Positions 1 through 64,000 of a stretch of 64,000 nt of DNA are shown here, piece after piece. Position 1 is the first letter of the stretch; every line of letters starts with the position of its first letter. The stretch comes from Rikenellaceae bacterium (GTDB lineage Bacteria; Bacteroidota; Bacteroidia; Bacteroidales; Rikenellaceae): assembly GCA_015060165.1 (NCBI GenBank), contig SUZC01000003.1:124001-188000 (forward strand). Direction: 5' to 3'. The position numbers and the translations under genes are program-made. Below the pieces are notes generated by a model, which searched no databases, was not told where the DNA came from, and saw nothing but the letters and a program-made list of their open reading frames with translations.

Positions 1-1
1 A

Positions 2-814
2 ATGAAGGCTCGCAATGTCTATTTCTTGATGGGTCACGATAAGGAACTACTTGAAAATAAGGATTTTACTACGATGTTTGCCAATGCTATAAAGTGGGCA
101 TCGGGTCCGGCAAATTGGTTTCCGCGTTTTAGGGTGCTGATTCATCATAATCGCTATGTTGAGCAGGCCCACCGCGAGTTTGCCGAGGATGGAATCCGAT
201 TCTTCCGCGATATGACTATTGGTGATGGTCTGGTTGTGGACGTGACCGACAAAATGGAGGATTTCAACGACGAGAAGTTGCGCTCGTACCATCTGGTTAT
301 CTCGTTGAATGATAATCCTGGTCGTACGCCCGAGCAACGTGCTGCATTTGAGCAATATATGAAGAGTGGAGGTGCATGGTTAGGATTCCATTCGGCTGGT
401 TATAACGACCGTAGTACAAGGTGGCCGTGGTTTGTCGATTTTCTAGGCGGGGCGGTGTTCCATCGTAATAATTGGCCTCCACAGTCGGCTAAGCTTGTGA
501 TTGATGATGTGCGTCATCCCGTAACCAAGGGTATGCCACGTTCCTATATCTCGCCGCAGAATGAGTGGTATCAGTTTAAGCCGAGCCCTCGCGAGAGAAA
601 AAATGTGAAGGTGTTGGTTTCGCTCTCGCCTGATAACTATCCTATCGGCTTTAAGGATACGGTGACCGAGGGAGATTTTCCGGTGGTGTGGTCGAATACC
701 GATTACAATATGATTTATATGAATATGGGCCACGGAACGCGAATCTTTGTCGATCCGACGCAGAATTATCTTATCTATAATGCTTTGCGTTGGTTGATGC
801 GTGAGCGGTTTTAG
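2..814 (+). CDS. ThuA-like domain protein (5' partial)
   Basis: The 270 visible residues read as a ThuA-like (trehalose-utilisation, glutamine-amidotransferase-fold) protein: an early segment LMGHDKELLE, a central strand VISLNDNPGRTPEQR, then GGAWLGFHSAG, where family members carry their conserved G-x-H segment, and a late VVWSNTDYNMIYMNMGHG. In Bacteroidales such proteins often accompany DUF1080 and Gfo/Idh/MocA proteins in glycoside utilisation, and both occur at 6.8-10.9 kb here. The first ATG lies at base 2, so an upstream signal peptide or start is probably cut off by the window edge. The exact reaction is unknown. A hairpin terminator follows the stop. Confidence 0.7.
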   Translation: MKARNVYFLMGHDKELLENKDFTTMFANAIKWASGPANWFPRFRVLIHHNRYVEQAHREFAEDGIRFFRDMTIGDGLVVDVTDKMEDFNDEKLRSYHLVISLNDNPGRTPEQRAAFEQYMKSGGAWLGFHSAGYNDRSTRWPWFVDFLGGAVFHRNNWPPQSAKLVIDDVRHPVTKGMPRSYISPQNEWYQFKPSPRERKNVKVLVSLSPDNYPIGFKDTVTEGDFPVVWSNTDYNMIYMNMGHGTRIFVDPTQNYLIYNALRWLMRERF

Positions 815-831
815 ATGAGTCAGGAGTAAGT

Positions 832-867
832 GGGGCGATGACCGAGCGGTTGTCGCCCTATTTTTTT
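832..867 (+). terminator. Rho-independent terminator after ThuA-like gene
   Basis: GGGCGA pairs with TCGCCC, with an inner ACCG/CGGT stem, followed by a run of seven T. It sits 18 bases after the stop of the ThuA-like gene. Confidence 0.75.
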
Positions 868-934
868 ATTTTCACCACCACCTCCAACCCTTACATTTCC
901 AAAAAAGTGGCTATAAAAATGGCTGGAAAATAAT

Positions 935-959
935 AAAGGCGCTGATAATCAGCGCCTTT
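935..959 (-). terminator. Terminator of tRNA-Glu (symmetrical hairpin)
   Basis: An 11-base-pair hairpin (AAAGGCGCTGA with TCAGCGCCTTT) lies directly downstream of the minus-strand tRNA. The T-rich side on the minus strand runs towards lower coordinates; the hairpin could also act on the plus strand. Confidence 0.75.
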
Positions 960-961
960 TG

Positions 962-1033
962 TAGTGGATAGGGGATTCGAACCCCTATGTCATGCGTGAG
1001 AGGCATGTATCCTAGCCCTTAGATGAATCCACC
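962..1033 (-). tRNA. tRNA-Glu (anticodon CUC)
   Basis: The minus strand folds as a 72-nt cloverleaf. The acceptor stem is GGTGGAT/ATCCACT with one G-U pair and discriminator A. The D arm is ATCTAAGGGCTAGGAT, the anticodon stem CATGC/GCATG holds loop CTCTCAC (anticodon CTC at plus 998-1000), and the T arm contains GGTTCGAATCC. No CCA is encoded. The layout matches bacterial tRNA-Glu. A consensus Bacteroidetes promoter lies 18 bases upstream. Confidence 0.93.
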
Positions 1034-1050
1034 ATTGTTGTTTCGTGGTG

Positions 1051-1081
1051 CAAATATAGGGCAAAAAAATGATTCTGCAAA
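1051..1081 (-). promoter_or_regulatory. Promoter of tRNA-Glu
   Basis: On the minus strand TTTG, a 19-base spacer and TATATTTG match the Bacteroidetes sigma-ABfr consensus TTTG-N19-TANNTTTG exactly, just upstream of the tRNA 5' end. Confidence 0.85.
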
Positions 1082-1141
1082 TTTTTTTCAAAAAAAAACA
1101 TCAAAAGCCTATTTTTTTTGCCCTATATGCCCTTCGATACC

Positions 1142-2461
1142 CTATTTTTCGAGGTAATCGAGTATGTTGCCGCTAATCTGCATCAGCGATATTTCGCACA
1201 ATTTGGTATTGTACTCGGCCGTCAGGATTCGCTCCTCGGCATCGAGCAGACTCTTCTGAGCCTCGCGCATATCAATACCGGGCAGGTCACCCAACAAATA
1301 ACGCTCCATTGCGATATTGTAGTTCTCCTTGGCAGCAATCAGATTCTCCTTTTCAAGCTTTATAACCTCCAAATTGTTACAGTATGCCTGCCAGAAGTTA
1401 GCCAAATCGGCCATCAATGACTGATGTAGCTGCTCTTTGTTGTATTGTGCATTCTCGATTTCGATGCGGGCATTCTGTTGTTCACGACGGCGATTGCCAT
1501 CAAAGATTGTGAATCCGAGCTTCAAACCCACATTTGGACCCAATGTACCACGTGTTTTGGTTACTCCCTTGGCAAAGTGGTTGTGGGTATATCCGTAGCC
1601 GGCTACTAAGTTGAGGTAGGGGTAATTGCGTGCTTGTACAGCTTTAAGATCCAACTCCGAGATAGCAGAGTTGTGGTCGGCAATCAGCAACGACACGTTT
1701 GTGGTGGCTGTCTGCTCGCGCAATTCGTCCCATTGCAATGAGCCGTTAACCTCGATAACCGAGTCACGAGCCACGCAACGCTCGTCGATGGCCTGGTTGG
1801 CCATAAGTTCGTTGATGCGGATACGCGAGGCTGTGACACGCTCTTGCTGCGACATATATTGTGACGAGTCGGCATTGAAGTCGACCTTAGCCTGCAACAA
1901 ATCCAATCGAGAGAAGTCTCCAATCTGATAACGAGCCTCGGTGATACGCAATCGCTCGCGCGAGAGAGCTACAGCATAACGATAGTTCTTCAATCGCAAT
2001 GTCTGCTGAATCAAGTTGTAGTACTCGGCTGTCAGGTTTGCTACGAAATCCTCAATCGTGAGGCGGGTCTGCAACTTACCCATCTGTTCCAGCTCGCGTA
2101 ACTTTTTGAGGTTGGTTCTCACACGCATACCATCGAACAGAGTCCAGTTGAGCGACAATCCCACGTCGAGAGTCTGGTCGTACGATGCCTCGTCAACCAT
2201 CTTCTCGCCTTCGCGTGGTGTTGTCTCGGTGCGGTCGGCCGAGCCGGCGTAGCCTGCCGAGAGCCCCAACGATGGCAACATACCGGCGTTGGCGGCTGTT
2301 GCGTTGTTGCTACTTATGCGCTCGTCGTTGCGAACGATAAGAATGTCGTAGTTTTGTTTAAGGCCCACCTCAAGGCACTCTTTGAGCGAGAGAACCTTCT
2401 GTTGCGCCATAATAGGGGTAATGGTGCAGAGGGCCAATATGATTGAAAAAATATATCTCAT
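1142..2461 (-). CDS. TolC-family outer membrane efflux protein
   Basis: This 439-aa protein has a signal peptide (MRYIFSIILALCTITPIMAQ) and two repeats of long alpha-helical segments typical of OEP/TolC proteins, for example LSLKECLEVGLKQNYDILI at the N-terminus and a second LDLKAVQARNYPYLNLVAGYGY near residue 270. It should form the trimeric outer-membrane exit duct of the pump encoded by the two genes upstream. It is the last gene of a three-gene operon, 9 bases after the RND transporter stop. Confidence 0.93.
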   Translation of the reverse strand: MRYIFSIILALCTITPIMAQQKVLSLKECLEVGLKQNYDILIVRNDERISSNNATAANAGMLPSLGLSAGYAGSADRTETTPREGEKMVDEASYDQTLDVGLSLNWTLFDGMRVRTNLKKLRELEQMGKLQTRLTIEDFVANLTAEYYNLIQQTLRLKNYRYAVALSRERLRITEARYQIGDFSRLDLLQAKVDFNADSSQYMSQQERVTASRIRINELMANQAIDERCVARDSVIEVNGSLQWDELREQTATTNVSLLIADHNSAISELDLKAVQARNYPYLNLVAGYGYTHNHFAKGVTKTRGTLGPNVGLKLGFTIFDGNRRREQQNARIEIENAQYNKEQLHQSLMADLANFWQAYCNNLEVIKLEKENLIAAKENYNIAMERYLLGDLPGIDMREAQKSLLDAEERILTAEYNTKLCEISLMQISGNILDYLEK

Positions 2462-2470
2462 AGTAGAGTC

Positions 2471-5400
2471 TTAGTTTTTCGATTTCTTACTTCTGTCGGT
2501 CGATACGTAGGTGTAGATGGCAGGTACGATGTAGAGCGTTAGGATGGTCGATACAATCATACCTCCCACAACGGCGACACCCATCGCGATACGGCCATTA
2601 GCACCCTCACCCGATGCGTAGGTCAAGGGCAAAAGGCCCAAGATAGTCGATGCACTTGTCATCAAAATCGGTCGCATACGCTGCAAAGCCGACTGCTCGA
2701 TAGCATCCCACATCTTCTCGCCTTGCTCCTGCTTCTGGTTGGCGAACTCCACGATAAGGATACCGTTCTTGGCAACCAATCCGATAAGCATAATGATACC
2801 AATCTGGCTGAAAATGTTCATCGTCTGGCCTGTGAGCGACATAAATATCAATGCACCGGCAATAGCCAACGGCACGGTAAGCATAATCACAAGCGGATCC
2901 TTGAAACTCTCGAACTGCGCAGCCAAAATCAGGTAGATAAGCAAGATGGCCAGCAAGAATGCGAACATCAAGCTAGATGAACTTTCGCGGAACTCCTTTG
3001 AATCTCCTGTCAGTGCTGTACGGAAATCGTCGGGAAGCACCTCGGCTGCTATGCGGTCCATCTCCTCCAAACCATCGCCGATAGTCTTTCCCTTAGCCAA
3101 TCCGGCAGAGATGGTAGCCGAGAGGAAACGGTTGTAGTGGTAGAGCTGCGGCGGAGCTACATTCTCCTCCAACTCGACAAGGTTGTCCATCTGAATCATC
3201 TCGCCTGTACCACTACGCAAGTAGATTGATTTGAGGTTGGCAGGCTTATTACGTTGCTGGCGATTAATCTCGGCCAGAATCTCGTACTGCTTACCATTCA
3301 TATAGAAGTAACCCATTCGCTGACCACTCAATCCATATTGAAGGGTCTGAGCAATGTCGCGCGTCGATACGCCAAGCAGGTTGGCTTTGTCACGGTTGAT
3401 TGTGATGCGGGCCTCGGGCTTACTGAACTTCAAGTTAACGTCGGCCATCTGGAACACAGGACTCTCGTAGACCTTCTGCATAAATTTGGGAAGCACCTCC
3501 TCCAGGCGGTCGATTGTAGTGGCCTGCAATACATACTGCACAGGCATACCTCCACGGCGACTACCGAATGTGGCCTGCTGCTGTACGAAGGCTCGAGCTT
3601 TGGTCTGTTTACGCACTGCGCGCGAGATCTCATCGGCCATATCCATCTGTGAGCGTTCACGAGTGGCGATATCCTCCAATGCAATCTGGATGTTACCACG
3701 TCCGCTACTTACACGAGCTGTCACGTAGCGAGTCTCGGGTACGAGTGAATCGACCAGGCGGTTGATACTCTCGGTATAATCACGCATATATTCGTAGGTA
3801 GCACCCTCCGTACCGCTTGTGTTGATTGAGATTTGCGAGCGGTCCTCCAACGGAGCAAGCTCGGCAGGAATTGTACTCCACAACCATACGATGACTCCCA
3901 TCATCACTGCCGTAATGGGCAGAGCTATCCAGCGGCGCTTGAGGAATGCAGAGAGCGTACGACTATAAAAATTATTAAGTCCCACAAAGAATGGTTCGGT
4001 CTTGTTGTAGAACCAACTCTGCTTCTGCTTCTTAACCAAAATCTTCGATGCCAGCATCGGAGTTACGGTGAGGGCGGCAAATGTAGAGATAATCACAGCT
4101 CCCGAAATCACCAAACTAAACTCGATGAAGAGTTTACCCGTCATACCCTCCATAAAGACAATAGGGAAGAATACTGCCAAGAGGGTAATTGAAGTCGAAA
4201 GTACGGCGAAGAAGATCTCCTTTGCTCCGTCGATACCTGCCTCAAAGGGCGACATTCCTCGCTCGATTCGGATGTAGATGTTCTCGGTCATAACGATAGC
4301 ATCGTCGACAACCAATCCCACCGACAACACCACCGCCAACATCGTAAGCACGTTGATGGAGAATCCCGCGATGTACATAAAGAAGAATGTACCGATAAGT
4401 GAAACCGGAATTACGATACACGGGATGAGCGTTACGCGGAAGTTGCGAAGGAATAGGAAGATGATGATAACCACCAAGATAAATGCCTCGTAGACGGTAT
4501 CTTTAACCTCCTTGATCGATGCGCGGATAAATCGTGTATTATCAAAACCGTAGCTTAGTTTCACATCCTCGGGCAGGTCCTTACGCATCTGCTCGACACG
4601 CTCATACACTGCATCGGCAATATCGATGTGGTTTGCTCCTGGCTGTGGTACAACAACTACACCCACCATCGGTACTCCGTTCATCTTCATATAACTTCGG
4701 ATATCCTGTGGGCCCAACTCGGCACGGCCGATATCGCTCACGCGGATAATTCGGGTCTCATCCTCCTTGATAACCAAGTCGTTGAACTCCTTGGCGGTGT
4801 GCATAAGTCCCATTGTACGGATGGTAAGCTCGGTGGTGTTACCCTCGATACTTCCCGATGGAAGCTCGACATTCTCTCTATCAAGAGCGCTCTTCACGTC
4901 GATAGGAGTGATTCCGTGGCCCGCCATCTTCTCTGGATCGAGCCATATACGCATCGAGTAGCGTTTCTCACCCCAAATCTGTACGGCACTTACGTCGCTG
5001 ATGGTCTGCAACTGCTCCTTGATGGTAAGGTCGGCAATCTCGCTGATCTCCAAAAGTGAGCGTTTGTCACTCTGTACAGCCACCATCAAGATAGGCATCG
5101 CATCGGCATCGGCCTTCGACACGGTCGGGGGGTCGCAGTCACGTGGCAGGAATCGTTGTGCACGCGACACCTTGTCACGTACGTCGTTGGCCGCGGTCTC
5201 CAAATCGACCGACAACTCAAACTCTACCGTTACACGGCTCGAACCCTGCGAGCTGACACTCGACAGAGAGCGGATACCAGGAATACCATTGATGTTCTGC
5301 TCCAACGGCTCGGTAATCTGGTTCTCGATTACATCGGCATTTGCTCCCGGATATGAGCAGCTCACCGAGATAATAGGGTTATCGACGCTGGGGTACTCTC

Positions 5401-5503
5401 TAACACCCAGATAGCTGTAGCCAATCACACCGAAGATGACGACAATAAGCGTCATCACCGTTGCAAGCACAGGTCGTCGAATACTAAGTTCGGATACGTT
5501 CAT
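2471..5503 (-). CDS. RND family efflux transporter, inner membrane pump (HAE1 type)
   Basis: At 1010 aa this is a full-length AcrB/MexF-like proton-driven exporter. It opens with the family signature SELSIRRPVLATVMTLIVV, has two large periplasmic loops, and carries the paired aspartates of the proton relay in GLVVDDAIVMTENI near residue 400. TM clusters occur near residues 335-475 and 860-1000. Substrates cannot be read from sequence; drugs, bile salts or other amphipathic compounds are plausible. It starts 17 bases after the adaptor gene and is followed by the TolC-like gene, so all three parts of a tripartite pump are made together. Confidence 0.95.
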   Translation of the reverse strand: MNVSELSIRRPVLATVMTLIVVIFGVIGYSYLGVREYPSVDNPIISVSCSYPGANADVIENQITEPLEQNINGIPGIRSLSSVSSQGSSRVTVEFELSVDLETAANDVRDKVSRAQRFLPRDCDPPTVSKADADAMPILMVAVQSDKRSLLEISEIADLTIKEQLQTISDVSAVQIWGEKRYSMRIWLDPEKMAGHGITPIDVKSALDRENVELPSGSIEGNTTELTIRTMGLMHTAKEFNDLVIKEDETRIIRVSDIGRAELGPQDIRSYMKMNGVPMVGVVVVPQPGANHIDIADAVYERVEQMRKDLPEDVKLSYGFDNTRFIRASIKEVKDTVYEAFILVVIIIFLFLRNFRVTLIPCIVIPVSLIGTFFFMYIAGFSINVLTMLAVVLSVGLVVDDAIVMTENIYIRIERGMSPFEAGIDGAKEIFFAVLSTSITLLAVFFPIVFMEGMTGKLFIEFSLVISGAVIISTFAALTVTPMLASKILVKKQKQSWFYNKTEPFFVGLNNFYSRTLSAFLKRRWIALPITAVMMGVIVWLWSTIPAELAPLEDRSQISINTSGTEGATYEYMRDYTESINRLVDSLVPETRYVTARVSSGRGNIQIALEDIATRERSQMDMADEISRAVRKQTKARAFVQQQATFGSRRGGMPVQYVLQATTIDRLEEVLPKFMQKVYESPVFQMADVNLKFSKPEARITINRDKANLLGVSTRDIAQTLQYGLSGQRMGYFYMNGKQYEILAEINRQQRNKPANLKSIYLRSGTGEMIQMDNLVELEENVAPPQLYHYNRFLSATISAGLAKGKTIGDGLEEMDRIAAEVLPDDFRTALTGDSKEFRESSSSLMFAFLLAILLIYLILAAQFESFKDPLVIMLTVPLAIAGALIFMSLTGQTMNIFSQIGIIMLIGLVAKNGILIVEFANQKQEQGEKMWDAIEQSALQRMRPILMTSASTILGLLPLTYASGEGANGRIAMGVAVVGGMIVSTILTLYIVPAIYTYVSTDRSKKSKN

Positions 5504-5520
5504 ACTATTCTGGGTGCAAA

Positions 5521-6591
5521 TTATTGAACATTATCAAGTTTTACGGGCAAATCCTCGCGCAACTGCAAAGTTCCCGATGTGATGATTGTATCGCCGAGCT
5601 CCAGACCCTCGATAATCTGAATTTGTGAAGCCGTTCTGAGACCTGTCTTTACGCTTACAGCTTTGGCTTTGCCACCTACGTACTTGTAGACCTTATCAAC
5701 TCCCATCTCGGGCACGATGGCCTCGGTTGGGATGGCGATTGCATCGGGGATATCCTGCATCTGAATCTTTGCCGATACGAAACGGCCCGGCATAAGGCGA
5801 CCGTTACGGTTGGGGTAGGTGGCACGCACAGCCATCATTCGTGTCGATGCATCAACCTCCGACTCCTTGGCATAGACTGTTGCATCGAAGGTCTCGTTGA
5901 TACCCTCGACAGTGAATTTCAGCGGTGTGCCCTTCTTGATCTGGTCGGCATATCGCTCAGGAATAAACATATCAATCTTCAGCGGAGATATCTTTGTGAG
6001 TTTAGCCACAACAACGTTCGATGTGGCGTAGGCACCTTCGCTGACGTTACGAAGACCGATAACGCCATCAAACGGAGCGCGAAGCTCGGTGAGGGCGATA
6101 TTCTGCTTTACAATGTCGATATCGGCATTCAGCATCGCCAACTCGGTGCGGGCCTGCTCGAAAGCCTCCTGGCTGACCGCATCCTTCTTGAGCAGTGTAC
6201 TCTGGCGGTATACGCGGTCGTTGGCGAGTTTCAGCTGCGCCTCGTGACGTGATAGCTGGGCAACAAGCGGTTTGTCGTTTACCTTTGCCAGAAGTTCGCC
6301 CTTGCGTACTGCACTTCCCTCCTGGAAATTAATCTCAACAATCTTTCCCGAAGTCTCGAATGTCAGATCGACCTCCTCATCAGGCAGTAAGTTACCCACC
6401 ATCGATAGCTCATCGGTGAGCTTCTGTGTCTTGATGACCAAACCATTTACGTTGAGGATATTTTTCTTTGCAGAGGTTGCGGCTGGAGCCTCGGCCTCGG
6501 CCGACTTACTATGGCTATAGTATTTGTAGCCTCCCACAACTAAACAGAAACCTGCTATAACGGCAGCAGTGATAATCCATTTCTTCTTCAT
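5521..6591 (-). CDS. RND efflux periplasmic adaptor (membrane fusion protein)
   Basis: This 356-aa protein has an N-terminal membrane anchor (IITAAVIAGFCLVVGGYKYY) followed by a lipoyl-type domain (EVDLTFETSGKIVEINFQEGSAVRKGELLAKV), a coiled-coil hairpin around residues 110-165, the second lipoyl half (LRAPFDGVIGLRNVSEGAYA) and beta-barrel/membrane-proximal domains. This is the standard HlyD/AcrA-like layout. It bridges the RND pump and the TolC-like duct and is the first gene of the operon. Confidence 0.94.
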   Translation of the reverse strand: MKKKWIITAAVIAGFCLVVGGYKYYSHSKSAEAEAPAATSAKKNILNVNGLVIKTQKLTDELSMVGNLLPDEEVDLTFETSGKIVEINFQEGSAVRKGELLAKVNDKPLVAQLSRHEAQLKLANDRVYRQSTLLKKDAVSQEAFEQARTELAMLNADIDIVKQNIALTELRAPFDGVIGLRNVSEGAYATSNVVVAKLTKISPLKIDMFIPERYADQIKKGTPLKFTVEGINETFDATVYAKESEVDASTRMMAVRATYPNRNGRLMPGRFVSAKIQMQDIPDAIAIPTEAIVPEMGVDKVYKYVGGKAKAVSVKTGLRTASQIQIIEGLELGDTIITSGTLQLREDLPVKLDNVQ

Positions 6592-6625
6592 ATAGTTTAA
6601 CTTTTTGTATATGCAAACATCTTCA

Positions 6626-6633
6626 CAAAGGTA
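6626..6633 (-). promoter_or_regulatory. Possible -7 box of the RND efflux operon
   Basis: TACCTTTG on the minus strand matches TANNTTTG and lies 35 bases upstream of the adaptor start. No clear TTTG is seen at the expected -33 distance, so this is weak. Confidence 0.4.
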
Positions 6634-6738
6634 CTAAAAATGTAGTAAAAATATCTGTTCTTGTTCAATTTGTAGGGGGTGAATCGCCCAAATTGGCGGG
6701 TGAAATGCGCCCAATCGTCAGTCGATGCTTATCAAGCA

Positions 6739-6771
6739 TAAAAAAACTGCCCAGCCTTGCGGCTGAGCAGT
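6739..6771 (-). terminator. Terminator after the HEAT-DUF1080 gene
   Basis: On the minus strand ACTGCTCAGCC and GGCTGGGCAGT form a stem around a GCAA-type loop, followed by seven T. It lies 23 bases past the stop of the gene at 6794-9550 and separates it from the efflux operon. Confidence 0.85.
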
Positions 6772-6793
6772 CCTCGAATCGGAAAACCGATTA

Positions 6794-9550
6794 TTACAAC
6801 TCCTTAACGCGTACGTTACGGATCTTCAAGCCATTACCGTGACCCAAGAAACCGATACGACCCTTCTCGTTGAACAAGCCGGGGTGGTTCAAGTGGTCAA
6901 CAGTGTATGGGTTACGGCTGCTTCCATCAGGAGCAACGTTGTGACCCTTACAAGCCTTGCGGATGTTGCCATCAACGATAACCTCGCCGTTTACAGTAAC
7001 CTTGATGTTATCGCCCTTGATGCGAATCTCCTCCTGGTTCCATGTGCCCAACTCTGGAGATACAATACGCTTAGCAGGAATGATACCGTATACAGAACCG
7101 TGTACCTGGTAAGGACGCAAGTTCTTGTAGATAGGATCGTCGTGGTCCAAAATCTGGATCTCCATACCGTGGTAAGCAGCATCCTTGCCCATAATTGTGC
7201 GGATACCTACACCGTTGTTGATACCTGGACGTACGAAGCAGAACTCGAAACGAAGAACGAAGTCCTTGTAATCCTTCTTTGTGTAGAGGTTACCTGCGCT
7301 ACCGTAAGCAGCGTTTACGTTCATTGCACCGTCGATAGGCTCGTAAGCTGTGAGGTTACCCTCCCACTTGTCCATATTCTGACCGTCGAACAACATCTCG
7401 AAGCCCTCTTTCTTCTCCTCCTCTGAAAGCTCCATAATGATAGAGCGTGACTCACGAGCCTTGTTCTCAGAGATGAACTTCTCGATATCCTTGCGCTTGT
7501 AAACTGCATCGCCATCGTTCAATGTTGTTGAAACCTTCTCCAAGAGAGCCTTAACCTCAGCTGAGTAGAACTCAGGGTGCTTTGTAGCGATCTCGAGAAC
7601 TGTATTAGCAGCAGCCTGTGCAGTCTCAGCGTTGTCCATATATGTTGAAGCCAACATCATTGCAGGATATGTCTGAGTTGCAGACAATGCCTTAAGTGCG
7701 CTGTTCTGAACATTTACAGAAGGCTTAGTCTCCAAAGCGTTGCGGAAGTTCATATACTTCTGCTCAGGAGTAAGCTTCTTAGAGTTTGTAGTAAGCTGGA
7801 TGTAACGAGACAAAGCCTGATCCTTGCGCTGAGCATCGCTCTTAGCAACGTCCATCAAAGGACGAATCAAAGCGTCGTTGTTCATTGACATCATGCTCTG
7901 GAATGCCATATTCTCAACGTTACCAGCCTTGTAACCCTCCATGATAGGAGCAACTGCCTCGTTAGCACCTGTTGCAGCCAATACTGGGTAGTAGAGGTGC
8001 TTCTTAGATGACTTAGCGATGCGATCCTGAACCATCTTAACCTGATCAGCAGCAGACTTCTCGCTGATAGACTTGATGATACCTGGAGTTACAGCCTGAC
8101 CAGCCTCCAACATGTCGCACAATGTGTTGAAATCCTTCTCAGCAGCGATGTTATTCAAAGCAGCGATAGCAGCCTTGTCACCAGCCTTAGCCCAAGGAAG
8201 AACCTTCTCAACAGCAGCAGGCATACGACGCTTAGCCAAGATTGTAGTAGCGATAGACTTGTTCTTATCGCCGATAGCAGCGATGAACTCGTCGTTGATC
8301 TTACCGTTGAATGTGAGCAAGCCAGCAACCAATGCCTTGTTTACAGCCTCGCTATTCTCGTTATCCATCTTAGCAACCAAAGCCTCCAAAGCCTTATTAC
8401 CACCGATACGGCTTGCAGCAGCGATAGCAGCGCAAGCGATGTCGTCGTTAGCATTCTTAGTTGCAGTTGCAACCAAGTCAATTTGCTGTGCAACGTGGTT
8501 AGCACCAAACCAGTTCAAGATATCAACCTTAGCACCCTGGCTAGCCTTCTCGTAAGCACCAGCAACAGCTGCATAAGTGCTGTTGTCAGCAAAAGCCTCA
8601 GCAGCACGCAAAGCACCATAACGATACTCGCTATCTGGACCAGCCAACGCCTTAATTACCAATGGAGTAGCCTCCTTGCTGTGGAGCTGAACCATAAGAT
8701 CCAAACCAGCCAAGAATACGTTAGTGCGGTCGTCCTTCATCAACTTCTTAGCACCCTTCTCAGCAACCTTAGGCTCGCTCTTTGCGAGCTTGTTCAAAAG
8801 CTGCACGTATGCGCCGTAAGCGTCTGAAGTATCGAATGCATGATCAGAAGCGGCAGAAGCCTTCTCCAAAATCTTCACTGACTGTGATGAACCGCAAGAA
8901 ACCAAAGCATTGTAGATCTGGCACTTCAAAGCGTCGTCAGCACCCTCAGCCAACCAGTGGATAAGGATATTCTCAGCCTCAGGAATCTGCTTGTATGAAG
9001 CGATGTGAGCCAAGTGGATGCGAGGAGCCTTGTCGGCCTTCATAAGGTTCAAAACAACCTTCTCAGAACCCTTCATTGTAGCCAATGTACGAGCTGCGAA
9101 GTTGCCCAAATACTCGTCGCCGAGCTGAGCTGCGAACCACTCTGCGTCCTCAGCAGTTGCACAAACCTCCAAAGCAGTCATGATGAACGCCTTGTTAGGC
9201 TTGTCGCTAATCTTAGCGAAAGCGTTCTTCAAACCCTGGCGAACTGCACCACGCATAGCTGTATCCTTAGTTACGTATGCAGCAGCACCATAAATAGCGT
9301 ACTCAATAGCTGAGTTGCGAACACCCTCCTTAGCGGGCTGCAACATTGTAGCAACCATCTCAATACCCTCTGCACCTGTGCCAACCAACTCGGCAAGAAC
9401 CTCATTGTACTTAGCAGGTGTCTCAGCGGGCAACTGAGCCAAAGCGTCAGCTACGATAGTCGAAGCGACGCGATTACGAGCGTCCTGAGCGTTAATGCTT
9501 GCAAAAGGCATCACCGCCAACAGGGTCAGTAATATAAATATTCTTTTCAT
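6794..9550 (-). CDS. Secreted HEAT-repeat protein with C-terminal DUF1080 (3-keto-disaccharide hydrolase-like) domain
   Basis: The 918-aa product has a signal peptide ending near SINAQ, then about 650 residues of short helical repeats rich in Ala and Lys that read as HEAT/armadillo repeats (for example LVAKMDNENSEAVNKALVAGLL). The last 200 residues, from LSEEEKKEGFEMLFDGQNMDKWEGN, form a DUF1080 concanavalin-like domain. DUF1080 members have been linked to hydrolysis of 3-keto-glycosides. The gene follows a Gfo/Idh/MocA oxidoreductase by 23 bases, which could make the 3-keto substrate. The role of the long repeat scaffold is unknown. Codon use is strongly skewed to preferred codons, suggesting high expression (inference). 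Confidence 0.85.
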   Translation of the reverse strand: MKRIFILLTLLAVMPFASINAQDARNRVASTIVADALAQLPAETPAKYNEVLAELVGTGAEGIEMVATMLQPAKEGVRNSAIEYAIYGAAAYVTKDTAMRGAVRQGLKNAFAKISDKPNKAFIMTALEVCATAEDAEWFAAQLGDEYLGNFAARTLATMKGSEKVVLNLMKADKAPRIHLAHIASYKQIPEAENILIHWLAEGADDALKCQIYNALVSCGSSQSVKILEKASAASDHAFDTSDAYGAYVQLLNKLAKSEPKVAEKGAKKLMKDDRTNVFLAGLDLMVQLHSKEATPLVIKALAGPDSEYRYGALRAAEAFADNSTYAAVAGAYEKASQGAKVDILNWFGANHVAQQIDLVATATKNANDDIACAAIAAASRIGGNKALEALVAKMDNENSEAVNKALVAGLLTFNGKINDEFIAAIGDKNKSIATTILAKRRMPAAVEKVLPWAKAGDKAAIAALNNIAAEKDFNTLCDMLEAGQAVTPGIIKSISEKSAADQVKMVQDRIAKSSKKHLYYPVLAATGANEAVAPIMEGYKAGNVENMAFQSMMSMNNDALIRPLMDVAKSDAQRKDQALSRYIQLTTNSKKLTPEQKYMNFRNALETKPSVNVQNSALKALSATQTYPAMMLASTYMDNAETAQAAANTVLEIATKHPEFYSAEVKALLEKVSTTLNDGDAVYKRKDIEKFISENKARESRSIIMELSEEEKKEGFEMLFDGQNMDKWEGNLTAYEPIDGAMNVNAAYGSAGNLYTKKDYKDFVLRFEFCFVRPGINNGVGIRTIMGKDAAYHGMEIQILDHDDPIYKNLRPYQVHGSVYGIIPAKRIVSPELGTWNQEEIRIKGDNIKVTVNGEVIVDGNIRKACKGHNVAPDGSSRNPYTVDHLNHPGLFNEKGRIGFLGHGNGLKIRNVRVKEL

Positions 9551-9573
9551 TAGTCTCTAAGTTTTGTGGTTAA

Positions 9574-10854
9574 TTACATTTTCCAAGGACCACGCATTGG
9601 CTGGTCGATAAGTGCGTTAGCTGCTTCGTCGCCGATGAACTCCAACTTCACAGGGTCGAAGTTGAGTGTACGGTTCAAGCGCAAAGCACAAACACCCATA
9701 TTTACGATAGTTGCTGAGCGGAAACCGTTGATTTCGTTCAAAGCGAACTTCTCGCGGTTGTGGATACACTTGATGAAATCAGTGTTCTGTGGCTCTGGAT
9801 CGGGCATCTCAGCCAACTTATCCATAATGTTAGGAATAGTACAGTGGAATCCCTGGTAGAGACGACCCTTTGGACCCTCGATGAATGGACCATTAGGAGT
9901 CTCGTAACCTACACCCTCAAGAATGATCTGGCAACCATCCTCGTAAGTGTAAACGATCTTGCGCCAGATACCGATTGCATCGGGATGCTGCTGAGGAGCG
10001 TCAACCTCGACCTTAACAGGTGAAGTGTTGTCCTTGCCCAAGATGTACTGTACGGGGTCGATGTAGTGCTGACCCATATCGCCAAGACCACCACCATCGT
10101 AATCCCAGTAACCACGGAATGTCTGGTGAGTACGGTGCTCGTTGTAAGGCTTGTAAGGTGCAGGACCCAACCACAAATCATAGTCGAAGTGCTTTGGGAT
10201 AGGCTGCTCTACGAGGTTCTCCTTACCTACCCAGAAGAACTTCCATGGGAATCCGTTGTTACCAGAAATAGTAACCTTCAATGGCCAGCCCAAAAGACCG
10301 CTGTCTACCAACTTCTTCAAAGGCTCAACCTTTGTACCGAGGCCGTAGAATGTGTCCTTGAAACGGAACCAAGTGTTAAGACGGAAGATACGGTTGTTCT
10401 GACGAACAGCCTCCATCACGCGCTTACCCTCACCGATAGTACGGGTCATAGGCTTCTCACACCAGATATCCTTACCTGCCTTAGCAGCCTCTACTGACAT
10501 GATACCGTGCCAGTGGGGAGGAGTAGCGATGTGAACCACGTCAACGTTAGGATCGTTGATAAGGTCACGATAGAAGTGGTAACCCTTAACATCCTCACCC
10601 AAACGCTCCTTTGTCAAGCGTACAGCGCGCTCCAAGTGGTTGTCGTCGCAATCGCTGACTGCTACCAAGCGGCACTGCTCGCTAGTTGAGAAGTGGTTGG
10701 CAGAATAACCGATACCACCCATACCAATAATACCCTTTGTCAGCTGATCGTTAGGAGCAACGTGACCTGGGCCACCGAGGACATTACGCGGAATGATTGT
10801 CAGCGCAGCAAGTCCTCCCAGAGATTTGAGAAAATCTTTTCTGTTGATTGCCAT
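9574..10854 (-). CDS. Gfo/Idh/MocA family oxidoreductase, exported
   Basis: The 426-aa protein begins with a Tat-like leader (NRKDFLKSLGGLAAL, an RK variant of the twin-arginine motif), then the nucleotide-binding fold GIIGMGGIGYSANH and the family signature CEKPMTRTIGEGKRVMEA. The C-terminal part from about residue 200 is the alpha/beta substrate domain. Folding with bound NAD(P) before export fits a Tat route. With the downstream HEAT-DUF1080 protein it probably oxidises and cleaves glycosides in the periplasm; the sugar is not known. Confidence 0.88.
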   Translation of the reverse strand: MAINRKDFLKSLGGLAALTIIPRNVLGGPGHVAPNDQLTKGIIGMGGIGYSANHFSTSEQCRLVAVSDCDDNHLERAVRLTKERLGEDVKGYHFYRDLINDPNVDVVHIATPPHWHGIMSVEAAKAGKDIWCEKPMTRTIGEGKRVMEAVRQNNRIFRLNTWFRFKDTFYGLGTKVEPLKKLVDSGLLGWPLKVTISGNNGFPWKFFWVGKENLVEQPIPKHFDYDLWLGPAPYKPYNEHRTHQTFRGYWDYDGGGLGDMGQHYIDPVQYILGKDNTSPVKVEVDAPQQHPDAIGIWRKIVYTYEDGCQIILEGVGYETPNGPFIEGPKGRLYQGFHCTIPNIMDKLAEMPDPEPQNTDFIKCIHNREKFALNEINGFRSATIVNMGVCALRLNRTLNFDPVKLEFIGDEAANALIDQPMRGPWKM

Positions 10855-11194
10855 AATCTTAAATATTTATTAACGGTTTGATAGTTTTTGCAGGTTTATA
10901 ATGCGTCAAAAATCGGTATAAAGTTACAATTTAATTCCTAATTGGCAAAATTATATTCACTAAATATTTTCAAGGGCTATTTTTTAATTGAAAACAGTCT
11001 TTTTATGATGGTAAATATCGAGTCGGAAATCTTTTATTTTAACCCGTATGTTTGGCTTGTGCGAGATGCAAAATTGGCGCATATTTGGCGGTGCTTGGTA
11101 TTGCAAAATTATGGTTTACTGCGTATCTTTGTAGAGGAATCGGTCGCCAACGATGCGACGATTGCAACGAAGTGAAACTTAAAACTATATATCG
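10855..11194. other. Intergenic region between divergent oxidoreductase and uxu operons
   Basis: 340 AT-rich bases with no convincing gene. It holds the uxu promoter (11100-11131, plus) and a possible minus-strand -7 box TAATTTTG at 10946-10953 for the Gfo/Idh/MocA gene, with no well-spaced -33 element. Confidence 0.5.
11100..11131 (+). promoter_or_regulatory. Promoter of the mannonate operon
   Basis: ATTG, a 20-base spacer and TATCTTTG resemble TTTG-N19-TANNTTTG; the -7 box ends 63 bases before the SDR start codon. Confidence 0.65.
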
Positions 11195-12007
11195 ATGAAA
11201 AATCTATTCAGCGTTGAGGGTCGTGTGATTGTAATTACGGGTGCGACCGGAATTCTCGGTTCGTCTATGGTCGAGCACTTTGCCGAGCAGGGTGCCAAGG
11301 TGGTTATTTTGGGCCGAAATCGTGAGGCTGGTGAGCGTCTGGAGAAGGCTGCTCGTGAGGCTGGTGGCGAAGCTATGTTCTTGGAGTGTAATGTCTTGGA
11401 TAAGTCTATGTTGGAGCAGAACTATCAGGATATTATGGCGGCATATGGTCGTATTGATGTGTTGATTAACGGAGCTGGTGGAAATCAGGCTGCCGCGACT
11501 GTCGCTCCCGATAAGACAATCTTTGATTTGGATGTCGAGGCTGTAAGACAAGTTGTTGACCTGAATCTGTTTGGCACGATTCTCCCAACTATGGTCTTTG
11601 TGAAGGCAATGGTTGAGCAGAAGTCGGGCTCGATTATCAATATTGCATCGGAGGCGGCTCTGCGTCCGCTCACGCGTGTTGCGGGCTATGGTGTGGCAAA
11701 GGCTGCAGTGATCAATTGGACAAAATATATGTGTGGTGAGTTGGCAATCAAGTTCGGTGAGGGTCTTCGTGTGAATGCTGTAGCTCCAGGTTTCTTGTTG
11801 ACCAATCAAAATCGTGATTTGCTCACCAATCCCGATGGCTCGTTAACTCCTCGAGCAGAGACGATTATCGCCCACACCCCCTACAAGCGTTTCGGTGAGC
11901 CCGATGAGTTGCTTGGTACGTTGCAGTGGCTGGCGTCTGACGCTTCGAAGTTTGTGACCGGAACATTGACTGTGGTTGATGGCGGTTTCGATGCTTTTTC
12001 TATCTAA
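11195..12007 (+). CDS. SDR family oxidoreductase, probable D-mannonate oxidoreductase
   Basis: The 270-aa protein is a classical short-chain dehydrogenase: cofactor motif [11 protein letters not shown] at the N-terminus, NGAGG in the middle, Ser in NIASEAA and the catalytic YGVAK. Its position 32 bases upstream of uxuA strongly suggests the SDR-type fructuronate reductase (D-mannonate oxidoreductase) found in Bacillus and Bacteroidetes, converting D-fructuronate to D-mannonate in glucuronate breakdown. The substrate is inferred from context, not from residues. Confidence 0.82.
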
Positions 12008-12039
12008 TTGTAAATCTATTATATATTAATATAAGGTAT

Positions 12040-13209
12040 ATGTATTTGTGCAGACAATCTTGGCGTTGGTATGGGCCGAATGACCCTGTAAGCCTTGCAA
12101 ATATTCGTCAGGCGGGAGCTACCGACATAGTCCACGCCTTGCATCATATCCCCAATGGTGAGGTGTGGCCTGTAGAGGAGATTCGAGCTCGCCAGAAGAT
12201 GATTGCCGATGCGGGTTTGGTGTGGAGCGTGGTGGAGAGTGTCCCCGTTCATGAGCATATTAAGACTCAGACTGGCGATTTTCAGACGTATATTGAGAAT
12301 TACAAACAGTCGATTCGTAATTTGGCCGAGTGTGGTATCCACTGTATCACTTATAACTTTATGCCTGTTCTCGATTGGACTCGTACCGATTTGGCTTATG
12401 AGGTGGAGGATGGTTCGCTGGCTTTGCGTTTTGAGCGTGCGGCGTTTGTGGCCTTCGATCTCTATATTTTGCAGCGCGAGGGTGCTGAGGCTGAGTACTC
12501 CGACGAGGAGAAGCAACGCGCTAAGGCTCGCTTTGAGCAGATGTCGGCCGAAGAGCGTGAAAAACTTACTCGCAATATGATTGCCGGTCTGCCCGGCTCG
12601 GAGGAGAGTTTTACGGTGGAGCAGTTCCGAGAGGCATTAAATAGATATAAGGATATTGATGAGGAGCAGTTGCGTTCGAACCTTGTCTATTTCTTGCGCG
12701 AGGTGTGCCCTGTGGCTGATGAGTGCGGCTCGGAGATGGTTATCCATCCCGACGATCCTCCATATCCGATTCTCGGTCTGCCTCGTATATTGTCTACGGC
12801 CGAGGATTTCCGTCGCCTGGTTGAGCTTGTTCCGAATCGCTCGAACGGATTGTGCTTGTGTACCGGCTCGTTTGGTGTGAGGGGTGATAACGACCTGCCG
12901 CAGATGATGCGTGAGTTTGGCGATAGGGTAGGTTTTGTTCATTTGCGCTCAACCCGTCGTGATGCCGAGGGAAATTTCCAGGAGGATAACCATCTTGAAG
13001 GCGATGTTCCGATGTATGAGGTGATGAAGGCTCTGCTTGAGTTGCAGCAGCGTCGTGGTGTTCGTTTGCCGATGCGACCCGATCACGGCCATCAGATGTG
13101 TGATGATTTGAACCGCAAGTCGAATCCGGGCTACTCTTGCTATGGAAGAATGCGCGGTTTGGCCGAGTTGCGAGGCTTGGAGATGGGAATTGCTATGTCG
13201 ATGAAGTAG
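12040..13209 (+). CDS. uxuA: Mannonate dehydratase
   Basis: This 389-aa protein matches UxuA along its length: N-terminal [21 protein letters not shown], central [31 protein letters not shown], the metal/substrate segment CLCTGSFGV, and C-terminal RPDHGHQ. It dehydrates D-mannonate to 2-keto-3-deoxygluconate, with Fe2+/Mn2+ bound by conserved Cys/His residues. It is translated after the SDR gene and followed by a terminator. The uronate isomerase and KDG kinase/aldolase needed for the full route are not in this window. Confidence 0.96.
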
Positions 13210-13287
13210 ATTACAAATTAAAATGTGTAAATTTTCGCAGTTTTGAATAGGCTTTGCGGTAATTAGCGTAAAATTCTAAAATATTTT

Positions 13288-13328
13288 GAGGTGTACGATT
13301 GATTATTTGTCGTGCACCTCATCTTTTT
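13288..13328 (+). terminator. Terminator of the uxu operon
   Basis: GAGGTGTACGA pairs with TCGTGCACCTC (one G-U pair) around a short AT-rich loop, followed by ATCTTTTT. Confidence 0.8.
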
Positions 13329-13764
13329 ATGTGTTTTTGGAGGGTGTTTGCCCTCGAAAATCAACTTTTTTCAACGAAAGAAGATTTTTTTATCACGAAA
13401 TAGCATTTTTTCTCTCGATATGCAGGATATTCACTGCATATATGCAGAATATTTACCCACGACGCGGAATGTTGAAAATAATTCCGAAATCGTAGAATTA
13501 CCGCACCTTGAAAAGGTAAAATTGTGCAGCCATTTCAGATTCTATCCAAAATGTTATGTCGGGATTACTTATAAAGTGTAATTAAATTAACTTGTATGCT
13601 TAGTAATTGCAACTAAAAGGCGAAAATGGATTAATTATTGACCAAGAGCAATTTTTCGGTTGCGCAGGTGAAAAAATGTCGTCTTTTTGCGTAAAATTCT
13701 ATGCAAAACGTATGCATTTGAAATGCCGTGAATCCACCTAATGTGCAGATTGTCAATATTTTAC

Positions 13765-13773
13765 GGGGGGGGG
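13765..13773 (+). repeat. Homopolymeric G9 tract upstream of fimbrial promoter
   Basis: Nine consecutive G in an otherwise AT-rich region, 40 bases upstream of the -33 element of the locus A promoter. Tracts of this length are prone to slipped-strand length changes. Confidence 0.9.
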
Positions 13774-13813
13774 TATTTTTTGATAAAAAAATGCAAAAAA
13801 AAACGTTGCTCCT

Positions 13814-13844
13814 ATTGTTTTATAAAAAAAATATATTACTTTTG
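13814..13844 (+). promoter_or_regulatory. Promoter of fimbrial expression locus A
   Basis: ATTG, a 19-base spacer and TACTTTTG match the Bacteroidetes TTTG-N19-TANNTTTG consensus except for one base in the -33 box. It is the only convincing promoter ahead of the DUF3575-DUF3868-fimbrillin genes, and no copy of it exists at locus B. Confidence 0.8.
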
Positions 13845-14100
13845 TATTCGAATGAATTAGGGATTTGTTTCAAACAATCATTTTTTACTAACGACCGGGC
13901 TTAATAGCCATAGTCAGAAATTGAATTCGAGGGCCTTGATGGGTGTCTGAGAATTATTTCGTTGGCAGGGTGTATTAGCTTGTAAAGGGTCAAAATTGGC
14001 GGCGTCTACGTTGAGTTTGGGAAGTAGATTCTGTCTATTGTCGGCTCGTCGCAAAAATGGGTGAGGGCGAATCCCGAAAAAAGGGAAACCATTTTAAGCG

Positions 14101-14685
14101 ATGAAGAAATACTTATTTATTTTATTAGGCGTGTGGGCGTTGGGATTCAGTCAGGAATCGAGCGCTCAGAATTGGGCTGTCAAGAGCAACCTGCTTTACG
14201 ATGCCACTACATCTATCAATGTCGGTTTCGAGACTGCGTTGGCAGAGAAGTGGACATTTGATATGTCTGGTAACTGGAATCCCTTCCAGTTCTCGGATAA
14301 CAAGAAGTTTAAGCATTGGTTTGTGCAGCCGGAGGTTCGTTATTGGACTTGTCGCAAGTTTGGAGGTCATTTCTTGGCTGCTCATTTGTGGGGAGGTCAG
14401 TACAACGTAGGTAACATTTCTGGAATACCCGATTTCTTGGGTACAAATTTCTCACAGCTCGAGGACCATCGCTACGAAGGCTGGTTTGCAGGTTTTGGCG
14501 TTGGCTACGGTTACGCGTGGATGCTTGGTAAGCACTGGAACTTGGAGGCGCAGATTGGCGTAGGATATGCCTACACCAACTACGACAAGTACTTCTGCCC
14601 TAAATGTGGCGAGAAGATTGGCAACGGCGACCATCACTACATCGGCCCCACCAAGGCTGCTATCAATCTTGTATATCTCTTCTAA
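14101..14685 (+). CDS. DUF3575 domain outer-membrane protein
   Basis: A 194-aa protein with signal peptide (MKKYLFILLGVWALGFSQESSAQ) followed by the DUF3575 pattern: NWAVKSNLLYDATTSINVGFETALAEKWT, YWTCRKFGGHFLAAHLWGGQYN and a final INLVYLF ending in the aromatic residue typical of outer-membrane barrels. A CPKC pair near residue 170 might bind metal or form a disulfide. In Bacteroidales, DUF3575 genes regularly head fimbrial operons of the FimA/Mfa1 type, as here. The molecular role is not established. It is absent from locus B. Confidence 0.88.
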   Translation: MKKYLFILLGVWALGFSQESSAQNWAVKSNLLYDATTSINVGFETALAEKWTFDMSGNWNPFQFSDNKKFKHWFVQPEVRYWTCRKFGGHFLAAHLWGGQYNVGNISGIPDFLGTNFSQLEDHRYEGWFAGFGVGYGYAWMLGKHWNLEAQIGVGYAYTNYDKYFCPKCGEKIGNGDHHYIGPTKAAINLVYLF

Positions 14686-14697
14686 ATCTTGCGCGTT

Positions 14698-16167
14698 ATG
14701 AAAAGAACAATTCTTTATACTATAGGTGTTGCGATTGCTGCGATGATTGGCTTTACAGCTTCTGCGCAGCAGATTATGGAGGGTCAGGCCGAGGTTAAGA
14801 ATCTCAGCGTGACACGCGATCGCGACAACGGCATCGTCAATGTTGCTATGGATGTCGATATCAGCAGCCTCAATGTTGGCGCTGACGAGACTTTGATTCT
14901 CACTCCCGTTATCGAGAAGGGCGACAAGTCGGTTGAGATGCCATCGATCGAGATTATGGGCCGTCGCGCGTGGTTGTATTGGCTTCGCAATGGCGAGCAG
15001 ACTGTAACCGAGAATCCTCTCTATGCAGAGCGTGAGGCAAAGCGTGCCGAGCGTTTGGCAGGCCAGAAGCAGTCGGTTGCTTACTCTACCGAGCTCAAGT
15101 TCGAGCCTTGGATGAAGAGCGCCAATGTGGCCATCAAGGAGGGTAGCTGCGGTTGTTCTATGACTCCGCTTGCTTTGGGTCAGAGCCCGTTGCAGCGCAT
15201 CTTGCACGACCCTTATATTCCTCAGTACGTGTTGGCATTTGTTGAGCCCGCACCTGAGCCAGTCAAGGTTCGTGACGAGTCTCACTCTGCATACATCAAC
15301 TTCAAGGTCGACAAGTATGACATCTTGGAGGATTATAAGAGCAATGCAACCGAGTTGGCATCGATCCTCAATTCGATCGAGAAGGTAAAGCAGGACGAGG
15401 ACCTCACCATCACCTCTATTACTATCGAGGGTTGGGCATCACCCGAGGCTACTCAGGCTCACAACCAGCGACTCTCTCAGAATCGTGCTAATTCGCTCTC
15501 TGACTACGTATCGACTAAGACCGGCATCGAGCGCTCACGTATCGAGGCTATCGGTTGCGGTGAGGACTGGAAGGGCTTGCGCGAGTTGGTAGTTGCTACT
15601 CCACGCTTGCTCGATCAGCAGAAGGTATTGGCTCTTATCGACCGCACCGACCTTACTCTCGATCAGAAGGACAAGCAGCTCTCAGAGCTTATTCCTCCTA
15701 CCATCTATCAGCGTTTGATGAACGAGATGTATCCAAAGTTGCGTCGTAACGACTACCGCATTGTATATAATGTGCGCAATTTCAACCTCGAGGAGGCTCG
15801 CGCTCTTATCGACACCGATCCTCGCAAACTCTCTCTGGGAGAGATGTATAAGGTTGCGGGGTCGTACAAGAAGGGGTCGGCGGAGTATAACCACGTGATG
15901 GAGGTTGCGGCTAAGACCTATCCTACTCAGACCGCGGCGGCGGTAAATGCTGCGAGCGTGATGCTCGGCAAGGGCGACACCAACGGCGCATTGGCACTCT
16001 TGAGCAAGGCCGATCAGGGCGACAAGAACGTTCAGCTCACAATGGGTTACGCCTATGCGAAGGCCGGCAACAACGACAAGGCTCGCGAGTGCTGGCAGAA
16101 GGCAGCCGACAAGGGCTCAGCCGAGGCAAAGCACAACCTTTCGGAGTTGGCTAAGAGCCTGGAATAA
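14698..16167 (+). CDS. DUF3868 domain protein with OmpA-like region and C-terminal TPR-like repeats
   Basis: I start this at ATG 14698; a TTG three codons upstream is unlikely. The 489-aa product has a signal peptide (FTASAQQ), a beta-rich DUF3868 region, then an OmpA-like periplasmic segment near residues 200-275 (FKVDKYDILEDYKSN, ITIEGWASPEATQAHNQRLSQNRANSLSDYV), and TPR/Sel1-like helices from about residue 380 (MGYAYAKAGNNDKARECWQKAADKGSAEAKHNLSELAKSLE). It probably anchors or orients the fimbrial assembly at the envelope (inference). Only the last 113 codons recur at locus B, so recombination there would rebuild an intact gene. Confidence 0.87.
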   Translation: MKRTILYTIGVAIAAMIGFTASAQQIMEGQAEVKNLSVTRDRDNGIVNVAMDVDISSLNVGADETLILTPVIEKGDKSVEMPSIEIMGRRAWLYWLRNGEQTVTENPLYAEREAKRAERLAGQKQSVAYSTELKFEPWMKSANVAIKEGSCGCSMTPLALGQSPLQRILHDPYIPQYVLAFVEPAPEPVKVRDESHSAYINFKVDKYDILEDYKSNATELASILNSIEKVKQDEDLTITSITIEGWASPEATQAHNQRLSQNRANSLSDYVSTKTGIERSRIEAIGCGEDWKGLRELVVATPRLLDQQKVLALIDRTDLTLDQKDKQLSELIPPTIYQRLMNEMYPKLRRNDYRIVYNVRNFNLEEARALIDTDPRKLSLGEMYKVAGSYKKGSAEYNHVMEVAAKTYPTQTAAAVNAASVMLGKGDTNGALALLSKADQGDKNVQLTMGYAYAKAGNNDKARECWQKAADKGSAEAKHNLSELAKSLE

Positions 16168-16298
16168 AAAAGATTACAAATTTATACGAGTAATAAAAAC
16201 ACAAACAAATTAATTAACTTAACTTAAACTAATCGAATTATGAAAAGAATGTTTATTGCAGCTATGGCTATCGCAGCATTGGTAAGCTGTAGCAAGGA
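15830..16298 (+). repeat. Inverted homology tract 1, copy A (469 bp)
   Basis: This block matches the minus strand of 51599-52067 with no gaps and 5 mismatches. All mismatches fall in the first 161 bases; 15991-16298 (308 bases) is identical. It covers the 3' end of the DUF3868 gene, the intergenic spacer, and the first 59 bases of the fimbrillin gene (signal peptide). Confidence 0.97.
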
Positions 16299-17484
16299 CA
16301 ATGAGGACGTTATTTTGCAGTCTTCAAAGAAGAGCGTAGCTATTACAATTAGCAATGCTGTTCCTCAGACAAAAGCTGTTCCTGAGGTAACTCCTACAGC
16401 AAATGGAGGTGTAGCAACAATTGCAGCTCAGGAGAATAATCAAGTTGCTGCAGAGGTAGGTGAGCTTAGAGTTTTGTTTGCTAACAGCGCTGGTAATATC
16501 GTTGAGGCTTATTCTTTTGCAGACGCTGAAGAAGTTACTGCGGCTGATCCTAATCCAGAAACAGGTGATCCTGTAAATGGCAAGTATAAATACACATATC
16601 ATGCTGTTCACGAGTCTGTAACTCAGGTAGCTGTTGTTCGCTATGCTAGTATTACTGACGTAACTAAGTTTGTTGGTACTGCTTTGTCAACTTATGCTAC
16701 TGCTGCTGCCGTTGAGAATGACAATGCAGATCTTGACAATATTGATCTTTATGGCTCAGCAGATCTTGTTAACTCTGGTACAACTTGTAACGTGCCTTCT
16801 GAAAATCATCAGGAGACATATACATACCAGCTTTACACAGCAGATGTAACTGTAACTCCTGCTTTGGCACGTGTTGAGATTGCTGGCATCTCTTGTACAG
16901 ACCTTGGCGAAACTACATTCGAAGCAGCTACTGATGCTTCTGTAACAGGTGGTTTTGACGAGTTAGCTCTTGTTGACCTTGGTTGGGGAGCAACAACTCC
17001 AAAGTATACTTTTGCTTTCGCAAAGGAGACTACGACAGAGGGCGAGGGCGATGAGGCCAAAACTATCGTTACTTATACTGACGTTTTGAAGGGTGTTTAT
17101 AAGAAAGAGGGCGAGGATCGCAAGACTACTAAGCGTGCTCTTACTCCTTACGTTCCTGGTGCACCTGCACAGGATATGGCAATAGCTTGGAATGTAGCTC
17201 CACAGGCAGCTCCTTCTGCAACGACTCCTATGACACTTAATATGTTGGCGTCTGCTTATGACTATACAGTAAATACTCCTAATAAGACTTTGACTATTAC
17301 AGGTTTGAAGGATAAGAGTGGTAATGCTATTAGCAATTTTGAGCGTAGCAAGATCTATCGCATGAATATTAACTTCAAAGAGTCTAATCTTGATGTTTCA
17401 AATGAGGATATTTGTGTAGAGGTTAATGTAACAATTGCAAACTGGGTAGTTGTTCTCGTAGAGCCTTCTTTCAAGACTGAATAA
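16240..17484 (+). CDS. Major fimbrillin, FimA/Mfa1 type (locus A)
   Basis: A 414-aa lipoprotein precursor: MKRMFIAAMAIAALVSC gives a signal peptide with lipobox LVSC, followed by a Thr/Ala/Val-rich, beta-strand-rich body and a C-terminal strand ending VEVNVTIANWVVVLVEPSF. Export as lipoproteins and protease-triggered polymerisation by strand exchange is the known route for this superfamily. The wobble positions are A/T-rich compared with neighbours. The first 59 bases are identical to the locus B fimbrillin, after which the two proteins diverge. It is followed by a terminator before the anchor gene, as expected for the most abundant subunit. Confidence 0.88.
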   Translation: MKRMFIAAMAIAALVSCSKDNEDVILQSSKKSVAITISNAVPQTKAVPEVTPTANGGVATIAAQENNQVAAEVGELRVLFANSAGNIVEAYSFADAEEVTAADPNPETGDPVNGKYKYTYHAVHESVTQVAVVRYASITDVTKFVGTALSTYATAAAVENDNADLDNIDLYGSADLVNSGTTCNVPSENHQETYTYQLYTADVTVTPALARVEIAGISCTDLGETTFEAATDASVTGGFDELALVDLGWGATTPKYTFAFAKETTTEGEGDEAKTIVTYTDVLKGVYKKEGEDRKTTKRALTPYVPGAPAQDMAIAWNVAPQAAPSATTPMTLNMLASAYDYTVNTPNKTLTITGLKDKSGNAISNFERSKIYRMNINFKESNLDVSNEDICVEVNVTIANWVVVLVEPSFKTE

Positions 17485-17545
17485 TTTTATTTGAAATTTC
17501 AAGTTCTTTTCGGAGGGCTTAAAATTTATAAGGATTGATTTTTTC

Positions 17546-17580
17546 GGTGCCTCCCCTCAGGGGAGGGGAGGTGCTTTTTT
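17546..17580 (+). terminator. Intra-operon terminator after major fimbrillin (locus A)
   Basis: An 11-bp GC-rich stem (CCTCCCCT with AGGGGAGG at its core) followed by six T, between the major fimbrillin and the FimB/Mfa2 gene. Partial readthrough would give much major subunit and little anchor. The same hairpin, with a changed loop, lies at the same place in locus B. Confidence 0.85.
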
Positions 17581-17655
17581 AAGAAAATTTCCGCGACTCG
17601 TATAAAACCAAACAACATCTCTTAACAAGAGATAATAAACAAACACCAAAGGCCA

Positions 17656-18193
17656 CTTGGGCCACCAAATTAACCAACAGGCGCGCGTGCGCCCCAAAAA
17701 CGAATATGATTATGAAGAAATTTCTATACTTGCTTCTGCTTGCTCCGGTCGTTCTGCTCGCAAGCTGCATCAAGGAGGATTATAGTGATTGCGAGAGATG
17801 TACTCTTACATTCAGCTATACGGGCGATGTTACTTGGGATATCTTTCCTGAGCAGATTACTCGCGTCAGCTTGTATGTTTTCAACTCAGAAGATCGTTTG
17901 GTGCAGACCAAACTTATCGAGCAGAACGAACTGAAAGCATTTCAAGGAACGAAGCTCAACCTTGAGCCGGGCGATTATCGCATCGTCGGCATAGGCAACA
18001 GCTTCAACAAGACCGAGGTAATGAACCTCTCATCGACATCTATGTCCGAGATACAGTTCCACCACCCGAAGGCCGACGAAGGTGGCAAGGTAGAGGGTAA
18101 CGACTCACTGTATCTGGGCCAGAAGATGATCACCATCCCCTCGGACTATTGGTACGAGGATGATGTTCCCTTCCGTTCGTCACACCTCAAGGT
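17656..18193 (+). repeat. Inverted homology tract 2, copy A (538 bp, identical)
   Basis: Base-by-base comparison with the minus strand of 49781-50318 shows no difference. It covers the end of the spacer and about the first 160 codons of the FimB/Mfa2 gene; the 3' part of the gene is diverged between copies. Confidence 0.96.
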
Positions 18194-18623
18194 GTCGTAC
18201 ACAGTGAAGGATTATGTGAATCCCGTAGCAGCCGAGTCATCGACTCGCGCCGACGGATTCCTGGAGCTTCGCGTGAAGAATCTTTTGCCACAGACCGACT
18301 TTACCAACAAGGCCAACGGTCAGAAGATGACTTACGACCCCGTTTTGACCCTTAAGCCCGAGAAGGGCGAGCACTACGGCTACTTCAACATTATGCGCCA
18401 CGCGAAGGACTCGGACGTAGAGTTCGAGCTCGTCGACAAGGCGACAGGCGAGGTAGTTCACACACTTCTGTTGGCTGATTTCCTGAATCAGTTCCCGCAG
18501 ATTGATGTATCGAAGCAGGAAGTTTTGATTCCTATCATTGTGGAGTTCAAGAACATCGGCGTTACAGTCACCATCCCCGACTGGATGATCCACGACGTAA
18601 CACCAGACTACGGTAAAAACTAA
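17712..18623 (+). CDS. FimB/Mfa2 family fimbrial anchor lipoprotein (locus A)
   Basis: The start is placed at ATG 17712 (MKKFLYLLLLAPVVLLASC); ATG 17706 would only add two residues. The lipobox LASC is followed by CIKEDYSDCERCTLTFSYTGDV, and the body has the Mfa2/FimB look (VSLYVFNSEDRLVQT, LEPGDYRIVGIGN). Family members sit next to the major fimbrillin gene and anchor the shaft to the outer membrane, limiting its length. Residues up to about 160 are identical to the locus B protein, then the two differ by substitutions and a short insertion, a mosaic pattern typical of recombination. Confidence 0.93.
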   Translation: MKKFLYLLLLAPVVLLASCIKEDYSDCERCTLTFSYTGDVTWDIFPEQITRVSLYVFNSEDRLVQTKLIEQNELKAFQGTKLNLEPGDYRIVGIGNSFNKTEVMNLSSTSMSEIQFHHPKADEGGKVEGNDSLYLGQKMITIPSDYWYEDDVPFRSSHLKVSYTVKDYVNPVAAESSTRADGFLELRVKNLLPQTDFTNKANGQKMTYDPVLTLKPEKGEHYGYFNIMRHAKDSDVEFELVDKATGEVVHTLLLADFLNQFPQIDVSKQEVLIPIIVEFKNIGVTVTIPDWMIHDVTPDYGKN

Positions 18624-18637
18624 TCTTTTCGACAGCT

Positions 18638-19768
18638 ATGAAAAAGGTTTATATATATATTGCCGCTATGTGCCTCGCAGCCCTAACAGGGTGTATTAAG
18701 GAGGAGATTAGCACGCTTTCATATGTTGATCTCGACGTGAATGTCACTCGTGCAAATAATTCGTCGCAGCAGGGTGACCAGATTGAAGAGATTATGATCT
18801 GGGCTTTTGAGAAAAACACAAGCGGTGGCGTTGATAGTGATAAAATAGCTTCGGGTTGGAGAAGAGTATACAATCTTCAGAATACCTATACATCAACAAG
18901 TGTACATTTGCAGTTGCCGATGTGTGGATCAGGAGGTGCACAATATCGTTTGATAGCGATTGTCAACCCCGCGAAGTTTGGCGCAACAATAGATTTCAAT
19001 GGCAGTACTGAATATGGCCAGCTTACATCTGCCACATTTACCGCACCAGACGATTTAATGTCGGCTACCGAAGAGACAAATCCTGGTTCACCTGCGGTGA
19101 TGCCCGTATCGCATTGGGCAGATATTACTGTTGCTGAAAGCAATACTCACGAGAATACTGATAACACCTCGGGTTGGCAGCATTTTTCGGTAAATATGCC
19201 GGTTTTCCGTGCTGTAGCAAAGACTCAGTTTTTTGTGACTCGCAAGGGTGATTTTGATATCACTATAAATAATTTGGAACTTCGTTCTGGTAACATTCCG
19301 AACAACGGCGTGGTACTATCAGAGTCTGCTCCAGCTGATTTAGAGGCGAACGCTCCTGCTCTTGATTGGTTTTCATCGACTGCTCCTACATATGGTTCTG
19401 CTGTTAGTTACGATGTGTTGTCAGTGCCTACTGGCGGTGTGACAGGTTTAGTTGATGAGGCTGACGACAAAAATACAACATACACTCGTATTGGTTCTCG
19501 CATTATCTACGAAAGTGCAAACGTTGCTACCAGCGCTGAAAATTATGCCGAGCCCACCGATAAAGATGGATATTACTACTATATTAATTACACCATCGGC
19601 GAGGATTCGTTTGAAAAATATGTAGCCATTCCTTATGCAGTCGTCCGCAACCACGACTACCAGGTGCGTGCAACTATCGAGAACACCAAGACCGAGGTTA
19701 AATTCAGCGTTACCTACACGGTCAAGCCTTGGGTATCGCAGACAAACGATAATATTACCTTTAAATAA
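18638..19768 (+). CDS. Fimbrial accessory lipoprotein (locus A)
   Basis: A 376-aa lipoprotein (lipobox LTGC at residue 19) with the fimbrillin-type N-terminal fold: VDLDVNVTRAN, IEEIMIWAFEKN, LQLPMCGSGGAQYRLIAIVNP, and the common pre-C-terminal motif AIPYAVVRNHDYQVRATI. It is homologous to, but clearly diverged from, the 545-aa protein in locus B, which has an extra C-terminal domain of about 150 residues. By position it resembles the FimC/FimD or Mfa3/Mfa4 accessory subunits that lie between shaft and tip. It starts 14 bases after the anchor gene. Confidence 0.82.
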   Translation: MKKVYIYIAAMCLAALTGCIKEEISTLSYVDLDVNVTRANNSSQQGDQIEEIMIWAFEKNTSGGVDSDKIASGWRRVYNLQNTYTSTSVHLQLPMCGSGGAQYRLIAIVNPAKFGATIDFNGSTEYGQLTSATFTAPDDLMSATEETNPGSPAVMPVSHWADITVAESNTHENTDNTSGWQHFSVNMPVFRAVAKTQFFVTRKGDFDITINNLELRSGNIPNNGVVLSESAPADLEANAPALDWFSSTAPTYGSAVSYDVLSVPTGGVTGLVDEADDKNTTYTRIGSRIIYESANVATSAENYAEPTDKDGYYYYINYTIGEDSFEKYVAIPYAVVRNHDYQVRATIENTKTEVKFSVTYTVKPWVSQTNDNITFK

Positions 19769-19794
19769 TCAAACAGCTTAAAACCAAATAAGAT

Positions 19795-22695
19795 ATGAAA
19801 AGTCTAAAATATATATTTGCGTTGGCTTTCAGTGCGATTGTTATGGTTGGATGCGTCAAGGACGAGACCTTGCCGATGCCCAACGATGGCGTGACTCGAG
19901 TGCAGTTCCACCTGGGTTACTCTGTGCCTGATGCCGAGGTGGCTGTAAGCCGAGCAGACTTGGGTGCGGCCGCCGAAAACAGCGTCAACAACCTATATCT
20001 GTTGATTTTTGATGGTAATGGTAATCGTGTGAATCCGACCAACGGTGCGCTGCTTACTACCAATTCTGGCTTATCACAAACCAATAATAGCTTGGTTGCA
20101 GGTACCGTTACAAGCGATATCGTTGTAGAGGGCGCTGGCGATGCCTCGGACTTCAAGCTTTATGCTGTTGCAAATATTGCGGCAGACGATGGCAGCTCTA
20201 CTTATGGTGTGAATCAGAGTATGTTAGACGGTATTACATCGCTTGATGAACTTCAGAATGCCACAGCATCACTTTATGAGAACTCTCTATCTCGACCAAA
20301 TATTATTTTGAAAGTCGGAATGTTGGAGAGTGCTACGACTACCCAGGGAACCGATGGTGTTGTTGTTCGTTCAGGTCAGATTGTACTTCATCGTATCGAT
20401 GCCAAGATCACGTTTAATGTAAAGAATGGCAAGTACAACGGGTTAGATGTAATCTTTAAACCTGAATCATATCAGTTGATGAACATGCCAATGCAGAGCT
20501 ACTTGATTGAGCGATCAACCTCAGCGGCAGCGGCCAATGGAACTAATTATTCTGCGGTCTCGACCGAGACTACAAATAGTAATCCGTTGCAGTTTGAGTT
20601 CAACGCCACATCAAATGCTTATGACACCTTCACATTCTATATGCTGGAGAGCAATCTTGCTCCCAAGCAGGCACCAACAGCTTTCAATGACCGCGATCAG
20701 AAGTTGAAAAATGCTGATGGAACTTATGCCGGCACAGATGGCAATTGGGTGTGGAAGTATGCCAACGACGCTGCACCTTACGTGCAGATCAAGGGTAGTG
20801 TCGATATTCAGGGGCAGAACGAGATTATTCGTGCCGATGTAGTTTATAATGTCCACCTTGGATTTTTTAATACTACGCAGAACGTAAACGACTTCTTTAC
20901 CCAGCGTAATACACACTACACCTATAATCTCACCATTGAAGGCGTTCAGCAAATTCGTCTTGAGGTGACAAAAGTCGATAACCTTACAGATGACCCACAG
21001 TCTGGTGCCGAGGGTAATGTGGTAGTGGCTTCAAATATCCGCAATGTCGATTGTCACTACACCCAAATTATGCTTACTCTTAAAAAACCTGATGCAGATA
21101 ATGCCGATAAACTCTCTTGGTATGTGGATACTCCATACTCTACAGGACAATACACAGGGGAGAATGAGGAAGACTTTGACTATAAGTGGGTGGAGTTCTA
21201 TGTGCACGATAGTGCCACTACTACTATGGCTACCTATCAAACGGCTTACCGTAAAACTCATTATGTTGACAAGATTGTCGAAGAGATGAAGAAGTGGGCA
21301 AAAGGGGAAAGTACTCTGTTCAATAATGGCAGCGACACAGCTTATGTTACCGCCTTTATCAACGAGTTCTACTATGAGTATCCATTCCAATACGGCAATA
21401 TTGAAGTGCAGAAAGGTGAAGCAAAAGATAAATATGATAAATCTGGGTTGGTTACTATGATTAAGAAGTGCGTAAATGGCGATAGCCGCTATATGCATAT
21501 CCTTAGCGATATCGCATACAGCCCCGATGGCGATAGCTCTGAGACCAATTCACAAGTATCGATTATCCAGCGACCTATCCGCACAATTTACAATGTTGAC
21601 AAGATGGATGAAACCAATTACCTTATTTGGGGTACAGAGTCTGTAAATGAGACATATTATTTGATGAAAGGTTATATTCCATGGAATATTGGAGCAGATA
21701 GTAAGACAAATGGACTTAAAAACACAAACGCTCTATGGTTAGGCAATAGTCGTCCAACATCTAGTACCTTGTGGGAAACTTATATTAGTTATGATACGGG
21801 CTCTGATTTATCAAAAGAACCTGATGTTATAGCACAAGGGGATCAATTATCAATTTATGCTTGTATGTCGCGTAATCAGGATACTAATGGAAATGGCTCA
21901 ATTGATAAATCAGAGATTAAGTGGTATATGGCTGCTATCAATCAGTTGAGCGACCTATACGTTGGAGAATCAGGACTTGACCCAGAAGCAAAACTATATC
22001 CAGATGTTCTTAAAGACTTGCATAGTTCTCGTCCTGATGATGACAATCCTGATGATAGACAATTTTACCATTACCTTAGTAGCTTCCAGGGGGTTGATAA
22101 TAAATATAAAGGGACTATCCTATGGGCAGAGGAGTGTGTATCCTCAAGTAAGAATGCCACAGGATGGGGTACAGGTTCTGATGATCCAAATGGTGGTAGC
22201 GGTCGAGGATACGCTCGCCTTGTTCGCTGTTTAAGAAATTTAGGAGAAGATATAAATACAGGTGCAGATGTAACTCCATTGGTAAAGTACGATGCCCAAA
22301 CTCGCGTCTTCGATGCTACGATGATGAATCCGGCAGCATATAGAGAGAATAGGTGGGAGGGTAATATAACTGCAGGTAGCGACCAAAATGCAGGCTATAA
22401 TAAACCGAGAGCACGTTTTGAAATAGCTCCAAGTAGAAATTCTTCTGCCGGTCTTGGACATTGTCCATCTGGTTATAGGGAACCTTCTATGCGAGAGCTC
22501 GCGCTGATATTTTCGGCAATGGGCGATGAAATAACTCAAACTTATGGTTGTGTTACTTATTGTACGAATAAAGGTACAAGTGCAAGTGATTGGCAATATT
22601 ACAGAATTAACCCAAATGCTCAAGGTGGTAGATGTATTGAGCTATCTGCCAAAAACACAAATCAAAACTTCCGTTGTGTAAAAGACCTTGAATAA
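19795..22695 (+). CDS. Large fimbrial tip-type lipoprotein with C-terminal FISUMP/lectin-like domain (locus A)
   Basis: The 966-aa product starts with a lipoprotein signal (VMVGC) and a fimbrillin-like N-terminal domain (VRVQFHLGYSVPDAEVAVSRA-type segment, NNLYLLIFDGNGN). The middle (about residues 380-700) resembles DUF4906-type tip proteins. The C-terminus, GLGHCPSGYREPSMRELALIFS ... NQNFRCVKD, looks like the FISUMP/DUF1566-type fold with paired cysteines, related to lectin-like modules. By size and last position it is the candidate adhesin at the fimbrial tip. No close counterpart occurs in locus B, whose two large proteins are different. Confidence 0.78.
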   Translation: MKSLKYIFALAFSAIVMVGCVKDETLPMPNDGVTRVQFHLGYSVPDAEVAVSRADLGAAAENSVNNLYLLIFDGNGNRVNPTNGALLTTNSGLSQTNNSLVAGTVTSDIVVEGAGDASDFKLYAVANIAADDGSSTYGVNQSMLDGITSLDELQNATASLYENSLSRPNIILKVGMLESATTTQGTDGVVVRSGQIVLHRIDAKITFNVKNGKYNGLDVIFKPESYQLMNMPMQSYLIERSTSAAAANGTNYSAVSTETTNSNPLQFEFNATSNAYDTFTFYMLESNLAPKQAPTAFNDRDQKLKNADGTYAGTDGNWVWKYANDAAPYVQIKGSVDIQGQNEIIRADVVYNVHLGFFNTTQNVNDFFTQRNTHYTYNLTIEGVQQIRLEVTKVDNLTDDPQSGAEGNVVVASNIRNVDCHYTQIMLTLKKPDADNADKLSWYVDTPYSTGQYTGENEEDFDYKWVEFYVHDSATTTMATYQTAYRKTHYVDKIVEEMKKWAKGESTLFNNGSDTAYVTAFINEFYYEYPFQYGNIEVQKGEAKDKYDKSGLVTMIKKCVNGDSRYMHILSDIAYSPDGDSSETNSQVSIIQRPIRTIYNVDKMDETNYLIWGTESVNETYYLMKGYIPWNIGADSKTNGLKNTNALWLGNSRPTSSTLWETYISYDTGSDLSKEPDVIAQGDQLSIYACMSRNQDTNGNGSIDKSEIKWYMAAINQLSDLYVGESGLDPEAKLYPDVLKDLHSSRPDDDNPDDRQFYHYLSSFQGVDNKYKGTILWAEECVSSSKNATGWGTGSDDPNGGSGRGYARLVRCLRNLGEDINTGADVTPLVKYDAQTRVFDATMMNPAAYRENRWEGNITAGSDQNAGYNKPRARFEIAPSRNSSAGLGHCPSGYREPSMRELALIFSAMGDEITQTYGCVTYCTNKGTSASDWQYYRINPNAQGGRCIELSAKNTNQNFRCVKDLE

Positions 22696-22696
22696 T

Positions 22697-22869
22697 AAAA
22701 ACTCTTTTACAGGCCTGCTCTGATGGGCAGGCTTGTTTTGGGGGCCGAGGCGCTTCCGGAACCCGATATGACACGCCTGGGAGCCTGGGCTCTGCACTTT
22801 GCAGCGCAGGTAGTGTCGAAGCCAAGCGTAAACAAGTTTACGCCTAATCTGAAATCCCAATTTTATTCC
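22697..22869 (+). repeat. Inverted homology tract 3, copy A (3' end of locus A)
   Basis: About 173 bases match the minus strand of 43073-43243 with a short divergent patch near 22745-22765; the last 100 bases are essentially identical. It includes a terminator hairpin and the near-palindrome GCGTAAACAAGTTTACGC. Confidence 0.93.
22713..22740 (+). terminator. Terminator of fimbrial locus A (first)
   Basis: GCCTGCTC and GGGCAGGC pair around TGAT and are followed by TTGTTTTG, 17 bases after the tip gene stop. Confidence 0.7.
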
Positions 22870-22871
22870 CT

Positions 22872-22902
22872 CCCCGCAGCCCACGGTTGCGGGGATTTTT
22901 TT
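22872..22902 (+). terminator. Terminator of fimbrial locus A (second, strong)
   Basis: CCCCGCA pairs with TGCGGGG followed by A and seven T. It lies just beyond homology tract 3; locus B has a different terminator at the matching place. Confidence 0.85.
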
Positions 22903-23101
22903 GTCCGCTTACGCAGGAAAGAGAGCGTGTGAGAGTGAGCGTGCGCATGAGTATGTGAGAGAGTGCTTACACAAAAGAATACGTGTGTATATGTTTAAGT
23001 ATATATGTATGGTGGGGCGTAGGGCATTGCCGGTTCAATATAACGTAGCCGCAACACACCTCGCTCGACAGTCCCGCGACAATCGAAGAGCAAGCAATCG
23101 C
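22903..23101. other. Non-coding spacer beyond locus A
   Basis: About 200 bases of low-complexity GTGAGAG-type sequence and mixed sequence. No gene or structured element is supported. Confidence 0.5.
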
Positions 23102-23140
23102 AAAAAAATACCCGCCACGACCATCGGTCGGGCGGGCATA
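23102..23140 (-). terminator. Terminator of the GH97 gene
   Basis: On the minus strand GCCCGCC and GGCGGGT pair, with inner CGACC/GGTCG, followed by seven T, 30 bases past the GH97 stop. Confidence 0.85.
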
Positions 23141-23169
23141 TGCGACGCAGAAAATCGCTTAGGCTCCGA

Positions 23170-25167
23170 TTACTTTACGGGGCTGAGTTTCATTGCGAAA
23201 CCACCGCCGTTAGCCATCTTAACCTTAATCTTCTGCTTGTTGGTAGCGTTGCTCTTCACCACGCGGAAATCCTGTGCGATAGTGTTGGCGCTGAAGCCAT
23301 CGACAAACTGTGTGAGCTGGTAAGTACCCTCGGGCAAGAATGAGAGGTCAACCTCTACCTCGCGGCCATTCCAGTTGTTCAAGCCGCCGATATACCAATC
23401 CTCGCCGCTGCGGCGTGCCAAAGTTGCGAACTCGCCAATCTTACCGTCCAAAGCTACTGTAGCATCCCAAACGGTAGGGATTGTGGCGATAAACTCGGTA
23501 CAAACGGGCTCCTTCTCGTAGTTGCTTGGTGAGTCGCACAACATATTAAATGGAGACTCGTAGAGCACATACATAGCCAACTGGTGGCAACGTGTACCCT
23601 GACTCATAGGCTCGTAGTAGTTCTTGCGGTAGCTGCTCTTTGTTCCGTTGAGCATAGCACCCTGAGTGTAGTCCATAGGGCCGGCAACCATACGGATAAA
23701 CGGAATCTGAACATCGTAAGTAACCTGATCGAAATCCTGCAATGTAGACCACTTCATCTGCTCCAAACCGTTCACACCCTCGTAGTTTACAACGTTGGGG
23801 TACTTGCGTGACAATCCGCAAGGCTTGTATGCTCCGTGGAAGTCTACCATCAACTTATACTTCGCAGCTGTGGCAGCAGCACGCTCGAAGAAATCGACCA
23901 TGGGCTGGTCGTCGCGATCCATAAAGTCGATTTTGAAGCCCTTGACGCCCATATCGGCATAGTGCTTAAACACATTCTCCATATCGCGGTCAACAGCCCA
24001 ATAGCCGCCCCACAATACGATACCTACACCGCGAGTCTTACCATAGTCAACCAAGTGCTTGAGGTCGATCTGAGGGATAATCTGCAACAAGTCGGCCTTC
24101 AGGTTTACGTTCCAACCCTCGTCCAAAATCACATACTCGATACCGTTGCGAGCAGCGAAGTCGATGTAATACTCATATGTCTTGTTGTTGATGCCGGGCT
24201 TGAAATCCACACCATACAATCCCCAGCAGTTCCACCAATCCCAAGCAACCTTGCCAGGCTTAATCCACGATGTATCGCCAATAGCGTTAGGAGCGCTCAA
24301 GCGGAATACCATATCATCGTTCAAAAGCTCGGCATCGTTGTCAGCAACAATACATATACGCCATGGGAATGAGCGTGCACCACTAATCTCGGCGATGTGT
24401 GGCTTACGGCTCTCGACCATACCCTGCAACATATTGTGACCTCCCTGCTTGATCTTGTCGGGTACTGGAGCATAGTGTGCATTGAGCTTGCTCTCACCCT
24501 TTGAGTGGAGGTACATACCCGGGTAGCTTACAAGATCGGTCTCGGTAATGCAGACCTTCTTGTCGCCCAAGTCAACCAACACGGGCAGGAACATCAAGCG
24601 GTTCTGGCCCATCTGGCTCATCTTCTCGATGATGTAGGGCTGCTCGAATGACTGGAAATACTGCTGCTCGAAGGTCTTGTTCTTGTTGCTGCGAGTGTAA
24701 GAGCAATAGACTGTGTTGTCGCCCTCGAAAGCGAACTCCGAAGTCTCGTTCTTTACAATATAGTCACCCTTGCGAGCCGACACGAAACGGTAGGCTGCAG
24801 CCTCGTCGTAAGCGCGGAACTCGATCGAGTAGTCGCCCTTGAATGAGAGGGTGAGTGTAGTGCAGTTGTTCTCCACCTCGGCCTTCTTGTAGACCGGAGC
24901 AGGGATAACCTCGCTAATCTTGCCTACGGTAGCCTTACGCAAGCGTGGAGCTACGCCCCAAGTCTCGTTCTCGCCAATCTGCATAGCGATCTGCGAGGGA
25001 TTGATGATGGTCTTACCATCCTTCTCGACACTCCAACGAACATCCTGGTCGATGGTTACAGTAACCTTCAACTTTCCGTCGGGAGATGAGATGCTCTTAA
25101 CAGTCGGTTTAGCTTCGGCAACCAACAGTGAGCAGAGTGCCAACATTAAAAATGTAAATTTCTTCAT
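23170..25167 (-). CDS. Glycoside hydrolase family 97 (probable retaining alpha-galactosidase type)
   Basis: The 665-aa protein has a signal peptide (LLVAEA) and the three GH97 parts: N-terminal beta-supersandwich (SISSPDGKLKVTVTIDQDVRWSVEKDGK), a central barrel with WDWWNCWGLYGVDFKPG and YVILDEGWNV, and a short C-terminal beta domain. The barrel retains Asp in GVKGFKIDFMDRDDQ, the position of the nucleophile in retaining GH97 enzymes such as the Bacteroides alpha-galactosidase, unlike inverting SusB-type alpha-glucosidases. The substrate is inferred from that residue only. It is a periplasmic or surface enzyme, expressed as a single gene. Confidence 0.92.
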   Translation of the reverse strand: MKKFTFLMLALCSLLVAEAKPTVKSISSPDGKLKVTVTIDQDVRWSVEKDGKTIINPSQIAMQIGENETWGVAPRLRKATVGKISEVIPAPVYKKAEVENNCTTLTLSFKGDYSIEFRAYDEAAAYRFVSARKGDYIVKNETSEFAFEGDNTVYCSYTRSNKNKTFEQQYFQSFEQPYIIEKMSQMGQNRLMFLPVLVDLGDKKVCITETDLVSYPGMYLHSKGESKLNAHYAPVPDKIKQGGHNMLQGMVESRKPHIAEISGARSFPWRICIVADNDAELLNDDMVFRLSAPNAIGDTSWIKPGKVAWDWWNCWGLYGVDFKPGINNKTYEYYIDFAARNGIEYVILDEGWNVNLKADLLQIIPQIDLKHLVDYGKTRGVGIVLWGGYWAVDRDMENVFKHYADMGVKGFKIDFMDRDDQPMVDFFERAAATAAKYKLMVDFHGAYKPCGLSRKYPNVVNYEGVNGLEQMKWSTLQDFDQVTYDVQIPFIRMVAGPMDYTQGAMLNGTKSSYRKNYYEPMSQGTRCHQLAMYVLYESPFNMLCDSPSNYEKEPVCTEFIATIPTVWDATVALDGKIGEFATLARRSGEDWYIGGLNNWNGREVEVDLSFLPEGTYQLTQFVDGFSANTIAQDFRVVKSNATNKQKIKVKMANGGGFAMKLSPVK

Positions 25168-25265
25168 GATATTATAGATTAGTTAAAATTTTATTCATTC
25201 GCTTGCGCCTAATGTGCAATATGTCAATCAATCACGAACTATCCAAATAGGCATAAAAGGTGCAC

Positions 25266-25296
25266 CAAAGGTAGTATGTTTTGCGCGAAAATAAAA
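25266..25296 (-). promoter_or_regulatory. Promoter of the GH97 gene
   Basis: On the minus strand TTTT, a 19-base spacer and TACCTTTG fit the Bacteroidetes promoter with one mismatch in the -33 box, about 99 bases before the start codon. Confidence 0.6.
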
Positions 25297-25343
25297 ATTT
25301 TACTTATCTTTATCATCAAATTTAACCTTAAAGTAAGTTTGCA

Positions 25344-25721
25344 ATGCGATTATTGATGATATTAACCATTTTAGCACTCTCTCCGCTATGCAATGCGTGC
25401 GATTCGCTATCGGGCCTGTTTCCTGGCTCTACGCCTCAGGCTCAAAGCGTTGGTGGATATACCGAAGCACGTCGCTTGAAGGATAACGAGAAGGAGTTAT
25501 TTGATAAATATGTAGCTCGCATCGGCGATGTTGAGTACGAGGCTATGAATGTCGCAACACAGGTGGTTGCAGGTGTAAATTACCGCTTCCTGTGCAAGGG
25601 TCGCGAGGTAAAAGCCGATGGCAGTCGCGGCAAGAAGTTTTATGCCGTAATCGTGCTGCACAAGCCTCTGCCCGACCGAGGCGAGCCACACATTATCTCG
25701 ATTGAACGCCAAAAACGATAG
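25344..25721 (+). CDS. Secreted cystatin/stefin-like protein
   Basis: A 125-aa protein with an N-terminal signal sequence (MRLLMILTILALSPLCNAC; possibly a lipoprotein, though the lipobox is poor). The rest follows the stefin pattern: a GGYTEAR glycine pair near residue 37, a helix, the cystatin loop QVVAGVNYRF, a strand KKFYAVIVLHKPLP, and a closing HIISIER strand. The QVVAG loop and the N-terminal glycine are the parts of eukaryotic cystatins that block papain-type cysteine proteases. It would act in the periplasm or outside the cell. It is followed by xerC with a 37-base gap. Family assignment is by motif and strand order; inhibition is inferred. Confidence 0.72.
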   Translation: MRLLMILTILALSPLCNACDSLSGLFPGSTPQAQSVGGYTEARRLKDNEKELFDKYVARIGDVEYEAMNVATQVVAGVNYRFLCKGREVKADGSRGKKFYAVIVLHKPLPDRGEPHIISIERQKR

Positions 25722-25758
25722 GTGGCATCAAACAGCTGCCGAGAAGAGTTCCCGATAT

Positions 25759-26706
25759 ATGGGCATACCGCAAAAAATATCCAACACCGAGATTGTGGAG
25801 CGATTTCTGTTGCACATCACCTCCGAGCGACGTTACTCGCCGCTGACGGTGCGTAACTATCGTCGCGATATCGAGGAGTTTGTCGAGTGGGGAGAGCAAT
25901 ATTCGGGGAAGGATAATTTCTTGTTGCAGGAGGTTCAGACGGAGGATATCCGCGAATGGATAATGTATCTCGCTGAGAGTCGCAATCTGCGTCCCTCATC
26001 GGTAAATCGCACAGTCGCTTCGTTGCGTTCGATGTATCGATATCTGCGTCGCGAGGAGATTGTAGAGCGCGATCTGTTTGCCGCCATCTCATCGCTACGC
26101 ACTCCGCAGCGGTTGCCTAAATTTGTGCCCGAAGGCGATATGGTGGAGGTTGTGGAGTCAGTGCTCAGGCATCTGCAGGAGGGCGAGTGGCGCGATAGAC
26201 GTGATGCATTGATGGTGCTGATTTTTTACTCGTGCGGCATTCGACTGGCCGAACTTGCAGGAATTTGCGACGAAGATTTTGAAAATGATTATTCCACGCT
26301 TCGAGTTCGTGGAAAGGGTGATAAAGAGCGACTTGTGCCCATTGTGCCTCGCGTTGCAGTCGAAATCAAGCGTTTTGTTGCCAAAAAATTTCCCCCAAAT
26401 ATTTGCACAGGTCGTGAAAAAACACTATTTTTATCAAAACAAGCTACCCCAATTTCGCGCATCGATGTGCAGCGCAGCGTGGCACGTCTTCTGCGGGAGT
26501 GCGGAGTGAAGGGCAAGTGTTCGCCACACGTTTTGCGTCACACCTTTGCCACGCATTTGTTGAACGACGGTGCCGATATGAGAGAAATTCAGGAGTTGAT
26601 GGGGCACGCCTCGCTCAGTTCGACGCAGGTATATACCCACAACAATATTGCTCAATTGCAACGCATCTACTTCGATGCCCATCCCCGCTCCCGGGGCCGA
26701 GATTAG
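25759..26706 (+). CDS. xerC: Tyrosine recombinase XerC/XerD type
   Basis: From ATG 25759 the protein has 315 residues; a TTG upstream would overlap the preceding gene and is rejected. It has an N-terminal SAM-like core-binding domain and the tyrosine-recombinase catalytic residues: Arg162 (GIRLAEL), Lys186 (RGKGDKERLVP), His257-x-x-Arg260 (HVLRHTFATHLL), His283 (LMGHASL) and Tyr292 (STQVYTH). Its place just upstream of hpf is the usual one for housekeeping XerC in Bacteroidetes, which resolves chromosome dimers. It lies inside the segment that inverted fimbrial repeats would flip, but a role there is not shown. Confidence 0.92.
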   Translation: MGIPQKISNTEIVERFLLHITSERRYSPLTVRNYRRDIEEFVEWGEQYSGKDNFLLQEVQTEDIREWIMYLAESRNLRPSSVNRTVASLRSMYRYLRREEIVERDLFAAISSLRTPQRLPKFVPEGDMVEVVESVLRHLQEGEWRDRRDALMVLIFYSCGIRLAELAGICDEDFENDYSTLRVRGKGDKERLVPIVPRVAVEIKRFVAKKFPPNICTGREKTLFLSKQATPISRIDVQRSVARLLRECGVKGKCSPHVLRHTFATHLLNDGADMREIQELMGHASLSSTQVYTHNNIAQLQRIYFDAHPRSRGRD

Positions 26707-26860
26707 CTGGTAGGGCCGAATGGCTTTGTTGATGGAGGAGACGAGATTAGTTGGCAGGGCCGAATGGCTTTGTTAAAGGAGGGCCGAGATTGGTAGAACA
26801 AATGGCTTTATTGAAGGAGGAGACGATATTAACAAAAGGCCGAGTTGATTGATGGAGGTC
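26697..26860 (+). repeat. Degenerate tandem repeat array after xerC
   Basis: Four imperfect units of about 35-46 bases, each with GAGATTAG-like start, GGGCCGAATGGCTTTGTT-like middle and GATGGAGG-like end. Unit starts are near 26699, 26743, 26785 and 26824. The first unit begins in the last codons of xerC (the stop codon is part of the repeat). Similarity fades along the array. Confidence 0.7.
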
Positions 26861-26964
26861 GAAAGCAGGTAATTATGAGTAATGAGACCTTGACGGTGTT
26901 TTATTAGTTGGTCGCACCCGATGGGTAGGATATATTTAGGTTAAACTTTTTAAATTTTGAGGCT

Positions 26965-27252
26965 ATGAACGTACAGATTCAATCAGTGAAATTCGATGCG
27001 AGCTCGAAACTTGTGGAATTCATCGAGAAAAAATTAGCCAAGTTGGACCGTTTTGCCGAAAATGCGACGGGTGCCGATGTAGTACTAAAGCTCGACAAAG
27101 ATGACGAGCACGGCAACAAAATCGCAGTAGTTACTCTCCGCGTACCGGGCGGCGACATCAGAGTCGAGGAGCAGGCACGCACTTTTGAGGAGGCTATTGA
27201 TAATTCATTAGATGTTTTGAAGCGACAGATTGAGCGTCGCAAAGACAAATAA
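26965..27252 (+). CDS. hpf: Ribosome hibernation promoting factor, short form
   Basis: A 95-aa HPF/YfiA-type protein: MNVQIQSVKFDASSKLVEFIEKKLAKLD, ADVVLKLDK, VTLRVPGGDIRVEEQARTFEEAID and LKRQIERRKDK. It binds the 30S decoding region and silences ribosomes in slow growth; the short form lacks the C-terminal dimer domain of long HPF. It follows xerC by 258 bases that hold the tandem repeats. Confidence 0.95.
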   Translation: MNVQIQSVKFDASSKLVEFIEKKLAKLDRFAENATGADVVLKLDKDDEHGNKIAVVTLRVPGGDIRVEEQARTFEEAIDNSLDVLKRQIERRKDK

Positions 27253-27275
27253 ACTTTAAATCTCTAAAAGATAAA

Positions 27276-27303
27276 ATAGGGCGTCACGATTGTGACGCCC
27301 TAT
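27276..27303. terminator. Bidirectional terminator between hpf and the TlpA-like gene
   Basis: ATAGGGCGTCAC and GTGACGCCCTAT form a perfect 12-bp stem with A-rich and T-rich flanks, between convergent genes. Confidence 0.9.
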
Positions 27304-27322
27304 CTGTTTTATTGAATAGTTA

Positions 27323-28432
27323 TTACTTTATACGCTTCATCAGCTCGTCGTAGTAACCCTCTTTGTATCCCACAGCAATCTCAAAAATTTTGCCTTCAGG
27401 GTCAACCACAATCTTTGTGGGGAAGCCTCGCACGTTATACAACACTACGGGGTCGTTGTCGTCGCTGTTTGCCTCAGGGTTGTGAACGTTAATCCAAGTA
27501 AGGCCATTCTGACTTACAGCTGCACGCCATCGGTCGTAGGTATCGTTGTGGTTCACTCCCAAAATTTCAACCTTCTTCTTGTTGGCTGCATAGAATTTCT
27601 TCATTGCAGGAAAATCCTTGACACACCAGCTGCACCACGAGCCCCAGAAGTCGACAATCACCCACTTGCCTCGCAAATCCGAAAGTTTCAACTCTTTGCC
27701 TGCGGTGGTTTTGAGTTTGAAGTCGGGAGCCTCCTGGCCAACCTTCACGGTTGCCAACTCCTTGCGTTTCTTCTCCACCTGATCGAAGATGGGCTTGAAG
27801 ATTGAGTTGCGTACGTTATCGCTCAACAAATCGGCGCAAGCCACCATATCCTCTGGCGAATACAGGCTTTTGAGCAGTAGAGCCGACACCTCCTTGTCGG
27901 TGTTGTTCTTGATGAACTGCATCTTTTTACTGTGAACTCTTGCCGACATCTGATTAATTTTTTTTATCGACTCCTCACGCTGATCCTCAGGGAGTTTGTT
28001 GGTCTCATCGATGAGTTTTACGATGGCAATATAGTCCTTGTTAATCTCGTTGTGGATACGGCTGTAATCCTCGTTTACCGCAGAGCCGACAGCCTCGACG
28101 TTTACGATGTGGCGATCCTCCATCTGAGCCTTGAACGAGATCTTCTGCCCAGGCTCGTAAACGAGTGTTATGCCCATTGAGGTGTTTACGTTGGTTACGG
28201 GATCGATGTAGATTAAAGTCGGAGCGTCGAACTTCGCCTCAAACTCGATTTTGCCCGATTTGAGAGTCAGGGTATCGGTGCTTTGCTGCATTCCGTCAAT
28301 CAAACGTTGCTCGACAATCCAACTCTCAAATGGCGAATCGCTGATAACGCCCTTGATCACATTCGACGGGGTTGAGCAGGCTGCCAACATTGCAGTAGCC
28401 GCAAGAATAACAGATAATTTCAAACTTTTCAT
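27323..28432 (-). CDS. TlpA-like thiol:disulfide oxidoreductase lipoprotein with N-terminal DUF4369-like domain
   Basis: The 369-aa protein has lipobox LAAC, an N-terminal DUF4369-like domain (KGVISDSPFESWIVEQRL ... TPLIYIDP-type strands), a helical linker, and a C-terminal thioredoxin fold from about residue 235 (VGQEAPDFKLKTTAGKELKLSDLRGKWVIVDFWGSWC) with redox centre WCSWC and cis-Pro region RGFPTKIVVD. It faces the periplasm and likely reduces or exchanges disulfides; no partner gene adjoins it. Confidence 0.9.
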   Translation of the reverse strand: MKSLKLSVILAATAMLAACSTPSNVIKGVISDSPFESWIVEQRLIDGMQQSTDTLTLKSGKIEFEAKFDAPTLIYIDPVTNVNTSMGITLVYEPGQKISFKAQMEDRHIVNVEAVGSAVNEDYSRIHNEINKDYIAIVKLIDETNKLPEDQREESIKKINQMSARVHSKKMQFIKNNTDKEVSALLLKSLYSPEDMVACADLLSDNVRNSIFKPIFDQVEKKRKELATVKVGQEAPDFKLKTTAGKELKLSDLRGKWVIVDFWGSWCSWCVKDFPAMKKFYAANKKKVEILGVNHNDTYDRWRAAVSQNGLTWINVHNPEANSDDNDPVVLYNVRGFPTKIVVDPEGKIFEIAVGYKEGYYDELMKRIK

Positions 28433-28554
28433 ATCGTTGAATTTTAAATTTATATCTCAATTTCATTACAAATGTAACACATTCTCTTGAAATCTCAAAA
28501 CCGATTCTGCGAGACCCTTTTTATGAGAGCTTTTGGGGCTATGCCGATCGAAAA

Positions 28555-28585
28555 TTTGCTTTGTCGGCAGAAATGTGTAACTTTG
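28555..28585 (+). promoter_or_regulatory. Promoter of dnaG
   Basis: TTTG, exactly 19 bases, then TAACTTTG: a full match to the Bacteroidetes consensus. It lies inside the long open frame upstream of ATG 28637 and so argues for that downstream start. Confidence 0.85.
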
Positions 28586-28636
28586 TACACTTATAGTGTC
28601 GGTATAATTTATGCAGTCCGACCGCAAACAACCGCT

Positions 28637-30628
28637 ATGATAGATCGCGCCACCATAGACCGTATATACGCAGCCGCCAATATCGTTGATATTGTCAGCG
28701 ACTACGTCACGCTCAAAAAGAAGGGTATGAACTATCAGGCGTGTTGTCCGTTCCATAACGAAAAGACGCCATCGTTTGTAGTCTCGCCCTCGAAGGGTGT
28801 GTTCAAATGTTTCGGCTGTGGCAAGGGTGGAAATGCCGTTACATTTGTGATGGAGCAGGAGAATGTAAGCTATCCCGAGGCTCTGAAAATGGTGGCCAAG
28901 CGTTACGGCATTCAGGTTGAGGAACGAGAGCAGACCGAGGAGGATGTTCGTCGTAACAACGACCGCGAAAGTATGTTTGCGCTCAATGGCTGGGCATCGG
29001 AGTATTTTTCTAAATATCTGACAGGCAACCCCGAAGGTAAGAGCATCGGCTACTCTTATTTCTCGCAGAAGCGTGGTTTTACCGATGCCACGATTCGTAA
29101 ATTTGGTTTGGGATTCTGCTCGGCATCGGGCGATGCTATGGTCGAGGCGGCTCTCTCGGCAGGTTACAAGCAGGAGTATCTGCTATCGACAGGCTTGGCA
29201 TTCAAGCGCGAGAATGACGGCCGATTGCGTGACCGTTTCCGCGACAGAGTAATCTTCCCTGTTCACAATATTTCGGGACGCGTGGTGGCCTTTGGAGGTC
29301 GCACCCTACGTACCGACAAGAGTGTTGCCAAGTATCAGAACTCCCCCGAGAGTGAGATTTATAGCAAGAAACGCGAGCTGTATGGTCTCTATTTTGCAAA
29401 GAAGGCTATCCAACAGTTGGACTTCGCCATTATGGTCGAGGGTTATACCGATGTGATTTCTATGCATCAGGCGGGTGTCGAAAATGTCGTTTCATCGTCG
29501 GGCACATCGCTTACGGTCGAGCAGATTCAGCTCTTGCACCGTTTCACGCGCAACATTACTGTAATCTACGATGGGGACTCGGCCGGCATAAAGGCTTCAC
29601 TCAGAGGTATCGATCTCATTTTAAAGGAGGGAATGAACGTGAGGGTTGTGTTATTGCCCGAACCTGAGGACCCCGACTCTTTTGCCCGCTCACATACAGC
29701 CGAGCAGGTACAGCAATATATCCGCGAGAACGAAGAGGATTTCCTCACATTTAAGGCCAAGTTGATGCTCTCGGAGGCGGGTCAGGACCCAATTAAACGC
29801 TCCGAGGTTATTAACGATATGGTGCGTTCCATAGTACAGATTCCCGACTCTATCCAGCGTTCGGTATTCATCAAGGAGTGCGCCCGAATTATGGATGTCG
29901 ACGAGAATGTACTTGTCTCAGAGGTGGCTCGCAAGCGAGCTATGGCAATGGGCGACAGAGAGAGCGAGGAGTTTATCCGTCGCCAACAGTCGCAGATTCG
30001 TCGCCAACAGAGTGCCGTACCCGAAATTCCATCGGCCGTGGCATCGGCATCGAAGAATCTATCGGCCGGCAGTAGCCCCGATGCCTTAGAATATGAGTTG
30101 GTGAAATATCTGCTCAAATCGGGTCACAAGAATTTTGAGTTGCAGGAGGGTCGCAATATTGTGGAGATAAATATTGCTGAGGAGATCTTCCGTAATCTCG
30201 ATGCCGACCAAATCACATTCTCGGACCCCGTATATGCCGAGATTCTTGCGACTTATCGTCAGTTGTGGCAGGAGTCGGGTGTAGGGGTGGAGATTTCGGT
30301 GCAGCACTTTATCAACCACATAAATCCCGACGTGTGCAATAAAACGGTTGAGATTCTCACCTCGGACGACAACTATGTGGCCAGCGAACTATGGCGCAAG
30401 AAGGATGTGCATATCGAGAGCGAGAGCGAGATTTTGTCGGTTGGTGTGCCAAAGGCGATTATGCTCTACCGCTCGAAGGTTGTGGAGCGTATGATTGCGG
30501 CCATTCATTCGAGGTTGGGTGACGACACTTTGAGCGATGAGCAACAGGGTGAGATGGTGATGCAACTCGACAGGCTCAACCAGGTGAAGTTGGCAATAGC
30601 CAAAGAGATTCAGCGACTTATATTGTAG
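28637..30628 (+). CDS. dnaG: DNA primase
   Basis: I place the start at ATG 28637 (MIDRATIDRIYAAANIVDIV), giving 663 residues; the open frame extends 50 codons upstream but that part spans the promoter and lacks family similarity. The CHC2 zinc site is Cys37-x2-His40-x17-Cys58-x2-Cys61 (CCPFHNEKTPSF, KCFGCGKGG). The Toprim core includes IMVEGYTDVISMHQAG and YDGDSAG. The C-terminal helical part contacts the DnaB helicase. It primes Okazaki fragments. It lies in the potentially invertible arm, where orientation should not matter. Confidence 0.97.
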   Translation: MIDRATIDRIYAAANIVDIVSDYVTLKKKGMNYQACCPFHNEKTPSFVVSPSKGVFKCFGCGKGGNAVTFVMEQENVSYPEALKMVAKRYGIQVEEREQTEEDVRRNNDRESMFALNGWASEYFSKYLTGNPEGKSIGYSYFSQKRGFTDATIRKFGLGFCSASGDAMVEAALSAGYKQEYLLSTGLAFKRENDGRLRDRFRDRVIFPVHNISGRVVAFGGRTLRTDKSVAKYQNSPESEIYSKKRELYGLYFAKKAIQQLDFAIMVEGYTDVISMHQAGVENVVSSSGTSLTVEQIQLLHRFTRNITVIYDGDSAGIKASLRGIDLILKEGMNVRVVLLPEPEDPDSFARSHTAEQVQQYIRENEEDFLTFKAKLMLSEAGQDPIKRSEVINDMVRSIVQIPDSIQRSVFIKECARIMDVDENVLVSEVARKRAMAMGDRESEEFIRRQQSQIRRQQSAVPEIPSAVASASKNLSAGSSPDALEYELVKYLLKSGHKNFELQEGRNIVEINIAEEIFRNLDADQITFSDPVYAEILATYRQLWQESGVGVEISVQHFINHINPDVCNKTVEILTSDDNYVASELWRKKDVHIESESEILSVGVPKAIMLYRSKVVERMIAAIHSRLGDDTLSDEQQGEMVMQLDRLNQVKLAIAKEIQRLIL

Positions 30629-30945
30629 GTTGCGTATATGGCGAGTAGCGGGTCTGAAGATTCTTGACGATTATGCCGTCATATAAGCGAGGTGCATAAA
30701 AAGCAGGAGCCGGAGGCGTACACGCATCGCTGCGCATACCGTGTGCAAACAGAAAATAAACAGAAAGATGTGTATGTAAAACATATCATAAGATAAAAGA
30801 ATTAGTTACCTTTATCCGGCCCTGCCTGCCTAAAAATAGGCAAATATAGTGCCATAAATGGGCGCGAAAAGTGGCTTTTTTGAGAGAGTCCACAAGGAGG
30901 GGCAAAATTGAAAAGGTAATACAAGATAGTAAGCAAACATAGAAT
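30629..30945. other. Intergenic region between dnaG and smpB
   Basis: 317 bases without a supportable gene. A TATATTTG on the minus strand (30841-30848) resembles a -7 box pointing away from smpB but has no good -33 element. No structured RNA was recognised. Confidence 0.45.
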
Positions 30946-31407
30946 ATGGCAGATTATAAAAACATAAATATCCGCAACAAACGAGCCACCTTCGACTACG
31001 AGATTTTGGAGGAGTTCATTGCCGGAGTGGTACTTGTCGGTACGGAGATAAAATCAATCCGTCTGGGCAAGGCATCACTTACCGACAGCTACTGCTATTT
31101 TAGCGAGGGCGAGTTGTGGATTCGCGGAATGAACGTCGCCGAATATGGTTGGGGTACGTGCAACAATCACACTCCAAAACGAGATCGTAAGCTTCTGCTC
31201 AACCGCAAAGAGCTTAACAAATTGCAGCGTTCGTTGCAGGATAGAGGCCTTACGGTTGTGGGGTTGCGCTTGTTTATCAGCGAGAAGGGCTATGCAAAGG
31301 TGGTAATTGGTCTTGCCAGAGGACGTAAGGCCTATGACAAGCGTGAGTACCTGAAAGAGAATGATGCCAAACGTGAGATGGATAAGGCGATGAAACGTTA
31401 TAAGTAG
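30946..31407 (+). CDS. smpB: SsrA-binding protein SmpB
   Basis: A 153-aa SmpB with the usual opening [32 protein letters not shown], the RNA-binding barrel [19 protein letters not shown], and the Lys/Arg-rich C-terminal tail [22 protein letters not shown] that enters the empty decoding site. It works with tmRNA in trans-translation; tmRNA itself was not found in this window. Confidence 0.97.
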
Positions 31408-31469
31408 TCCCTGCGGAGGTGTAGCTAACAAAAGGAAACGGAATTTGAACCGGACTTAAATAATTCAAG

Positions 31470-32318
31470 ATGAAAAGGATTTTAATTGCGTTGGTGGCTC
31501 TGTTGAGCTTCATTTCGTGCGAAAAAGAGAGCTTTGTTTTGTGGCAGTTGCCGTCGCAGATTGATAGCATTGGCAATAGCTATGTGGTGCAGACTGCAAA
31601 TGGCAAAGTGATCGTTATGGACGGTGGCTTCGAGGCCGAGAAGGATTACCTGCGTGGTTTTATCGATGCCCTGGGTGGCAAGGTTGATGCGTGGATTATC
31701 TCACACCCCCACGACGACCACATCACAGCTATTATCGCTCTTCTGGAGAATCCTAAAGGCTTGAAAATTGACAAGATATATCACTCTCGTTTCCCCGATG
31801 TGCTAATCGATGCCGAGAGCGAAAAAACTGCCGAAATCACTCGTAAATTCTACTCCCTGCTGGATAATGCAACCGATATCGAGGTTGTGGATTGCCACTG
31901 TGGTGATGAGTTTGAGATTGACGGCGTGAATTTCAAAATCCTCTCAGAGAAGAATCCAGAGATGGCTAATCGCAACCCCTACAACAATTCAAGTATGGCC
32001 TATAAGATGTGGGACTCGAAGAAATCGTTCATCTTTTTGGGCGATTTGGGCGTTGAGGGTGGCCAGAAACTGCTCGACTCGGAGTATGCCAAGGATTTGG
32101 AGTGTGACTATCTGCAAATGGCTCACCATGGACAGGATGGTTGTGATAAGAAATTTTACCAGGCTGTTAAGTTTCGTGCCTGCTTGTGGCCATCGCCCAA
32201 ATGGGTTTACAACGCCCCAATGGGTCGTTTGAAGACAGCTGAGGTGCGTGGCTGGATGAAAGAGTTGGGCATTACCGAGCACTACGTTTCGAATGAGGGT
32301 TTGGCTCGCATAGAGTAG
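31470..32318 (+). CDS. Metallo-beta-lactamase fold hydrolase, exported
   Basis: A 282-aa protein with a lipoprotein-like leader (LLSFISC), the metal-binding signature ISHPHDDHITA, a second metal region FLGDLG and AHHGQDG. The body resembles ComEC-type/DHH-like MBL hydrolases. The enzyme is expected to bind two zinc ions; the substrate is unknown. It is 62 bases after smpB and may be co-transcribed with the following HAD phosphatase. Confidence 0.83.
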   Translation: MKRILIALVALLSFISCEKESFVLWQLPSQIDSIGNSYVVQTANGKVIVMDGGFEAEKDYLRGFIDALGGKVDAWIISHPHDDHITAIIALLENPKGLKIDKIYHSRFPDVLIDAESEKTAEITRKFYSLLDNATDIEVVDCHCGDEFEIDGVNFKILSEKNPEMANRNPYNNSSMAYKMWDSKKSFIFLGDLGVEGGQKLLDSEYAKDLECDYLQMAHHGQDGCDKKFYQAVKFRACLWPSPKWVYNAPMGRLKTAEVRGWMKELGITEHYVSNEGLARIE

Positions 32319-32374
32319 ATATAATCGGCCCAAGTAGAGAATAATCCGAAAACAACACGACAAACAGGACGAAA

Positions 32375-33157
32375 ATGAGAGATAAAATCAAGGCGGTCTT
32401 TTTCGATATCGATGGTACGCTTGTGAGTTTCAAGACTCACCGAGTTCCCGATTCTGCACTTCGGGCTATCCGACGTCTGCGCGAGCGAGGCATAAAGGTC
32501 TTTATCGCTACGGGCCGTCTGCTTCGTCATACCGAGGTGGTTAAGGATGTCGAGGTTGATGGTTATATCACCGTCAACGGTAGCTACTGCATCACAGCTG
32601 AGGGCGAGACCATATTCGAGTGCCACTTCCCGAAGCAGACCGTTGAGAAGGTCTTCGAGTTGGAGGAGAAATATGGCTTTACGTCTGCTGTGATGACCCA
32701 CGAGGATATCTATGTCGACAAATTGGAGGGGCGCTCGAAAGAGGTGGCCGATATGATTAATATCATCCCCACCGAGGCCGACCTAAAAGAGATTATCGCC
32801 ACGCAACCCGTATTGCAGATGTGTCCATATATCGGCGTCGAGTTGGAGAAGGTGGTGATGCCACAGATTCCCGAATGTGTGGCCAGCCGCTGGATTGATA
32901 AATTTATGGATATCAACATCAAAGGTATCGACAAATCGGTAGCGGCCGCAAAGGTTATGGAGTACTATGGTCTCACGATGGCCGAGGCAATGGCCTTTGG
33001 CGATGGCGGCAACGATCTGCCGCTTGTGCGAGATGTGGGCGTAGGTGTCGCAATGGCGAATGGTTGTGACGAATTGAAGGCTGTGGCTGATTACGTTACG
33101 GCATCGGTCGACGACGATGGCGTGGCAAAGGCACTCGAACACTATAACTTGATATAA
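32375..33157 (+). CDS. HAD superfamily Cof-type sugar-phosphatase
   Basis: The 260-aa protein has motif I FFDIDGTLVSF (nucleophile Asp), motif II IATGR, and motif III/IV MAFGDGGNDLPLV, with a C2-type cap between residues 85 and 190. This is the Cof/YbiV-like layout of Bacteroides HAD phosphatases, acting on sugar phosphates or flavin nucleotides in the cytoplasm. The exact substrate is not readable. It sits 15 bases ahead of tsaB. Confidence 0.9.
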   Translation: MRDKIKAVFFDIDGTLVSFKTHRVPDSALRAIRRLRERGIKVFIATGRLLRHTEVVKDVEVDGYITVNGSYCITAEGETIFECHFPKQTVEKVFELEEKYGFTSAVMTHEDIYVDKLEGRSKEVADMINIIPTEADLKEIIATQPVLQMCPYIGVELEKVVMPQIPECVASRWIDKFMDINIKGIDKSVAAAKVMEYYGLTMAEAMAFGDGGNDLPLVRDVGVGVAMANGCDELKAVADYVTASVDDDGVAKALEHYNLI

Positions 33158-33172
33158 TTAACACTCAAATAT

Positions 33173-33877
33173 ATGGCATTAATACTTTGTATTGAGACAG
33201 GAACCGATATCTGTTCGGTGGGACTATCCCGCGATGGAGAACTTATATCGTTGCGCGAGAGCGACGAGGGTCGTGACCACGCCAAACGTGTGGGCGTCTT
33301 TGTTGATGAACTTCTGCGTGAGAACGATGTCGCTCCCGATGAGTTGAATGCTATTGCGGTAGGTATGGGCCCAGGCTCATATACAGGACTTCGTATCGGA
33401 GTCTCGTTCGCAAAGGGAATGTGCTACGGTTTGCAGATTCCGCTTGTGGCAGTCGGCTCGCTCGATGCTTTGGCCCAGGTTGCAATAGAAGATAACGAGG
33501 CCGGAATCCTCGACGTGGATAATTGGGACGACGCGGTGCTTTGCCCGATGGTCGATGCTCGTCGTATGGAGGTCTACACACGCCTGTTTGATGCGAAGGG
33601 AGAAGCGCTCAGCGAGGTCTCGGCCGAGATTGTTACCGAGGAGAGTTTTGCCGAGTGGCGCAAGGATAGGCAGCTTGTGATTTTCGGCAATGGAGCAGCC
33701 AAGTGTCGCGAAGTTCTGCCCGATGCAACTTATGTCAACATCACCCCTTCGGCTCGTGGTCTTGCTCGCTTGGCCGAGCAGCGATTACAAGAGGGTAAGA
33801 CCGAAGATATTGCCTATTTTGAGCCATTCTATTTGAAAGATTTTATAGTTATTCCGTCGAAGAAGAAGTTGTTGTAG
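33173..33877 (+). CDS. tsaB: tRNA threonylcarbamoyladenosine biosynthesis protein TsaB
   Basis: A 234-aa ASKHA-fold protein: ILCIETGTDICSVGLSRDGE at the N-terminus and the family signature IAVGMGPGSYTGLRIGVSFAKGMCYG near residue 65. TsaB dimerises with TsaD to make the t6A modification at position 37 of ANN-decoding tRNAs. It overlaps no gene but is 11 bases upstream of the Nim-like flavoprotein. Confidence 0.95.
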   Translation: MALILCIETGTDICSVGLSRDGELISLRESDEGRDHAKRVGVFVDELLRENDVAPDELNAIAVGMGPGSYTGLRIGVSFAKGMCYGLQIPLVAVGSLDALAQVAIEDNEAGILDVDNWDDAVLCPMVDARRMEVYTRLFDAKGEALSEVSAEIVTEESFAEWRKDRQLVIFGNGAAKCREVLPDATYVNITPSARGLARLAEQRLQEGKTEDIAYFEPFYLKDFIVIPSKKKLL

Positions 33878-33888
33878 GATTGTTAGTT

Positions 33889-34371
33889 ATGATGTACGAC
33901 ACAACCAGCGTACGCCGTCAGGATCGTCTACTCAGTGAGCAACGGGCACTCCAACTGCTTGAAAATAGCGAATATGGTTTTCTGGCTATGGCATCGGCAG
34001 AGGGAGGTTACGGTGTGCCTATGAATTTTGTTTTTAACGAGCAGACTATCTACCTGCATTGCGCTCCCGAGGGGCGAAAGTTACGAGCCATCGAGCACGA
34101 TGCCAGAGTCTCGTTTTGTGTGGTTGGGCCGACCCGCCTTATCGCACAGGAGTTCACTACGGCCTATGAATCGGTTGTGGTGCAGGGTCGAGCCCGCAGG
34201 GTCACCTCCGAAGAGGAGTGCCACAGAGCATTGTCGCTGCTGGTTGCAAAATTCTCACCGCAATATAAGGCCGAGGGAGAACAGGCAATTGCACGTTCGT
34301 TGCACCGCACGGCTATTGTGGCAATCGACATCGAGACCATATCAGGCAAGTCGAAACAACCCAAAGCATAG
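33889..34371 (+). CDS. Pyridoxamine 5'-phosphate oxidase-like (Nim-type) flavoprotein
   Basis: The start is taken as ATG 33889 (a TTG three codons earlier is less likely; ATG 33892 is also possible). The 160-aa protein has the split-barrel FMN-binding features GFLAMASAEGGYGVPMNFVFNEQTIYLHCA, GRKLRAIEHDARVSFCVVG and a conserved closing TAIVAIDIETISGKSK. This is the Nim/PNPOx-like family, some of whose members reduce 5-nitroimidazoles; that activity cannot be claimed here. The next gene starts 2 bases after its stop. Confidence 0.87.
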   Translation: MMYDTTSVRRQDRLLSEQRALQLLENSEYGFLAMASAEGGYGVPMNFVFNEQTIYLHCAPEGRKLRAIEHDARVSFCVVGPTRLIAQEFTTAYESVVVQGRARRVTSEEECHRALSLLVAKFSPQYKAEGEQAIARSLHRTAIVAIDIETISGKSKQPKA

Positions 34372-34373
34372 TT

Positions 34374-36446
34374 ATGAATAGATGTGTGGCATATATTGTT
34401 GCTGTGGCGGCGATATTGTGTTGCCTGCTTGGAGACTCATGCTCACGCAAGGAGGAGTTTCATCCCGAGTTATCGATCTCAGTCGGTGGTCGCAATCTGT
34501 CGGCCTCATCGCTTAATTACGAGGAAGCGGGAGGTAGCGATGTGATTCAAGTTAAATCTAATGCCGATTGGAGAGTCGATTGCAACGCCGACTGGCTAAT
34601 CATCGCTCCTCGCAACGGAGGGATTGGCGAAAATGAAGTAAGACTTTCGGTCGGCAAGAGTGACAAATCACGCAGTTGTGTGGTGACAATCTCGATGTGC
34701 GATATGGGGCAGGTACGACATTCGTTCGATGTAATTCAGTATGTGGCCGAGAAGCCTGATGAGCCTGCCATACCTGATGAGCCTGCTATCCCTGACGACC
34801 CAACAACCCCCGAAGAGCCCGAAAATCCCGAAGAGCCCGAAAATCCTGAAGATCCAGATAACCCTGAAGATCCAGGTAACCCAAATCTTCCTGGCGATCC
34901 AGATAATCCTGAGAATCCGGAAAATCCTGAACCTCCTGCTAATCCAGAGCAACCAGAAGAACCAACCGAGCCAGAAGAGCCTGCAGAACCCGAGCCGCCA
35001 GCTCCGGCTGCTATAACCATCCCCGAACTGATTGCCCTGATGAGCGATGATGGCCGTCCAACGGTTATCGATGCCGAGCGAGATAGAGTGCTGTCGGCAA
35101 TTGTTATGAATTCTGCATCGGGAGCAAATTTCCCATCGTCACATCTTATTCTTGCCACCGAAGGCTCAACCTCGGCCAATAATGGCATTGTACTCTACGG
35201 TCGTATTGTCAAGCCCGAGACGCTTGGTGTAGATTGTGGCGACAAAGTAGAGGTAGTGTTGAAAGCAGGAATTGCTGTTGCCATCAAAAACAACGGAGTG
35301 ATGTATGAGGTGACGGGCGATGCGGCGAAGCAGTGGGCCGAGGTGAGTATCATAAAACGTGATGCGGGAGTGTCGGTGACTACCATAACCCCGTCGCAAC
35401 TCGCAGACTATCAGGGAATGACCGTTAAAATTGAACGTGTTTCCCCAAAGAGCGAAGGCCTTTGGTATGAGTCTGTTGGCAAAGGTTTGGTTGAGTTTGA
35501 GTCGAGCAATGGCGAGAAGTTTGTCGTGCAGGTGTTGGAGTCGGCAAAATTTGCCTCACGCGAGTATCATGTTGCAGAGGGGGATATATGTGGAGTAGTA
35601 GCTGTTGATGGCGATAAAATAGTACTTCGTCCGCGTGGGATTGAGGATATTGCTCCTTTTGATGGGCCAGCCACCAGTGAGCCTGAGGTGAATCCAGAGG
35701 AGCCAAAAGAGGAACCCGAGCCAGAGGAGCCAGAGACTCCGACAGACCCTGAAGAACCCACTGACCCTGATCCCGAGCCTGAAACACCCAAGGATCCAGA
35801 TCCCGAGCCTGAGAATCCAGACCCCGAACCAGAGGACCCGACCGAGCCGGAGGATCCCGAAACCCCCACTGAACCAGAAACCCCCACTGAACCAGATCCT
35901 GAGCCAGAGGTGCCAGAAACACCCTCTGAGCCAGAGAAACCAGAAAACCCTGAACCCGAAGCTCCAACCGAGGCAATATCGTTGATTAGCGAGCTGTCGC
36001 AACTTGACGCAGGCAGATATTACATAGGCGGTTACCGTGATGGAGAGCTATATCTGGCAACCGGAAAACTTACTGCGCAATCGCACTGCATAACAGCAAA
36101 ATATACTTACTCTGACGGGAATCTTACTGCAGCCGACAGTCAGTCCGATAATCGGGCTGTAGAGTTTGTTTTAGAGAAGTCCACCGAGCAGAATGGCTAC
36201 TACATTCGCATCCCCGACGCAGGCTATTTGGTGGCGATTGGAGCCAAGGCTGGAGCGTTGCGGATAAGCGATACCCCTACAAACTATTGGCTGTTTTCGA
36301 AGCACGCCGAGCAGGGCTTTGTCTTGCGACAGTCGGGCGATATCGATGTGCAAATCATAATCTCGCCGACCGCCAAAGATGCGTTGCTACGCACTATTGC
36401 AGGCGATGAGGAGGGTCTCGGAGTAGTGTTGCTGCGTAAAAACTGA
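34374..36446 (+). CDS. BACON/DUF5689 surface protein with two Pro-Glu-rich linkers
   Basis: The 690-aa exported protein (signal region up to about residue 23, Cys in GDSCS) has a BACON domain (about 30-122: SNADWRVDCNADWLIIAPRNGGIGENEV, SFDVIQYV), a first linker of PE-P-D-N repeats (about 125-215), a DUF5689-like OB-fold region (about 216-430: TIPELIALMSDD ... IVMNSASGANFPSSHL), a second such linker (about 435-535), and a C-terminal beta-rich domain (GRYYIGGYRDGELYLATGK). The linkers would hold domains apart on the surface. It likely binds a carbohydrate or nucleic acid, unproven. A secreted EEP nuclease-like protein follows 16 bases later, suggesting a joint task. Confidence 0.8.
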   Translation: MNRCVAYIVAVAAILCCLLGDSCSRKEEFHPELSISVGGRNLSASSLNYEEAGGSDVIQVKSNADWRVDCNADWLIIAPRNGGIGENEVRLSVGKSDKSRSCVVTISMCDMGQVRHSFDVIQYVAEKPDEPAIPDEPAIPDDPTTPEEPENPEEPENPEDPDNPEDPGNPNLPGDPDNPENPENPEPPANPEQPEEPTEPEEPAEPEPPAPAAITIPELIALMSDDGRPTVIDAERDRVLSAIVMNSASGANFPSSHLILATEGSTSANNGIVLYGRIVKPETLGVDCGDKVEVVLKAGIAVAIKNNGVMYEVTGDAAKQWAEVSIIKRDAGVSVTTITPSQLADYQGMTVKIERVSPKSEGLWYESVGKGLVEFESSNGEKFVVQVLESAKFASREYHVAEGDICGVVAVDGDKIVLRPRGIEDIAPFDGPATSEPEVNPEEPKEEPEPEEPETPTDPEEPTDPDPEPETPKDPDPEPENPDPEPEDPTEPEDPETPTEPETPTEPDPEPEVPETPSEPEKPENPEPEAPTEAISLISELSQLDAGRYYIGGYRDGELYLATGKLTAQSHCITAKYTYSDGNLTAADSQSDNRAVEFVLEKSTEQNGYYIRIPDAGYLVAIGAKAGALRISDTPTNYWLFSKHAEQGFVLRQSGDIDVQIIISPTAKDALLRTIAGDEEGLGVVLLRKN

Positions 36447-36462
36447 TAATGCAAGGTGTAAT

Positions 36463-37488
36463 ATGATGCGGAGTTTGATGTTGCTGCTGTTTCTTGCAAT
36501 AGGACATTATGAATCGATGGCCCAAACCACCGAGCGGCATATGATTGCATTCTACAATGTCGAAAATCTATTCGATACCATCGATGACCCCGCCACATTA
36601 GATGAAAGTATGTTGCCACTTGCCGATCGGGAGTGGACAGACGATAGGTATCAACACAAAATCGCATCCGTAGCACGTGTTATTTCCGATATGACTTGCG
36701 ATGGACAATTGCCTGCAATTGTAGGGTTGGCCGAAGTTGAGAATCGCGGAGTGTTGGAGCTGCTGACCTCGCATCCAACCATTAAATCAGCCACATACCA
36801 GATATGCCACTTCGATAGTCCCGATAGTCGAGGTATCGATGTGGCGTTACTCTATCGTCCGGAGCTCTTTATTCCGACCGATGCCCGTACCGTACCTGTC
36901 ACCATTAGCGATATTCCCTATTTCAGCACTCGTGATATTTTGGTTGTACGGGGCAAGTTCTGCGACGAGGATTTTATGTTTGTTGTAGTGCATTGGCCCT
37001 CGCGCATCGGAGGTATGGTCGAGACCGAGCATCTGCGTATGGCTTGCGCTCGAAAGGTCCGTGAAATAACCGACGCAGAGATGTATAAAAACCCTGATTG
37101 CAAAATAGTTATCCTCGGTGATATGAACGACAACCCATTGAATCGCAGCTTAAGAAAGGTTTTGCAGGCGCGGTGTTCACTTCGCAGACTTCGCCCCGAC
37201 GAGTTCTATAATCCATTTGCTCGGAGATTTGGGATAGGCTCATCGCGCTACAACGAGCGGTGGAATCATTTCGACAATATCGTCATCTCGCCCAACCTTG
37301 TGGGAGAGCCATCGTCGGAGTTAAAATTCAACACCGATTCTCCCCGGCGAGCCTCGGTGCGCATTGTTCGTCGCAGCTATATGTTGGAACGAGGCAGATA
37401 CCCTGCACCAACCTATCGGGGTACGACATACGTGGGTGGTGTGAGCGACCATTTGCCTGTCTGTTTGATATTGGAACGGCTCAATTAA
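36463..37488 (+). CDS. Secreted endonuclease/exonuclease/phosphatase family protein
   Basis: The 341-aa product has a signal peptide (LLLFLAIGHYESMAQ) and EEP motifs: AFYNVENLFDT, VGLAEVENRGVLELL (catalytic Glu), VVVHWPSR, ILGDMNDNP (Asp/Asn) and the closing VSDHLPVCL (His). It should cut phosphodiesters, perhaps extracellular DNA, in a metal-dependent way. It is the last gene of the run from tsaB and closely follows the BACON/DUF5689 gene. Confidence 0.9.
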   Translation: MMRSLMLLLFLAIGHYESMAQTTERHMIAFYNVENLFDTIDDPATLDESMLPLADREWTDDRYQHKIASVARVISDMTCDGQLPAIVGLAEVENRGVLELLTSHPTIKSATYQICHFDSPDSRGIDVALLYRPELFIPTDARTVPVTISDIPYFSTRDILVVRGKFCDEDFMFVVVHWPSRIGGMVETEHLRMACARKVREITDAEMYKNPDCKIVILGDMNDNPLNRSLRKVLQARCSLRRLRPDEFYNPFARRFGIGSSRYNERWNHFDNIVISPNLVGEPSSELKFNTDSPRRASVRIVRRSYMLERGRYPAPTYRGTTYVGGVSDHLPVCLILERLN

Positions 37489-37506
37489 TAAGTTGTTGTC
37501 TAAGCA

Positions 37507-37571
37507 AAAGATAGCGATTCCGTCCAAATATAATTCTATATTTGGAATATATTGAAAAAATCGCTATCTTT
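37507..37571. repeat. Nested inverted repeats overlapping GH20 promoter
   Basis: Outer arms AAAGATAGCGATT (37507-37519) and AATCGCTATCTTT (37559-37571) match perfectly over 13 bases. Inner arms CCAAATATA (37524-37532) and TATATTTGG (37537-37545) match over 9 bases. The -33 and -7 promoter boxes of the GH20 gene lie in the two right arms. Confidence 0.9.
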
Positions 37572-37572
37572 G
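37541..37572 (+). promoter_or_regulatory. Promoter of the GH20-GH109 operon
   Basis: TTTG, a 20-base spacer and TATCTTTG closely match the Bacteroidetes consensus and lie 28 bases upstream of the GH20 start. Confidence 0.8.
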
Positions 37573-37599
37573 ACTACTCTAAACATAATTTTGCTGTAA

Positions 37600-39255
37600 A
37601 TGAGCGCCAAAAGAACACTTTTAGCATTTGTTATATCGACAATTTTATTTGCCGCCTGTGGAAAACTTATTCCAACAGATGGCAGAATTGATATTATCCC
37701 ATTGCCTGGCAAAGTAACTTCGAACGAGGGGCACTTTGTGTTGAAATCATCAACCAAAATCATCCCCACTTTCGAGGCTGAAGGTATGCAAAACGCATTG
37801 GCTTTCTGGAATGATGTGATGCTGGATGTGTTGGGTCAGGAGCTTATCGTCGAGCCGGGTGCAAAGTCGCAGTCGGGTAATATAACGATTGTTCAGGATG
37901 GCACTCTCGGAGCAGAGGCTTACCGATTGAAGATTGATAAGAGCGGTATGCAGATTGCAGCCTCGACTGCTGGCGGAGTATTCTATGCCTTCCAGACCCT
38001 GCGTCAAATGTTGCCCACAGCTGCATTCACCGAGGCGGGAGGAAGAATCGAGATCCCAGCGTGCGAGATCGAGGATGCTCCACACTTTGAATATCGTGGT
38101 TTTATGTTCGATATGGGTCGCCACATCTTCTCGGTACAGGAGGTCAAGGATATGATAGATATCCTTGCTATGCACAAAATCAATAAGTTCCACTGGCACT
38201 TAACCGAGGATCAGGGCTGGCGCATCGAAATTAAAAAATACCCCAAACTCACCGAGATAGGCAGTATTCGCAAATCATCGCCAATCGGCAAGAACAAGGG
38301 TCAGGATGGTAAGCCTTATGGCGGTTTCTTCACTCAGGAGGAAGTTCGCGATGTGGTAAAGTATGCCGCCGAGCGATTTATCACAGTTATTCCCGAGATT
38401 GAGATTCCTGGTCATTCGGTAGCCGCATTGGCATCGTATCCCGAGTTAGGTTGTACGGGCGAGCAGTATGAGGTGGCTACTTGGTGGGGTGTCGATGATA
38501 GAGTCATCTGTCCAGGCAAGGAGCTGGCCTTTACATTCTGGGAGGATGTGCTTACCGAGGTTATGGAGCTCTTCCCTTCGGAGTATATCCACATTGGCGG
38601 CGACGAGTGCCCAAAGACCTATTGGAAGAAGTGCCCCGATTGTCAGGCTCGTATGCGTCGTGAGGGCCTGAAGAACGAGGAAGAGTTGCAGGCATACGTT
38701 ACAAAGCGAGTTGAAAAGTTTCTCAACGAGCACGGCCGCAAGATTATCGGTTGGGACGAGATTTTGCAGGGTGGCGTAACAAAGAGCGCAACGGTGATGG
38801 CGTGGCGTGGTCCGCAGTACGGAATTGAGGCAGCGAAGTTGGGCAACCACGTGATTATGTCGCCCAAGACAAACTGCTATTTGGATTACTACCAGAGCCG
38901 CGATGTCAAGAACGAACCATTCTCAATCGGAGGATATGTTCCTGTTGAACAAGCCTATGCGCTCGACCCATATAAGGAGTTGAACAGCGAGGAGCAGAAG
39001 TATGTTCTGGGAGTGCAGGGTAACCTCTGGACCGAGTATATCTCGAAATACGACCACGCAATGTATATGACTTTGCCTCGTATGAGTGCCATTGCCGAGG
39101 TAGGCTGGAGCTATCCAAATAAGAACTACGAATCGTTCTTGGAGCGTCTGCCACATTTGTCTGATCTGTTCGATGTATATGGCTACAATTACGCCAAGCA
39201 CGTCTTGCCAGAGAAGCAGAACCCGGTGGCAGAAGCTGATGCCGAGCAGAAATAG
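37600..39255 (+). CDS. Beta-N-acetylhexosaminidase, GH20
   Basis: This 551-aa protein has a lipoprotein-like leader (LFAACG), a GH20b domain (IIPLPGKVTSNEGHFVLKSSTKI), and the GH20 barrel: YRGFMFDMGRHIFSVQEVKDMIDILAMHKINKFHWHLTEDQGWRIEI, and the catalytic Asp-Glu pair in HIGGDECPK near residue 330. It removes terminal GlcNAc or GalNAc by substrate-assisted catalysis. With the downstream GH109 gene it suggests host-glycan or mucin use. Confidence 0.96.
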   Translation: MSAKRTLLAFVISTILFAACGKLIPTDGRIDIIPLPGKVTSNEGHFVLKSSTKIIPTFEAEGMQNALAFWNDVMLDVLGQELIVEPGAKSQSGNITIVQDGTLGAEAYRLKIDKSGMQIAASTAGGVFYAFQTLRQMLPTAAFTEAGGRIEIPACEIEDAPHFEYRGFMFDMGRHIFSVQEVKDMIDILAMHKINKFHWHLTEDQGWRIEIKKYPKLTEIGSIRKSSPIGKNKGQDGKPYGGFFTQEEVRDVVKYAAERFITVIPEIEIPGHSVAALASYPELGCTGEQYEVATWWGVDDRVICPGKELAFTFWEDVLTEVMELFPSEYIHIGGDECPKTYWKKCPDCQARMRREGLKNEEELQAYVTKRVEKFLNEHGRKIIGWDEILQGGVTKSATVMAWRGPQYGIEAAKLGNHVIMSPKTNCYLDYYQSRDVKNEPFSIGGYVPVEQAYALDPYKELNSEEQKYVLGVQGNLWTEYISKYDHAMYMTLPRMSAIAEVGWSYPNKNYESFLERLPHLSDLFDVYGYNYAKHVLPEKQNPVAEADAEQK

Positions 39256-39314
39256 AGCCTAAGGTCCAACACGACAAAGAGTGAAACAAAATTATTACTA
39301 AACCAAATAAAATT

Positions 39315-40733
39315 ATGAAATTAAATCGTCTATTTATCTTATGCGCAGCACTTGTTTGCGGCGTAATGTTGCAGAACTGCTGCTGCAACGAGTCACCTAT
39401 CGCAGGTGAGAACTACAAGTTCGAGAATGGAATGATCGTATTCGACGAGCCTCAGCGTGCTGCTGGTCAGGAGTCAATGCTTGCATTTGCAGCCGATCCT
39501 ATCCCCGTAGTTCGTGTAGGTTTCATCGGTTTGGGTATGCGTGGTCCGGGTGCTGTTGACCGCTACACTCACCTCGAGGGCGTTGAGATCAAGGGTTTCT
39601 GCGATTTGGAGCAGAAGAATGTTGACAAGTGCCAGTCAATTCTGGAGCGTGCAGGTCTTCCTAAGGCTGATACATACGTAGGTCCCGAGGCTTACAAGCA
39701 GCTTTGCGAGCGTGAGGATATTGACCTCATCTACATTGCAACAGATTGGTTGAATCACGTACCTTTGGCAGTATATGCAATGGAGCACGGCAAGCACGTA
39801 GCTATCGAGGTTCCTGCTGCTACATCGGTTGAGGAGTGCTGGCAGTTGGTTGACACTTCAGAGCGCACTCGCCGCCACTGTATGATGTTGGAGAACTGCG
39901 TTTACGACTTCTTTGAGCTCACTTGCCTCAATATGGCACAACAGGGTGTATTCGGTGAGATTCTCCACGCTGAGGGTGCTTATATCCACAACCTTGCTCC
40001 ATTCTGGGACGACTATCACCACAACTGGCGTTTGGACTTCAACCAGAAGCACCGTGGCGATGTTTACGCAACTCACGGCTTCGGTCCCGTATGCCAGGCT
40101 CTGAATATCCACCGCGGTAACCGCTTGACTTACCTCGTATGTATGGATACTAAGTCGGTTGCAGGTTTGGCAAAGGCTAAGGAGAAGATGGGTGTATCGG
40201 AGTTTGCTAATGGCGACCACACCAATACTTTGATTAAGACTGAGTTGGGTCAGACCATCGAGTTGCAGCACAACGTTTACACTCCACGTCCTTATAACCG
40301 TTTGTATCAGCTCACAGGTACTAAGGGTTTTGCTAACAAATACCCCATCAACGGTTTCACATTCACCGAGGGTCAGCTCAAGGAGGGTATCGTTCCTGAG
40401 GGTCAGAAGCTCAACGAGCACGGCTTCGCATCACAGGAGATTATGGCAGCTGCTATGCAGGCTTACAAGCACCCTATCCACCAGGAGATAGAGGAGAAGG
40501 CTAAGAAGGTAGGTGGTCACGGCGGTATGGACTTCGTGATGGACTATCGTATGGTTTACTGCTTGCAGAATGGTCTTCCTTTGGATCAGGATGTTTACGA
40601 TGCAGCTGAGTGGTCTTGCATTGGCGAGTTGTCAGCAGTATCTGCAAAGCACAACAGTATGCCTGTTGCAGTTCCCGACTTTACTCGCGGTGAGTGGAAT
40701 AAGCTCAAGGGCTTGAAGTTCCACACTAAGTAA
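39315..40733 (+). CDS. GH109-type alpha-N-acetylgalactosaminidase (Gfo/Idh/MocA fold)
   Basis: The 472-aa exported protein carries a Rossmann motif VGFIGLGMRGPGAVDRY, AIEVPAATSVEECWQLVD, the family segment MLENCVYDFFELTCLNMAQQGVFGEI, RHGD-type HRGDVYATHGFGPVCQ and C-terminal GGHGGMDFVMDYRM. These are the marks of NAD-dependent GH109 enzymes that cleave alpha-linked GalNAc by a redox/elimination route. The N-terminus is a lipoprotein-like leader with a CCC cluster (LQNCCC). It is 59 bases after the GH20 gene in one operon and ends at a terminator. Confidence 0.92.
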   Translation: MKLNRLFILCAALVCGVMLQNCCCNESPIAGENYKFENGMIVFDEPQRAAGQESMLAFAADPIPVVRVGFIGLGMRGPGAVDRYTHLEGVEIKGFCDLEQKNVDKCQSILERAGLPKADTYVGPEAYKQLCEREDIDLIYIATDWLNHVPLAVYAMEHGKHVAIEVPAATSVEECWQLVDTSERTRRHCMMLENCVYDFFELTCLNMAQQGVFGEILHAEGAYIHNLAPFWDDYHHNWRLDFNQKHRGDVYATHGFGPVCQALNIHRGNRLTYLVCMDTKSVAGLAKAKEKMGVSEFANGDHTNTLIKTELGQTIELQHNVYTPRPYNRLYQLTGTKGFANKYPINGFTFTEGQLKEGIVPEGQKLNEHGFASQEIMAAAMQAYKHPIHQEIEEKAKKVGGHGGMDFVMDYRMVYCLQNGLPLDQDVYDAAEWSCIGELSAVSAKHNSMPVAVPDFTRGEWNKLKGLKFHTK

Positions 40734-40783
40734 TTTTCGAAGTGAAGGAATCGACCTTCAGCAAATGGAGGCGATAGATATAG

Positions 40784-40812
40784 ACCGAGGCGGATATCCG
40801 TCTCGGTTTTTT
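40784..40812 (+). terminator. Terminator of the GH20-GH109 operon
   Basis: ACCGAG and CTCGGT enclose an inner GGATATCC palindrome, followed by six T. Confidence 0.85.
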
Positions 40813-40843
40813 GTTGATTTTTTGACAATTAGGCTACTTTTTG

Positions 40844-40874
40844 TTTGAGATATTGAAAATAAATCTTATTTTTG
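40844..40874 (+). promoter_or_regulatory. Promoter of the 6S-like RNA
   Basis: TTTG, exactly 19 bases and TATTTTTG fit the Bacteroidetes consensus fully. No start codon for a family-like protein follows within 700 bases. Confidence 0.8.
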
Positions 40875-40880
40875 TTGTCA

Positions 40881-41080
40881 CGTTGTGGAATACACAACCT
40901 TTATAGATGGCATTTAGACTATTGCGTTCACGGTAAAACGACCAAAATTATACTACGGACAAGCAATAGGCACATTAAATGCTCACGCCCTATATGGCGT
41001 GGGTCGTGCTTATGTTCGTATAGGTGCTTGGTCGTACCTCCGTGAATAGGCTATACCCACGTTTCTTTATTTATGGTGGG
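40881..41080 (+). ncRNA. Structured RNA, 6S RNA-like candidate
   Basis: A long rod-like fold is visible: TTCACGG (40927-40933) with CCGTGAA (41040-41046), ACGACCA (40938-40944) with TGGTCGT (41029-41035), ACAAGCA (40959-40965) with TGCTTATGT (41007-41015, one bulged A), and an apical CACGCC/GGCGTG stem (40984-41001). A full promoter lies just upstream, and no credible protein is encoded. The single interrupted hairpin of about 200 nt resembles 6S RNA, which sequesters RNA polymerase. Ends are approximate and the 6S label rests on shape only. Confidence 0.5.
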
Positions 41081-41375
41081 CTGCCAATCGAAATATGTTT
41101 TACCTATTTACCCTACAGAGAGATGATTCTTGTTGTATTGTTGATTCTATTGGCCCTATTGTTGTCCCCTCCTTGCGCCTAAGGCCGAGCCAGAGAGAAC
41201 AAACTACTCGTCAGGAATCACTACGCAATCAGCAGAACCTCTTTTCGCCCTCACCTCCATATCCAATCTCCCACGCTTTACTCCCCTCCCCCTAAAAAAT
41301 GCAATCTGAGGGCTTAAAACGTCGCGAATCATAAAAAAAATTGCAGAAAGCCATACAACGTTAGATATTTATGCT
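41081..41375 (+). other. Spacer between RNA candidate and trp leader
   Basis: About 295 bases of mixed sequence with no supported gene; short ORFs here lack family features. Confidence 0.45.
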
Positions 41376-41383
41376 TATATTTG
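41376..41383 (+). promoter_or_regulatory. -7 box of the trp leader transcript
   Basis: TATATTTG matches TANNTTTG, 9 bases before the leader peptide ATG. A -33 box at standard spacing is not evident. Confidence 0.5.
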
Positions 41384-41392
41384 CATTAGATA

Positions 41393-41464
41393 ATGCATAA
41401 CAACGTGAGAAACAGTATACATAATTTGTTGTGGTGGCGTTCATTGGAGATAAAAGAACAATGA
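41393..41464 (+). CDS. Trp leader peptide (23 aa)
   Basis: ATG 41393 to TGA 41462-41464 encodes a 23-residue peptide containing NLLWWRS, with two adjacent Trp codons (TGG TGG at 41432-41437) about 14 codons in. It overlaps strand 1 and most of strand 2 of the attenuator. Ribosome stalling at the Trp codons when charged tRNA-Trp is scarce would free strand 2 to pair with strand 3. Confidence 0.85.
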   Translation: MHNNVRNSIHNLLWWRSLEIKEQ

Positions 41465-41544
41465 CGTAGCTACTGTGTGTATGCATATTAGGAATTCAGT
41501 AAGAGTGATGATGCCATTGTTCAGAGTCGAACGATGGTTTTTTT
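41438..41544 (+). promoter_or_regulatory. Tryptophan transcription attenuator
   Basis: Four strands can be traced. Strand 1 CGTTCATTG (41438-41446) pairs with strand 2 CAATGACG (41459-41466). Strand 2 GAACAATG (41456-41463) pairs with strand 3 CATTGTTC (41515-41522) as antiterminator. Strand 3 CCATTGTTC (41514-41522) pairs with strand 4 GAACGATGG (41529-41537), followed by seven T, as terminator. This is the textbook trp layout and fits the Bacteroid-trp RNA class known from upstream of Bacteroidetes trp genes (from memory). Confidence 0.88.
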
Positions 41545-41602
41545 ATTGCTTAGAGTGCTGAACGGTGGAAAGTGTAAATAGTAAATTAAATATAGTAAGG
41601 TT

Positions 41603-42967
41603 ATGAAAACAAAGAAATTTGTATTGTCGGAGAGCCAGATGCCAACGGCGTGGTATAACATTGTGGCCGATATGCCCAACAAACCACTGCCTTGCCTCGA
41701 CCCAGTAACGAAGCAACCCGCAACGTTCGAATCGATGAGCCGCCTACTCGGCGAGGAACTTGTGCGTCAGGAGCTCTCTCAGGAGCGTTACATCGAGATT
41801 CCCGAACAAGTCCAAGACCTTTATAAGATATGGCGTCCTACACCCGTTGTGCGTGCCTACAATTTGGAGCGTATGCTCGACACCCCCGCCAAGATCTATT
41901 TCAAGAACGAGGGCACATCGCCCGCAGGCTCGCACAAGCCCAATACCGCCATTCCACAGGCATACTACAACGCCAAGCAAGGCATCAAGTTCCTTGCGAC
42001 CGAGACCGGTGGCGGCCAGTGGGGCAGCGCAATGGCTTTGGCTTGCCAATACTTCAATATCGACTTGCGCGTATATATGGTGCGTATCAGTTGCGAGCAG
42101 AAGCCATATCGCCGATTGCTGATGAATGCGTGGGGTGCGAATGTTATCCCCTCACCGAGCAACTCGACCCGCTATGGCCGCAAGGTGCTGGCCGAGGATC
42201 CTACCTGTTCGGGTAATCTGGGAATAGCCATTTCGGAGGCTGTCGAGAGCGCATTGGAGCACGGCGATAACACTCGCTACTGCTTGGGTAGTGTGATGAA
42301 CCACGTCTTGCTGCACCAGACCATCATCGGCGAGGAGGCATTGCGTCAGATGGAGATGGCGGGCGACGACCCCGACATTGTAATCGGTTGCTTCGGTGGT
42401 GGCTCAAACTTTGCAGGTATCGGTTTCCCATTCATCCGCCGCAACATCTGCGAGGGCAAGAAGACCCGTGTGGTGGCTGTCGAGCCTGCCTCTTGTCCCA
42501 AACTTACTCGTGGTGAGTTCCAGTACGACTATGGCGATACGGCAGGTATGACCCCGATGATGCCTATGTTCACGCTCGGCCACTCGTTCCAGCCCTCGGA
42601 TATCCACGCCGGAGGTCTGCGTTACCACGGTGCCGGCCCAATCGTGAGCCAGCTCTATAAGGATGGCCTGATGGAGGCGCAGTCGGTGGCTCAGTTGGAG
42701 ACCTTCTCGGCAGGTATGCTCTTCGCCAATAGCGAGGGCATCATCCCTGCACCCGAGTCGTGCCACGCCATTGCTGTGGCTGTCCGCGAGGCCAAGAAGG
42801 CTAAGGAGGAGGGCAAGGAGAAGACCATCTTGTTCAACCTCTCGGGTAACGGAATGATCGACCTCTACGCCTACGAGCAGTACTTCGCCAATAAACTTGT
42901 CGACCACGAGGTCTCTGAGGCCGAAATTCGCCGCGCGGTTGACGCATTGGATAAGATTATCAAGTAG
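41603..42967 (+). CDS. TrpB-like PLP enzyme (TrpB2 type tryptophan synthase beta)
   Basis: The 454-aa protein is longer than classical TrpB (about 390-400) and has the TrpB2-type opening ESQMPTAWYNIVADMP and RPTPVVRAYNLERMLDTPAKIYFKNEGTSPAGSHKPNTA, with the PLP lysine in GSHKPNTA and the phosphate-binding glycines in CFGGGSNFAG. It should join indole and serine to give Trp. It stands alone, without trpA or other trp genes here, yet is controlled by a Trp attenuator, which supports a real biosynthetic or indole-salvage role. Confidence 0.92.
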   Translation: MKTKKFVLSESQMPTAWYNIVADMPNKPLPCLDPVTKQPATFESMSRLLGEELVRQELSQERYIEIPEQVQDLYKIWRPTPVVRAYNLERMLDTPAKIYFKNEGTSPAGSHKPNTAIPQAYYNAKQGIKFLATETGGGQWGSAMALACQYFNIDLRVYMVRISCEQKPYRRLLMNAWGANVIPSPSNSTRYGRKVLAEDPTCSGNLGIAISEAVESALEHGDNTRYCLGSVMNHVLLHQTIIGEEALRQMEMAGDDPDIVIGCFGGGSNFAGIGFPFIRRNICEGKKTRVVAVEPASCPKLTRGEFQYDYGDTAGMTPMMPMFTLGHSFQPSDIHAGGLRYHGAGPIVSQLYKDGLMEAQSVAQLETFSAGMLFANSEGIIPAPESCHAIAVAVREAKKAKEEGKEKTILFNLSGNGMIDLYAYEQYFANKLVDHEVSEAEIRRAVDALDKIIK

Positions 42968-42999
42968 GAATCGCAATCGCTCATAACGCATAAAACCAA

Positions 43000-43030
43000 G
43001 GGCTCCCGAGATCTCTCAAGAGCCCTTTTT
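43000..43030 (+). terminator. Terminator of the trpB-like gene
   Basis: GGGCTC and GAGCCC pair around a loop holding CGAGA/TCTC-type inner pairing, followed by five T. Confidence 0.8.
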
Positions 43031-43040
43031 CTGTGCCCAG

Positions 43041-43070
43041 AAAAAAAATCCTCGCAGGGGCGCTGCGAGG
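43041..43070 (-). terminator. Terminator of fimbrial locus B (second)
   Basis: On the minus strand CCTCGCA pairs with TGCGAGG and is followed by A-free T8. It lies at the place of the 22872-22902 terminator of locus A but has different stem bases, so the homology ends here. Confidence 0.8.
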
Positions 43071-43072
43071 AA

Positions 43073-43243
43073 GGAATAAAATTGGGATTTCAGATTAGGC
43101 GTAAACTTGTTTACGCTTGGCTTCGACACTACCTGCGCTGCAAAGTGCAGAGCCCAGGCTCCCAGGCGTGTCATATCGGTTTTCGGGAGCGCACGGCCCC
43201 CAAAACAAGCCTGCCCCTCAGAGCAGGCCTGTAAAAGAGTTTT
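43073..43243 (-). repeat. Inverted homology tract 3, copy B
   Basis: Minus-strand match to 22697-22869 with a short divergent patch. It ends 9 bases before the stop codon end of the 704-aa gene. Confidence 0.93.
43202..43228 (-). terminator. Terminator of fimbrial locus B (first)
   Basis: Minus strand GCCTGCTC and GGGCAGGC pair around TGAG, followed by TTGTTTTG, as in locus A. Confidence 0.7.
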
Positions 43244-43251
43244 CGGATTAA

Positions 43252-45366
43252 TTACTCTCGTACGAAATTCAAAGTGATATCATCAGCTCCGTTCAATAAT
43301 TTACCTATTGTTGTGCTATAGTTACAAGAATATGTATACTGGCTCCATCCTGACCAAGTAGTATAGCTACAATAGAAATAGATCGATGAGTATTCTGTTA
43401 ATTTGTAACCCGGTGTTATTTGCAATGTCACAGTTCTTGTTTCTCCAGAACTTAAATTTTCTACACTACCAATTTTGGTCTGCCTTGACGAGTCACTATA
43501 AATATCAAATGTTCTACTATTATTACCAAAACCATCGCCTCCGACTACGTCAAATTCCAAAGTCCCTGTCCAATAATGAGGATCACCGCCATTGGTGAAG
43601 TCGTCATTACCAGTCGCAAAATACTCGTTGTAGACATACACATCCGAAGCACTTTTCACCTTGTTGGTAAGGAACTTCGCTGTGAAGGTCTTCTTGCCAT
43701 CGACAACTGGCAAACCCTTATATGCCAACGAATCGAGAGTATATACAAAGCCGAATGATGTCTTGCTATTGTCAATGATAGACTCACCAGTACGCACCGG
43801 CATAGTGTTGGCCGAAGCATCGGGGTAAAGACTCTGCGCAGCTGTCTCAAACACAAACTCCAATGGGAAGAGAGCAGGCTGAACATCAGTAGGGATTGCT
43901 ACATCGACCCAAACCTTCTGATTAAGTTCCTCAGGAACCATTTGATCATTATCGTCGCCATCGTAGGCATTGACGCTCATCGCATAGGGCTGCATCAAAA
44001 TGAACTTCACTGTACGTGCCAAGCCCGATGAGGTTGACAATATCACGTCCTGAGTCTCGAAACCTGCTGTAGGCAGAGCTTTGGGAGTGATGGTGATTGT
44101 GCTCCATCCATCAACGTTGGCAATACCCTCTGTAGTGTCAGGAGTATAGTCATCGATAACCTTGCCACCACTAAATCCGGTCAAAGTAACCTGGTTATTG
44201 CCTGTTATGTTAGGCGATGTAATGGCTGGGATATACTTATACTTCAAATCGTAGGTTTTATCGTCAACCAACACCACTGTTGTGGCATTTACGAACAGCT
44301 GTCCCACACCGTCGGAGATATTAAGCAACGACTTAGTTCCTGCATCGAACGACAAACCATTCTCACCAGAGGTCTGGTTCATTGCTGTAGTCTCATCTGT
44401 ACCCTTCTTTGTTACCGCTTTGATAACAAAATTGTACTCGAAATTACGCAAGATATTGGCCTTACCACCCACACCGTCGAGAATAAAATCGAGCTTGTAG
44501 TACACCTTTTCACCAGCGTAAGTACCCTGGATAATGATGTAAGGAGAATCCTTCGATGTCTCGCGTACATAAGTTGGGTCGGTAGTATAAGATGAAGATG
44601 TCAACTCTCCCTTCTCGAGGGGAGTGTAATTCGACAACTCGCTATAGCTCTTCGCAGCGAACAACTTATCGCTACCCTCGGCCAGAGCCTTAGAGAAATC
44701 TACAAACTGGCCCACTTTCTCGTCGTAAGCAGCCACAGAGCCCTGAGAGCGTGTGTTAAACACCTTATAACCTGTCAATTCAAAGGCATCGGTTGCGTTG
44801 TTATCTGTAACAGTGATTTTGGCATAGTTACGTACCAATGGGATAACTCGAGGATCCTTACCAAAGAAATTAGTAGGAGCTACGTAATTTTCACTTGCTT
44901 TATCAACACCAATACCACCATACACCATACGCTGCCAGTAGGCATCGGTTGTACCCGATACAACGAGCGAACTGATAGCCGCATCCTCGTGACCCTTGAT
45001 AGCTTCAATCTGATCTGGATCGGCATTGGCTACAAAGTGGATTCGGCGCTCACGGCTTGCAGAGTTCAACTCAACATTGAAAGTCTTTGTATTGCTATCG
45101 TAGGGAACCTCTTTGGTAACCTCTGTAGCCTGAGCCTTCTCTACAAAGTAACCCGCATTGTCGAATACAATCACATCGAGACGGCTGATCTCCTCGTTGC
45201 CGTTGCCCATAGCTCGCGTCGCAGAGCCTGCCTCAGGCACCTTCACGCCAAAAGTGAGAGTAACCTTATCGCCATCGGCAATCTGCTGCTGCGGCTGTGG
45301 CAACTCCTCCTTAATGCAGGCCGATAAGGCAAATATCGAAACTATTGCAAAAAATATCTTTTTCAT
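43252..45366 (-). CDS. Large fimbrial tip-type lipoprotein (locus B, last gene)
   Basis: A 704-aa lipoprotein (lipobox LSAC) with a fimbrillin-like start: KVTLTFGVKVPEAGSATRAMGNGNEEISRLDVIVFDNAGYFVEKAQ, then IHFVANADPDQIEAIKG. The C-terminal 200 residues are beta-rich with an aromatic stretch (YSSIYFYCSYTTWSGWSQYTYSCNYS) and two Cys. Its terminal position matches the tip adhesin of locus A, yet the sequences are not alike beyond the general fold. It would be silent unless moved behind a promoter. Confidence 0.75.
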   Translation of the reverse strand: MKKIFFAIVSIFALSACIKEELPQPQQQIADGDKVTLTFGVKVPEAGSATRAMGNGNEEISRLDVIVFDNAGYFVEKAQATEVTKEVPYDSNTKTFNVELNSASRERRIHFVANADPDQIEAIKGHEDAAISSLVVSGTTDAYWQRMVYGGIGVDKASENYVAPTNFFGKDPRVIPLVRNYAKITVTDNNATDAFELTGYKVFNTRSQGSVAAYDEKVGQFVDFSKALAEGSDKLFAAKSYSELSNYTPLEKGELTSSSYTTDPTYVRETSKDSPYIIIQGTYAGEKVYYKLDFILDGVGGKANILRNFEYNFVIKAVTKKGTDETTAMNQTSGENGLSFDAGTKSLLNISDGVGQLFVNATTVVLVDDKTYDLKYKYIPAITSPNITGNNQVTLTGFSGGKVIDDYTPDTTEGIANVDGWSTITITPKALPTAGFETQDVILSTSSGLARTVKFILMQPYAMSVNAYDGDDNDQMVPEELNQKVWVDVAIPTDVQPALFPLEFVFETAAQSLYPDASANTMPVRTGESIIDNSKTSFGFVYTLDSLAYKGLPVVDGKKTFTAKFLTNKVKSASDVYVYNEYFATGNDDFTNGGDPHYWTGTLEFDVVGGDGFGNNSRTFDIYSDSSRQTKIGSVENLSSGETRTVTLQITPGYKLTEYSSIYFYCSYTTWSGWSQYTYSCNYSTTIGKLLNGADDITLNFVRE

Positions 45367-45396
45367 AATCGAAAAATTGTTACAAGGTTAGTTTGT

Positions 45397-47673
45397 TTAT
45401 CTTGGCTGGTCTCCCCAAGTAAAAGCTGTCAAGGTATTAGCATTTGTAGACTTTACCCTTTCCGATCCCCAATACCAATCATCGTATACACAGCGGACAG
45501 CGTGGTCTCCAGATGTTCCCTCTACCAACCTTACACCTCCACTGCTAAGGGGGTACGCTACACCATGAGCACACCAATAATCACCTTTAGGATCGTCTTG
45601 ATCATCATTAAATAGTTTGGGGATAATTCCTTTGGCAGATAATAATACAATATATTCCAGTTCCGCTTTTGTAGGCATACGCCAACGACCGGCAGGATAG
45701 CCATCCTCCTGATATGATGCGCATCTTCGTTTCATGTTGTCATAACTTTGATCAGTTGTTACACCATACGATGATGCTATTCTAAACTTTGGAGCAATCA
45801 TATTCTCTGTCGCGTCTGAATTATCGGTTGAATAATAATATTTCAGTCGACGATTTTGAGCATTATCATACAATGCTGGGGCTGAAGCACTTCCATTTCC
45901 CCAATTATTCAAATTATCATAATCAGTTGTACGTGGGTCACCAATAGAATATGTGCCGTCTGCAAATGCTGTCGTTGTAATTGTATACATATTGGGATTA
46001 GCATTGGTTGCACTTCCCAAGCCGTGAACTCCTCCTAAATTAGATCCGTTGTTTACCCAAACATATCCTTTATGAGCATTATCATTATCGTTATTGCTAT
46101 CATTCTTGTAGTCACTATTCAAATAAGCTTCAACATACATAGCAGGATACTGTGTGAATGTTATGGTCTCAGAGAATGATGTATTATCCGTATGATAAAT
46201 TTTGGCAGTAATAGTATACGCTGCATAGTCAAAGGCATTACTATTATTATCATTCACTAAAGTATGTGATAATGTTATCGTTTTATTCAAATCCTTAAGT
46301 TCAAAGGGATTTGTATTACCTCGACCGTTGGTATCCACCGTAGGCTCTACTACCATCTTGTTGTCAGAAGTAGGCTCATATGTATTCGTAGTAGCTACTT
46401 TGCCTGAGAAATTGGGCTTAGTAACAGAGATAATCTCAAGAGTTACGGGATGGCTTGATGCATAAGGAATACTATATGAGTTAACATTATTCATAACAAC
46501 CTTATTCTCATCCACCACCAGATAGCGGGCCTCCTTGATATCGGTAGTAATTGAGCCGGTGCTCCAATCGATAACGGTGTAGCTGGGGGTAATCTCAGTG
46601 GCAGTCTGGGGCTCGAAGCTACCCATAGTACCTACGTTGATCTTCACCTTATAGTAGTGGTTGCGCTTGATCTGCTTATCATCGAGGCTACCCACAGGAA
46701 TCTGATAAAAGGTGTTCTGCTGAGATGTAGAACCATTTTTAACCCAAGGCACCACCAAAAGCAAGTAAGGCTCGTTAGCGCCACCTGCAGCACCCCAGTC
46801 AGAAGCATAGCTGTAGAATGGATGAGCCTGGTTGTAGGCCTTTTTGTCGGTTACGGTTGTATCACGAGCAAAACCATAGTCCTTCTGAGTGTTATCGTTA
46901 GCAAACTTCGCCTTGTCATAAGCGCCGTCAATATATGAGCCACCCACGGCATAATTGAGGCTAACAAGAATTGTTGAGCCATCATCGTTGTCGCCAAGTA
47001 CTGGGGTCCAGGTCTCACCACCCACAGTTACAGATGACACAACATCGGTAATCGAAAGCTCGATCTTAGCAGCCGCACGGGTGAGGGCTACTGTGCCACC
47101 TATCTCATTATTTGTCTTTGTGATTTTGTCCTCGCCATCCATCACGAAAGAGCTCTGGGCGCTAGATGGGGTTGTTGTGGTCTTCCACGAAGTGGTGCTG
47201 ATGGTACAGGCCTTAAGTTCAGCCATCGTAGGAAGAGTCTCGCCCTCTGCCAAGCCCTCATAAGTGGGAAGCGTACCCGCGGGAGCATTGGCAACAACAT
47301 ACAAAGTCGCTTGCGAAGTGTTAGTATTGAATATCGCGCTCACAATATTTGAGGGGATAGTCAATTCCGAAATTGTAGCCTCCTCGCGTTGGTTGGTAAA
47401 TATCTGTCGGTGATGCCATACCGCATTGCCAGAGCCTTCGCCGTCAAAGAAGTATAGATCGGCCGATATGATAGCATCCTCTTTCAAGTTGTCATCATTT
47501 TCGCCAGTGCCTACACCATTTCCAGGGGTTGTCGCACGTGTCATCGTGCTACTCACCAGACGCAATGCCATATGTCCTTCAGCATTGGGATTTACAACAT
47601 CCTCGCTCTTCGTACACGCGGCGATGCACGAAATCATCACGAAGCTTAAAATATATGTAAAGTATCTTTTCAT
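45397..47673 (-). CDS. Fimbrial lipoprotein with C-terminal FISUMP/DUF1566-like domain (locus B)
   Basis: The 758-aa lipoprotein (IAAC) has an Mfa-like N-terminal region (GHMALRLVSSTMTRA, ISADLYFFDGEG, ATLYVVANAPAG), the motif KRNHYYKVKINVGTM before a middle beta domain, and a C-terminal part with RWRMPTKAELEYIVLLSAKG ... DHAVRCVYDDWYWG that resembles FISUMP/DUF1566 modules. The same class of C-terminal module ends the 966-aa protein of locus A, so adhesive specificity may reside here. It has no direct counterpart by position in locus A, which has one fewer gene. Confidence 0.75.
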   Translation of the reverse strand: MKRYFTYILSFVMISCIAACTKSEDVVNPNAEGHMALRLVSSTMTRATTPGNGVGTGENDDNLKEDAIISADLYFFDGEGSGNAVWHHRQIFTNQREEATISELTIPSNIVSAIFNTNTSQATLYVVANAPAGTLPTYEGLAEGETLPTMAELKACTISTTSWKTTTTPSSAQSSFVMDGEDKITKTNNEIGGTVALTRAAAKIELSITDVVSSVTVGGETWTPVLGDNDDGSTILVSLNYAVGGSYIDGAYDKAKFANDNTQKDYGFARDTTVTDKKAYNQAHPFYSYASDWGAAGGANEPYLLLVVPWVKNGSTSQQNTFYQIPVGSLDDKQIKRNHYYKVKINVGTMGSFEPQTATEITPSYTVIDWSTGSITTDIKEARYLVVDENKVVMNNVNSYSIPYASSHPVTLEIISVTKPNFSGKVATTNTYEPTSDNKMVVEPTVDTNGRGNTNPFELKDLNKTITLSHTLVNDNNSNAFDYAAYTITAKIYHTDNTSFSETITFTQYPAMYVEAYLNSDYKNDSNNDNDNAHKGYVWVNNGSNLGGVHGLGSATNANPNMYTITTTAFADGTYSIGDPRTTDYDNLNNWGNGSASAPALYDNAQNRRLKYYYSTDNSDATENMIAPKFRIASSYGVTTDQSYDNMKRRCASYQEDGYPAGRWRMPTKAELEYIVLLSAKGIIPKLFNDDQDDPKGDYWCAHGVAYPLSSGGVRLVEGTSGDHAVRCVYDDWYWGSERVKSTNANTLTAFTWGDQPR

Positions 47674-47688
47674 ATTGCAATGCGTATA

Positions 47689-49326
47689 TTAGTTTTGAGA
47701 TAATGAACCTGTCTGTAATATCTTTTGTCTAACGCCGTCGGTCAACACATCGGTTGGAAGCGTACGGCCATCGGGAGTTACCACCACAATCGAGAGGAAA
47801 GCCTCGGTGTTGCTAGGTACAGTCGCCTGCTTTGCACGAATCTTGATTGTAGACTTTACTGGCAGACCATTTTCGTCCTTCGCGCCAACTGCGCCACTTA
47901 TAGTTGAGACACCGTTTCCACCAGCACCAACAAACTCAAAGGCATTGATAGCACCCTCCACTAAAGCTGCATGCCACTCGGCATCATCGGGAGTACTGAT
48001 GTAGAACTCGCAAACCGCATAAGGAGTACTGTTGTTGTTTGAGTCAGCTGCCGCAAGAGTTACGGTATTAACACCGTTTGCTTCCGATTCGCTGGCTTTT
48101 GCAGTCCACTTCAACTGATTCTCACCCTCTACGGTTACCTGCTCGGTGTAATTATAGGTCACTTCATCCTCTTTCCACTCGTTCACTACGAGGTTAAGCG
48201 AGAGCTTACCGCCGGCATCGACCAAAGCACGCACCTGATAGTCGTGGTTGCGAACGACTTTGCCAAGAGGAGTATATACCTCGTATTCTTCATCGTTAAC
48301 CGAATACTTAACATAGAGGTTATATCCATCACCTTGAGCAGCATCATAACAGCCTGTCTCACCGTAATCAGCATCATTATTGTTTTCGAACAAGAATGTT
48401 GAACCTATCCAAGCATATGTAGCATCATCGCCATGATCATCGGCAGAAACTTCCGTTGTAACATTATTTACTGGAGAAAAACCGCTATCGCTATTCTTAA
48501 GCTGATATGTTATGGCTGGTGCAGTTGCGCCCTCGGCACGTGTTACTGCTGTTGGCGATGCCCACCACCAAGTAGTGGCTGCCGCATCAGGCAGACCGCG
48601 CTGAATCTTCTCAGAATTATCTCCGTCAGCGGTCTCTGGACTTGCTGTTAGCAATGCACCTGTAGAGTAACCGCTGTTTGCTACAACCTTAACATCCAAG
48701 ATATCAAGATCGAAATCATCAGTAGCTTTGGCAACCAAGAACTGAGCCTTGCTCACTGTGCGATAAACTGGGAGGTTGAGTTGATAACAATTATCGTCGT
48801 GTGTATTATTACTTGTAACGGTAAATGTTGTCCAGTTAGATATTGGCATCACCTCAGGAGTCCTACCCACGTCGTTAGGATAAGTACTCCAAAATGTGCC
48901 AGTACTATCAAATGTAGCAGCTTTGATTGCGCCCCAAGTGCTATCTGAGGTCAGGCTGAAGTTACCATAGGCCTGAGTATTGATAACTGCTACCAAGAGA
49001 TAATCCTGTGCGCCATCACAAAGAGGCAGAGGCACATGTACCGAGATGCGACCATAGGTATCAAGGTCATACACATAGCGAGCACCTATAGCCGTAGCAC
49101 TATCTCCGATTGTAGGAGCACCAGTGTCATCGATCGTACACTGGAATGCCCAAATCATAGCATCAGTAATCGCGTCACCCTGCACAACACTTCCATTCTC
49201 TTCTGTTGGGGTGAGATTTACATTGATCTCCGCAACCTCACGCGTATAACTCTCCTCCTTTACGCACGATGTAAGGAGTGCGGCGAGGCAAGCAACTGCA
49301 GATAATATATATGTAATCTTTTTCAT
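47689..49326 (-). CDS. Fimbrial accessory lipoprotein (locus B)
   Basis: A 545-aa lipoprotein (LTSC) homologous to the 376-aa locus A protein: AEINVNLTPTEE, ITDAMIWAFQC, VHVPLPLCDGAQDYLLVAVIN and TPLGKVVRNHDYQVRALV. It carries an additional C-terminal domain of about 150 residues (from TEQVTVEGENQLKWTAKASES) absent in locus A, probably an Ig-like fold. It lies 15 bases after the FimB/Mfa2 gene. Confidence 0.8.
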   Translation of the reverse strand: MKKITYILSAVACLAALLTSCVKEESYTREVAEINVNLTPTEENGSVVQGDAITDAMIWAFQCTIDDTGAPTIGDSATAIGARYVYDLDTYGRISVHVPLPLCDGAQDYLLVAVINTQAYGNFSLTSDSTWGAIKAATFDSTGTFWSTYPNDVGRTPEVMPISNWTTFTVTSNNTHDDNCYQLNLPVYRTVSKAQFLVAKATDDFDLDILDVKVVANSGYSTGALLTASPETADGDNSEKIQRGLPDAAATTWWWASPTAVTRAEGATAPAITYQLKNSDSGFSPVNNVTTEVSADDHGDDATYAWIGSTFLFENNNDADYGETGCYDAAQGDGYNLYVKYSVNDEEYEVYTPLGKVVRNHDYQVRALVDAGGKLSLNLVVNEWKEDEVTYNYTEQVTVEGENQLKWTAKASESEANGVNTVTLAAADSNNNSTPYAVCEFYISTPDDAEWHAALVEGAINAFEFVGAGGNGVSTISGAVGAKDENGLPVKSTIKIRAKQATVPSNTEAFLSIVVVTPDGRTLPTDVLTDGVRQKILQTGSLSQN

Positions 49327-49341
49327 CGTCGTAGTCCTTAA

Positions 49342-50262
49342 TTATTCAACTTCTCCGTAAATAGGATCGCGATCCTCAATCAACCAGTCTGGGACTGTAA
49401 CAGTGACACCCATACCGAACTCAATGATGATAGGAATCAAAACCTCCTGCTTCGATACATCAATCTGTGGGAAATGATTCAGGAAGTCGGCCAAAGCGAG
49501 AGTATACACTACCTCACCTGTTACCTTGTCGACGAGCTCGAACTCTACGTCCGAATCCTTCGCGTGGCGCATAATGTTGAAGTAGCCGTAGTGCTCATTT
49601 TCCTCAGAATCAAAAGTCAAAACGGGGTCGTAAGTCATCTTCTGACCATTGGCCTTGTTGGTAAAGTCGGTCTGTGGCAACAAGTTTTTAACTCTTAAAT
49701 CCAATGATGCACCGGCACGAGTAGCAGACTCAGCAGCTGGTGGAGCTGATGGATTTAAATAATTCTTCACAGTGAACGATACCTTGAGGTGTGACGAACG
49801 GAAGGGAACATCATCCTCGTACCAATAGTCCGAGGGGATGGTGATCATCTTCTGGCCCAGATACAGTGAGTCGTTACCCTCTACCTTGCCACCTTCGTCG
49901 GCCTTCGGGTGGTGGAACTGTATCTCGGACATAGATGTCGATGAGAGGTTCATTACCTCGGTCTTGTTGAAGCTGTTGCCTATGCCGACGATGCGATAAT
50001 CGCCCGGCTCAAGGTTGAGCTTCGTTCCTTGAAATGCTTTCAGTTCGTTCTGCTCGATAAGTTTGGTCTGCACCAAACGATCTTCTGAGTTGAAAACATA
50101 CAAGCTGACGCGAGTAATCTGCTCAGGAAAGATATCCCAAGTAACATCGCCCGTATAGCTGAATGTAAGAGTACATCTCTCGCAATCACTATAATCCTCC
50201 TTGATGCAGCTTGCGAGCAGAACGACCGGAGCAAGCAGAAGCAAGTATAGAAATTTCTTCAT
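49342..50262 (-). CDS. FimB/Mfa2 family fimbrial anchor lipoprotein (locus B)
   Basis: Starting at the ATG ending at 50262 (two residues inside the longest frame), this 306-aa protein is identical to the locus A anchor over about the first 160 residues and at DNA level across 538 bases. After HLKVS the two copies differ (FTVKNYLNPSAPPAAESATRAGA against YTVKDYVNP-type sequence) but then share long matching blocks such as NLLPQTDFTNKANGQKMTYD. The mosaic pattern points to gene conversion between the two loci. Confidence 0.93.
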   Translation of the reverse strand: MKKFLYLLLLAPVVLLASCIKEDYSDCERCTLTFSYTGDVTWDIFPEQITRVSLYVFNSEDRLVQTKLIEQNELKAFQGTKLNLEPGDYRIVGIGNSFNKTEVMNLSSTSMSEIQFHHPKADEGGKVEGNDSLYLGQKMITIPSDYWYEDDVPFRSSHLKVSFTVKNYLNPSAPPAAESATRAGASLDLRVKNLLPQTDFTNKANGQKMTYDPVLTFDSEENEHYGYFNIMRHAKDSDVEFELVDKVTGEVVYTLALADFLNHFPQIDVSKQEVLIPIIIEFGMGVTVTVPDWLIEDRDPIYGEVE

Positions 50263-50318
50263 AATCATATTCGTTTTTGGGGCGCACGCGCGCCTGTTGG
50301 TTAATTTGGTGGCCCAAG
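49781..50318 (-). repeat. Inverted homology tract 2, copy B (538 bp, identical)
   Basis: Identical to the plus strand of 17656-18193; it covers the 5' half of the anchor gene and the spacer end. Confidence 0.96.
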
Positions 50319-50360
50319 GGACCGTTTGTTATACGAGTATTTTTTCGCGGGAATTTTCTT

Positions 50361-50395
50361 AAAAAAGCACCTCCCCTCCCGCGAGGGGAGGCACC
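50361..50395 (-). terminator. Intra-operon terminator after major fimbrillin (locus B)
   Basis: Minus-strand hairpin with CCTCCCCTC/GAGGGGAGG-type stem followed by six T; same place and stem as in locus A, with GCGG instead of AGGG in the loop region. Confidence 0.85.
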
Positions 50396-50463
50396 GAAAA
50401 AATCAATCCTTATAAATTTTAAGCCCTCCGAAAAGAACTTGAAATTTCAATTAAATTTGGAGA

Positions 50464-51657
50464 TTACTTCTCTGCATCAGCTGAACCTGATGTTGAACCT
50501 GGAGTACCGTAAACTGGGTAACGCTTCTCGATAGCCCAAGGAATAACCTCTACAGTAACTACAACGCAGATACCGTCTTGAGTCTTGATATCTGACTGTG
50601 CAAACTCAAGGTCGAGTGTGTAAATCTTACCAGCCTCTAATGTATTACCATCAGCTGTTTCAGCATTCGCTGTCTTCTTAAGACCAGTTACTGTCAAAGG
50701 AAGGTTGCGGCTTGCAATAATGTAATCGTATGCATAAGCATCCATATCCAGCTTCATACCAGTAAATGTACAAGGAGCTACATTCCAAGACCAAGCACCA
50801 TTAGGAGCATATGAGTTAGAACGCTGCTCAGCATCTGGCTGAGTGTTAGGATCCTCTGCTGCAGTTTCAGGGTTATACTCACCATAGAGACGCTGCTCGC
50901 CGAAACCAGGAGCTGAGTGCTCGTCCTCTGCGCCTGTCCAAGTAAGGCTCTTGAGAAGCAACTCATCGATATCATAAGTATCAGGATCGCCATCATTGTT
51001 CAATTTGCCAAGGTCTGTACAAGTAATGCTGTGAACCTCCAAACGAGCTACCTTAGGAGCAACCTCTACATCAGCCTGCCATACGTGGAAGAAAGTAGCA
51101 CCTACACGGTGAGTTGCACCTGTATCAAAGAGAGTATTAACGCCATAAAGAACGATATCCTCAGTTTCACGAGCCAAATTCTTAGACTCGCTCTTAGCCA
51201 AAGCCAAGAGAGTAGAGAGATTATCACCTACGAAATTATCCTTACCCTCTGGAAGATCACTAGCCTCATAGCGAACAACTGCAATCTGCTTTACATCAGC
51301 AGGAACATTGTGCCACATATACTTGCTTGTAGACTCATCTTTAACGTAGAGCTCCTCCTCACCAGCAGCGCCTACCTCACCCTTATGAGTATCATCAGTA
51401 GAACCTTCACTTGTCAAGTAGTCCTCAAATGTAATAGTACCATCAGCCTTAGCGAAGAGCACCTTAAGCTCATCGTTGGTAGCAGTAGTTGTAGTACCCT
51501 TAGCAGTATCACCACCCTCAGCACGAGTACCCTCAGTCTCGTTAAGGATAGAGATCTGGATAGTCTTGCTCATTGAGTCAGCGTAAGAAACTTCCTCCTC
51601 CTTGCTACAGCTTACCAATGCTGCGATAGCCATAGCTGCAATAAACATTCTTTTCAT
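50464..51657 (-). CDS. Major fimbrillin, FimA/Mfa1 type (locus B, alternative)
   Basis: A 397-aa fimbrillin whose first 19 residues, including the lipobox LVSC, are the same as in the locus A protein; thereafter it diverges strongly (KEEEVSYADSMSKTIQISILNETEGTRAEGG). Shared body features include ADGTITFEDYL, QIAVVRYEASDLP, RLEVHSITCTDLG and a closing ICVVVTVEVIPWAI, so it is a true allele-like variant of the same subunit. It has no promoter of its own that I can find. It would be expressed after recombination at tract 1. Confidence 0.88.
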   Translation of the reverse strand: MKRMFIAAMAIAALVSCSKEEEVSYADSMSKTIQISILNETEGTRAEGGDTAKGTTTTATNDELKVLFAKADGTITFEDYLTSEGSTDDTHKGEVGAAGEEELYVKDESTSKYMWHNVPADVKQIAVVRYEASDLPEGKDNFVGDNLSTLLALAKSESKNLARETEDIVLYGVNTLFDTGATHRVGATFFHVWQADVEVAPKVARLEVHSITCTDLGKLNNDGDPDTYDIDELLLKSLTWTGAEDEHSAPGFGEQRLYGEYNPETAAEDPNTQPDAEQRSNSYAPNGAWSWNVAPCTFTGMKLDMDAYAYDYIIASRNLPLTVTGLKKTANAETADGNTLEAGKIYTLDLEFAQSDIKTQDGICVVVTVEVIPWAIEKRYPVYGTPGSTSGSADAEK

Positions 51658-52067
51658 AATTCGATTAGTTTAAGTTAAGTTAATTAATTTGTTTGTGTTT
51701 TTATTACTCGTATAAATTTGTAATCTTTTTTATTCCAGGCTCTTAGCCAACTCCGAAAGGTTGTGCTTTGCCTCGGCTGAGCCCTTGTCGGCTGCCTTCT
51801 GCCAGCACTCGCGAGCCTTGTCGTTGTTGCCGGCCTTCGCATAGGCGTAACCCATTGTGAGCTGAACGTTCTTGTCGCCCTGATCGGCCTTGCTCAAGAG
51901 TGCCAACGCGCCGTTGGTGTCGCCCCTGCCGAGCATCACGCTCGCCGCATTTACCGCCGCCGCGGTCTGAGTAGGATAGGTCTTGGCCGCAACCTCCATC
52001 ACGTGGTTATACTCCGCCGACCCCTTCTTGTACGATCCCGCAACCTTATACATCTCTCCCAGAGAGA
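51599..52067 (-). repeat. Inverted homology tract 1, copy B (469 bp)
   Basis: Ungapped minus-strand match to 15830-16298 with 5 mismatches, all between 51907 and 52067; 51599-51906 is identical. Confidence 0.97.
51730..52067 (-). pseudogene. 3' fragment of DUF3868 gene at the edge of locus B
   Basis: The last 112-113 codons of a DUF3868 gene (SLGEMYKVAGSYKKGS to NLSELAKSLE) without the signal peptide, DUF3868 or OmpA-like regions. An in-frame TTG at 52093-52095 gives a 121-residue frame but lies beyond the homology and has no leader, so I treat it as a non-functional remnant. Its value is as homology: recombination with the intact gene at 14698-16167 regenerates a full gene in either orientation. 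Confidence 0.88.
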
Positions 52068-52071
52068 TGTA
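52049..52071. repeat. 23-bp palindrome at the outer edge of locus B
   Basis: TACATCTCTC and GAGAGATGTA flank CCA, a perfect 10-bp-arm palindrome that straddles the homology boundary. At locus A only a shorter core (TCTCTC-TGG-GAGAGA) is symmetrical. Confidence 0.9.
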
Positions 52072-52097
52072 CACAGCTGCGGCCTCTGCCTGCAAAA

Positions 52098-52135
52098 CAA
52101 AAAAGCCTGCCTAACGTTCAGTTAGACAGGCTTTT
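52098..52135. terminator. Terminator insulating locus B
   Basis: AAAAGCCTGCCTAAC (52101-52115) and GTTAGACAGGCTTTT (52121-52135) form a stem with one mismatch/wobble and flanking A and T runs. It lies between the dipeptidase gene stop and the DUF3868 fragment, so it should block readthrough into locus B. Confidence 0.85.
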
Positions 52136-52179
52136 AGTCTGCATCGTGCCGAGTGCGGCGATGTATGTCGTGCGAAGTG

Positions 52180-52908
52180 CTAAAAATCGAGCAATTTATA
52201 TAGCTCACGCGTGCGAGTCATCGAGACCCGCTCCTGATAATGCCACCACTCCTTGGCGTAGGGGCGAAGTCCCACAGCATCCATGATTTCGACAAGTAGC
52301 GTACGGTTGGCAGCCGCCTCGGCCGAGATCAGACCTTGGCGTTGCATCTGTGCGATATAGGCTTTGAAGTGGGGGAGTGTGGTGTTGCGGCCGTCGCCAA
52401 TCCACGCCTCGCGACCGAAGTGGTCGAACGGAGCTCCCATATCGAGTGGGCGACCGTTGGCGTCGGCAATGGTGAGGTCGACCGCAACGCCATAATTGTG
52501 GCGTCCGCCACGCGATGCATCGGCCACGTAAGCCGTATAAGGTGTGCCTTCAACCGCCTGACGCATACGGCGTTGTGCGCTGCGAGGTCGGGCGGCATCG
52601 TAGATGAGTAGTCGGTATTCGGGATGGCGTTGGCGGAGTAGCTCCTGCGCTTGTGCCACCTTGCGGGCAAAATGGGGCAGGAAGTAGGCCTTGCGCAGCG
52701 TGCCGTAGATGTTTTTCTGCATAAAATTGTTGGTCGTGGCGTATCGCAGCTCGACCATAATCTCGCTATCGAGACTCTGTATGTCGACCAACCCCATCTG
52801 GCGGATAAGGCTGTCGTAGTCGGTACTCGGCTGCGCCGACAGCAGGGTGGGGGTGAATGTCAAAAGAGCCGCCCACAAAGTGATAGCGGCCCTTATTATT
52901 TTTCCCAT
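52180..52908 (-). CDS. D-Ala-D-Ala dipeptidase, M15D (VanX-like), exported
   Basis: The start is taken at the ATG ending at 52908 (MGKIIRAAITLWAALLTFTPTLLSAQ, a signal peptide), giving 242 residues; the longer frame reaches into the CYTH gene and lacks a leader. Zinc-site motifs are SRGGRHNYGVAVDLTI (His, Asp) and EWWHYQ (Glu, His). Such enzymes cleave D-Ala-D-Ala or peptidoglycan-derived peptides in the periplasm; vancomycin resistance is not implied without the other van genes. The start overlaps the end of the CYTH gene by 13 bases. Confidence 0.9.
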   Translation of the reverse strand: MGKIIRAAITLWAALLTFTPTLLSAQPSTDYDSLIRQMGLVDIQSLDSEIMVELRYATTNNFMQKNIYGTLRKAYFLPHFARKVAQAQELLRQRHPEYRLLIYDAARPRSAQRRMRQAVEGTPYTAYVADASRGGRHNYGVAVDLTIADANGRPLDMGAPFDHFGREAWIGDGRNTTLPHFKAYIAQMQRQGLISAEAAANRTLLVEIMDAVGLRPYAKEWWHYQERVSMTRTRELYKLLDF

Positions 52909-53366
52909 TTCGTGAAGGGGTTTTTCAGTAGTTGTGAATTGTAGTATCGTCGGTCGCCCGTAACCTCTTGGCCCAGCCACGCAGGATGCTCGAATGGCTC
53001 ATCGGGGTCGTTGAGTTCGACCTCGGCAAGAGTCAGCCCCTCGTTGTCGCCGTAAAAGCAGTCGACTTCGAAGGTATGCCCTCCGCAGGGGACCAGGTAG
53101 CGGCTCTTCTCGATCGTACCCTTGCTATATTGCAGCAACTCGCGAGCCTGCTCGACGGGAATCTCCCACTCCCACTCGTTGCGCGAGATGCCGGCACAGT
53201 CGCTGCGCCCTTTGATTGTGAGGTAGCCACGTTCGTCACGAGTGCGAATGCGTAGGGTCAGCTCATCAGATTTGGCAATGTAGCCCTGACTGATGCGCGA
53301 TGACGATGTGGCCTGATCGCGGAACTCTCCGCAGACCAAAAACTTACGTTCAATCTCTCGACCCAC
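52896..53366 (-). CDS. CYTH domain protein (triphosphate tunnel metalloenzyme)
   Basis: A 156-aa protein with the N-terminal ExExK signature (EIERKFLV), then RISQGYIA, LTLRIRTRDERGYLTIKGRS, and EVDCFYGDNEGLTLAEVEL, the alternating charged strands that line the CYTH tunnel. Bacterial homologues hydrolyse inorganic triphosphate; some are class IV adenylate cyclases. It is translationally coupled to the dipeptidase gene by an overlap. Confidence 0.93.
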   Translation of the reverse strand: MGREIERKFLVCGEFRDQATSSSRISQGYIAKSDELTLRIRTRDERGYLTIKGRSDCAGISRNEWEWEIPVEQARELLQYSKGTIEKSRYLVPCGGHTFEVDCFYGDNEGLTLAEVELNDPDEPFEHPAWLGQEVTGDRRYYNSQLLKNPFTKWEK

Positions 53367-53384
53367 GTCGCTCGGTTTTGGCGA

Positions 53385-53915
53385 TTAGAAACGGCGCTGG
53401 ATACCGATACCGAAGATAGCCTGGTTGAAGTCGCCAATCATCTGATAGCGACCTTCGACGAAGATAGATGTGAGCTCGCTGACGTGGAACTGCAAACCGA
53501 GACCCAAATTGGGACCCACGCGGAACTCCTTGGTGTCCTCAAGTTCGGCATATTGCGACCCACTCTCAGTGTCGGGAACCTCGCCCATAAAACCATCAAT
53601 CATATCGAATTTCCACTGCGAGAATGAGAATCCTGCCAATGGGTAGATGAAGAGGCGGTTTTTGGCGATGTTGGCCAAGTAGTGGAAGTTGATGTTGGCG
53701 TCCCAAGTGCTGACACCATCATTCTTTGCATAGATGTTGAGCCCAACCTCGCCACGAATGTGGTCGTTGAAATAGTAGTGTCCCTTGACGCCTACACCAA
53801 TCTTTGAAATTTCGGTGCCATAGACAGCAGCAATTCCTGCACCATATTTGCCCTTCTGAGCGTATGCTCCCACGCTGAGCAGTGCCAAGCATACAACAAG
53901 TATAAATCTCTTCAT
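53385..53915 (-). CDS. Outer membrane beta-barrel protein
   Basis: With the start at ATG ending 53915 (MKRFILVVCLALLSVGAYAQ signal peptide) the product has 176 residues; the longer frame adds 28 unlikely residues. Short alternating strands (GLNIYAKNDGVSTWDANINFHYLA, NLGLGLQFHVSELTSIFVEGRYQMI) and a final Phe (GIGIQRRF) mark a small OmpX/OmpW-like barrel. The function is unknown. It precedes the CYTH gene by 18 bases. Confidence 0.82.
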   Translation of the reverse strand: MKRFILVVCLALLSVGAYAQKGKYGAGIAAVYGTEISKIGVGVKGHYYFNDHIRGEVGLNIYAKNDGVSTWDANINFHYLANIAKNRLFIYPLAGFSFSQWKFDMIDGFMGEVPDTESGSQYAELEDTKEFRVGPNLGLGLQFHVSELTSIFVEGRYQMIGDFNQAIFGIGIQRRF

Positions 53916-54077
53916 ATCAAACTGTATTAAGTTCAAATATTCTATTTGCCCGTCGGCCATTGTGGCTTTCGAGGAGTTTTCTTTTACAAAGAAACGCAAA
54001 ATTTTTTATTGTTCCCATTTTTTTTGCATCGAAATTATATGTTGCAGCCGATTTTTTTTGCGTTCGTAGAAAAATCG

Positions 54078-54085
54078 TACATTTG
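54078..54085 (+). promoter_or_regulatory. -7 box immediately upstream of SDR start
   Basis: TACATTTG matches TANNTTTG and ends 4 bases before the start codon at 54090. A TTTG lies 17 bases upstream. A transcript from here would have little or no leader. Confidence 0.6.
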
Positions 54086-54089
54086 CAGT

Positions 54090-54878
54090 ATGAATTATGC
54101 ATTGATAACGGGTGCTTCGTCGGGTATAGGCCGAGAGTATGCGCGAGAACTCGCCTTGCGAGGTTACAACATAATGGTGGTGAGCAACGATGCCATTCAG
54201 AATGAGCACGTGGCCGAGAGCCTGCGCCAAGAATTTGGCGTTGAGGTGGTTGCTATATATGCCGATTTGGCGCAAGCCGATGCAGCCGAGAGGCTCTATT
54301 CAGAGGCTTGTGCGATAGGTGAGGTTGAGTTGCTGGTTAGCAATGCAGGAGTCTTACAGTTTTCGACTTTGGAGCGCACTTCGGAGCAAGCAATCGAGCG
54401 TATCATCGCACTCCACTGTACCACCCCTTCCAAGTTGTGCCGATTCTTTGCTGCAAAGATGCGTGAGCGCGGCAGAGGATATATCGTGCTGATGTCGTCG
54501 GTTACGGCCTATATGCCCTATCCGACCATTTCGGTCTATGCAGCATCGAAGGTTTTTCTTCGCTCGTTGGGCCAATCGCTGTGGTATGAGATGCGGGGTA
54601 GTGGGGTGAAGGTCTGCACCGTTTTCCCTTCGGCTGTCGATACGCCGTTCTATAAGTTGGAGAATAAAATGCGCCGCCGATTGCTCTGGTTGGGACTTAT
54701 GCAGTCGCCTCAATATGTTGCGCGTAAAGCGTTGGATGCGGTGTTTGCTGGTCGCAGGCGTTGCTTCCCGGGACTTCTTACCCGAATCATAGGCCTACTC
54801 TGTGCCGTAGCTCCTGCGTGTGTGCTGCTCCCAATAATGAAAATTCCTGCCGTAAGGCGTATTCTCGAAAGGGTGTAG
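54090..54878 (+). CDS. SDR family NAD(P)-dependent oxidoreductase
   Basis: I start at ATG 54090 (MNYALITGASSGIGREYARELALRG), giving 262 residues; the frame is open for 48 codons upstream but that segment spans a promoter and resembles nothing. Motifs are TGASSGIG, NAG (LVSNAGV), Ser in LMSSVTAY and the catalytic YAASK. A hydrophobic C-terminal stretch (LLTRIIGLLCAVAPACVLLPIM) suggests membrane association, as in short-chain dehydrogenases acting on lipids. The substrate is unknown. Confidence 0.9.
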   Translation: MNYALITGASSGIGREYARELALRGYNIMVVSNDAIQNEHVAESLRQEFGVEVVAIYADLAQADAAERLYSEACAIGEVELLVSNAGVLQFSTLERTSEQAIERIIALHCTTPSKLCRFFAAKMRERGRGYIVLMSSVTAYMPYPTISVYAASKVFLRSLGQSLWYEMRGSGVKVCTVFPSAVDTPFYKLENKMRRRLLWLGLMQSPQYVARKALDAVFAGRRRCFPGLLTRIIGLLCAVAPACVLLPIMKIPAVRRILERV

Positions 54879-55562
54879 CTATGCTTTGAGTCTATATCCT
54901 ACACTCCGAACACTTATAATCTCAACCTCTTTGTCGTCGATTAGGCGTCGCCTGAGCCGCGAGATAAAGACATTCAGGCTGCGCAGATTGTAAAAACTAT
55001 CGTCGCCCCAAATCTGAGTCAAAATCTGCGATGCTTCCACTGTCTGGCCAATCCTATCGCACAGGTAACTCAGCACCTCCGCTTCGCGAGCCGAGAGTTG
55101 CTGCTGGTCGCCGTCGAGTATGAGAATTCCCGAATCGGATAGAAATTCATAGCGACCTATTCTGTATTGTTTGTTGCTGTCGGTTGTAGTTCTCAGACGT
55201 CCCGCCAGCGAGCGAATTCTCACCATCAACTCATCAATGGCGAATGGCTTGCGCAGAAAATCATTCCCTCCTATCTCGAATCCCTTTACAACATCTTCCG
55301 TCGAGGAGCGAGCCGTAAGGAATAGTATGGGAGCCGAGCAACCCTCCTTGCGCAGATTCTTGACCAACGTATATCCGTCCATTTGCGGCATCATAATATC
55401 GGTGACGATAACATCGGGCTGAAACCCCCGCCACGCAGCAAGTGCCACCACGCCATTGTCGGCTCTTTTTATTTCAAAATTATGATCGGAGAGTGTGTCG
55501 GCCAAAATCTCGGCCAGCATACGTTCATCTTCAACCAGCAGGACTTTTATTTTATTGTTCAT
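54879..55562 (-). CDS. OmpR-family response regulator (RprY-like)
   Basis: The 227-aa protein has a receiver domain (LLVEDERMLAEILADTL, phospho-acceptor Asp in VIVTDIMMPQMDGYTL, switch Thr in LFLTARS, Lys in FLRKPFAIDEL) and a C-terminal winged helix (QLSAREAEVLSYLCDR, IWGDDSFYNLRSLNVFISRLRRRL). It overlaps the kinase gene by 11 bases and its pair is of the RprX/RprY type known in Bacteroides. A direct-repeat block upstream of the kinase gene is a candidate binding site. Confidence 0.94.
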   Translation of the reverse strand: MNNKIKVLLVEDERMLAEILADTLSDHNFEIKRADNGVVALAAWRGFQPDVIVTDIMMPQMDGYTLVKNLRKEGCSAPILFLTARSSTEDVVKGFEIGGNDFLRKPFAIDELMVRIRSLAGRLRTTTDSNKQYRIGRYEFLSDSGILILDGDQQQLSAREAEVLSYLCDRIGQTVEASQILTQIWGDDSFYNLRSLNVFISRLRRRLIDDKEVEIISVRSVGYRLKA

Positions 55563-56784
55563 CTTGCTCTACGTTATTAGGGAGGGTTATTGTTATGGTT
55601 GTTCCTTCGCCTTTTCGGCTCTGTGCTGTAATTCTGCCACCGTGTCGTTCAACTATGGTGCGGGCATAGTAAAGACCAAGCCCATAGCCGCGTACATCGT
55701 GCTTGTCGCCTGTCGGTACACGATAGAACTTGTCGAAAATGTGACCAATGTGTCGCTCGGCAATACCTATCCCGTTGTCGCCGACCGAGATGGTTGTCGA
55801 GTTGTCGTTCTGCTCGACAGTAACCGAAATAGCCACCTGACTGAGCGAATATTTTATCGAATTATCTACTATGGTTTGCAGTATGTTACGCAGATGGAAC
55901 ACATCGGCCGTAATTAGTGCTGCGTGGGGGCAGTTTAGCGATGTGGTCAACTGCTTGCCGACGGCCTGGCAACTCCGAAGAATCTGCTCCAAGAGTGGTC
56001 GTAGTTCTACGGGCTCAGGGTTGTGGCTACCACGTCCCTCCTCCTCGACCGATACGGCTAAGATTCGCTCAACCATCGACGAGAGGCGTGTGAGTTGCAA
56101 AGCAACAATCTCCAAATAACGCTCTCGGCGTGTGGGGTTATTGTCGGCTGAAAAATTACGTAGGGCGTCGTTGGCGGTGTAGGCTACCGAGATGGGAGTC
56201 TTAAGCTCGTGGGTGATGTTGTGCGTTAGGTCACGTCGCATCTGCTCCAACTCCTTTTGGCGGAACAGGGTGCGAATCAGATAGACAAATGTGAGCGATA
56301 GCAGGATGATTATTACCGCCGACGAGAGTATCAATCCCCACATCGTCTGCCAAATTTTGCGATATGGGACCTCTATGCTCACTCGCAGTGCAAACATTCC
56401 GTCGTCGATGTCGGCCACCATCGTAACAGGCCTGTCAAGTTGCTCCTGCTGCCTTTTGTGCATTATTACACGCTCCGACGAGGCATCTATAACTTCGAGG
56501 TTGTAGGTCTGCAACGCGTCCAGCTCCATCAGATTATCCTGAAAATGGAGGTCGAAGTTGTCGAGATTCACATTGATTGAAATCACCTCGCTCGGCTTCA
56601 TCGGGTCGTAGTTGATAAAGCTCGAATAGACGCTTTTGTATATTGCCGATTGCACTCGGCTGTGGAAATCCTCCACCGTATCGCGGTAGAGCCTCACCAC
56701 CCACACACCCTGCACGATGGCCAGACCAACGAGCAGGGCCACCACGCAGATTGATATATAGCGGAATGTTGAGCGTCTTATCAT
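55552..56784 (-). CDS. Sensor histidine kinase (RprX-like)
   Basis: I start at the ATG ending at 56784 (MIRRSTFRYISICVVALLVGLAIVQGVW), 410 residues. Two membrane segments (about 9-28 and 155-175) flank a periplasmic sensor region of about 125 residues. The H-box is LTHNITHELKTPISVAYTANDAL (phospho-His), followed by N-box IVDNSIKYS and G-boxes GDNGIGIAERHIGHIF and GYGLGLYYARTIV. The signal is unknown. It is coupled to the response regulator gene. Confidence 0.94.
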   Translation of the reverse strand: MIRRSTFRYISICVVALLVGLAIVQGVWVVRLYRDTVEDFHSRVQSAIYKSVYSSFINYDPMKPSEVISINVNLDNFDLHFQDNLMELDALQTYNLEVIDASSERVIMHKRQQEQLDRPVTMVADIDDGMFALRVSIEVPYRKIWQTMWGLILSSAVIIILLSLTFVYLIRTLFRQKELEQMRRDLTHNITHELKTPISVAYTANDALRNFSADNNPTRRERYLEIVALQLTRLSSMVERILAVSVEEEGRGSHNPEPVELRPLLEQILRSCQAVGKQLTTSLNCPHAALITADVFHLRNILQTIVDNSIKYSLSQVAISVTVEQNDNSTTISVGDNGIGIAERHIGHIFDKFYRVPTGDKHDVRGYGLGLYYARTIVERHGGRITAQSRKGEGTTITITLPNNVEQDEQ

Positions 56785-56802
56785 TGCAAAATATTCTTTA
56801 CA

Positions 56803-56810
56803 CAAAAGTA
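56803..56810 (-). promoter_or_regulatory. -7 box of the two-component operon
   Basis: Minus-strand TACTTTTG matches TANNTTTG, 18 bases upstream of the kinase start codon. A TTTG is at 16 bases spacing, shorter than standard. Confidence 0.5.
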
Positions 56811-56838
56811 AAGAATAAAACCCACACAAAAAAGAGCG

Positions 56839-56875
56839 TTAACATTTGTTAACATTTCTTAACACTTCGTTAAAC
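56839..56875 (+). promoter_or_regulatory. Phased direct repeats, candidate response-regulator binding site
   Basis: TTAACATTTG, TTAACATTTC, TTAACACTTC and TTAAAC start at 56839, 56849, 56859 and 56870, a period of 10-11 bases. The block lies between the divergent kinase operon and the plug-module gene, 22 bases upstream of the latter's -7 box, where an OmpR-type activator would bind one face of the helix. Confidence 0.65.
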
Positions 56876-56896
56876 CTTTTTTGCATTTATGCGTGC

Positions 56897-56904
56897 TATC
56901 TTTG
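56897..56904 (+). promoter_or_regulatory. -7 box of the plug-module gene
   Basis: TATCTTTG matches TANNTTTG. No TTTG is found at 19 bases upstream; that area holds the direct repeats, consistent with activator dependence. Confidence 0.6.
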
Positions 56905-57005
56905 CATTAGGAAAATCGCGAACTTCCAACCAACGGTCTATGTAATGGCCAAGCAATTAACTATTGAAACCGAAAAAGAGTTCAACTATTAAATTGTCTA
57001 TGTTT

Positions 57006-58031
57006 ATGAAAAAGTTATTATTTCTTGCCGCAATGCTACTTATGGTCGGGGGTGCATCGGCTCAGAAAAAAGCAGACAGTAAAACAGTCTATATTATTGA
57101 TGGCAAGGTCGTAACCGAGCAAGAGTTCAAAGCGATTCCTTCGGGCAAAATCAAGAATATGAATGTGATGAAGGGCGTAAAATCGGTTGTCGTTGCCTCG
57201 ACAGAAGATGTTAAGGAAGAGGCAAATGAGATGATTATTACAGGATTTAGCAAAGAAGGTAAACAGAGTGTTCATATAGCATCATCTGATAGCCGTGATG
57301 TTGAACTTGAAATATCATCAATTCTTGCCGAGAAGGATAAGAATTTGGAAATCCTCAAAAAAAACAAAGTGGAGGGCGCAAGTATGGTAATTGTTTCCCC
57401 TAAGTTGAAGAGTGAGAAGGATTTGAAAAGAATGGGTGGAACAATTCATACCACTCACACAAATGTCACCAATGGCGATATAACAAATGTCACAATCACA
57501 TCAAACAGCGATGGTAATAAATTGATGTTGAACGATAAAGTGCCTGTTATGATTGTATATGGCGCAGATGGAAAGAGTCGTAAGATAAAAGATATTTCTG
57601 AAATTGATGCATCTAAAATAGAGTCAATGACCGTCCTGAAGCAAGAACCAGCTCAGAAAATTTATGGTAATCAATATGGCGATTTGAAAGATGGAATCAT
57701 CGTTATTAATTTAAGAGATACCGAAGACAATGCCACTCCACAACAGCGAGCCGAGAAAATTATAACAGTGCGTGGCGATAATCAGGTGGGAGAATCTTTG
57801 TTAGATAAGTTACGCACCAACGGTGTACTCTTCTTAGGGGATAAAAAACCAATCCTATTGGTTACGGGTGCCGATGGCAAAACTGCTAAGACGGAAAGAG
57901 CGGAAGATATTAAAATTGACGATATCGAATCATTCGACGTTATAAAAGACGAGAAGAGAAAGGCCGAGTATGAGAAGAAGTATGGCCCATCGAAAGATGG
58001 TTTCGTCCATATCGTGTTGAAGAAAAAATAA
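57006..58031 (+). CDS. Secreted protein with three TonB-plug-like modules
   Basis: Starting at MKKLLFLAAMLLMVGGASAQ (57006; ATG 57000 is also possible) the product has 341 residues. After the signal peptide, three segments repeat the pattern seen in plug/carboxypeptidase-linked modules of TonB-dependent proteins: VYIIDGKVVTEQEFKAI ... IKNMNVMKGV; VMIVYGADGKSRKIKDISEIDASKIESMTVLK ... KDGIIVINL; and ILLVTGADGKTAKTERAEDIKIDDIESFDVIK ... KDGFVHIVLKKK. No barrel follows, so it is a stand-alone periplasmic protein. It is divergent from the kinase operon and probably its target. Function unknown. Confidence 0.72.
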   Translation: MKKLLFLAAMLLMVGGASAQKKADSKTVYIIDGKVVTEQEFKAIPSGKIKNMNVMKGVKSVVVASTEDVKEEANEMIITGFSKEGKQSVHIASSDSRDVELEISSILAEKDKNLEILKKNKVEGASMVIVSPKLKSEKDLKRMGGTIHTTHTNVTNGDITNVTITSNSDGNKLMLNDKVPVMIVYGADGKSRKIKDISEIDASKIESMTVLKQEPAQKIYGNQYGDLKDGIIVINLRDTEDNATPQQRAEKIITVRGDNQVGESLLDKLRTNGVLFLGDKKPILLVTGADGKTAKTERAEDIKIDDIESFDVIKDEKRKAEYEKKYGPSKDGFVHIVLKKK

Positions 58032-58101
58032 ACACTATGTCATCCTATATTTTCGCATCACCGCTATTTGGTTGATGTAAATGCGGAGTGGCGTGTATAT
58101 A

Positions 58102-58138
58102 AAATATCCTGTCTAACTCGATGTTAGACAGGATATTT
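58102..58138. terminator. Bidirectional terminator between plug-module gene and gdhA
   Basis: AAATATCCTGTCTAAC (58102-58117) and GTTAGACAGGATATTT (58123-58138) form a perfect 16-bp stem between convergent genes. Confidence 0.9.
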
Positions 58139-58179
58139 AGCATAATTTTGAATTTTGAATTCTAAATTTTGAATTGCAA

Positions 58180-59520
58180 TTAAATCACTCCCTGCTCCAA
58201 CATTGCCTGCGCAACCTTCATAAAGCCGGCGATATTTGCTCCCTTCACGTAGTTGATGTAGCCGTCGGGCTGCTCGCCATATCGTACACACGCTGAGTGA
58301 ATCTGCGACATAATGTAGTGCAACTTCTGGTCAACCTCTTCGGCTGACCACGAGAGATGCTGTGCGTTCTGCGTCATCTCCAGACCCGATGTAGCCACAC
58401 CTCCAGCGTTCACAGCCTTGCCCGGAGCAAACAAAATTCCAGCCTCCTGGAATGCGGCGATAGCCTCGGGCGTACAACCCATATTAGATACCTCGGCTGC
58501 GCACCAAGTGCCGTTGGCCAAAAGCTCCTTAGCGTCATCGCCTGTAAGCTCGTTCTGGAATGCGCACGGCAGGGCAATGTCGCACTTGATGCTCCACGCC
58601 TTCTTGCCGGGGATAAACTCTGCATCGGGGAAGCGCTCGGCAAAGGGGGCGACAATGTCGCGGTTCGACGCACGAAGCTCCAACATATAATCAACCTTCT
58701 CTGGTGTCATTCCGTTGGGGTTGTAGATAACGCCGTCGGGACCCGAAATAGCAATCACCTTTGCACCCAACTCGGTAGCCTTCTGCGCTGCACCCCAAGC
58801 CACATTGCCGAAACCTGAGATAGCCACTGTCTTGCCCTCGATTGACTTGCCGGCCTGCTGCAACATATGCTCCACAAAGTACAATGCTCCAAATCCAGTA
58901 GCCTCGGGGCGCACCAGCGAGCCTCCCCAAGCGATACCCTTACCCGTGAGAACTCCTGTGTTGTACTCGCGAGCGAGCTTCTTGTACATTCCGTACATAT
59001 AACCAATCTCGCGTCCTCCAACGCCTACATCACCAGCTGGGACATCGGTGTCGGGGCCTATATTGTTCCATAGCTCCAACATAAAGGCTTGGCAGAAACG
59101 CATAATCTCGGCATCAGACTTGCCCTTAGGGCTGAAATCAGAGCCTCCCTTTGCTCCACCCATCGGCAGGGTGGTGAGGGCGTTCTTGAATGTCTGCTCA
59201 AAGCCGAGGAATTTCAACATCGATGGATTCACCGCAGCGTGGAAACGTATTCCGCCCTTGTAGGGGCCGATTGCGCTGTTGAACTGCACGCGGTAGCCCA
59301 AATTGGTCTGTATCTCGCCATTGTCGTCGACCCATGTCACGCGGAAGGTGATGATGCGGTCGGGTTCGACCATTCGCTCCACAATTTTAGATTTCTCAAA
59401 CTCGGGGTGGTCGTTATAGACCTCCTCAATTGACTCCAACACCTCGCGTACTGCTTGTAGGTACTCACTCTCGCCTGGGTGCTTGCGCTCAAGCTCGGTC
59501 ATTAGATTATTAACGTTCAT
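58180..59520 (-). CDS. gdhA: Glutamate dehydrogenase, hexameric NADP-type
   Basis: The 446-aa protein matches the class of about 445-450 aa hexameric glutamate dehydrogenases: YRVQFNSAIGPYKGGIRFH, the catalytic region LPMGGAKGGSDFSPKGKSDAEIMRFCQAFM with its lysines, DVPAGDVGVGGREIGYMYG and the nucleotide fold VAISGFGNVAWGAAQKATELGA. It links 2-oxoglutarate and ammonia with glutamate. It is expressed as a single gene. Confidence 0.97.
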   Translation of the reverse strand: MNVNNLMTELERKHPGESEYLQAVREVLESIEEVYNDHPEFEKSKIVERMVEPDRIITFRVTWVDDNGEIQTNLGYRVQFNSAIGPYKGGIRFHAAVNPSMLKFLGFEQTFKNALTTLPMGGAKGGSDFSPKGKSDAEIMRFCQAFMLELWNNIGPDTDVPAGDVGVGGREIGYMYGMYKKLAREYNTGVLTGKGIAWGGSLVRPEATGFGALYFVEHMLQQAGKSIEGKTVAISGFGNVAWGAAQKATELGAKVIAISGPDGVIYNPNGMTPEKVDYMLELRASNRDIVAPFAERFPDAEFIPGKKAWSIKCDIALPCAFQNELTGDDAKELLANGTWCAAEVSNMGCTPEAIAAFQEAGILFAPGKAVNAGGVATSGLEMTQNAQHLSWSAEEVDQKLHYIMSQIHSACVRYGEQPDGYINYVKGANIAGFMKVAQAMLEQGVI

Positions 59521-59816
59521 ATTTCAATCGGTTTTAGGTTTACTTCTATTACAAATATACAGAATTTTTTGAGCAATTGTTACTCGTGTGGCAATTTTTT
59601 TATGCGGATTATTACAATAATTTACTTCGAAGAGTGAGGGCAAGGCTAAAAAACGCAATTTTTTAGCCGAAGAGTTGAAAAAAATAGCGCCAACTAAAAA
59701 AAACTCTATAAATTTGTAGCGAATATCGCGTGCGTGCGACTATATAAGTACGACGGTTATTATAGCAGTTGGGCTGCGCAGATATTTAGAGGATTAAGCA
59801 GTATAGTTTATAAAAG
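59521..59816. other. Divergent promoter region between gdhA and small membrane protein gene
   Basis: 296 AT-rich bases. Minus-strand TATATTTG at 59552-59559 is a likely gdhA -7 box. Plus-strand TAAATTTG at 59709-59716 is a likely -7 box for the downstream gene. An inverted repeat GGCTAAAAAA/TTTTTTAGCC (59644-59668) lies between them. No -33 box at standard spacing was found for either. Confidence 0.55.
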
Positions 59817-60110
59817 ATGAAGAATAAAAATCCGTTTATCGACGAGAGCGCTTTTGAGGGTGATGATACTCCCAAAAAGAGCGAGGACGAGGTGCTGATG
59901 GAGCAGGCCAAGCAGAATGCCGAGGTGAAGGTCGTAAGAACTTATATGTCGCTCGGAATGGTGATTGGATTGGCCGCAGGAGCTGTCGTTGGACCGTTGT
60001 TGTTCGATAAGATAACAACGGGTATGGGATTAGGTATGCTCGTAGGTTTTGTGGTGGGAGCTTGTTTCCACAAAAAGGATAAGTCCGACGAAGGGGCGAA
60101 GCCCGAGTAA
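59817..60110 (+). CDS. Small membrane protein with two glycine-rich helices
   Basis: A 97-aa protein with a charged N-terminus (residues 1-42), two hydrophobic Gly-rich segments (MVIGLAAGAVVGPLLF and GMGLGMLVGFVVGACF) linked by a short turn, and a charged tail. This is a glycine-zipper-like hairpin in the inner membrane. I do not recognise a named family. It lies 66 bases ahead of the second GH20 gene and may be its operon leader. Confidence 0.6.
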   Translation: MKNKNPFIDESAFEGDDTPKKSEDEVLMEQAKQNAEVKVVRTYMSLGMVIGLAAGAVVGPLLFDKITTGMGLGMLVGFVVGACFHKKDKSDEGAKPE

Positions 60111-60176
60111 AGAGGATATCACTAATCCGGTGGCTCAAATTGTTGTAGATGAAAATTTAAATAAATGATTGAATAT

Positions 60177-62189
60177 ATGAAAAGATTATTGGTAGTTATT
60201 GCAGTGTTGTTGTGTGTGACGGTGAGTGCGCAGAATAACCCTAAACCATTTGTTATTCCGGAAATTACTTCGTGGAGCGGTGCTCAGGGTGATTTGATTC
60301 CCTCGGGTCGTGTGGCAGTGAAGGGTTCCGATAAGGAGCTTATGCGTATTGCCAACGCTTTTGCTGCCGATTACAAATTGCTCACCGGTCGTGAGCTTTC
60401 AGTTGTGAAGGGTTCTGGTAAGGCTGGCGATATCGTCTTGCAGCTCGATAAGAAGGCCACCTCGCTCGGTAAGGAGGGTTATAAACTCAGCGTTGGTGAG
60501 CAGGCTGTAGTGTCGGCCCACAATCTGCAAGGTGCATTCTGGGCAACCCAAACTCTGTTGCAGTTGGCCGAGCAGTCGGATAATGGTGCAATGCCCAAGG
60601 GTGAGGCTGTCGATATCCCGCAGTATGAGATGCGTGGATTTATGATTGATTGTGGCCGTAAGTTCTTCCCGATGGATTATTTGCGCAAGCTGGTGAAGAT
60701 TATGGCTTATTACAAGATGAACACTTTGCAGGTTCACCTTAACGACAACGGCTTCCGTCAGTATTTCGATAATGATTGGTCAAAGACTCAGGCTGCATTC
60801 CGTTTGGAGAGCGATACCTATCCAGGTTTGGCTGCAAAAGATGGTAGCTATTCGAAGCAGGAGTTTATCGATATGCAGATTTTGGCCGAGCAGAACTATG
60901 TTGAGGTTATCCCCGAGATTGATGTTCCTGCTCACTCGTTGGCCTTTACTCACTACAAGCCAGAGATTGGCTCTAAGGAGTATGGTATGGACCACCTCGA
61001 TCTGTTCAATCCCGAGACCTATAAGTTTGTCGATGGCCTATTCCGCGAGTATTTGGAGGGCGAGAATCCCGTATTCCGTGGCAAGCGTGTACACATCGGA
61101 ACTGACGAGTACTCTAATGCCAAGAAGGAGGTTGTTGAGAAGTTCCGCGAGTTTACCGATCACTATATTCGCTTCGTTGAGGGCTTCGGCAAGCAGGCTA
61201 TGTGCTGGGGCGCATTGACACACGCTAAGGGTGATACCCCCGTAAAGTCGGAAAACGTGATTATGAATTGCTGGTATAATGGCTATGCCAGTCCTCGCGA
61301 TATGAAGGAGCAGGGCTATCAGCTTGTGAGCATTCCCGATGGATTCCTCTATATTGTTCCTGCGGCAGGATATTACTACGACTATCTGAATTGCAATTAC
61401 CTATACGACCATTGGACTCCCGCCCTTATCGGTAATCAAAAGTTCGACGAGCAGGATCCTGCGATTTTGGGAGGTATGTTTGCCGTATGGAACGACCACG
61501 CTGGTAATGGTATCTCGGTAAAGGATGTTCACCACCGAGTATTCCCCGCTATGCAGACTTTGGCGGTGAAGTGCTGGAGTGGCAAGCTTCGCGAGTTGCC
61601 ATACGCCGAGTTCGATAAGCAGCGTAAGACGTTGAGCGAGGCTCCGGGTGTGAATGAGTTGGCACTCTATGGCGTTGAGCAGCGTGAGATTTATGCAGCC
61701 GATGAGTTGAAGGCCGGCTCGGAGTTGCCTCACGAGGAGATAGGCTACGACTACACCATTACCTTCACTTTGGAGGGTGCTGCCGAGCAGAAGGGTACCG
61801 AGTTGTTGCGTTCGGGTAATGCAGTGTTCTATTTGTCGGACCCTGAGAGTAGCCAGATGGGTTTTGAGCGTGATGGTTATCTCAATAAGTTCAACTTCCG
61901 CGTGCCACAGAACGGCAAGGTCGAGATTAAGATTCAGGGTAACAATAAGATGACACGCCTCTATGTAAATGGCCGTCTGCGTCAGGAGTTAGGTCCACTC
62001 ACTCTTTATGCAATGAAACCCAACGAACTTGTAGGATTCCAGAATGGCGACAAGAATGCTTGGAAACCAGTAATGTATAACCCCGGAACAAAGATGTACT
62101 ACCAACGCACGTTGGTATTCCCATTGCGCAAGGCTGGCGATTTCAAGAGCCGCATTAGCAACTTTAAGGTATTCAACTACTTGAAGTAG
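60177..62189 (+). CDS. GH20 family glycosidase with C-terminal LamG-like region
   Basis: I choose ATG 60177 (MKRLLVVIAVLLCVTVSAQ signal peptide; 670 residues) over ATG 60165. The GH20b domain is followed by the barrel: YEMRGFMIDCGRKFFPMDYLRKLVKIMAYYKMNTLQVHLNDNGFRQY, EVIPEIDVPAHSLAFTHY, and Asp-Glu in HIGTDEYSN near residue 310. Residues about 515-670 are beta-rich (YDYTITFTLEGAAEQKG) like a concanavalin/LamG module. It differs from the 551-aa GH20 enzyme and probably prefers another N-acetylhexosaminide. Confidence 0.93.
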   Translation: MKRLLVVIAVLLCVTVSAQNNPKPFVIPEITSWSGAQGDLIPSGRVAVKGSDKELMRIANAFAADYKLLTGRELSVVKGSGKAGDIVLQLDKKATSLGKEGYKLSVGEQAVVSAHNLQGAFWATQTLLQLAEQSDNGAMPKGEAVDIPQYEMRGFMIDCGRKFFPMDYLRKLVKIMAYYKMNTLQVHLNDNGFRQYFDNDWSKTQAAFRLESDTYPGLAAKDGSYSKQEFIDMQILAEQNYVEVIPEIDVPAHSLAFTHYKPEIGSKEYGMDHLDLFNPETYKFVDGLFREYLEGENPVFRGKRVHIGTDEYSNAKKEVVEKFREFTDHYIRFVEGFGKQAMCWGALTHAKGDTPVKSENVIMNCWYNGYASPRDMKEQGYQLVSIPDGFLYIVPAAGYYYDYLNCNYLYDHWTPALIGNQKFDEQDPAILGGMFAVWNDHAGNGISVKDVHHRVFPAMQTLAVKCWSGKLRELPYAEFDKQRKTLSEAPGVNELALYGVEQREIYAADELKAGSELPHEEIGYDYTITFTLEGAAEQKGTELLRSGNAVFYLSDPESSQMGFERDGYLNKFNFRVPQNGKVEIKIQGNNKMTRLYVNGRLRQELGPLTLYAMKPNELVGFQNGDKNAWKPVMYNPGTKMYYQRTLVFPLRKAGDFKSRISNFKVFNYLK

Positions 62190-62258
62190 TAATTGTTGGT
62201 TCGAAACAATATAAGAGAGATAGATTTTGAGAGAAAGAACAATAAATTTAGGTTAAAA

Positions 62259-64000
62259 ATGAGAAGATTTTTATTTGCAGTTGTAGCCCTCGTGATGGGC
62301 GCAACTATGGCTCAGGCCCAGATAAATCCTCAGCAGCCGATTCCGACTGATAAGGAGATTCGTCAGGGTGTGTTGCCTAATGGACTCACTTACTACATTC
62401 GCCATAACGAGAAGCCAAAGGGTATGGCCAACTTCTATATCGTACACGATGTAGGTGCTGTGCAGGAGGCCGACTCGCAGCAGGGTTTGGCTCACTTCCT
62501 TGAGCATATGGCGTTCAATGGTACGAAGAATTACCCCAAGAAGACCCTTATCGAGTATTTGGAGAAGATTGGTGTGAAGTTTGGTGCTAATCTCAATGCC
62601 TTCACATCGTGGGATTTGACTCAGTATTATATGGAGGATGTTCCAGTAGCACGCGAGACAGTGGTCGATTCTACTCTTTTGATTCTTCACGACTGGTCGC
62701 ACTTCATCTCGCTTATGCCCGAGGAGATTGATTCGGAGCGTGGCGTGATTTCGGAAGAGTTGCGTACTCGCGACAATGCGCAGTGGCGTTCTACTATCAC
62801 TATGTTGCAGGCTGTTGGCAAGGGTACAATCTATGCCAAGCGTAACTTGATTGGTTATCTGGATGGCTTGAAGGGTTTCTCACATGAGGATTTGCGTCAG
62901 TTCTACAACAAGTGGTATCGTCCCGACTATCAGACTGTTGTTGTGGTTGGTGATATCGATGTCGATAAGGTCGAGCAGAAGATCAAGGCGATGATGGCCG
63001 ACATTCCTGCTCCTGCAGCCGATGCAGCCAAGAAAGAGGTGGTGGTTGTCCCCGATAACGCCGAGCCTATCGTTAGCATCTTTACCGATCCCGAGCAGCA
63101 GCGTTCGCAGCTCAATATCTTCTATAAGTCGCAGGCTATGCCTAAGCAGTATCGTGGTTTGGTATTGGCCGAGATGAAGGATATCATCGAGAGCTTTATC
63201 TCGATTATGATGAACGAGCGTTTGAGCGATATCTCTCGCAAACCCGATGCTCCATTCATCAACGCAGGTTTCCAGCCTGGTGGTGGTATGGGTATCTGCC
63301 CAACTTTGGATATCGCAGGTGCGATGGTAACTACTCAGGACGGTAAGATTATGGATGGCTATAAGGCCGTACTTACCGAGATGGAGCGTATGCGTCGTTA
63401 TGGATTCACTGAGGGTGAGTTTGAGCGTGCCAAGGAGGTGATGTTGTCGCGTATCGAGAGCCAGTACAATAGCCGTGGCGACCGCGAGCACGATTTCTAT
63501 GCGCAGCGTTGCATCGATAACTTCCGCGAGGGTACTCCGCTTCCCGATGCCGAGACTGAGCGTAATTTGGATAAGCAGATTGTTGAGATGTTGCCTTTGG
63601 AGGCTATCAATCAGGGTGTTAAGCAGCTCTACGATCCAATGAAGAATTGTGTGATTATCGTTGACTCACCCAAGAAGGATGGTGTTGCAGTTCCTACCGA
63701 GGCAGAGCTTGTTGAGGCTTTGAAAGCAGCTGTTGCGGCAGATGTTAAGCCTTTCGAGGATAATGTGAAGAAGGAGCCACTTATCTCTGACGAGAGTGTA
63801 TTGAAGGGCTCTCCAGTTAAGAAAGAGGTTGTAAACAAGGCTCACGGCGCTATCGAGTGGACTTTGAAGAATGGCATCAAGGTAGTGGTTAAGCAGACTC
63901 CTTACGAGGCCGATAATATCGCCCTTACTGCGTCATCATGGGGTGGTTTGGCTTTGATGAGCGACGAGGAGTACTACTCGGCTCAGATGATGTCGGTTGT
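62259..64000 (+). CDS. M16 family zinc metallopeptidase (3' partial)
   Basis: The frame from ATG 62259 stays open to the window end (580 codons visible). It has a signal peptide (MRRFLFAVVALVMGATMAQA), then LPNGLTYYIRHNEKPKGMANFYIVHDVGA and the inverted zinc motif HFLEH (residues 79-83) with MAFNGTKN after it. The second M16 domain starts near residue 180 and a linker follows. Large periplasmic M16 proteases of this type (about 940 residues) degrade peptides. It lies 69 bases after the GH20 gene. Confidence 0.92.
   Translation, partial: MRRFLFAVVALVMGATMAQAQINPQQPIPTDKEIRQGVLPNGLTYYIRHNEKPKGMANFYIVHDVGAVQEADSQQGLAHFLEHMAFNGTKNYPKKTLIEYLEKIGVKFGANLNAFTSWDLTQYYMEDVPVARETVVDSTLLILHDWSHFISLMPEEIDSERGVISEELRTRDNAQWRSTITMLQAVGKGTIYAKRNLIGYLDGLKGFSHEDLRQFYNKWYRPDYQTVVVVGDIDVDKVEQKIKAMMADIPAPAADAAKKEVVVVPDNAEPIVSIFTDPEQQRSQLNIFYKSQAMPKQYRGLVLAEMKDIIESFISIMMNERLSDISRKPDAPFINAGFQPGGGMGICPTLDIAGAMVTTQDGKIMDGYKAVLTEMERMRRYGFTEGEFERAKEVMLSRIESQYNSRGDREHDFYAQRCIDNFREGTPLPDAETERNLDKQIVEMLPLEAINQGVKQLYDPMKNCVIIVDSPKKDGVAVPTEAELVEALKAAVAADVKPFEDNVKKEPLISDESVLKGSPVKKEVVNKAHGAIEWTLKNGIKVVVKQTPYEADNIALTASSWGGLALMSDEEYYSAQMMSV

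What the first reader, a model, noticed from the sequence alone, without database searches (positions are those of the whole stretch)
14101..52067. Expression locus and inverted silent cassette for fimbrial switching
Seen: locus A (plus) has a promoter, DUF3575, complete DUF3868, fimbrillin, anchor, accessory and tip genes. Locus B (minus) has a second fimbrillin, anchor, accessory and two large tip-type genes, but no recognisable promoter, no DUF3575 and only the 3' third of DUF3868. The junction tracts match in exact register (15830-16298 with 51599-52067). Inference: crossing over in the 308-bp identical part inverts about 35.6 kb, keeps DUF3868 intact, and swaps the whole subunit set behind the single promoter. 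Housekeeping genes (dnaG, smpB, xerC) ride in the invertible arm. The switched unit is not just a promoter but the main subunit repertoire.
Basis: partly seen in the sequence, partly recalled or inferred. Interest (0 to 1): 0.93.

Follow-up and report, generated by a model that had tools for sequence, protein, structure and literature searches.

The report
Chromosome-arm flip swapping whole pili
A gut Alistipes bacterium carries two full sets of pilus genes facing each other about 35 kb apart, only one of them behind a recognisable promoter, and matching DNA at their edges would let the cell flip the stretch between them and likely swap its whole pilus; a related species carries a smaller version of the same layout.

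Summary
All 1019 inverted exact 25-mers in the window link locus A with locus B; tracts 15830-16298 / 51599-52067 match without gaps, 5 substitutions, 308 bases identical. Locus B has no Bacteroidota-type promoter match in 900 bp and follows a terminator-like hairpin. Relatives make it more than one oddity: in G114 a 3-kb promoter-DUF3575-DUF3868 head lies between two oppositely oriented fimbrillin genes with 103-bp inverted leader tracts; in G112 identical inverted contig ends inside the anchor gene flank two tail-to-tail subunit sets. No flipped arm was seen: the sister species has the same backbone order and lacks locus B. Verdict: a predicted recombination switch for whole type V pilus sets, a new variant of a known kind, not yet shown to flip.

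The parts
13815..13844 (+). Bacteroidota-type promoter match (TTG-N19-TACTTTTG) before DUF3575
   Evidence: Motif present upstream of DUF3575 in 17 of 20 heads; 13826-13870 aligns at 89% with the sister species
14101..14685 (+). DUF3575 protein (head)
   Evidence: PF12099 258.5 bits
14689..16167 (+). DUF3868 / OmpA / TPR protein (head)
   Evidence: PF12984 30.8 bits, PF00691 35.7 bits
15830..16298 (+). 5' homology tract, copy A: DUF3868 3' end, spacer, fimbrillin leader
   Evidence: 469 nt, 5 mismatches to copy B
16240..17484 (+). Stalk pilin (fimbrillin) A
   Evidence: Model pLDDT 78.5; best PDB matches are Bacteroidota adhesion/fimbrial proteins
17483..17596 (+). Post-fimbrillin two-hairpin element with T-run, copy A
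   Evidence: 96% to copy B; 17488-17580 folds at -33.8 kcal/mol, z -3.45
17645..18223 (+). Anchor-gene homology tract, copy A
   Evidence: 579 nt, 538 identical at 17656-18193
17706..18623 (+). Anchor Mfa2 A
   Evidence: PF08842 123.5 bits
18638..19768 (+). Accessory lipoprotein A
   Evidence: Position and leader only; no Pfam or NCBIfam hit
19795..22695 (+). Large tip-type protein A
   Evidence: Position; relatives in the same place in G022 and G014; no Pfam hit
22698..22902 (+). 3' border tract, copy A
   Evidence: 93% to copy B; two copies in this genome, none in 36 other genomes
16299..51598 (.). Arm between the 5' tracts; carries GH97, xerC, hpf, dnaG, smpB, tsaB, GH20, GH109, trpB-like and others
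   Evidence: Pfam scans of its 16 non-pilus genes
43042..43243 (-). 3' border tract, copy B
43252..45366 (-). Tip-type protein B2
   Evidence: P_gingi_FimA domain 25.5 bits; FimD_tip_adhes 48 bits, below cut-off
45397..47673 (-). Tip adhesin B1 (FimD family)
   Evidence: NF052322 433.8 bits, cut-off 170
47689..49326 (-). Accessory lipoprotein B
   Evidence: Position; relatives at 51-57% identity in G135 and G022
49342..50268 (-). Anchor Mfa2 B
   Evidence: PF08842 136.5 bits
49751..50329 (-). Anchor-gene homology tract, copy B
50345..50458 (-). Post-fimbrillin two-hairpin element, copy B
   Evidence: 50361-50453 folds at -34.8 kcal/mol, z -3.70
50464..51657 (-). Stalk pilin (fimbrillin) B, 34% identical to A
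   Evidence: model pLDDT 73.6, PDB matches include the FimA type V pilus
51599..52067 (-). 5' homology tract, copy B, with the DUF3868 remnant (open frame 51730-52095)
52101..52135 (-). Terminator-like hairpin between the vanX-like gene and locus B
   Evidence: One site found, shuffles mean 0.6; 52104-52143 folds at -19 kcal/mol, z -5.2

Best explanation
Locus A is a type V pilus operon behind the only recognisable promoter and locus B is a second, promoterless pilus subunit set facing it about 35 kb away; homologous recombination between their matching tracts would invert the arm between them and likely swap which set is expressed. Shown from sequence: one promoter-DUF3575-DUF3868 head, two divergent bodies (stalk, anchor, accessory, tip), in-register tracts of 469 and 579 bp, and a terminator-like hairpin before locus B. 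Inferred: a crossover at 15991-16298 inverts 35.3-35.9 kb, keeps the DUF3868 frame and puts fimbrillin B with its anchor, accessory and tip genes behind the head. Inferred: a crossover in the anchor tract (17656-18193) inverts 31.6-32.7 kb and exchanges only the tail, so the two zones would give up to four stalk-by-tail combinations. The recombination is predicted to be RecA-type, because the tracts are long and coding and the only recombinase gene found in the arm is XerC-like and keeps its place beside hpf in relatives. Untested: that flipping occurs, its rate, and expression.
For: Tract geometry and exclusivity. Promoter match before A and in 17 of 20 heads, none in 900 bp before fimbrillin B; hairpin there. 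Mosaic anchor gene: 5' 487 nt 100% identical between A and B, 3' half 78%, while the nearest other genome (G001) is 77% in the 5' half. Recurrence: G114 has the head between two oppositely oriented fimbrillins with 103-bp inverted arms, 2 mismatches, that end just past the lipobox as in the window; G112 contig ends are the same 141 bp, inverted, inside Mfa2, around two tail-to-tail sets; G014 and G101 carry two bodies with contig breaks in Mfa2 or near the leader. 4 of 31 distinct full leaders among 202 listed fimbrillin relatives occur with both A-type and B-type bodies. B genes are intact frames.
Against: No flipped arm in any genome seen. Sister G001 has the window's backbone order and no locus B, so locus B may be a recent arrival with no switching history. 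In one search (180 Alistipes genomes) the window's 126-aa frame is the only truncated DUF3868 frame under 290 aa away from a contig start. In G112, G014 and G101 no close head was found, so a shared head is not shown there; the C7-C8 link in G114 is inferred. In G112 the anchor 5' part is 95.7% alike between copies but 95.7-96.8% to G145 and G092 too, and in G114 the 5' half (85%) is less alike than the 3' half (92%), so the window's mosaic is not repeated there. Two identity islands around a divergent stalk gene fit gene conversion as well. Read type of the 23-contig assembly is unknown.
Confidence: 0.57

Rival explanations
1. Locus B is a silent donor: gene conversion or double crossover moves fimbrillin B, or the whole body, into locus A without inverting the arm, as pilS feeds pilE in Neisseria (recalled).
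For: Homologous borders on both sides of the fimbrillin (I2 and I5/I1) and of the whole body (I2 and the 3' border). Patchy identity in the anchor gene. G114 fimbrillins too are flanked on both sides, 103 bp at 98% and 94 bp at 91%. The fimbrillin A cluster holds 8 member sequences, fimbrillin B one sequence on 20 contigs.
Against: Only one donor copy in the genome. In G114 the head sits between the two bodies, a geometry that inversion explains directly.
Confidence: 0.24
2. Locus B is an inert remnant or recent insert: a beheaded second pilus operon at the vanX site, kept alike to A at a few places by chance recombination, with no switching role.
For: Sister lacks it; G015, G105 and G106 have a head and body downstream of vanX, the site of locus B, so B could be a resident that lost its head; a beheaded copy was seen in 1 of 180 genomes.
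Against: All five B genes are intact; tracts identical over 308 and 538 bp; inverted two-body layouts in G114 and G112.
Confidence: 0.15
3. Misassembly or strain mixture joined two pilus loci of different strains.
For: Genome is a draft of 23 contigs; identical tracts of 538 bp are hard for short reads.
Against: No N; locus B is joined to trpB and vanX, neighbours in the sister; the exact fimbrillin B is on 20 contigs, the longest 276,091 bases, longer than the window's contig of 208,103.
Confidence: 0.04

Closest known systems
Moraxella bovis pilA inversion (PMC9585708, passages read)
   Same: Two pilin versions in inverted orientation; inversion joins a constant 5' end to either body; reads of both phases were seen in culture.
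   Different: There the 3' end of one pilin gene flips over a few kb, by the Piv recombinase (recalled). Here a whole stalk-anchor-accessory-tip set and about 35 kb with housekeeping genes would move, and no dedicated recombinase was found.
Campylobacter fetus sapA S-layer switch (recalled; two searches found no paper on it)
   Same: One promoter, inverted homologs with a conserved 5' region, RecA-dependent inversion.
   Different: There a promoter segment flips between single S-layer genes; here the promoter stays and multigene bodies move. In G114 the head itself would flip, closer to sapA.
[quoted passage not shown] type V pili (PMC12632263, passages)
   Same: Same order, surface genes, inversion into an expression site; phase-variable fimbriae are mentioned.
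   Different: Passages seen speak of invertase-driven systems and invertible promoters; none names a whole pilus set exchanged through coding tracts.
Neisseria pilE/pilS (recalled)
   Same: Silent partial copy with shared 5' sequence.
   Different: One complete multigene body in inverted orientation, not several 5'-truncated gene copies.
B. thetaiotaomicron BT4233-BT4236 (PMC10434189, passages)
   Same: DUF3868 and DUF3575 genes side by side, near BT4227, an Mfa1-type gene.
   Different: No second body or inversion mentioned in the passages seen.

Membership tests
Type V pilus operon | Stalk with type V pilin fold | tested here: met
   B: 6kmf FimA pilus at rank 5, E 4.8e-7; A: Bacteroidota fimbrial/adhesion proteins first, FimA 6jzk at rank 8, E 1.4e-3; TM-scores only about 0.3-0.5
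Type V pilus operon | Mfa2-type anchor | tested here: met
   PF08842 in both loci
Type V pilus operon | Tip adhesin | tested here: met
   Locus B tip 1, 433.8 bits; locus A tip has no family hit
RecA-type inversion switch (sapA-like) | One promoter, inverted copies with shared 5' tract | tested here: met
RecA-type inversion switch (sapA-like) | Both orientations exist | tested here: inconclusive
   No flipped arm seen; one genome per species
RecA-type inversion switch (sapA-like) | RecA dependence | not testable with these tools
   Needs a deletion strain
Site-specific inversion (Piv/Hin/Mpi type) | Dedicated recombinase beside the invertible piece | tested here: not met
   16 of 16 non-pilus arm genes scanned with Pfam; only the XerC-like gene, which sits beside hpf also in G001, G014, G015; it scores 283.6 bits against an XerC cut-off of 335
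Site-specific inversion (Piv/Hin/Mpi type) | Short defined crossover site | tested here: not met
   Homology is 469 and 579 bp of mostly coding DNA
pilE/pilS-type gene conversion | Silent copy without promoter | tested here: met
pilE/pilS-type gene conversion | Several silent copies | tested here: not met
   Two Mfa2 places in the whole genome

The most novel reading that the evidence does not exclude
A pilus shuffling system found across Alistipes: one promoter-DUF3575-DUF3868 head serves two inverted type V pilus bodies, with two crossover zones (fimbrillin leader and anchor gene) that let stalk and tip modules be exchanged separately, giving up to four pili from two loci; the invertible piece ranges from 3 kb (G114) through about 16 kb (G112) to 35 kb with essential genes (window).
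Probability: 0.38. Interest if true: 0.78.

Novelty: new variant of a known kind. Interest (0 to 1): 0.63.

Why it matters
Known pilin inversion switches flip a promoter or the end of one gene. Here the exchanged unit would be the whole stalk-anchor-tip set, without a dedicated recombinase and with essential genes in the inverted arm. If true, the pilus of an Alistipes cell cannot be read off its gene content, assemblies would tend to break at these loci (as in G112, G014 and G101), and adhesion would vary within one clone. It can be tested by PCR or existing long reads.

Tried and rejected
Invertible promoter at locus A: only 10-19 nt inverted repeats of modest quality around it and no recombinase gene beside it; not pursued. 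Search for a flipped relative: trpB and uxuA were located in 11 and 10 of 14 genomes and contexts of some were fetched; these genes and the pilus operon lie at differing places, so no clean flip of this arm was found. G015 has vanX-head-body-GH97-xerC-hpf, the order a flip would give at the vanX end, but with its own head there, so it is no proof. Truncated DUF3868 proteins: 12 hits, of which P0242 and P0245 look truncated near the window's break, but on contigs of 2.2-2.6 kb; not counted as evidence. G068, G070 and G162 also have two Mfa2 matches, at 33-39%, and were not examined. The five A/B mismatches against seven relatives gave no clear direction of conversion. Identity of the head to the sister shows no sharp break at 15830: 0.89 just before, 0.81, 0.73 and 0.76 after. 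Literature: ten searches; searches list no paper whose title or shown abstract start describes a pilus inversion in Alistipes; most subscription journals are not held, and five papers were opened as passages only.
Full report
What is there. The window is G000:C14:124001-188000 in a 2.19-Mb genome of 23 contigs; contig C14 has 208,103 bases. In the named collection 8 of 10 loci found with the DUF3868 protein are Alistipes sp. MAGs from ruminants; the other two are weak matches in other phyla. G001 contig C32 has the length (33,608) of JAFTVW010000035.1, a roe deer Alistipes. The window has six inverted pairs of 40 nt or more, all between locus A and locus B; 1019 of 1019 inverted exact 25-mers link the two loci.

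The two loci. Locus A: promoter match 13815-13844, DUF3575, DUF3868/OmpA/TPR, fimbrillin A, Mfa2 anchor, accessory lipoprotein, one 966-aa tip-type protein. Locus B, other strand: fimbrillin B, Mfa2, accessory lipoprotein, a FimD tip adhesin (433.8 bits, cut-off 170) and a second tip-type protein, all open frames. Before fimbrillin B only about 23% of DUF3868 remains, behind a terminator-like hairpin (the scan finds one such site where shuffles give 0.6, but the fold has z -5.2). TTG-N17-23-TAnnTTTG lies within 500 bp upstream of DUF3575 in 17 of 20 heads (not in L021, L022, G106); 2000 shuffles of the window's own 500 bp hit it in 5.4%; none lies in the 900 bp before fimbrillin B.

Stalk identity. 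Fimbrillins A and B are 34% identical. Neither has a Pfam hit; B has a sub-threshold Mfa1-family hit. Models (pLDDT 78.5 and 73.6) match Bacteroidota adhesion and fimbrial structures first; the FimA pilus 6kmf is rank 5 for B (E 4.8e-7), FimA 6jzk rank 8 for A (E 1.4e-3). TM-scores are about 0.3-0.5, so this is fold-level support only.

Mosaic homology. Besides the 469-bp 5' tract there are a 114-bp post-fimbrillin element (96%), a 579-bp anchor tract with 538 identical bases followed by 83%, and a 205-bp 3' border at 93%. In the anchor gene the 5' 487 nt are identical between A and B and the 3' half is 78%; the nearest other genome, G001, is 77% in the 5' half. So these loci recombined recently in this lineage. 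The 3' border has two copies here and none in 36 other genomes. The same comparison in relatives is mixed: G112 copies are 95.7% alike over 277 nt of the 5' part and 56% in the 3' part, but that 5' part is as close to G092 and G145; G114 copies are 85% and 92%.

Where locus B lies. In the sister G001 trpB and vanX are about 90 bp apart with nothing between, and uxuA is followed by head and body. In G014 uxuA is followed about 90 bp later by GH97 with no pilus genes. In G015, G105 and G106 a head and body lie downstream of vanX, the site of locus B. So the window has bodies at both sites seen and a head at one. Its backbone order is that of the sister: no flip is seen.

Recurrence. In G114 one contig holds fimbrillin 1 (-), DUF3868 (-), DUF3575 (-), fimbrillin 2 (+). 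The two fimbrillin starts share 103-bp inverted arms, two mismatches, from the 5' UTR to just past the lipobox; the only promoter match in 14105-14954, either strand, points towards DUF3575. Inverting that 3-kb head would hand it to the other body. The contig stops after fimbrillin 2; a second Mfa2 (88% over 1057 columns) with an accessory gene is at the end of C8, and joining the two is inference. In G112 a 16,099-bp contig starts and ends in the same 141 bp, inverted, inside Mfa2, and holds two tail-to-tail accessory-tip-tip sets; such an overlap is what a k-mer assembler leaves at a repeat (recalled). G014 has two bodies whose contigs begin or end in the same 141 bp of Mfa2; G101 has two bodies with breaks 88 bp before the fimbrillin and in Mfa2. 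No head close to the window's was found in G112, G014 or G101. Mfa2 matches: 38 of 180 genomes, 8 of them with two; five of those eight were examined (G000, G014, G101, G112, G114).

Leaders and modules. Of 202 listed fimbrillin relatives with a full leader there are 31 distinct leaders; four occur with both A-type and B-type bodies, and 30 protein pairs have bodies at least 80% identical but leaders differing at five or more residues. Types follow from which search listed the protein, and each list is the best 120 of 173 or 188. This fits exchange at the leader and does not tell inversion from conversion. By best match, stalk/accessory/tip types come as A/A/B in six loci, A/B/B in two, B/B/A in one, B/A/B in one and B/B/B in three of 20 loci examined, the other seven being incomplete; many matches are 25-40% identical and some near ties (G085, G105, G145).

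Mechanism. The tracts are in register, so a crossover at 15991-16298 keeps the DUF3868 frame and the fimbrillin start, inverts 35.3-35.9 kb and puts set B behind the head. One in 17656-18193 exchanges only the tail. All 16 non-pilus arm genes were scanned; the one recombinase is XerC-like (283.6 bits, XerC cut-off 335) and sits beside hpf also in G001, G014 and G015. RecA-type recombination is therefore the inferred route. Flipping itself is untested.

Comparison. It works like the Moraxella bovis pilA inversion (PMC9585708, passages) and, from recall, C. fetus sapA, but the unit would be a whole pilus set. [quoted passage not shown] this architecture is not in the passages I read.

Noticed in passing
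17488-17580 (+) and 50361-50453 (-); L084, L085: A two-hairpin element with T-run follows the stalk gene in both loci and, nearly unchanged, in G114 (both copies) and G101; part of it in G015. It may be an attenuator that sets the stalk to anchor ratio.
   Followed up: partly
40867-41074: Part of the GH109-trpB spacer matches unrelated places in G015 (two on C6) and G016 (C279): a dispersed repeat or RNA of the genus.
   Followed up: no
L117, L029-L030, L095, L099: Pilus operons change site in the genus: none between uxuA and GH97 in G014; beside vanX in G015, G105, G106.
   Followed up: partly
G000:C18:64019-64345: A distant DUF3868-type paralog (30%, open frame 522 aa) elsewhere in the same genome, with similar ones in several relatives.
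   Followed up: no
26693-26780: Two tandem 44-nt copies (86% alike) at and just after the 3' end of xerC.
   Followed up: no
16240-17484 and 50464-51657: Fimbrillin B is one sequence on 20 contigs; the fimbrillin A cluster has 8 member sequences and its entry P0001, which differs from the window at one residue, is on one contig of 4,516 bases. The loci may vary at different rates.
   Followed up: no
L084:3125-3202, 11945-12005, 14738-14878; L085:9268-9375: ACGTCATTCCCCG-type palindromic repeats flank the G114 pilus genes and lie near one G101 body; they could be extra recombination points.
   Followed up: no
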